Positions 1-26,612 of a DNA stretch of 26,612 bases are shown in pieces. The stretch comes from Saccoglossus kowalevskii. Its lineage: Eukaryota; Hemichordata; Enteropneusta; Harrimaniidae. Each line of letters opens with the position of its first letter. Position 1 is the first letter of the stretch. The stretch is taken from the NCBI RefSeq assembly GCF_000003605.2, contig NW_003122909.1, positions 133,392-160,003 on the forward strand, written 5' to 3'. The notes beneath the pieces are model-generated. The model searched no databases and was not told the origin of the DNA. It was given only the letters and a program-made list of their open reading frames with translations. A program made the translations under genes and the position numbers.

Positions 1-153
1 TCTGACTACCCACACAATGCTGACTGTATCTGGCAAATAACATTACAAGAAGGTCAGCAAATCCTGATTGAATTTCTGGATATGGACATTGAGAGGAGAT
101 ATGATTGGCTGTTGATTGGTGAAGGAACAGACCCTGACTCTGATGAGTATATG
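1..153 (+). CDS. CUB8 of upstream unit, first-half exon (5' truncated)
   Basis: Frame 1 gives SDYPHNADCIWQ, then ERRYDWLLIGEG, and ends SDEYM before the donor atg|gtatta (phase 0). It aligns with the CUB8 exons at 10783 and 20471, which contain PDDYPHNLDC and KLLIGEGL. The missing start of the exon lies before the window. This is the tail of a unit preceding unit I and shows the array is longer than what is seen. Confidence 0.9.
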
Positions 154-344
154 GTATTAAAATTGATTTCCATTGTTTTGCATTTTTATTATCTTCACTG
201 ATGTTACCCATTTCATGTGGTACCTTCGTTTGCACAATGGTTCGTGTGATTAAAACATGCATGTAACTTTGTGATGAAGTTCTAGCTGAGTTAACAATAA
301 TATACTTTATTTTCCAATAACACTTTACTTATTTATATATGTAG

Positions 345-468
345 GAATATTCTGGCAATGACATACCAGATAATTATATCAGTACCTCTCATCAAGTATG
401 GTTGAGATTTCAGACAGATTGGAGCCAAACACGAACAGGATTCCATCTTACATATCAAATGTTTGTTT
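345..468 (+). CDS. CUB8 of upstream unit, second-half exon
   Basis: Starts after gtag with EYSGND and contains the CUB strand HQVWLRFQTDW followed by GFHLTYQMFV. The donor is t|gtaagt, phase 1; the split Cys codon is completed by the CTLD exon at 759. The 124-bp length is identical to the matching exons at 11236 and 20996. Confidence 0.9.
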
Positions 469-758
469 GTAAGTAGACATGTTATACTCTTCTCATAGAG
501 TAGCTGACTCACATTTGAAAAAATGGTTCTAACCTTCAACACAATAAATAGAGTATCAGAAATCGCCATGGCCAGCACATTGGGCATTAAGGCAATGACC
601 TTCGATGAAGTTGAAATCCTGCTTTATTAACAGAAATAGTTTTTGTGACAAGGAAACTGTTAACTATATATTCATTGAAAATGATGTTCATATTTTTCGT
701 TTTTTGCTCTTCATTTTTATGTTGTTCATATTTTATTGTGATTCTATTTTTCTCCCAG

Positions 759-959
759 GTCCTGAAGGATATGAAGCTCATTTTGTTGGTGATCGCTACA
801 GATGTTATAAGTTTGTACTTTCACCATCACCATGGGACGATGCCAGAGATGAATGTTTGTCTACTATGCATGGTGACTTGGTGATTATTGATGATGACAT
901 TGAACTTGAGTATGTGAGCAACCAGATGAGTGACAAGGGTGTAGACAGCTATTGGATAG
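759..959 (+). CDS. Unit I CTLD, exon 1 of 2
   Basis: Begins CPEGYEAHF, with the first Cys split across the intron, then RCYKF, WDDARDEC, HGDLVIIDDD and YWIG. This is the N-terminal half of a long-form C-type lectin-like domain: the extra N-terminal Cys pair, the first core Cys in DEC, and the WIG strand. Acceptor ctcccag, donor ag|gttagt, phase 1. An earlier in-frame Met-led stretch from 605 is intronic read-through, not a start. Confidence 0.92.
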
Positions 960-1213
960 GTTAGTATCTGCTATGCCAGGATGAATTGTTGTGTTACATT
1001 GTACTATAATCAGCATGAATTTTCTTTCCCTCATGTTAATTTAATTTAATTGTTATATTTTAACTAAACAGGTGCAATATATAGTTCTAGATTTTTATGG
1101 AAATTACTAAAATGACATGTATTTTAATGGACGGCGATGCAAGATAATGCTGTTGAATGTATTAAGGATAAACGTTTTTCTCTGATTCAATTCAATCCCC
1201 AACTTTATTGCAG

Positions 1214-1411
1214 GATATTCTGACATATCTGTTGAGGGTCGATGGAAATGGATAGACTGTAGAGATTCCTCTGAATGGGATCTTTCTAACTGGGCAGAGG
1301 GAGAACCTTCAAATGGAACGTATGAAGACTGTGCCTTGGTAGATGATCTCCATTGGCAAGATAGGAATTGTAGAACACTACACTACTATGTTTGTGAAAT
1401 CAACAGAAAGG
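1214..1411 (+). CDS. Unit I CTLD, exon 2 of 2
   Basis: Encodes GYSDISVEG, WKWIDC, SNWAEGEPSNG, EDCALV, HWQDRNC and YYVCEIN: the C-terminal half of the lectin fold with three of the four core cysteines. The long-loop ligand motif is EPS rather than EPN or QPD, and the usual WND is WQD, so canonical Ca2+-dependent sugar binding is doubtful. An extra Cys (WIDC, where many family members have Gly) is shared by all three CTLDs here. Donor g|gtacag, phase 1. Confidence 0.92.
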
Positions 1412-1668
1412 GTACAGTCACCTCTTATTGAATTATCATCTATTGCAATCTTTCACATTTTGTTGCGAATTTGTCAGCTGAAAAGCAATCCACTTTAGAA
1501 ATATATGTATTATTTGACATTCTCAGTTTTATTACAGGTATTACTCGCTGTGAAGTACTTACAGTTGTCATGGTTACTAATATTCAGATTAATAACTTTT
1601 AGCTTTGATTGATATATATTACATTCTGTTGCATAAATATTTTTAAAACTGTTTTTTTTTTCGTGCAG

Positions 1669-1971
1669 AATTCGAATATCCTGATGACATAAATGTACAG
1701 GCTGTTGATGCTGTTGGTCTTTCTCCATACAATATTCATGTTACCTGGACAATATCTGACTACAACTGTGATGTGATTGGCTACAGGGTTAGATACAGGC
1801 GATCTGATTGGCTGGGTGGCTATACATATTTGTATGTTGATGGTGGTGATGCAAGTGAGATGATTCTCACAGATTTAGAAAGTTCCACCTTGTACCTATC
1901 CTACGTTGCTGCAGTGACCACAAAAGGACGTTTAGATTATGTTGGTCCAGCTGAAGCATGGACGCATCAAG
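1669..1971 (+). CDS. Unit I FN3 domain (single exon)
   Basis: A one-exon fibronectin type III domain of about 101 residues: INVQAVDAVGLSPYNIHVTW (strands A-B), NCDVIGYRVRYRR (strand C), LTDLESSTLYLSYVAAVT (E-F hairpin, with the usual Leu and Tyr) and a C-terminal AWTHQG. Flanked by phase 1 introns on both sides. It carries one Cys (YNCDV), conserved in all three FN3 copies and unusual for this family. Confidence 0.9.
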
Positions 1972-2320
1972 GTACGTGATGTTGCCATGGCAACTGTACT
2001 TGTTTATTTTGAATGAGTTTGCACTCCTATGAATTCTCTTAAACTGTAATATTAATTAGATTTATGTGTATGGCATTTATTTGTTTTTTTAAACATTGTT
2101 ATTATCAGCTAAATATTATGGTGAAAAATTCGCCAGTTTTTGCAAAAAATGTCTCGTCTTTTGGGAACTATTCAAGTTTGAAAAGTAAGACCAGGATAGT
2201 AAAGTTTTGAAAATTAACATTTATTTAGTATTTAAATTAAGAAACAATAACGAAGTATTAAAACCATTGTTTTAGTGTTTTTCCGGTATGATCTATTTAT
2301 TTTGATCTATTTTTGTTCAG
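1972..2320. other. Intron, unit I FN3 to CUB1 (349 bp)
   Basis: AT-rich, stops in all frames. No repeat, RNA gene or conserved block seen. Ends with acceptor ttgttcag. Confidence 0.85.
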
Positions 2321-2442
2321 TTTTCAAGCCACCAGCCCCACCTGTGGAGCCAGAGAAATGTGAGGGTAACTATACAACTAAAAATGGCACAATATTACGG
2401 ATCACGTCACCAGGCTACCCAGATGACTATGATAATAATGAG
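2321..2442 (+). CDS. Unit I CUB1, exon 1: Pro-rich linker and CUB start
   Basis: Encodes the linker FKPPAPPVEPEK, then CEGNYTTKNG and RITSPGYPDDYDNNE, the N-terminal CUB strand with the SPxYPxxY signature. The donor gag|gtaata is phase 0, cutting the domain just before the second CUB cysteine. Matches exons at 14322 and 26191. Confidence 0.9.
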
Positions 2443-3080
2443 GTAATAATACGGAAAGTGCCAGAACTGTAAAAAAAAATGTTTTTTTTTTGCTTACAGC
2501 AGCCTCCAGAAAAATGCATTGATGTTCAGTAAAAGTTGTTCTTTCACCACCGGACTTTCTTGTCCAAATTTTTCTGCCCTTTTTTTCTCATATTCTTCAA
2601 TATTTCTGGAAATTAACCCTAAGTTTGGAGCTAACTTTAAATTTAAACTTAAAATTTGAGTCTATTTTTAGTTTTGTAGTCAACACATTTGGCTGTTATT
2701 GTGCCAATCTTCTGAAAGAAAGTGCAAAACAGGACTATTTTGTGAATTTACTGGCTTATCAGTTTCTATAATTTCCCTATCAGAAAACAGTATATCATAC
2801 ACAATTAGCTATCTGTGGAGAACTTTTACAGTAGCACTCTGGGTGTAACACTGAAACATTCTAGCACCTTGTTCATTTTCAAAAAAATGGAAATCAAAAT
2901 GCTACCACAAAGTACTATTATCAGTTTATTATTTAAAGCATGTGTAATGCGATTTTTTTAAATAGTCTTCATGTTATTTGAAGAGTTGTAGTTCAATCCA
3001 ATCATGGTCTGTATATCGGCAATTCTATGTAATATTTACCAATTGTTATTCTCAATGCATCTCTTCATTTTTTGTACCAG
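2443..3080. other. Intron inside unit I CUB1 (638 bp)
   Basis: AT-rich with A and T homopolymers near 2472-2491. A decoy acceptor-like ttgcttacag occurs near 2500 but is not followed by CUB sequence. Nothing else recognised. True acceptor tttgtaccag. Confidence 0.8.
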
Positions 3081-3351
3081 AATTGTGAATGGCTTGTTAC
3101 TGCCTCATCACCAGACAGTACATTTATAGTTCATCTTCGTGACCTTTCAACTGAAAAGTGGTTTGATTATCTTGACATTGGTGAAGGTCATGACCTCAAT
3201 GATGCGTCCACTCGCGTTCATCACATGTCTGGTAGAATTCGTCCATGGTTTTTCTGGTCCTCATCCACTGATAAACTCTGGTTCAATTTCTATTCTGACT
3301 TTTGGACAACATATAGAGGGTTTATGGTGGACATTGAAGAGATTCTTACTG
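3081..3351 (+). CDS. Unit I CUB1, exon 2
   Basis: Encodes NCEWLVTASS, RDLSTEKWFDYLDIGEG, STRVHHMSGR and KLWFNFYSDFWTTYRGFMVD. Glu (STE), Asp (FDYL) and Asp (YSD) fit the acidic cluster of Ca2+-binding CUBs. No third or fourth CUB cysteine is present. Length 271 bp, phase 0 to phase 1. Nearly identical at nucleotide level to the unit II copy at 15032-15301. Confidence 0.92.
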
Positions 3352-3602
3352 GTGAGTACAGTGTCCCATACAATGCATATTATTTGGTCAATATTTTTTG
3401 TATTCACCAATAAATTGGCCAACAATTTGGCCATTGAAAATATTGACCAATGATATATTCCAAATAAAATTTATTCATCTCAAGTATGAAAAATACATTT
3501 AATGTTTGAAGGATGTTTTATATGTTAAATGTATCCTTTAAAACAAAATCCAAAATTGTATTATATATAAGTATAAGCTTGTAATTGTGTATATGTTTCT
3601 AG

Positions 3603-4019
3603 AAGTTCCACCAACTCAGAAACCAATACCAGTTGACCCTGAGCCAGAGGATCCGGAACCACCTGAGGAATGCGGTGGGAATATCACTATTGCACTTGGA
3701 GGATCCATAAACCTCACCTTGTTGCATTATCCCGAGAACTACGAAGACAATCTCAACTGTCTGTGGTTGATAAACACTGAAAGCAAACACAGAGTGAATG
3801 TCACATTCATTGACTTTGAGACTGAATACTGCCATGACTGGCTTGAAATAGGTAACACACATGATTATAAGGATTTGACGACTAGTACTTTGAGAGTGTC
3901 TGGTGATGATGCACCAGATGATCACATATCAACAGTGGATGAAATATGGATCACGTTTAAAACTGATTATGCCATTACATTCCGAGGGTTTCACTTGCTG
4001 TTAACAGAATATATAGAAA
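3603..4019 (+). CDS. Unit I CUB2 with Pro-rich N-terminal linker (single exon)
   Basis: Starts EVPPTQKPIPVDPEPED, a Pro/acidic spacer, then CGGNITIALGG, HYPENYEDNLNCLW, ETEYCHDWLEIGN, LRVSGDD, DEIWITFKTDY and GFHLLLTEY. The whole CUB lies in one 417-bp exon with phase 1 ends, the same length as unit II (15565). It has three cysteines: the usual first pair plus a third in EYCHDW with no partner inside the domain. Confidence 0.93.
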
Positions 4020-4608
4020 GTAAGTATACTGTCGAACTAGTTTTGCAGCTCCAAATAGTATATGGTCCATTTCTTTGCACATTAAATTGTCAGTAATGAA
4101 GTTATATATTGAAAATTTCCTAAATTTTCCTAAACAATTTAAATATACTACTAATTTTGAGCAAGTGAGATCTTATTCAAACTTGACTCCATGATTTCCC
4201 TATAAGCTGTAAGCCTACTCATATTTTTTGACAAAGACAATGTTCATTGCTTCATTATGTATAATTATAGAGACTAGCATGGCAATAGCATTCTCTTGTG
4301 TATTACGGTCATAACATCTAACTGAGGTTTGTATTTCAATAACTATTTCATTCGAATTTGCCTGCGACATGGAATATTGACTTTGAAACATGAAATGTCT
4401 GTCAGTAGAGTGTTAGCAATGTCCATCCATAATCTCCATGATTTGATTGATAAAATTGCCTTTAGTTAGTGTATAAGAATTGTATAGGGAAAATTTGTAT
4501 TTTTTTGAAACAAATCAGGACAAAAACGATTAATCTCCTTGGTAATTTGGGCCAATTGCCTCCATGAAGTTTAAGATATGAATGACGATATGATGCTTTT
4601 GTTTACAG
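4020..4608. other. Intron, unit I CUB2 to CUB3 (589 bp)
   Basis: AT-rich with no open frame of note and no recognised repeat. Acceptor tttgtttacag. Confidence 0.8.
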
Positions 4609-4986
4609 GTGATGTCATTTGTGGTGGTGATCTAACAATCCCAGCTGTGGTGGGAGCATCAGTAGATATCACATCACCAAACTATCCAGACCATTACAAC
4701 AACAATGACTACTGCAAATGGACCATCTCAGTGGTCCAGCCTGTTAAGACCTTCACTGGCATATACCATATGTATGTCAGAATCAACTCATTCGATACTG
4801 AACTGAACTTTGACTGGCTGGAAATTGGATCTGGCCATGATGACAGTGATTTTGACTCTTTGCTGTTCAGATTCTCTGGCTCAGATGTGTCTGGTTCGTA
4901 TGTCACTAACCATGATGAAGTATGGGCGTTATGGACCAGTGATAGGAGTTTCACCAAGCAAGGATTCAATGTCACCTTCTTTATAG
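4609..4986 (+). CDS. Unit I CUB3 (single exon)
   Basis: Encodes ICGGDLTIP, ITSPNYPDHYNNNDYCKW, NSFDTELNFDWLEIGSG, LLFRFSGSDVSG, EVWALWTSDRS and GFNVTFF. A complete CUB in one 378-bp exon, phase 1 on both sides, with two cysteines only. The loop between CKW and the FD strand is longer than in the other CUBs. The unit II counterpart at 16251 is 9 bp shorter. Confidence 0.92.
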
Positions 4987-5540
4987 GTATGCACAATTAC
5001 ATTAAGTGTAGGTTTGTTATAGAAATACTTGGCAATACTTGCTCTTTTAGAAGCACATGTAAATGACAAAGGTGTATCTGTAGCCAAAGTGAATCATATT
5101 TCAATGACCCAGTATACAATAAATGTCATGTTTGTCTATATGAGCTTCTATATTATTGTAGATGCGACTCTAAAACATGTATACATGTGTACATGTATCT
5201 GTCGTTATATTGTTACTATGGATTCCTTCTCATATTATAAGCAAATGAACTTCTAAACTGAATGAACTTCTATGGGGTTGTTTGATTCGATGGCAGATTT
5301 ACTTACATTAATTATATCATACTGCTGTTATATATTACATATCAAATTTTGCCACTTTTCACAAAATAAACCTGAAATAATTGTGTTCATTTTTTTGCTA
5401 TAATGTTGATGAAAACTTGTAGGCAATGGAAATGTTCATCCATTTAGTCCAAAATGAACTAAAAAATAATAAAATGTAGCACCAAAATGATGGGACAGGT
5501 TTGAACAATATGGTAAATAATAGATTTCATTTTGTTTCAG
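4987..5540. other. Intron, unit I CUB3 to CUB4 (554 bp)
   Basis: AT-rich. A short palindromic run acatgtatacatgtgtacat lies near 5177. Otherwise nothing recognised. Acceptor tttgtttcag. Confidence 0.8.
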
Positions 5541-5755
5541 TTTTCCCCTGTGGTGGAAGTCTATTTGGACCGTCTGGTAACATCACTTCTCCAGGGTACC
5601 CTAACAGATATCCACATGGAAGTAACTGTCGTTGGGACATCTTAGTCGACTCAGATAAACTTATCAAGTTTTCATTCCATGTGTTCGACCTAGAGAACAA
5701 TTATGACTACCTTTATCTGGGAGATGAGATATCAGACTCAAATTTACCACTTGTG
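5541..5755 (+). CDS. Unit I CUB4, exon 1
   Basis: Encodes FPCGGSLFGPSGNI, SPGYPNRYPHGSNCRW, KFSFHVFDLENNYDYLYLGD and ends LPLV. Donor gtg|gtaagc, phase 0. The domain is split after the DYLYLGD strand, the same place as in CUB8. Length 215 bp, identical to unit II (17188) and to the CUB8 first exons. Confidence 0.92.
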
Positions 5756-5956
5756 GTAAGCGCTAGTAATTTTGTTCAGTCTAAATATGAAAGAGTAAAA
5801 ATGTGGGTAGACATTTATCATTATCGTTATCATCATCAGATCTTCATCAGATTATCAATCCTCCTCCTTGTCAGTTCGTCATTCTCTCATCACATCCTTC
5901 TTCCTTAGATCATCATCATCAGATCTATCTATCACATCTTTGTTATCAGATTTTTG

Positions 5957-5989
<33 letters not shown>

Positions 5990-6152
5990 AATCATCAGCA
6001 TCATCATCATTATGTAGTAATTTAGTAATTATGCAGTAGAACATGAGCAGAATGTCTATCAGTAAGAGTTGCACACTTATGATGAGTGGACTGATGGGAG
6101 AGTGTATAACAAGTCTAATAATTATGTGGATATTAATTGTGTAATATTTTAG
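5756..6152. repeat. Intron inside CUB4 with an impure TCA/ATC microsatellite (about 5814-6012)
   Basis: A patchy ATC/TCA trinucleotide tract, purest at about 5958-5989, fills the middle of this 397-bp intron. It creates an artefactual Ser-rich open frame. The unit II counterpart intron (17403-17523) lacks it and is only 121 bp. Confidence 0.85.
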
Positions 6153-6279
6153 GAATTGACTGGTGACGAGCTACCAAAAGATGAGGTGCTTGATACTTAC
6201 CATGCATGGGTTCACTTTACATCAGACCTGTCTGGCGATGGGGATGGTTTCTATTTGACATATGAGGAATATGAAGAAG
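6153..6279 (+). CDS. Unit I CUB4, exon 2
   Basis: Encodes ELTGDELPKDEV, HAWVHFTSDLSGDGDGFYLT and ends YEEYEE. It supplies the last CUB strands including the SD acidic loop. Length 127 bp, phase 0 to phase 1, same as 17524-17650. Confidence 0.9.
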
Positions 6280-6839
6280 GTAAGTGAGAATATCTGGGTG
6301 CAATGTATATTGACTACATACATGTACATGTACCTGTCTGTACTTGGCATGATTGCGAAATATACAAAATAATAATCTAAACCGAACGTTTTGTTGAGAA
6401 TGATGTGACATATTGGAACAGTACTACCGGTATATAGAATTGTTAGTCTAGTACAAGTGCATATTTGTGTGGTAGTGTGTGGTATGCGTGGGTTAAATCA
6501 CTATATACTCTATATACTATTAGTTTCATAATAGTTTTAGGTATGACATTGTGCTTAATAATGTGACATTCAAGTACAATGGTATAATGAGTGTATCATG
6601 AGCATGACTTCCTGATAAAGACAGAAGCAGGACAAATTCATTCTTTTAAAATACCTGTCAACACCCTTTGGTTGCCTGGGGATTCATATTACTCCAACCG
6701 TTTTAAATAAGTTTTGTGACTAATATTTGCCATGCTGATTATAACTGAGACTTGCATGTTGATTGTTTTTGACTGTGAACAATTTGCATCATAGCATGTG
6801 GTACAAATGTGATATCCCTTTGTCTATTGTTTTCCTTAG
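6280..6839. other. Intron, unit I CUB4 to CUB5 (560 bp)
   Basis: AT-rich with a small acatgtacatgta-type palindrome near 6319. No gene or repeat family recognised. Acceptor tttccttag. Confidence 0.8.
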
Positions 6840-7208
6840 AACTGCTGATTGCTAAACCATGTGGGGGAGCTTTTGAGACAAAACCTGACTCTAAACTTGT
6901 AATCCAATCACCAAATTACCCATCTCAATATAACAACAATGAACGATGTGTGTGGAATGTCACCTCTTCACCGGGGACCAGAATGTCAGTTCGTTTCCGG
7001 GACTTTGTGACAGAACCAGGACACGATTGGGTTGATGTTGGTAATGGACTTGATGAAAGTGATTTATCAACGAGAGAAAGACATCATTCAGGTTTTATAA
7101 GACCAGTATCATGGCTATCAGCTGAAGAGGCATTGTGGATAACTTTTACCACTGATGATTCTGTCATATTTCGTGGCTTCCTTATATACATAGAGGAAAG
7201 AAATGACA
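6840..7208 (+). CDS. Unit I CUB5 (single exon)
   Basis: Encodes ELLIAKPCGGAFETKP, QSPNYPSQYNNNERCVW, RFRDFVTEPGHDWVDVGNG, ERHHSGFIRP, EALWITFTTDDS and GFLIYIEERND. Complete two-cysteine CUB, 369 bp, phase 1 at both ends. Apart from the first dozen bases it differs from the unit II exon (17886-18254) at only scattered positions, while the flanking introns differ greatly in length and content. Confidence 0.93.
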
Positions 7209-7383
7209 GTAAGTAAGAATTATTAGCGTTTGAGAAAACTTTCTTGCATGTTTTCTGAGTTTATTAGATATAATGAATGTATCACATATTAAAATAAAAT
7301 TGAAGACTATAGTAGTGAGTATTTCAGATTTTACTTTTATTTTTGGGTTATGGGTGTCCTTTCATCATCACATGCTGTATTTA

Positions 7384-7516
<133 letters not shown>

Positions 7517-7714
7517 CAAGTTTATGTATTTATATAGCTGGTTGATTCAATTCTCAAGTTGTTTAATAATTAACAAGAGCTTCTTAGATGTATATTGCAG
7601 GGGAGGTGTATGGCAGTGGCTTCAGCGTGGCAGGATATGCTCACTTTTCTCATGGTTTATCTCTATAGGGGTTCATGTGTCTTCCTAAATTGGTTGTGTT
7701 GTACTATTTTGTTG

Positions 7715-8142
7715 GCTCCGCTGTTGACTTTGTCGAGCAGAGCTTATCATATGAGTGATTGTCTGTCGTCGTCCGGCGTCCGTCGTCCGTGTCAATGTTT
7801 TATTTTTTCGACTTTTTAGATTTGTTCATTTTATGATGATATTTTCAATTCTCTAATTTTGGTTAATATTTTTGTAATTTTTGGTAAAAAGTGGTATTTT
7901 CGACTTCTTGTTAAAAACCATAAGTCCGATTGCTTTGATATTACATATTTGAGAACTACATGTGGACCTCTCTCAGATTTGTTCATTTCATGATGATGAC
8001 TTCAATTATCTAATTTTAATGAATATTTTTTGTCATTTTTGGTAAAAGTTATATTTTTGAATTCTTGTTGAAAACAGCAAGTCTGATTGCTTTGATACTA
8101 AACATATAATTTAATTGAAATATGCATTGCTAACAGCGGAGC
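7715..8142. mobile_element. Short non-autonomous DNA-transposon-like element, copy 1
   Basis: Bounded by inverted termini gctccgctgtt (7715-7725) and aacagcggagc (8132-8142), which are perfect reverse complements. Inside are two degenerate tandem repeats with a period near 157 bp (agatttgttcatt at 7818 and 7975). A shorter related copy lies at 23911-24165 with its own compensating terminal changes. No transposase frame. The MITE-like class is inferred from termini and size. Confidence 0.6.
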
Positions 8143-8688
8143 TATCTCGGCCAAAATGCTGCTTGTTGCTGTTTTCTTTGTTTTTCCAAAATTGTAAAGT
8201 TGCTTGTGGATTCTGATGGTGTTTGATTGGCATTTTTTATTTGACACATCTGTCACTATAAGTTGTAGAGGTGTCGTAATTTTGCAGTACTGCACTTTGA
8301 TATCTGCATCCTACCTTATTAGAAAATAGGCATTCCAAATATGGAATGATTACATGGTACCGGTATTTCTATGATGGTGGATCTGTTTGAAAATAAAGTT
8401 CATACTGAGAAAGTTAACCATTTTCCATAGCTCTGGGCTTTTTACCAAGTGATTTTATTGAGAAAGTATATGATATTAGGCTTATTAAGAGAACATTGTA
8501 GAATATTCACCCGGGCAATGCGTGGTTGCATCGGCCGCCACTATGTAGAACTCTTGCTGTAATATCTTTGTGATAATCTTATAAACATACAAACCAGATA
8601 CTATGTATTTTGTAAATTATTTAATATCTAATTAGAACTCTCTGGGAAAGAATAAATGATATACTAATCTGCCATTGTGTTTTTCCAG

Positions 8689-9009
8689 CTGATACCAGTG
8701 AACCTAAACCACCAGTAGTAACCACACTACCTCCTGCAATCTCTACAACTTCCATTGGCACAACAATGACTGTATCACCATAACAAGTGAAGGAACTACA
8801 ATATCGGGAACAACAATTAAAGCTACTACAGTATCACCAACACCATACTGTGGTGGTTTTATCAGTGTGCCATCTGATGGAGTTGAGACTGTGATATCAC
8901 CAAACTATCCTGAGGACTATGATGATAATTTACTGTGTGAATGGACTGTTAGTGCTAGTCCAGGCAAAAGAATCAGAGTGCATGTGGAGGATTTCAAGAC
9001 AGAAAAAAG
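8689..9009 (+). CDS. Unit I CUB6, exon 1: mucin-like linker and CUB start, with a one-base deletion
   Basis: Starts TDTSEPKPPVVTTLPPA, a Ser/Thr/Pro-rich linker likely to carry O-glycans, then YCGGFISVP, ISPNYPEDYDDNLLCEW and VEDFKTEK. Donor ag|gtgtgt, phase 2. Relative to the otherwise almost identical unit II exon (18604-18925, 322 bp) a single g is missing between 8780 and 8781: cacca|taacaag against caccagtaacaag. This makes a TAA codon in the linker and shifts the frame. The rest of the exon and everything downstream read cleanly in the expected frame, so this is either a recent null mutation or a base-calling error. Confidence 0.88.
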
Positions 9010-9236
9010 GTGTGTATTATTAAAAATATTTTCCTTTAGTCAACTTTTTTCAACAATGCATCATTAAACATGCTGGATTATAGTTGTCTTGCAATGTACT
9101 GCTGTAGTCATCGTTATTATATAGATAATTGTTTCACATATTGCTTCAAACAAAATTTCATCCTGCCCACACTGTTTATATCAACTGTTGTGATGATTTC
9201 TCTTTTCATATATCACTGATTGTTTTCTAATTACAG

Positions 9237-9421
9237 ACATGATTACCTTGATTTGGGTGATGGTTATGATATGGACAAGGAAACCTCCAGATTTGAAACT
9301 CTAACTGGCAATGAGAAAGAACAAAGTCATGTGACAGCAACAGATAAAATGTGGATGAGATTTGTTACTGATCACAGGAAGACATATCGTGGATTTAAGA
9401 TTAACCTGAGTGAAGAAAACG
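9237..9421 (+). CDS. Unit I CUB6, exon 2
   Basis: Joined at phase 2 it gives RHDYLDLGDGYDMDKE, FETLTGNEKEQ, DKMWMRFVTDHRKTYRGF and KINLSEEN. Ends phase 1 at g|gtaaga. Length 185 bp, same as 19137-19321 and nearly identical to it. No third or fourth CUB cysteine. Confidence 0.92.
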
Positions 9422-9517
9422 GTAAGAATACACAAGTCTTCCAGTGAATTGAGCATTATAGAGCATCTGTGGAACAGGATCAGACTTAAAATGTATTAAT
9501 ATGTTCTCTTTTTTCAG

Positions 9518-9676
9518 AGTGTGTTAATCAAAGTGTTGTCATACCAACTGGTGGTAGTACTATCATTACATCACCAAACTACCCAGAGAATTATGAAGAC
9601 AGTGTATTCTGTGAATGGATAGTATCTACTGAGTCACTTGGAAATATTAGGGTGTATGTGGATCATTTTAAAACAG
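9518..9676 (+). CDS. Unit I CUB7, exon 1
   Basis: Encodes ECVNQSVVIPTGG, IITSPNYPENYEDSVFCEW and VYVDHFKT. Ends phase 1 at g|gtaggt, just before the acidic strand. Nearly identical to 19414-19572. Confidence 0.92.
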
Positions 9677-10386
9677 GTAGGTCTGGCATCTTATTATGTA
9701 GCGCTTTGAAAAATGATTTGGTTTGTTGAGTGAATAGTGTATATAATGAAATATCTTTATTTTTGTTTGTTTTCAAAATTTGAAAGGATTGTTGTTTAGA
9801 TGTGAATATTGAGAGCCAATTGTGGGGATCAACTTTGTCAAACTTTCATCATAAAGTACAAGTATTTGCATATTTAGTTAATGTACTGTTGAGTCAACTA
9901 TTTGACAAGTACATGGTATGATTGAACATTTTTGAGTGAAATACCATCTTTATTGTTTAAAATGTGTTTGGTTTTTCATCAATTTATTTTTCAAGATATA
10001 CACTTCTGGCCATAGACCATATACTATAGACCTTTAATAGACATTTAATCTTTCATATTGTATGCTATCAAACTATTTGTTAGTCATTATGCAATTCAAC
10101 ATTGATGGGTCTATTAAGTTTTGGCCAAATGCACATTCATTCTTGTCATCATCAAATTCAAAATGGCAGACTGGTGGTCACTTTCTTTAAACAAATGCAG
10201 CTCCACGAAGCCATATCTCATGTCACTTGATATTATAAATATTGCCTTTGTAGTTATTTTAATGTGATATCTCACGCTCATAATACGAACATGAAAGTGA
10301 CTTGTTTTCATTGGAGAAAGAAGTGTAACAGGATTTTTTGTTGCCATTTATGTCTACATAACAAATGTCTACTTTGTACTTTACAG
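9677..10386. other. Intron inside unit I CUB7 (710 bp)
   Basis: AT-rich, no recognised repeat or gene. The minus-strand open frame near 10114-10347 has no domain resemblance and the unit II counterpart (292 bp) lacks it. Acceptor ctttacag. Confidence 0.8.
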
Positions 10387-10575
10387 AGAGGAACTATGAT
10401 TGGGTTGACATGGGAACAGAGAGTAATTCAATGAATCTGTCTACACGTATATTACATGAATCTGGTAACAAGAAGACACCACATGAATTCTATACACCGT
10501 CTAGTATAGTATGGTTAACATTTATGAGTGATCATGATAAGACTGATGATGGATTCCACATGCAACTATTTGATG
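10387..10575 (+). CDS. Unit I CUB7, exon 2
   Basis: Encodes ERNYDWVDMGTES, TRILHESGNKKTPHEFY, SSIVWLTFMSDHDKTDDGF and ends MQLFD. 189 bp, phase 1 to 1. Nearly identical to 19865-20053 (TES against TDS at the one clear residue change). Confidence 0.92.
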
Positions 10576-10782
10576 GTAAATCATACTTGTAATAACTGTT
10601 TGCTTGAGATAAACAGCAATTTATATGCAAAATATGCAAATGAAGGATGCAATGTTAAGACTGTTGTTGTCATGGTAACATTCTTGTTTCCTCGTTTGGT
10701 TTCCACTCAAGGCCTGAAAATAATGAAAAACTCCTAGTTTCCTTTACCTCTTATAAAATAATCTCGCAACTTTCTATTTTAG

Positions 10783-10997
10783 ATGCATGTGTTGAAACCA
10801 CTTTGACTGACCCATCAGGAATTATCCTGTCTCCTAACTATCCAGATGACTATCCTCATAATCTGGACTGTATCTGGTATATCAGTTTACCAGCTGATAG
10901 CAAGATTCATCTCTTCTTTGTTGATTTTTATGTTGAAAAGAAATATGATAAATTACTGATCGGTGAAGGATTAGATGCTGATTCACAGGACTATGTT
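10783..10997 (+). CDS. Unit I CUB8, exon 1
   Basis: Encodes ACVETTLTDPSG, LSPNYPDDYPHNLDCIW, FFVDFYVEKKYDKLLIGEG and ends SQDYV. 215 bp, phase 1 to phase 0 (gtt|gtaagt). Same cut point as CUB4. Confidence 0.92.
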
Positions 10998-11235
10998 GTA
11001 AGTTATTTGTGTGTGTTAAGGAAGACATAGTACATCAAAGTTTGTTGAGGAAGGCAATCACTTTTTATCAACAAAGCAAATCTGGTATTAGTTTGAATGA
11101 TCAATTTTAATCATTATGTGAAAGGCCAGATTTAATCTCTATAAGAAATGTATCACTTGGAATCTCAGGAATGTATTGTATGTATTGCTTGCCTAATAAT
11201 AATATGTCTGCTATACATGTATATCAACATTTCAG

Positions 11236-11359
11236 GAATTCACTGATCGTCATGATGGTGAGGAGTATCGCAGTGACAGCAATGCATTGTGGTTGAGATT
11301 CCAAACTGACTGGGATAAGTCAAAACGTGGATTTGATATCAGATACACCTCATCTGATT
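11236..11359 (+). CDS. Unit I CUB8, exon 2 (end of unit I)
   Basis: Encodes EFTDRHDGEEYRSD, LWLRFQTDWDKSKRGFDIRY and TSSD. 124 bp. The split Cys codon t|gt is completed by the next CTLD exon, so units are directly joined with no linker. Confidence 0.92.
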
Positions 11360-11520
11360 GTAAGTAAAATATAAACCTGTTATATAAAATGAAGTAGGCG
11401 AAAATCACAATGCCTTTGAAAGTGTATGTGCCTTGAAAGGGCTGCTTAAAGACTTAAATGATGATATGACATCAAGCAACCACTGACTGATGATATTTCA
11501 TGTTTGTTGCATTTACTTAG

Positions 11521-11712
11521 GTCCAGAAGGATATGAACCAGGATACAACCATGGATGTTACAAGTTTGTTGAAGATCCTGAAGATTGGGATGAAGCAAGA
11601 CAAGATTGTGAATCAACTGAAGATGGAGATTTAGTGATTACTGATAGTGAAGATGAATTAGATTATGTCATGCGAGAATTGGTAAAAAGAAATATGGCTA
11701 CTACTTGGATAG
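11521..11712 (+). CDS. Unit II CTLD, exon 1 of 2
   Basis: Begins CPEGYEPGYNHGCYKF, then WDEARQDCESTEDGDLVITD and ends TTWIG. N-terminal half of a long-form CTLD. 192 bp, phase 1 to 1. Bases 11551-11638 are identical to 21273-21360 in unit III while flanking bases differ. Confidence 0.92.
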
Positions 11713-12096
11713 GTAACATTGATTCTTGAAATAATCGACCATTGCTTTAACAGAGAGACTATATATAATATCGTTATTATCATTTATATTGGCTGAAAGC
11801 ATCTTTTTAATTTTCATCGAAATAGCAAAGTATGTGCACTAATTTGGCATTAGAAAAAAAAAATTCTCCAAATTTGCCAAAAGTTTTATCCAAAGCGAGA
11901 ATTGTTCAGTTATAAATTTTCAACAACGATCTGGAGATTTAAATATTAATGTTATTGACCCATATTAATAATAAAATAAACACAGCTGTTCAAACCAGAA
12001 CAGCTGACAAACAGTCATCACACAGTATTCTTCATTATAAAAATTTAAACATACACATGATGAATTTTTTTTTATTGTGTATCTGTTAATATACAG
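11713..12096. other. Intron inside unit II CTLD (384 bp) with a short perfect hairpin
   Basis: AT-rich. At 11983-12006, cagctgttc and gaacagctg form perfect 9-bp arms around a 6-base loop (aaacca). No other feature. Acceptor atatacag. Confidence 0.8.
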
Positions 12097-12297
12097 GTTA
12101 CTATGACAAGGCTATAGAAGGGAATTGGGTGTGGGTGGACTGCTCAGAGAGCACTGATTGGCAAGAAAATAACTGGGCAGATAATGAACCAGATGGTGAA
12201 ACCAATCAAAACTGTGCAGCTGTCAACACTGATGGTAACTGGATAGATCAGCGATGCTCAAGACGTTATCCATATGTTTGTGAGATTACGTACAAAC
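12097..12297 (+). CDS. Unit II CTLD, exon 2 of 2
   Basis: Encodes YYDKAIEGNWVWVDC, NNWADNEPDGETNQNC, NWIDQRC and YPYVCEITYK. Long-loop motif EPD and WID in place of WND, so the canonical Ca2+/sugar site is altered. The extra VDC cysteine is conserved. 201 bp, donor c|gtaagt, phase 1. Confidence 0.92.
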
Positions 12298-13354
12298 GTA
12301 AGTTATTTTTGTATAACTGATATTGTAGTGTCGATCAATTCTAGAATGGTGTTCCTTTGATTCTATCAACGCTTAACCTTCCAGGAACAATGTTGATTTG
12401 ATTCTATCAACCCATAACCTTCAAGGAGCAATGTTGATTTGATTCTATCAACCCATAACCTTCAAGGAACAATGTTGATTTGATTCTATCAACCCATAAC
12501 CTTCCAGGAACAATGTTGATTTGATTCTATCAACCCATAACCTTCAAGGAACAATGTTGATTTGATTCTATCAACCCATAACCTTCAAGGAACAATGTTG
12601 ATTTGATTCTATCAACCCATAACCTTCAAGGAACAATGTTGATTTGATTCTATCAACCCATAACCTTCCAGGAACAATGTTGATTTGATTCTATCAACCC
12701 ATAACCTTTTAGGAAAAATGTTGATTTGATTCTATCAACGCTTAACCTTCCAGGAACAATGTTGATTTGATTCTATCAACCCATAACCTTCAAGGAACAA
12801 TGTTGATTTGATCCTATCAACCCATAACCTTCAAGGAACAATCATGTTGATTTGATTCTATCAACCCACAACCTTCAAGGAACAATGTTGATTTGATTCT
12901 ATCAACCCATAACCTTCCAGGAACAATGTTGATTTGATTCTATCAACCCATAACCTTCCAGGAACAATGTTGATTTGATTCTATCAACCCATAACCTTTT
13001 AGGAAAAATGTTGATTTGATTCTATCAACCCATAACCTTCAAGGAACAATGTTGATTTGATTCTATCAACCCATAACCTTTTAGGAAAAATCTTTCTTTT
13101 GATTCTTTTTACCCATAACTGCCGAGAAGGTGTATAATTTTTCACATATTTGTAACACACATAGATAGGTGTGAAAGTCTTACCATTTCATAACAAATCT
13201 TCAATGGAAATTTTTATATTTAAAATACTAAAATAAAGAAACAAATTATAAATGTTAATGTTATGTACTTACTTATTCTTATCCCCACAATCTTTACTAA
13301 TAAGCTATTACTGTATTGCACTATTTTATTTTTATATTTCTTCCTTTTTACCAG
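12298..13354. other. Intron, unit II CTLD to FN3 (1057 bp), mostly minisatellite
   Basis: About 70 percent of this intron is the 41-bp tandem array at 12346-13090. The remaining 3' part is plain AT-rich sequence ending in acceptor ttaccag. Counterpart introns are 257 bp (unit I) and 788 bp (unit III) and lack the array. Confidence 0.85.
12346..13090. repeat. 41-bp minisatellite, about 18 copies
   Basis: Core phrase tgttgatttgattctatcaa then cccataaccttcaaggaaca, repeated every 41 bp (tctatcaac at 12362, 12403, 12444 and onward to 13063). Variants alternate ccttcaagg, ccttccagg and ccttttagg, plus gcttaacc in place of cccataacc; one copy has a 3-base insertion near 12843. Each unit contains the inverted pair gttgat/atcaac, so single strands can fold. 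A decayed copy follows to about 13125. Confidence 0.97.
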
Positions 13355-13648
13355 CATTTGAAGACCAAAATGTCCAGGCAGTATATGGTTCAGCATTGTC
13401 TCCATATAGTATAGAAGTATCATGGGATATCAATGATTATTACTGCGATGTAATTGGATACAAAGTGAAGTACCACCGAGAAGATTACTTGGGTGGTGTT
13501 CATATTGAAGTCATAGAGGGCGCTCTAACAGAGTCTGAGGTTCTTGATGGTCTGGAATCATCAACATGGTATTCAATTTATGTTGCTGCGGTGACTCACC
13601 GGGGAACACTTGACTATGTGGCTGGTGATCCTGTTCTCACTCATGAAG
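13355..13648 (+). CDS. Unit II FN3 domain (single exon)
   Basis: Encodes PFEDQNVQAVYGSALSPYSI, VSWDINDYYCDVIGYKVKYH, VLDGLESSTWYSIYVAAVTH and ends LTHEG. A complete FN3 with one Cys in the same place as in units I and III. 294 bp, phase 1 on both sides. Confidence 0.9.
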
Positions 13649-14321
13649 GTATATTAAAATGAAACAATTATTTTAATATTTCAAACAGGACAAACAAAGT
13701 GATCCTGAGTAAAAAACAGCTTGTACTGCAGTAAACATGATAGAGTGTTAGATATCCAGTTTGAATGAATCAAAATGCAGTAGTTGCAATATTTTGGCTA
13801 CTCTTTATCAGGCTACAGTATAACAAGGGGTTAGTTACTCTGTATGAGGTAAAAGAGCTGATGTATGTTAACTTTCAACTCCAATATGATGGCAGTTTTC
13901 GAAAGGAAAAAAAGATAACATCAAAAAAGGCAATACATGTATTCCAGTTCCAGCAGATATTTTCTTGACATTCAAATACTCTATTTGGTTCTGGCTTCGA
14001 TTTAAACCTTGTATTTGATTTGTTATGATGTGATTCGTCTAGTTGTATTGAATTGGAGCTGTATAACCTTTGAGATTGTGGTTAATCTTAAATCTATGAT
14101 TCTTCAGATGACTTCTAAGTTGTTGTCTTATTAGGCCCACCAATTGAGAACTAAGCATTATTAGATAGATATTGATTGTGTGCTATTTATAGTAATATTT
14201 CCGAGAAAATCAAAAAACCAATGCGCTTATGGTGGGTGTGATTGGGTGAAGGTGGTGTACTTAACTGTAAAGATCTCTGTTATTTGCCACAAGTTCAAGT
14301 TCGTCTATTTAATTATTTCAG
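13649..14321. other. Intron, unit II FN3 to CUB1 (673 bp)
   Basis: AT-rich, no recognised element. The + strand open frame at 13765-13968 is low-complexity intronic sequence. Acceptor ttatttcag. Confidence 0.8.
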
Positions 14322-14446
14322 TTATCAAACCACCAGCCCCCACACAGGAACCAGAAAAACCATGCGGAGGAGACTTTGTGACAAAGAATGGAACTTACTT
14401 GCGGATCACATCACCTGAATATCCAGATAAATATGGCAATAATGAG
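14322..14446 (+). CDS. Unit II CUB1, exon 1: Pro-rich linker and CUB start
   Basis: Encodes IKPPAPTQEPEKPCGGDF, TKNGTYLRITSPEYPDKYG and NNE. Donor gag|gtattg, phase 0. Matches 2321-2442 and 26191-26318. Confidence 0.9.
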
Positions 14447-14577
14447 GTATTGGCAACGTTCAACACTATCTCTGATTATTGATAGAAACATATATATTTG
14501 ATCGTGTTAATGTGACCTATGAGTTATAATATTTTTTTTTTATAAATAAAATGAAATGTGGAGTCAGTATCATTAAT

Positions 14578-14796
14578 TTCTTTTATGGAGTACATGTAGT
14601 AGTTCTATTGAGAAGAAGTTGACGTGAATTTTGAATGCACAAAGTTTATTATTATTGTCTTTTGTGTACAATGTATTATCTGTGATTTAATTGATTTTAC
14701 AGTATTGTGAATGGTTTGTTACTGCCTCATCACCAGACAGTACATTTATAGTTCATCTCCGTGACCTTTCAACTGAAAAGTGGTTCGATTATCTGG
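14578..14796. repeat. Direct duplication flanking the gap, upstream copy (probable assembly artefact)
   Basis: 219 bases ending exactly at the N run. Repeated at 14912-15124 with six single-T losses and no substitutions. Includes the intron end, the acceptor and the first 94 bases of a CUB1 exon. Confidence 0.93.
14703..14796 (+). CDS. Unit II CUB1, exon 2, in-frame fragment cut by the gap
   Basis: After acceptor ttttacag it reads YCEWFVTASS, RDLSTEKWFDYL in the correct frame and then runs into Ns. It is best read as the same exon as 15032-15301, represented twice because two contig ends were placed side by side. Confidence 0.8.
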
Positions 14797-14911
14797 NNNN
14801 NNNNNNNNNNNNNNNNNNNNNNNNNNNNNNNNNNNNNNNNNNNNNNNNNNNNNNNNNNNNNNNNNNNNNNNNNNNNNNNNNNNNNNNNNNNNNNNNNNNN
14901 NNNNNNNNNNN
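14797..14911. other. Assembly gap, 115 N
   Basis: Run of unknown bases. Both flanks carry the same sequence, so the true gap may be zero or negative. Confidence 0.99.
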
Positions 14912-15124
14912 TTCTTTATGGAGTACATGTAGTAGTTCTATTGAGAAGAAGTGACGTGAATTTTGAATGCACAAAGTTTATTATTATGTCTTTGTGTACA
15001 ATGTATTATCTGTGATTTAATGATTTTACAGTATGTGAATGGTTTGTTACTGCCTCATCACCAGACAGTACATTTATAGTTCATCTCCGTGACCTTTCAA
15101 CTGAAAAGTGGTTCGATTATCTGG
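14912..15124. repeat. Direct duplication flanking the gap, downstream copy
   Basis: 213 bases matching 14578-14796. Every difference is one T missing from a T-containing run, for example gaagttgacg to gaagtgacg, taattgat to taatgat, and tattgtgaa to tatgtgaa. The pattern resembles base-calling error at a read end. Confidence 0.93.
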
Positions 15125-15301
15125 ACATTGGTGAAGGTCATGACCTCAATGATGTTTCCACTCGCGTTCATCACATGTCTGGTAGAATTCGTCCATGGTT
15201 TTTTTGGTCCTCATCCACTGATAAACTCTGGTTCAATTTCTATTCTGACTTTTGGACCAGGTATAGAGGGTTTATGGTGGACATTGAAGAGATTCTTACA
15301 G
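15032..15301 (+). CDS. Unit II CUB1, exon 2 (one-base deletion near its start)
   Basis: Carries the full exon: RDLSTEKWFDYLDIGEG, VHHMSGRIRPWFF, KLWFNFYSDFWTRYRGFMVD. It is 270 bp where unit I has 271, because tatgtgaat lacks a T present at 14703 (tattgtgaat). As assembled the first codons are out of frame with exon 1; with the missing T the frame is continuous. Donor g|gtgagt, phase 1. Confidence 0.88.
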
Positions 15302-15461
15302 GTGAGTATGGCATGGCTATAGTATCACAAAGAAATAATTTTAAGAAGGCTTTTGACTATATTCTATGGTTACTTGGTTTCTGTTTATAATTTCCTGATA
15401 TGTCAACATTGCCTACCATGAGTAGAGGTCCTAAACACCTAATGATTAGTGCATGGATTCG

Positions 15462-15563
15462 ATTCTATTCTATTCTATTCTATTCTATTCTATTCTATTC
15501 TATTCTATTCTATTCTATTCTATTCTATTCTATTCTATTCTTATTCTATTCTATTCTATTCTA
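15462..15563. repeat. (ATTCT)n microsatellite forming the splice-acceptor tract
   Basis: About 20 pentamers with one interruption near 15540. It runs straight into ctag|atgtg, so the repeat itself provides the pyrimidine-rich tract and the acceptor of the CUB2 exon. It also opens a spurious upstream frame rich in Ile-Leu-Phe-Tyr-Ser. Confidence 0.95.
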
Positions 15564-15564
15564 G

Positions 15565-15981
15565 ATGTGCCACCAACTCAGAAACCAGTGCCAACAGATC
15601 CACCAGCAACACCAGAACCTGGCATAGAAGAATGTGGTGGAAACATCACCATATTATCAGACCAATTTATCAGTATTACTTCACCATATTATCCTGATAA
15701 CTATGACGACAATCGCTACTGTCTCTGGTTGATTAATACTGAAAGTAATCTGCGTATAAATGTGACTTTTGTTGATTTCCACACTGAATATTGTCACGAT
15801 TGGTTAGAGATTGGTAATACCCATAACTATAATGATTTGACAACCAGTGCTTTGAGAGAAAGTGGTGAACAAGACATAAATCCATTCAGCTCTAATGGTG
15901 ATGAGATATGGATCACATTCTCAACAGATTATTCCATTACTTATAAAGGGTTCCACTTGTTACTGAAGGAAATCAAAGAAG
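15565..15981 (+). CDS. Unit II CUB2 with Pro-rich N-terminal linker (single exon)
   Basis: Encodes DVPPTQKPVPTDPPATPEP, ECGGNITILSD, SPYYPDNYDDNRYCLW, HTEYCHDWLEIGN, DEIWITFSTDYSITYKGF and ends LKEIKE. 417 bp exactly as unit I, but clearly diverged in sequence. It keeps the third, unpaired Cys (EYCHDW). Confidence 0.93.
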
Positions 15982-16250
15982 GTAAGGTCAATGATAGTTA
16001 TGATAATTTTTAAAATTAATGGGAAATTGTTTCTGTTTTGCCCAAAATTATTGAAGGAATTGTAGAAAAATATATACATGTAAGTGTGCAAAACTATGCA
16101 TTAAAATTTGGTATATGGAACTCGAAGAATTAATAGTTGATTGCCTAGATCTTGGAAAAGAGATTTCTGAAAATCCAGGCTAATTTGATATGCAGTGACT
16201 TAGGTTTCATTTAATTAACTCACTGTCAATTTAAATATATTTTTCAACAG

Positions 16251-16619
16251 ATGAAAACATTTGTGGTGGCGATCTTAAAATCGACTTGGAAGAAAACAAC
16301 TCTGTAACGTTCTTATCACCAAATTACCCAGACAACTATGACAACAACGCTTATTGTAAATGGACAATCTCATTAGTCTCATCAGTACCCAATCAGAAAC
16401 ACCTTTACATTGCGATTAACAGTTTTGATATAGAGGAGAACTTTGATTGGTTGGAGATTGGTTCAGGTTCAGATAGCAGCGAATCATCTTCTTTGATGTT
16501 TAGGTTTTCTGGATCTGATGTCTCAGGTTCCTATGCAACTAAAGAAGACATTTTGTGGGCTGTGTTTACAAGTGATCTGAGTAATACTGCTACAGGATTT
16601 AATATAACAGTGTATGCAG
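16251..16619 (+). CDS. Unit II CUB3 (single exon)
   Basis: Encodes DENICGGDLKID, LSPNYPDNYDNNAYCKW, FDIEENFDWLEIGSG, LMFRFSGSDVSG, ILWAVFTSDLSNTATGF and ends NITVYA. Complete two-cysteine CUB, 369 bp, phase 1 both sides, with the same long loop after CKW as unit I. Confidence 0.92.
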
Positions 16620-17187
16620 GTAAGGCTCCCATAGATGTTATAGTTAATGTCACTGGTGTTTAGGCAAGGTATTTGTCTGATGTTGATATCGACTGGTGTT
16701 GTACACCACCTCAAGCTACCTCTGACAAACTATGCATATTGAGTTCACAAAGCTCTCATTTGATGAAATTAGTGCTTGCCTTTACTTAAACATACTGCTC
16801 TAGAAAGTGTTATGTGATACAAGTTCTGATTGGTTGCTGATCCATGAGACTTGAACTTGATTTGCATATTAGGCGGTTGGCCAGATGTAATATATTGAAA
16901 GTGAACCAGAGCTGCCTTAATCCCAGATTTGCTTCTGTTTTATAGGTGCACATTTCATTACAAATACCCTAAGTAATCTACAACGGACAACAGATTGCTT
17001 CTGACCACAAGGTCACTTATTAACTAAAATGACAAATTATTTCAATTTTGACAGTTCTGACTACTGTCAAAAATTTGAATCTTCTGTCTTGCCAATGTGA
17101 AGTTCTTCTGTTGTTCAGTATTATTGGTCATGTAAAAGTATTTTTTATCCCATATTCAATGTTTTCTGTTTTTCTTTTCTTAACCAG
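16620..17187. other. Intron, unit II CUB3 to CUB4 (568 bp) with an inverted repeat
   Basis: At 17046-17072, ttttgacag and ctgtcaaaa form perfect 9-bp arms around a 9-base loop, and ttcaa/ttgaa extends the stem past a two-base bulge. Nothing else recognised. Acceptor cttaaccag. Confidence 0.8.
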
Positions 17188-17402
17188 TTGACCCATGTGG
17201 TGGTTCTCTGAGTGGTCCAACTGGTAATATTACATCACCAATATATCCACATCCATATCCTCATAACAGTGAATGTTACTGGAATATCACCGTAGAAGAA
17301 GATTCAATTATTAAGTTGTCTTTCTATTTCTTTGACCTGGAAAGTGGATATGATTATCTTTACGTTGGGGATTTGTTGGCAGCTGATGACCAGCCTTTGA
17401 TT
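17188..17402 (+). CDS. Unit II CUB4, exon 1
   Basis: Encodes DPCGGSLSGPTGNI, SPIYPHPYPHNSECYW, FYFFDLESGYDYLYVGD and ends QPLI. 215 bp, phase 1 to phase 0, matching 5541-5755. Confidence 0.92.
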
Positions 17403-17523
17403 GTAAGTACAGCTGCATAGCTATGCTTTTATTTGAATTTTATTATTTTATTGATGTGTTGGTACATAAATTTGTGGCTGTCAATCTCATAAGGTGTAAT
17501 AAATATTTTTTATTTTTTTATAG

Positions 17524-17650
17524 GAATTGACTGGAAGTGAGACACCAAAAGACCAGATTGTAGATACCCACAATGCATGGCTGTTGTTCACCTCTGACCT
17601 ATCTCAGGATGGTCAAGGATTTTATCTGACATATGAACAGTATGATGAAG
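17524..17650 (+). CDS. Unit II CUB4, exon 2
   Basis: Encodes ELTGSETPKDQIVDTHNAW, LFTSDLSQDGQGFYLT and ends YEQYDE. 127 bp, phase 0 to 1, donor g|gtacgt. Confidence 0.9.
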
Positions 17651-17659
17651 GTACGTAAG

Positions 17660-17793
17660 CTTAAAGGGCGACAGTCGTCGCGCCGCGCCTGTTCGATATG
17701 GGACTCATAGCAACGTATACAACGCGTGTAAAATACATTGTTTATTTACATAAAATTCAAACATGCGCTGCGCGACGATCACTGCGCTTTAAG
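17660..17793. mobile_element. GC-rich foldback (MITE-like) element, about 134 bp
   Basis: Imperfect inverted arms of 29 bases (17660-17688 and 17765-17793; 22 of 29 positions pair) rich in cgcg, standing out from AT-rich intron. Both ends carry ttaa (cttaaag and ctttaag). The unit I counterpart intron has no such segment. Class inferred from structure only. Confidence 0.55.
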
Positions 17794-17885
17794 ATTATTT
17801 GGCACTCCCTAAACATTAGTTGAAGTTCCCAAGAAAAAGATTGTTATTGCCAGGTCAATTGATAATTATTATTTTTCGTTTGCAG

Positions 17886-18254
17886 AGCTTATTATTGCAA
17901 AACCATGTGGGGGAGCTTTCGAAACAAAACCTGACTCTAAACTTGTAATCCAATCACCAAATTACCCATCTCAATATAACAACAATGAACGATGTGTGTG
18001 GAATGTCACCTCTTCACCGGGGACCAGAATGTCAGTTCGTTTTCGGGACTTTGTGACAGAACCAGGACACGATTGGGTTGATGTTGGTAATGGACTTGAT
18101 GAAAGTGATTTATCTACGAGAGAAAGACATCATTCAGGTTTTATAAGACCAGTATCATGGCTATCAGCTGAAGAAGCATTATGGATAACTTTTAACACTG
18201 ATGATTCTGTCAGATTCCGTGGCTTCCTTATATACATAGAAGAAAGAAATGACA
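17886..18254 (+). CDS. Unit II CUB5 (single exon)
   Basis: Encodes ELIIAKPCGGAFETKP, NYPSQYNNNERCVW, RFRDFVTEPGHDWVDVGNG, EALWITFNTDDSVRFRGF and ends EERND. 369 bp, phase 1 both sides. Nearly identical to 6840-7208 except the first bases. Confidence 0.93.
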
Positions 18255-18603
18255 GTAAGTCTGAATAGTTTGTTCTGGAAAACATGAAGTACGTTTGTTC
18301 CTCTGTCTGCCTACATCAGTATTTTCTATCATAAGTGTACACACTAAGTGCCATATGGATATAGTAAACTACCAAATTTGACTTGACTGCACTAAATTTT
18401 CATCTTCAACTAGACTTAGTATTACAGGTGTGGGCAGTAATTACTCATAGTTGCCTTCAGACTGATAAATGATCTTATAGTGAAAATAACGTATCAAACT
18501 ATAGATCTTAGACCAATTATATGTATTACCTGTGTTACATGTGTAACAATTCACTGTACTAATCAATATAATATTAATTATATCTGCCATTGTGTTTTTC
18601 CAG
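18255..18603. other. Intron, unit II CUB5 to CUB6 (349 bp)
   Basis: AT-rich with no insertion. Only the last part (ctgccattgtgtttttccag) resembles the unit I counterpart. Confidence 0.8.
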
Positions 18604-18925
18604 CTGATACCAGTGAACCCAAACCACCAGTAGTAACCACACTACCTCCTGCAATCTCTACAACTTCCATTGGCACAACAATGACTGTATCACCAGTAAC
18701 AAGTGAAGGAACTACAATATCGGGAACAACAATTAAAGCTACTACAGTATCACCGACACCATACTGTGGTGGTTTTATCAGTGTGCCATCTGATGGAGTT
18801 GAGACTGTGATATCACCAAACTATCCTGAGGACTATGATGATAATTTACTGTGTGAATGGACTGTTAGTGCTAGTCCAGGCAAAAGAATCAGAGTGCATG
18901 TGGAGGATTTCAAGACAGAAAAAAG
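18604..18925 (+). CDS. Unit II CUB6, exon 1: intact mucin-like linker and CUB start
   Basis: Encodes TDTSEPKPPVVTTLPPA, SPVTSEGTTISGTTIKATT, CGGFISVPSDG, ISPNYPEDYDDNLLCEW and VEDFKTEK. The Ser/Thr-rich linker of about 50 residues is uninterrupted, unlike unit I. 322 bp, phase 1 to phase 2. Confidence 0.93.
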
Positions 18926-19136
18926 GTGTGTATTATGAAAAATAATTGTAATTTTGTCACTTTTAATAATGCATAACTAAACATGCTGGATGATAGTTTT
19001 CTTGCAGTGTACTGTTGTAGTCACCGTTATAGATAATTGTGTCACATATTGCTTCAAGCTAAATTTTCATCTTATATATATCAACTGTTGTGATTATTTC
19101 TCTTCCCATATGTCGCTTATTGTTTCCTAATTACAG

Positions 19137-19321
19137 ACATGATTACCTTGATTTGGGTGATGGTCATGATATGGACAAGGAAGCCTCCAGATTTGAAACT
19201 CTAACTGGCAATGAGAAAGAACAAAGTCACGTGACAGCAACAGATAAAATGTGGATGAGATTTGTTACTGATCACAGGAAGACATATCGTGGATTTAAGA
19301 TTAATCTGAGTGAAGAAAACG
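19137..19321 (+). CDS. Unit II CUB6, exon 2
   Basis: Encodes RHDYLDLGDGHDMDKEASRF, TLTGNEKEQ, DKMWMRFVTDHRKTYRGF and NLSEEN. 185 bp. Differs from unit I by few bases (GYD to GHD, KET to KEA), and the preceding intron is also alignable to 9010-9236. Confidence 0.92.
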
Positions 19322-19413
19322 GTAAGGAGACACTTCCAGTGAGCTGAGCAATATATAGAACATCTATGGAACAGGATCAGACATAATGGTATTGATATGT
19401 TCTCTTTTTTCAG

Positions 19414-19572
19414 AGTGTGTTAATCAAAGTGTTGTCATACCAACTGGTGGTAGTACTATCATTACATCACCAAACTACCCAGAGAATTATGAAGACAGTG
19501 TATTCTGTGAATGGATAGTATCTACTGAGTCACTTGGAAATATTAGGGTGTATGTGGATCATTTCAAAACTG
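19414..19572 (+). CDS. Unit II CUB7, exon 1
   Basis: Encodes ECVNQSVVIPTGG, SPNYPENYEDSVFCEW and VYVDHFKT. 159 bp, phase 1 to 1, nearly identical to 9518-9676. Confidence 0.92.
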
Positions 19573-19864
19573 GTATGTCCGGGGTTTTGCTGTTAGAAAC
19601 TAAGAAAATGTTTTTTAAAAATGTTGTTATATCATTATTTGATTATTCAACAATTCTCATAATGCTATTGTACTATTGTCTGAATTGTTTGTTTAAAACT
19701 AGCTGTAATGTAATAATCGATTTTGCATAATTTGAATTAATTGGTAGGAAACCTTACATTAGTTTGAATGTTTATATACTTTAACTCCTCTATCTCCTAA
19801 TATCCTAAGTTGTGATTTAATTCAAACAACTTGATAAATTGAAGTTTTCATTTAAAATTTACAG

Positions 19865-20053
19865 AAAGGAACTATGATTGGGTTGACATGGGAACAGACA
19901 GTAATTCAATGAATCTGTCTACACGTATATTACATGAATCTGGTAACAAGAAGACACCACATGAATTCTATACACCGTCTAGTATTGTATGGTTAACATT
20001 CATGAGTGATCATGATAAGACTGATGATGGATTCCACATGCAACTATTTGATG
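19865..20053 (+). CDS. Unit II CUB7, exon 2
   Basis: Encodes ERNYDWVDMGTDS, RILHESGNKKTPHEFY, IVWLTFMSDHDKTDDGF and ends MQLFD. 189 bp, phase 1 to 1. Confidence 0.92.
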
Positions 20054-20470
20054 GTATTAAATCATTTAATTTTATATTCAGTTGGTGATTTTAGGTTTAT
20101 ATATCTTATGTATTAATGTTGGATCAGGTATGTAGTGATGTTGATAATGATTACTGGCATGTATTATGAAATATCCGTGCAGTTACTCAAAAGTAGCACA
20201 TCCGGTCAAATTTCTAGTCAGAGTTCTTGGTCGTAACCTGTTTTGCAAACAAATGATCAATGAAAACAATTGAAAATGTGAGAGGTACATTGTACATGCA
20301 TACAATTAATATTATAATACCAGATTCAATAAGAGGTTGTGAATTGTGTATGTTCATTTTAAGCTACACACAGTGCATTAGAAACGCATTCATTAATACT
20401 GCGTGTATGGAGTTTTGAAAGACTGTTCTCTTTAATCTGAGAATATAATTTTTTCTTGCTATCTTTTCAG
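20054..20470. other. Intron, unit II CUB7 to CUB8 (417 bp)
   Basis: AT-rich; no repeat or gene recognised. Acceptor atcttttcag. Confidence 0.8.
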
Positions 20471-20685
20471 ATGCCTGTGTTGCCGAGCATTTAACATCAG
20501 AATCTGGAGTGATATTATCACCTAATTACCCAGATGATTATCCTCATAATTTGGATTGTGTTTGGGTGATACAGTTACCTGCAGGAGAGCGTATCCATCT
20601 CATATTTGTGGACTTCTATGTGGAAAAGAATTATGACAAATTATTAATTGGAGAAGGACTAGATCCAAATTCTGATGAATATGTG
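20471..20685 (+). CDS. Unit II CUB8, exon 1
   Basis: Encodes ACVAEHLTSESG, LSPNYPDDYPHNLDCVW, FVDFYVEKNYDKLLIGEG and ends SDEYV. 215 bp, phase 1 to 0. Confidence 0.92.
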
Positions 20686-20995
20686 GTAAGGCTGTGTACA
20701 GTGATATGTGTCCAGTAGATTATGTATGTAGTAACGAATTGTGGAGAAGATTTTGCTTCAGTAATGGATGGGCTGCCTTATATGGAATGCCTGGGCTCAT
20801 CCTGACACAGAATATACTTTGTCTGCAACTGTAATCTGTAACAGATCCACTATTTCTGATAATGTTAAAAACAATGAGGGGATGGAATTGGTTACATAAC
20901 AAAAGTGCAAGAACAAAACAGCAATGATCTATATATGTTTTTGTATGTTATTTTATCATTACTATGTAGCTTTGATAACCAATTTTCTTTTTCAG
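20686..20995. other. Intron inside unit II CUB8 (310 bp)
   Basis: No repeat recognised. The minus-strand open frame at 20720-20902 has no domain resemblance. Acceptor ctttttcag. Confidence 0.8.
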
Positions 20996-21119
20996 GAATT
21001 CACTCATCGCCATGATGGAGAACATTATTTCAGTCCTAGCAACGAGATGTGGCTGAGATTCCAAACAGATTGGGATAAATCTAAACGTGGATTTGACATC
21101 ACATACAATTCTTTTAATT
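20996..21119 (+). CDS. Unit II CUB8, exon 2 (end of unit II)
   Basis: Encodes EFTHRHDGEHYFSPSNE, WLRFQTDWDKSKRGFDITY and NSFN. 124 bp. The split Cys codon is completed at 21243. Confidence 0.92.
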
Positions 21120-21242
21120 GTAAGTGTACATGTTTGTTTGTACATGTTCTTTGAAATAACTTTTCTTGAACATTTAGATGTTCTTCACATATTCTATTTT
21201 TCTACATAATAAATAATTCAAAATACATAATTTTTTTTTCAG

Positions 21243-21425
21243 GCCCAGAAGGCTACACAGTTGGCTACAACTATGGATGTTACAAGTTTGTTGAAGATCC
21301 TGAAGATTGGGATGAAGCAAGACAAGATTGTGAATCAACTGAAGATGGAGATTTAGTGATAATTGACAATGAGGATGAACTAGAATTTGTACGAGATGCT
21401 ATGGATATCTCAGATTTCTGGGTTG
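21243..21425 (+). CDS. Unit III CTLD, exon 1 of 2
   Basis: Begins CPEGYTVGYNYGCYKF, then WDEARQDCESTEDGDLVIID and ends DFWVG. 183 bp, donor g|gtgagt, phase 1. Carries an 88-base stretch identical to unit II. Confidence 0.92.
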
Positions 21426-23580
21426 GTGAGTATGCATGCAGCCTGTATGTTTTTTTGTTGAAGTTGTCCCTCTAATGTGAAAGCATGCCAGTAATAATAT
21501 AATTGTTTTTCACCAAATTATATAATTATATAAAAGGATGACCGGAAATTTGATGATGAAGCTATGTTGTATATAATAAAGCTATGTCATACCTTTTACT
21601 CCTGTGTTTGAAGCACACAATGGGAGTCTTTGCAATTACCCTGTCTGTATGCATGTGTGTGTGTGTGTGTGTCCGTTCCACTGATATCTCAAGAACCGTA
21701 TGTTGGTTTTTAATGAAACTTGGTGCATAGATGCTCTTGGCTAATGCACAGTTTTGATTAGGTTTTGGTTGAAATCCATGCATATTAATTACCTGATTTG
21801 CATGATAATTAGCTATTTTTTTTATTTTGATGAAACCTGGTACATAGATGCTCTGGATTAATGCTCATATGTGATTAGTTTTGGGTAAAAATCCATGCTT
21901 ATAATTAACCTAATTTGCATAATGATTAGTCAATTTTCGTTTTTTTTCACTGATATCTCAGATACTAATGATCACATTTCAATGAAACTTTAATACATAG
22001 ATACATAGGATGATGCACAGACAGATATGTGAAATATTAATTACCTAATTTACATAATTAATCAATTTTCAGTTTTTGATAATTCAAGAACTATTACAGA
22101 CTTCATTACTTTTCAATGATACTTGGTACATAGATGCTCTAGAACAATCCAAAGACCTGATTAATTTTCAGTAAAAATATGTGCATATTAATCATCTAAT
22201 TTGCGTAATTAGTTAATTTTTGGCTTTTACACGGATATCGCAAGTACTAATTATCCCATTTCAATGAATTTTGGTACAGACCTGATTAGTTTTGCGTTAA
22301 AATTAGTACATATTAATTACCTAATTTGCATAATTAGCCAATTTTCTGCTTTTACACTAATATCACATGTACTAATTATTCCATTTCAAAAAAACTTGAT
22401 ACATTGATGCTCCAGAGCAGTACACAGACCCGCTCAGTTTTGAATTAAAATCAGATCATATTAATTACCTAATTTGCATAATAAATCTTATTTTTTGGTT
22501 CTAATCACATTTTAATGAAACTTCGTACATAGATGGTCTGTGGCAGTACTTATCTTAATTCAATGAATCTTAGTACATATGTAATCTAACACAATGTGAT
22601 GATCAAACTAGTTTTAGGTTTTTATACATCTATAATAATTATTTACTTTTCAGCTTTCCACTAATTTAGTTAGGATTAATCATCACATTATAATGAAACC
22701 TTTTACATGTGCACCCTGAAACAATATACAGACCTAAATCTATGCATAATAATTGCTTAATTTGTATAATAATTTATTTGGTTAATTGAGGTAATCCACA
22801 GACATGATTAGTTTAATGTTGATAAACATGCATATTGATTATTTATTATTAGCCCATTTCTGATATCTAAAAAAATCAGATTTAAATTGAATTCATCGCA
22901 GAGGTGCTCTGGAATAAATTAGACTAAAAACCATGGATGAAAAATCAAATGTATTTTCTGTATGTATTATATAAATTTTGATAATGTGAATCACATTTTT
23001 TTCAAGTTATGCATCTCAAATAGCAGACAAAAATCAGTTGCCAAGCTTCTCATTTGAAAAGCAAATCCTAAATTTTGAATTAATTTTTAATATGTCTGCA
23101 ATACTCTCAGCACACGAGAGTTCTTTTTAAGCTTTCTTTGATTAAAATTTGTTTTCACATAATTTTTGTATAAATTAATTTGTAACTATCAAATGTCCAC
23201 CTGTTTGCCATATCGTACAGTTACCGTACTGGTGTTTTTTCAAAATTACTAATTCTTAGCTAGTAGACACGTCAGGTATGATTAGGGATTGATAACCTGT
23301 TGCAGTTCAAAGTTTGAAAGAATTTGTCCCTGTCTTTAAAATACTGTTAATCCTTTGAGTCCTAATGCAAATATTTTCACCTTTTGTGAAATTTTCGCTG
23401 AATTTTATCATAAATTTAGACCATACAAATATTGCTTTTCGTTTTTGATAAATGGTTTGCCAATATTTATCAATATTTCATGTGGAAAGAAGCGAACTGT
23501 ATAATATGAATTTGCCAAATTTGACATTATTCACATTTTCCTATCATCATGCAACTCTATTTATTCTCTTATATATCTAG
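21426..23580. repeat. Large intron inside unit III CTLD (2155 bp) with a diverged AT-rich tandem array
   Basis: From about 21690 to 22800 there are roughly nine decayed copies of a unit with spacing about 115-150 bp. Recurrent phrases are aatgaaacttggtacataga, gacctgattagttttg, and attaattacctaatttgcat followed by aatta. A (TG)n run lies at 21654-21672. The remainder to 23580 is unremarkable AT-rich sequence. The intron is the longest seen; counterparts are 254 and 384 bp. Confidence 0.8.
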
Positions 23581-23781
23581 GTTATTATGATGTGGCTGAA
23601 GAAGGAAACTGGGTGTGGATAGACTGTTCAGAATCTACAGTTTGGCACTTGGATAACTGGGCAGTATTACAACCAAGCGGAAGAGCCTATGAAGATTGTG
23701 TTGTTGTAAATAGCTTTGGTAGATGGAATGATGTTGACTGTAGACACAACCAACCCTATGTTTGTGAAATCACTCCAAAAC
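23581..23781 (+). CDS. Unit III CTLD, exon 2 of 2
   Basis: Encodes YYDVAEEGNWVWIDC, LDNWAVLQPSGRAYEDC, RWNDVDC and QPYVCEITPK. WND is retained here but the loop motif is QPS rather than QPD. The extra IDC cysteine is conserved. 201 bp, donor c|gtaata. Confidence 0.92.
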
Positions 23782-24569
23782 GTAATATTCATCATTTTTT
23801 ATATCATAATCATAATCATCCCATAATGATTATATCATAATCATTGTAAGGACTGTGTTGCGAGGACTAGTAGTCCCCATCATCAGGCTTTGAATCAGCC
23901 TTTTTTGTTAGCTCTGCTGTCAAGTGGAGCTTATCATGAGTGATTGTTCCTCGTCCATGTCAATTTTTTACATACTTGGTGTATATGTACCCTGGGCAGA
24001 CCACTCTCAGATTTGTTCATTTCGTGATAATATTTGGTAAAAAGTGATATTTTCGAATTCTTTTTGAAAACAGCAAATCCTATTGCTTTGATACTATACA
24101 TATTGTTCATGTTCTAATGATATTTTCAGTTCATTAATTGAAATGTGCATTTCTAATAGCAGAGCTATCTCAGCCGACAGGCTGCTTGTTTAAATTAATT
24201 AGTCACTCTATGGCTTAGAAAAGAGAGACATGTCAGTGCCAATCTTAATTTTAATTGAGCTATCAACCTGTTGACTATAAAAATGTTCATACTATTTGCA
24301 TTATTAGATTTGCTCATACTAGCTGTATGCAAAAATAAGTTATAGTCTAATAACTCAGCATACAATAATCATACATTGTTTGCTTTATTGGAGGTGTGTT
24401 TCTAATAGAGTAAATATATAAATATTTGCAGGAATAGTAGGCTAAAAATCTGAAACTATAACTGTCATTCATTAATATGTAGTTTTTATTTAGCATTTTC
24501 TATTTTGATTACTCTTGTTTTAAATCTGTCTAGCAGCATTATCTTGACTGTTAATTTCGTTTTCTCCAG
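23782..24569. other. Intron, unit III CTLD to FN3 (788 bp) with a dispersed element
   Basis: Contains the second short inverted-terminus element (23911-24165). The rest is AT-rich with no gene. Acceptor ttctccag. Confidence 0.8.
23911..24165. mobile_element. Short non-autonomous DNA-transposon-like element, copy 2
   Basis: Starts gctctgctgt and ends atagcagagc, an inverted pair with one mismatch. Shares agcttatcat, gagtgattgt, cagatttgttcatttc, tggtaaaaagtg and agagctatctc with copy 1 at 7715-8142. Shorter, because only one internal repeat is present. Confidence 0.6.
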
Positions 24570-24869
24570 CATTTGAAGAGGAAGACAAGAATGTTCAGAG
24601 TGTGGATGGTGAGGCAATGTCATCGTCAGAAATTCTTGTCACTTGGACAATATCAGAATACAACTGTGATGTCTTGGGATATTATGTGAAATACCACAGA
24701 TTGGATTGGGTTGGTGGTGCTGTTGTTGTTGATGTACCTGGCGGAGCTATGACGGAGACTATGCTAACTAGACTTGACTCTTCAACCTGGTATGCCTTAT
24801 ATGTTGCTGCGTACACCCACAAAGGAGCACTGGAATATGTGGAAGGAGATCCTGTCCAAACTCATGAAG
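24570..24869 (+). CDS. Unit III FN3 domain (single exon)
   Basis: Encodes PFEEEDKNVQSVDGEAM, ILVTWTISEYNCDVLGYYVK, RLDSSTWYALYVAAYTHKG and ends QTHEG. 300 bp, phase 1 both sides, with the same single Cys as the other FN3 copies. Confidence 0.9.
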
Positions 24870-26190
24870 GTATAAAACATATCACATAATATATTAATTG
24901 TTGATGTACTAATATATGAAATGCACTCGAAATAAATTGAAACAAAGAGTAAAAACGAAAGTGACGCTTAGAGGCATGTGCAAATACAGGTCCATAGGTG
25001 AGAGGATAGTGATTAACAGAATATGATTGGTTGAGGGTTTTCATTCAGAATCTTGAAATGATGTAAAGCTCAGAACCATGCTCTTACAACATCAAAAAAA
25101 AAACTCAGAAAATCACAATATTTGTTATAAGTATTGATATCCCACAACTGCACTAGTGTAACAGCTTTCCATCCAACCTATCATATCGATCATTTTTCCA
25201 TCACATTACAGTTGCACATTTTAATATTGCATTCATGTCATGCTTTTATCACACCATCCATTTGAAAATCCAAGCAACAATACCAAACTATAATCCAAAC
25301 AATCAATGTCAAAAGGCAATATTTACAAATCCGATAACACACGGGGGACACACAAACAAAACAAACAACACACTGTCAAATCGATACATGGACCTCAAGG
25401 CACAAACCAAGAGGTGATGTCAGGTGTTTCGAAAAGAGTGAGCACATCCTGCTCTACATGTGGCACCCGCCATATATCTCTCTGAGTCACAATCTACCAC
25501 ACTAGGAATCTAAATGCTAAATGTTGTTTGACTCCTGTGGTCATTACATGTTGAAACCAGAGATTTTGCAATTTTTTTTAATAAAAGATGCACTAGAAAT
25601 ACAATTTCTGTGGTTCTATTGGGTCTACAGCATGGTGCACTAAAATGTGATATGAAAATATTTGTTGTCAGAGTTAATGCAATATTAAAATAGGCTATGA
25701 AAATATAACTGTTGGCTGACACAGATACATGTAAATAGAGGAATCTGTGAGACATACTGGATAAAACTCTACTGCATACCAGTGAATAGTTTTCAAATGC
25801 ATGAAATATTGCATGTTAGCATTCAGGGTTTCAAACTCGCATGGTTTTACATCTATAATGCAATTTCCATTAATGTATAAAACGTTACATACAAATGTAA
25901 AAGGCAATAATACAAAGCTAGGGTTTTTGTTATGGTGCCTAGGCAATGTAGATGTCTGATTGGTTAAAATGTTGTGTAAACAAACAACACCATGCCTTTA
26001 CTTATATGTGACTGACAACCTCTGCCCTTTGTAGAATTTGTGTGTAGTTTAGTAGAAAAGATTAGTAAATCTGTCAATAATGATATCAAGTTTGTATTGT
26101 CCTATAATTCAGTCCTCAACTTGTCAACTTTCTCTCTCTTTCTTCTGAATTACTAGTATATTGATTCCATTGTTTGTTACTTTTCTCAAG
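24870..26190. other. Intron, unit III FN3 to CUB1 (1321 bp)
   Basis: Only a small A/C-rich run (acaaacaaaacaaacaacac, near 25352) is noticeable. Open frames on both strands here are short and lack any domain resemblance. Acceptor ttttctcaag. Confidence 0.8.
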
Positions 26191-26318
26191 TTGTGAAGCC
26201 ACCAGAACCAGTCCCAGACGAGCCTAGTAAGCACTGTGGTAGCAACTATACAGTGAAAAATGATTCAGTGATAAGAATTACTTCACCTAACTATCCAGCT
26301 CACTACGGTGATAATGAG
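26191..26318 (+). CDS. Unit III CUB1, exon 1: Pro-rich linker and CUB start
   Basis: Encodes VKPPEPVPDEPSKHCGSNY, then RITSPNYPAHYGDNE. Donor gag|gtaagc, phase 0. By analogy with units I and II the second CUB1 exon follows beyond 26612, so unit III continues out of the window. Confidence 0.9.
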
Positions 26319-26612
26319 GTAAGCTCGTAATCGGATTAAATTAAAATACGCTGTGTATTATACATCTGATGATTAAGTCAATTTGGCGCGTTCCATCTAT
26401 TAAAGACGTTTTCAAAATTGGCATGGATGTGTGGGAATGTACGTGTTACAGATTGCCCTCCAAATGTGAATCAGAAACATTATATTCAAACTTGTTTACA
26501 TCGAACATGTCAGCATTATATGGCACTGCTAGTGCTTGGACATTATAAAATGTTTTTTGCTGTTATTCCTCACTAAATTATGCACAAGCTTGAAAAAATG
26601 TCTAATGATATA
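26319..26612. other. Intron start, incomplete
   Basis: AT-rich intronic sequence to the window edge; no CUB1 second exon is reached. Confidence 0.8.

Follow-up and report, generated by a model that had tools for sequence, protein, structure and literature searches.

How did a locus of the hemichordate Saccoglossus kowalevskii come to encode the same long series of extracellular domains several times over, and do these repeats belong to one gene? We analyzed a stretch of 26,612 nucleotides (hereafter the window; contig NW_003122909.1, positions 133,392 to 160,003 of the forward strand). On balance, we favor the reading that it is part of a single animal gene for a giant extracellular protein with a role in adhesion or recognition. 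Its repeat of about 1,260 residues comprises a head of a C-type lectin domain (CTLD) and a fibronectin type III domain (FN3) followed by eight CUB domains, and its history would be one of duplication and conversion.

A GT-AG splice model on the plus strand placed two complete units of 16 exons each in the window, unit I (759-11359) and unit II (11521-21119). Upstream lies the tail of a further unit, its CUB8 (1-468; exons 1-153, cut by the window start, and 345-468; Pfam CUB E 3.2e-20). Unit I opens with a CTLD (exons 759-959 and 1214-1411; Pfam Lectin_C E 6.9e-19) and a single-exon FN3 (1669-1971). CUB1 (exons 2321-2442 and 3081-3351), CUB2 (single exon with a Pro/Glu-rich linker, 3603-4019), CUB3 (single exon, 4609-4986) and CUB4 (exons 5541-5755 and 6153-6279) follow, all with Pfam matches. 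Next come CUB5 (single exon, 6840-7208), a Ser/Thr linker with CUB6 (exons 8689-9009 and 9237-9421), CUB7 (exons 9518-9676 and 10387-10575) and CUB8 (exons 10783-10997 and 11236-11359; Pfam). Unit II repeats this order with its CTLD (exons 11521-11712 and 12097-12297; E 7.5e-17), FN3 (13355-13648), CUB1 (14322-15301), CUB2 (15565-15981), CUB3 (16251-16619), CUB4 (exons 17188-17402 and 17524-17650), CUB5 (17886-18254), linker and CUB6 (exons 18604-18925 and 19137-19321), CUB7 (exons 19414-19572 and 19865-20053) and CUB8 (exons 20471-20685 and 20996-21119). A third unit starts at 21243 and is seen as far as 26318, with a CTLD (exons 21243-21425 and 23581-23781; E 3.4e-21), an FN3 (24570-24869) and the first exon of CUB1 (26191-26318), which is not long enough to match the Pfam CUB model; the window stops in the next intron.

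In unit II, CUB1 begins with exon 14322-14446, and its second exon (CUB1b) appears twice (14703-14796 and 15032-15301) around a gap of Ns at 14797-14911. The flanks of this gap are two copies of one intron/exon sequence that differ by single-T losses. The simplest reading is a fault of the assembly rather than an additional exon, and the idea of two separate CUB1b exons in unit II was set aside as the duplicate flanks account for the extra copy. The comparison of CUB1b between units I and II relies on this faulty region. A second lesion lies in the first CUB6 exon (CUB6a) of unit I, where a one-base frameshift near 8780 leads to a stop, so that unit I is not an open frame as assembled.

With the two CUB1b copies merged, the unit II translation is open over 1258 residues, and a Pfam search of it returned Lectin_C, fn3 and eight CUB stretches (PF00431, all above cut-off, E 2.8e-148). 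In unit I, Lectin_C, fn3 and five CUB stretches were found before the lesion and three CUB stretches after it. All 37 introns of the model carry GT...AG, a tally that is partly by construction as exon edges were set on such sites; open frames, phases and domain matches are independent of it. A preliminary description of the window had claimed identical units with one common order of 16 exons, matching intron phases and mostly equal exon lengths, between the end of one unit and the beginning of another. Its account of the architecture holds: exon order and intron phases are common to units I and II except for the phase shift from the unit I lesion, and exon lengths (for unit II CUB1b, that of both partial copies joined) match exactly in 10 of 16 pairs, 3 or 9 nt apart in five and 1 nt apart in one, namely CUB6a (321 nt in unit I, 322 nt in unit II). 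Consistent with this, each CUB of unit I paired with the CUB at the same position in unit II in a tree of the domains (8/8). At the level of sequence, "identical" did not stand.

Indeed, the exons of units I and II fall into two sharply different classes. Six of 16 (CUB1b, CUB5, CUB6a, CUB6b, CUB7a and CUB7b) are 95.6-99.5% identical with dS of 0.02-0.16, including 0.16 for CUB1b and 0.14 for CUB5. In the other ten (CTLD, FN3, CUB1a, CUB2-4 and CUB8), dS ranges from 1.45 to saturation and protein identity is 45-76%. Among diverged exon pairs of units I/II, I/III and II/III, dN/dS is 0.09-0.30 wherever dS is finite. The near-identical tracts stop close to splice sites, at distances of 1-22 bp. 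The largest (8667-9679, partner 18582-19575) spans CUB6a, an intron, CUB6b, an intron and CUB7a, and the CUB5 tract covers 6848-7214. Two segments of identity scored above the maximum of 2000 column shuffles (1107 and 233 vs 216), the CUB1b segment narrowly so with 233. A short near-identical tract was also seen between units II and III in the first CTLD exon (11544-11638, partner 21266-21360; 98.9% over 95 bp).

Silent sites of units I and II, compared within this single genome, are more alike in the tracts than in neighboring stretches, a pattern that suggests patchy concerted evolution by gene conversion, largely confined to exons. No similarity was detectable in 13 of the 16 intron pairs; CUB7a and CUB7b are 98-99% identical between the units and the introns separating them have no common 12-mer. 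One might speculate that homogenization between the units spares introns, with exons rewritten from unit to unit and most adjoining introns untouched, for instance through repair on a template of spliced RNA or cDNA, or through conversion with unlike introns looped out, but we hold this idea to be rather unlikely. As the sole cause, cDNA-mediated conversion was rejected since the tract at 8667-9679 also includes two similar introns, 88-91% identical between the units.

Could the near-identical exons instead be an artefact of assembly, with reads of one unit drawn into the other? The N gap at unit II CUB1b, the T losses in its duplicated flanks and the one-nucleotide lesion in unit I would fit such an error. 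However, the copies differ at several positions (in CUB5, about 14 of 366 nt) and do not represent one collapsed consensus, tracts other than CUB1b sit kilobases from the gap, and the two introns that the main tract includes show 26 differences over 209 aligned bases and 11 over 90. We therefore regard this explanation as improbable. Extreme constraint at the nucleotide level fares worse and appears very improbable: it would agree with near-identical stretches that are mostly exons amid dissimilar introns, but it would have to act in six exons only, next to saturated ones, and coding constraint offers no explanation for the likeness of the two introns in the main tract. Conversion between the units remains our preferred explanation for the tracts.

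The frameshift in unit I CUB6a could also point to a decaying or partly pseudogenized locus. A genuine frameshift would cut the protein short unless splicing left out both CUB6 exons. It is the only frameshift seen, in an exon with 2 mismatches in 321 aligned bases between the units; the remaining exons are open (unit II CUB1b after merging), no splice dinucleotide is lost and dN/dS lies well under 1, so that decay strikes us as highly unlikely. Separate tandem paralogs, every one with a start and stop of its own, are the least probable of all: a protein of about 1,260 residues would be plausible in size and AATAAA occurs in two of the three junction introns, but it occurs in 9 of 34 other introns too, and junctions of 290, 161 and 123 bp, whose matched phase-1 splice sites restore the codon of the first CTLD cysteine, scarcely fit a 3' end, a promoter and a signal-peptide exon. 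Because the units are joined by phase-1 introns of these lengths, units I and II and the flanking parts are very probably one gene. Together with the exon structure and the position-by-position pairing of the CUBs, this supports the earlier proposal of tandem ten-domain super-modules within one gene. Neither a signal peptide nor a membrane anchor nor a gene end was seen within the window. Seven intronic ORFs (of 48 ORFs) were scanned for intronic genes and gave only two Pfam matches, both below cut-off (15.3 vs 27 bits and 15.6 vs 25 bits), and no Rfam match reached the gathering score.

What might such a protein do? The C-type lectin model PF00059 is above cut-off in all three CTLDs (62.5-76.4 bits, cut-off 22.6), and PDB matches for the CTLD include lectins of the mannose-receptor family and others. 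Canonical calcium-dependent sugar binding by a CTLD requires EPN or QPD plus WND motifs. The heads carry EPS/WQD (unit I), EPD/WID (unit II) and QPS/WND (unit III), none of them the full canonical set, and therefore may not bind sugar. All three FN3s exceed the cut-off of 25 bits for PF00041 (28.8, 32.1 and 31.4 bits; 32.1 in unit I). Calcium-binding CUBs such as those of C1s and TSG-6 are marked by an acidic triad of Glu, Asp and Asp, and this triad is present in 17 of 17 CUBs, including all 16 complete ones. In an alignment of CUB4 with PCPE-1 the triad residues are the same and the loop between the Glu and the first Asp is four residues shorter. Complete CUBs all have the cysteines C1 and C2 and lack the C3-C4 pair (16/16 each), with two cysteines in 14 domains and three in both CUB2 copies. 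Almost all CUBs have four cysteines that form C1-C2 and C3-C4 bonds (PMC3100851), and by their sequences the CUBs of the array deviate from this canonical form in that the second disulfide is absent. For unit II CUB5, the best AlphaFold model (pLDDT 84.9) matched CUB domains in Foldseek, and PDB matches for the CUBs include cubilin, PCPE-1, MASP and neuropilin. Unit II has a pI of 4.36 and 12 sequons.

We envisage that the array grew by duplication of whole units via symmetric phase-1 introns and that subsequent gene conversion held the second half of CUB1 and CUB5 to CUB7 alike, while the CTLD-FN3 heads and the remaining CUBs would have drifted under purifying selection. The CUB strings may form acidic rods, probably stabilized by calcium, which would display diverged CTLD heads at even spacing. 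The outcome would be a multivalent molecule, and a role in extracellular adhesion or recognition is probable; the data do not distinguish between the egg coat, an adhesive or cell-surface function, the matrix and mucosal or other immune defense. Repeated, partly homogenized modules are known in proteins that face a fast-changing partner, for example abalone VERL. A ten-domain unit with diverged lectin heads on partly homogenized CUB rods would serve as a natural experiment on which parts stay uniform and which vary, and since homogenization stops sharply close to splice sites, the mechanism of conversion can be tested in close relatives.

The preliminary description had set the array apart from CUB strings of the cubilin type and knew of no family with this unit. 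Cubilin is a plain string of 27 CUBs after an EGF stretch. The array resembles it in its long CUB strings, and among PDB sequences the cubilin fragment 3kq4 matches the unit best, but CTLD-FN3 is interposed between CUB8 and the next CUB1 and the second disulfide is missing. The sea urchin egg bindin receptor EBR1 belongs to the ADAMTS family, which is characterized by thrombospondin type-1 repeats and a metalloprotease domain, whereas the module here is CTLD-FN3-CUBx8 and Pfam found neither of those domains in the units seen, the window covering part of the gene and not its ends. In abalone VERL, according to the available text, repeats 3-22 are homogenized by concerted evolution and repeats 1-2 diverge under selection (PMC9265791). 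The likeness lies in the concerted evolution of repeats, here suggested by units of one genome; each VERL repeat is a single ZP-N-like domain of 153 residues, in contrast to a ten-domain, 16-exon unit with homogenized patches inside. DMBT1, described in accessible text as a multivalent pattern-recognition protein with tandem single-exon domains plus CUBs (PMC3100851), likewise combines a multivalent array with CUBs, but its array consists of SRCR domains followed by two CUBs and a ZP domain.

As to novelty, we found no description of the CTLD-FN3-CUBx8 order in open-access text among the matches listed, in line with the earlier statement as far as the order is concerned. The available text of PMC11797021 and PMC4224354 likewise contained nothing about such an architecture. 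The combination of CTLD, CUB and FN3 is, however, already in print for a sea star protein: PMI_003522 of Patiria miniata is given in the available text as a C-type lectin protein also with Cub and FN3 domains, identified by one peptide match with 41% probability (PMC5460417). It has these domain types in common with the array, a likeness by description and not by sequence comparison. Scans of viral and of bacterial/archaeal contigs gave 6 and 44 pattern matches for unit II CUB5 and 33 and 108 for the CTLD-FN3 alignment, none of which tblastn kept; given the sequence covered, this has little bearing on animals. Finally, several CUBs also exceed the cut-off for the M02D8.5-like subfamily models PF23061 and PF23062. 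These models name CUB domains only, and the likeness rests on CUB profile matches, with PF23062 reaching 124.5 bits in unit II against a cut-off of 32.

Exons were placed by reading frames and splice sites, followed by a scripted check. The plus strand of the AT-rich window (GC 0.27-0.37 per kb) carries an intron-rich gene which, judged by its domains and introns, we infer to be an animal gene. It comprises the final CUB8 of an upstream unit (1-468, end of unit only), the complete units I (759-11359) and II (11521-21119) and the beginning of unit III (four exons, to 26318), all on the plus strand. Units I and II have 16 exons each, arranged as CTLDa, CTLDb, FN3, CUB1a, CUB1b, CUB2, CUB3, CUB4a, CUB4b, CUB5, CUB6a, CUB6b, CUB7a, CUB7b, CUB8a, CUB8b, where a and b denote the first and second exon of a domain. 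GT...AG borders were present at all 37 introns of the model, partly by construction. The translation of unit II (1258 residues) is stop-free after merging two partial CUB1b copies; its Pfam matches are Lectin_C, fn3 and eight CUB stretches. The tandem CTLD-FN3-CUBx8 units with a common exon order, as claimed in the preliminary description, were thus confirmed. Its further claim of mostly identical exon lengths held for 10 of the 16 pairs; the difference is 3 or 9 nt in five pairs and 1 nt in CUB6a.

Every CUB8b exon ends and every CTLDa exon starts in phase 1, and the codon split at the unit junction is that of the first cysteine of the CTLD. With phase-1 introns on both sides, a unit can undergo duplication with the reading frame intact. 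The junction introns measure 290, 161 and 123 bp and thus barely offer space for a gene end, a new promoter and a signal-peptide exon. Junction phases and short junction introns together suggest that the units belong to one gene.

In a tree of 17 CUBs, each CUB of unit I paired with its equivalent in unit II (8/8), which argues for duplication of whole units. Divergence between units I and II is mosaic. Synonymous divergence (dS) ranged from 1.45 to saturated in ten of 16 exons (CTLDa, CTLDb, FN3, CUB1a, CUB2, CUB3, CUB4a, CUB4b, CUB8a and CUB8b); it was 0.16 in CUB1b, 0.14 in CUB5, 0.06 in each of CUB6b, CUB7a and CUB7b, and 0.02 in CUB6a (74 codons, those past the frameshift described below only). 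We compared the 3750 aligned exon columns with 2000 shuffles, whose maximum score was 216. The segment from CUB5 to the start of CUB8a clearly exceeded this value (score 1107, 98.0% identity), and the CUB1b segment did so narrowly (score 233, 95.4% identity). For diverged I/II, I/III and II/III exon pairs with finite dS, dN/dS was 0.09-0.30, consistent with purifying selection. CUB4 and CUB8 cluster in the CUB tree (support 0.979), have introns at a matching place and share a first-exon length of 215 nt (CUB4a, 5541-5755 and 17188-17402; CUB8a, 10783-10997 and 20471-20685); these common features are a trace of the origin of the eight CUBs.

Four tracts exceed 90% identity between units I and II, and all eight ends lie within 1 to 22 bp of exon edges. 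The main tract (8667-9679, partner 18582-19575) spans CUB6a, CUB6b, CUB7a and the two introns between them. By local alignment, only three of 16 I/II intron pairs scored above the maximum of 60 shuffles, namely CUB6a>6b (88%), CUB6b>7a (91%) and, for CUB5>6a, a 33-bp stretch at its 3' end (introns are named by their flanking exons); none of the three II/III pairs tested exceeded the maximum of 30 shuffles. Five of the six introns adjoining tract exons have no common 12-mer, and CUB5>6a has 22 bp in common at its 3' end. Control introns mutated in silico (16% substitutions, 3% small indels) scored at least 106 versus 17-45 for the six tract-flanking pairs; intron similarity as old as the exon tracts would therefore show up, wholesale intron replacement by insertions or deletions being outside this model.

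The ordinary reading of this pattern is homology-dependent gene conversion, possible only where copies still matched, chiefly in exons. More boldly, the conversion process itself could leave introns untouched. Within the main tract, the two introns show more divergence than the synonymous sites (37/299 aligned intron bases vs ~5/119 sites, Fisher p 0.011). Their inclusion in the tract runs counter to a simple exon-only rule, as do two partial-exon matches: a short one of 60 bp within CUB8b (units I/II, 88%) and one of 95 bp within CTLDa (units II/III, 98.9%).

Two faults affect the assembled sequence. CUB6a of unit I is one base short relative to unit II near 8780, a frameshift that falls in the Ser/Thr linker ahead of CUB6 and leads to a stop there. 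Possible reasons are a sequencing error and a recent lesion; alternatively, the shift may be tolerated via skipping of both CUB6 exons, a pair that runs from phase 1 to phase 1. In unit II, two copies of one intron/exon sequence, differing by single-T losses, border an N run (14797-14911), and we therefore took CUB1b as a single exon read twice. The region 14570-15122, where the pre-gap sequence recurs after the gap with several TT to T losses, looks like a contig overlap left unmerged.

A Glu/Asp/Asp triad, which binds calcium in C1s and TSG-6, is kept in 17/17 CUBs (16 complete, one partial), making calcium binding a putative property of these domains. C1 and C2 are kept and the C3-C4 pair is absent in 16/16 complete CUBs; in CUB4 aligned to PCPE-1, the loop that would bear C3 is four residues shorter. 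The predicted structure of unit II CUB5 (six window sequences; pLDDT 84.9 for the best of five models, 70.1-83.3 for the others) matched CUBs of PCPE-1, TSG-6 and neuropilin (TM ~0.8 over the query). The best PDB match for the whole unit was cubilin; the repeated module differs from a cubilin-type string. For the CTLD, the PDB relatives were mannose-receptor-family and other lectins (best 60 of 237). Unlike canonical CTLDs, none of the three CTLDs carries the full canonical sugar-site set (translations of units I-III against the canonical motifs); at site 2, unit I has EPS/WQD, unit II EPD/WID and unit III QPS/WND. Unit II has a calculated pI of 4.36 and 12 sequons.

EBR1 (CUB plus TSP1 repeats) and VERL (repeats partly homogenised, partly not) are the closest working analogues (PMC9265791); the repeated module of EBR1 differs from CTLD-FN3-CUBx8. 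PMC5460417 mentions a sea star protein in which a CTLD is combined with Cub and FN3 domains, the same kinds of domain as in the unit. Among the matches listed in open-access literature, no description of a CTLD-FN3-CUBx8 unit appeared.

Architecture and patchy near-identity are direct observations, and across CTLD, FN3 and CUB1a, identity to unit II is 54% for unit I and 61% for unit III. The CUB strings could act as acidic rods displaying CTLD-FN3 heads, unlike between units, about every 1,260 residues, and such repeated heads might confer avidity for a partner. A general role in multivalent adhesion or recognition has roughly even chances; any one specific role (egg coat, adhesive, immunity or matrix) is unlikely.

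The introns also harbor repeats. In unit II, an (ATTCT)n array of ~21 copies (15457-15563) abuts the 3' splice site of the CUB2 exon (start 15565), so that the pyrimidine tract is made of the repeat itself. Also in unit II, the CTLDb>FN3 intron contains a 41-bp minisatellite of 18.5 copies (12356-13119), a type of array that the repeat finder detected in neither unit I nor unit III. One dispersed repeat family, possibly a transposable element, occurs at 7704-8167 (CUB5>6a, unit I) and 23900-24190 (CTLDb>FN3, unit III) with 65-72% identity. In unit III, degenerate 117-125 bp repeat copies with the core TAATTTGCATAAT (21676-22814) occupy a large part of the CTLDa>CTLDb intron (2155 bp).
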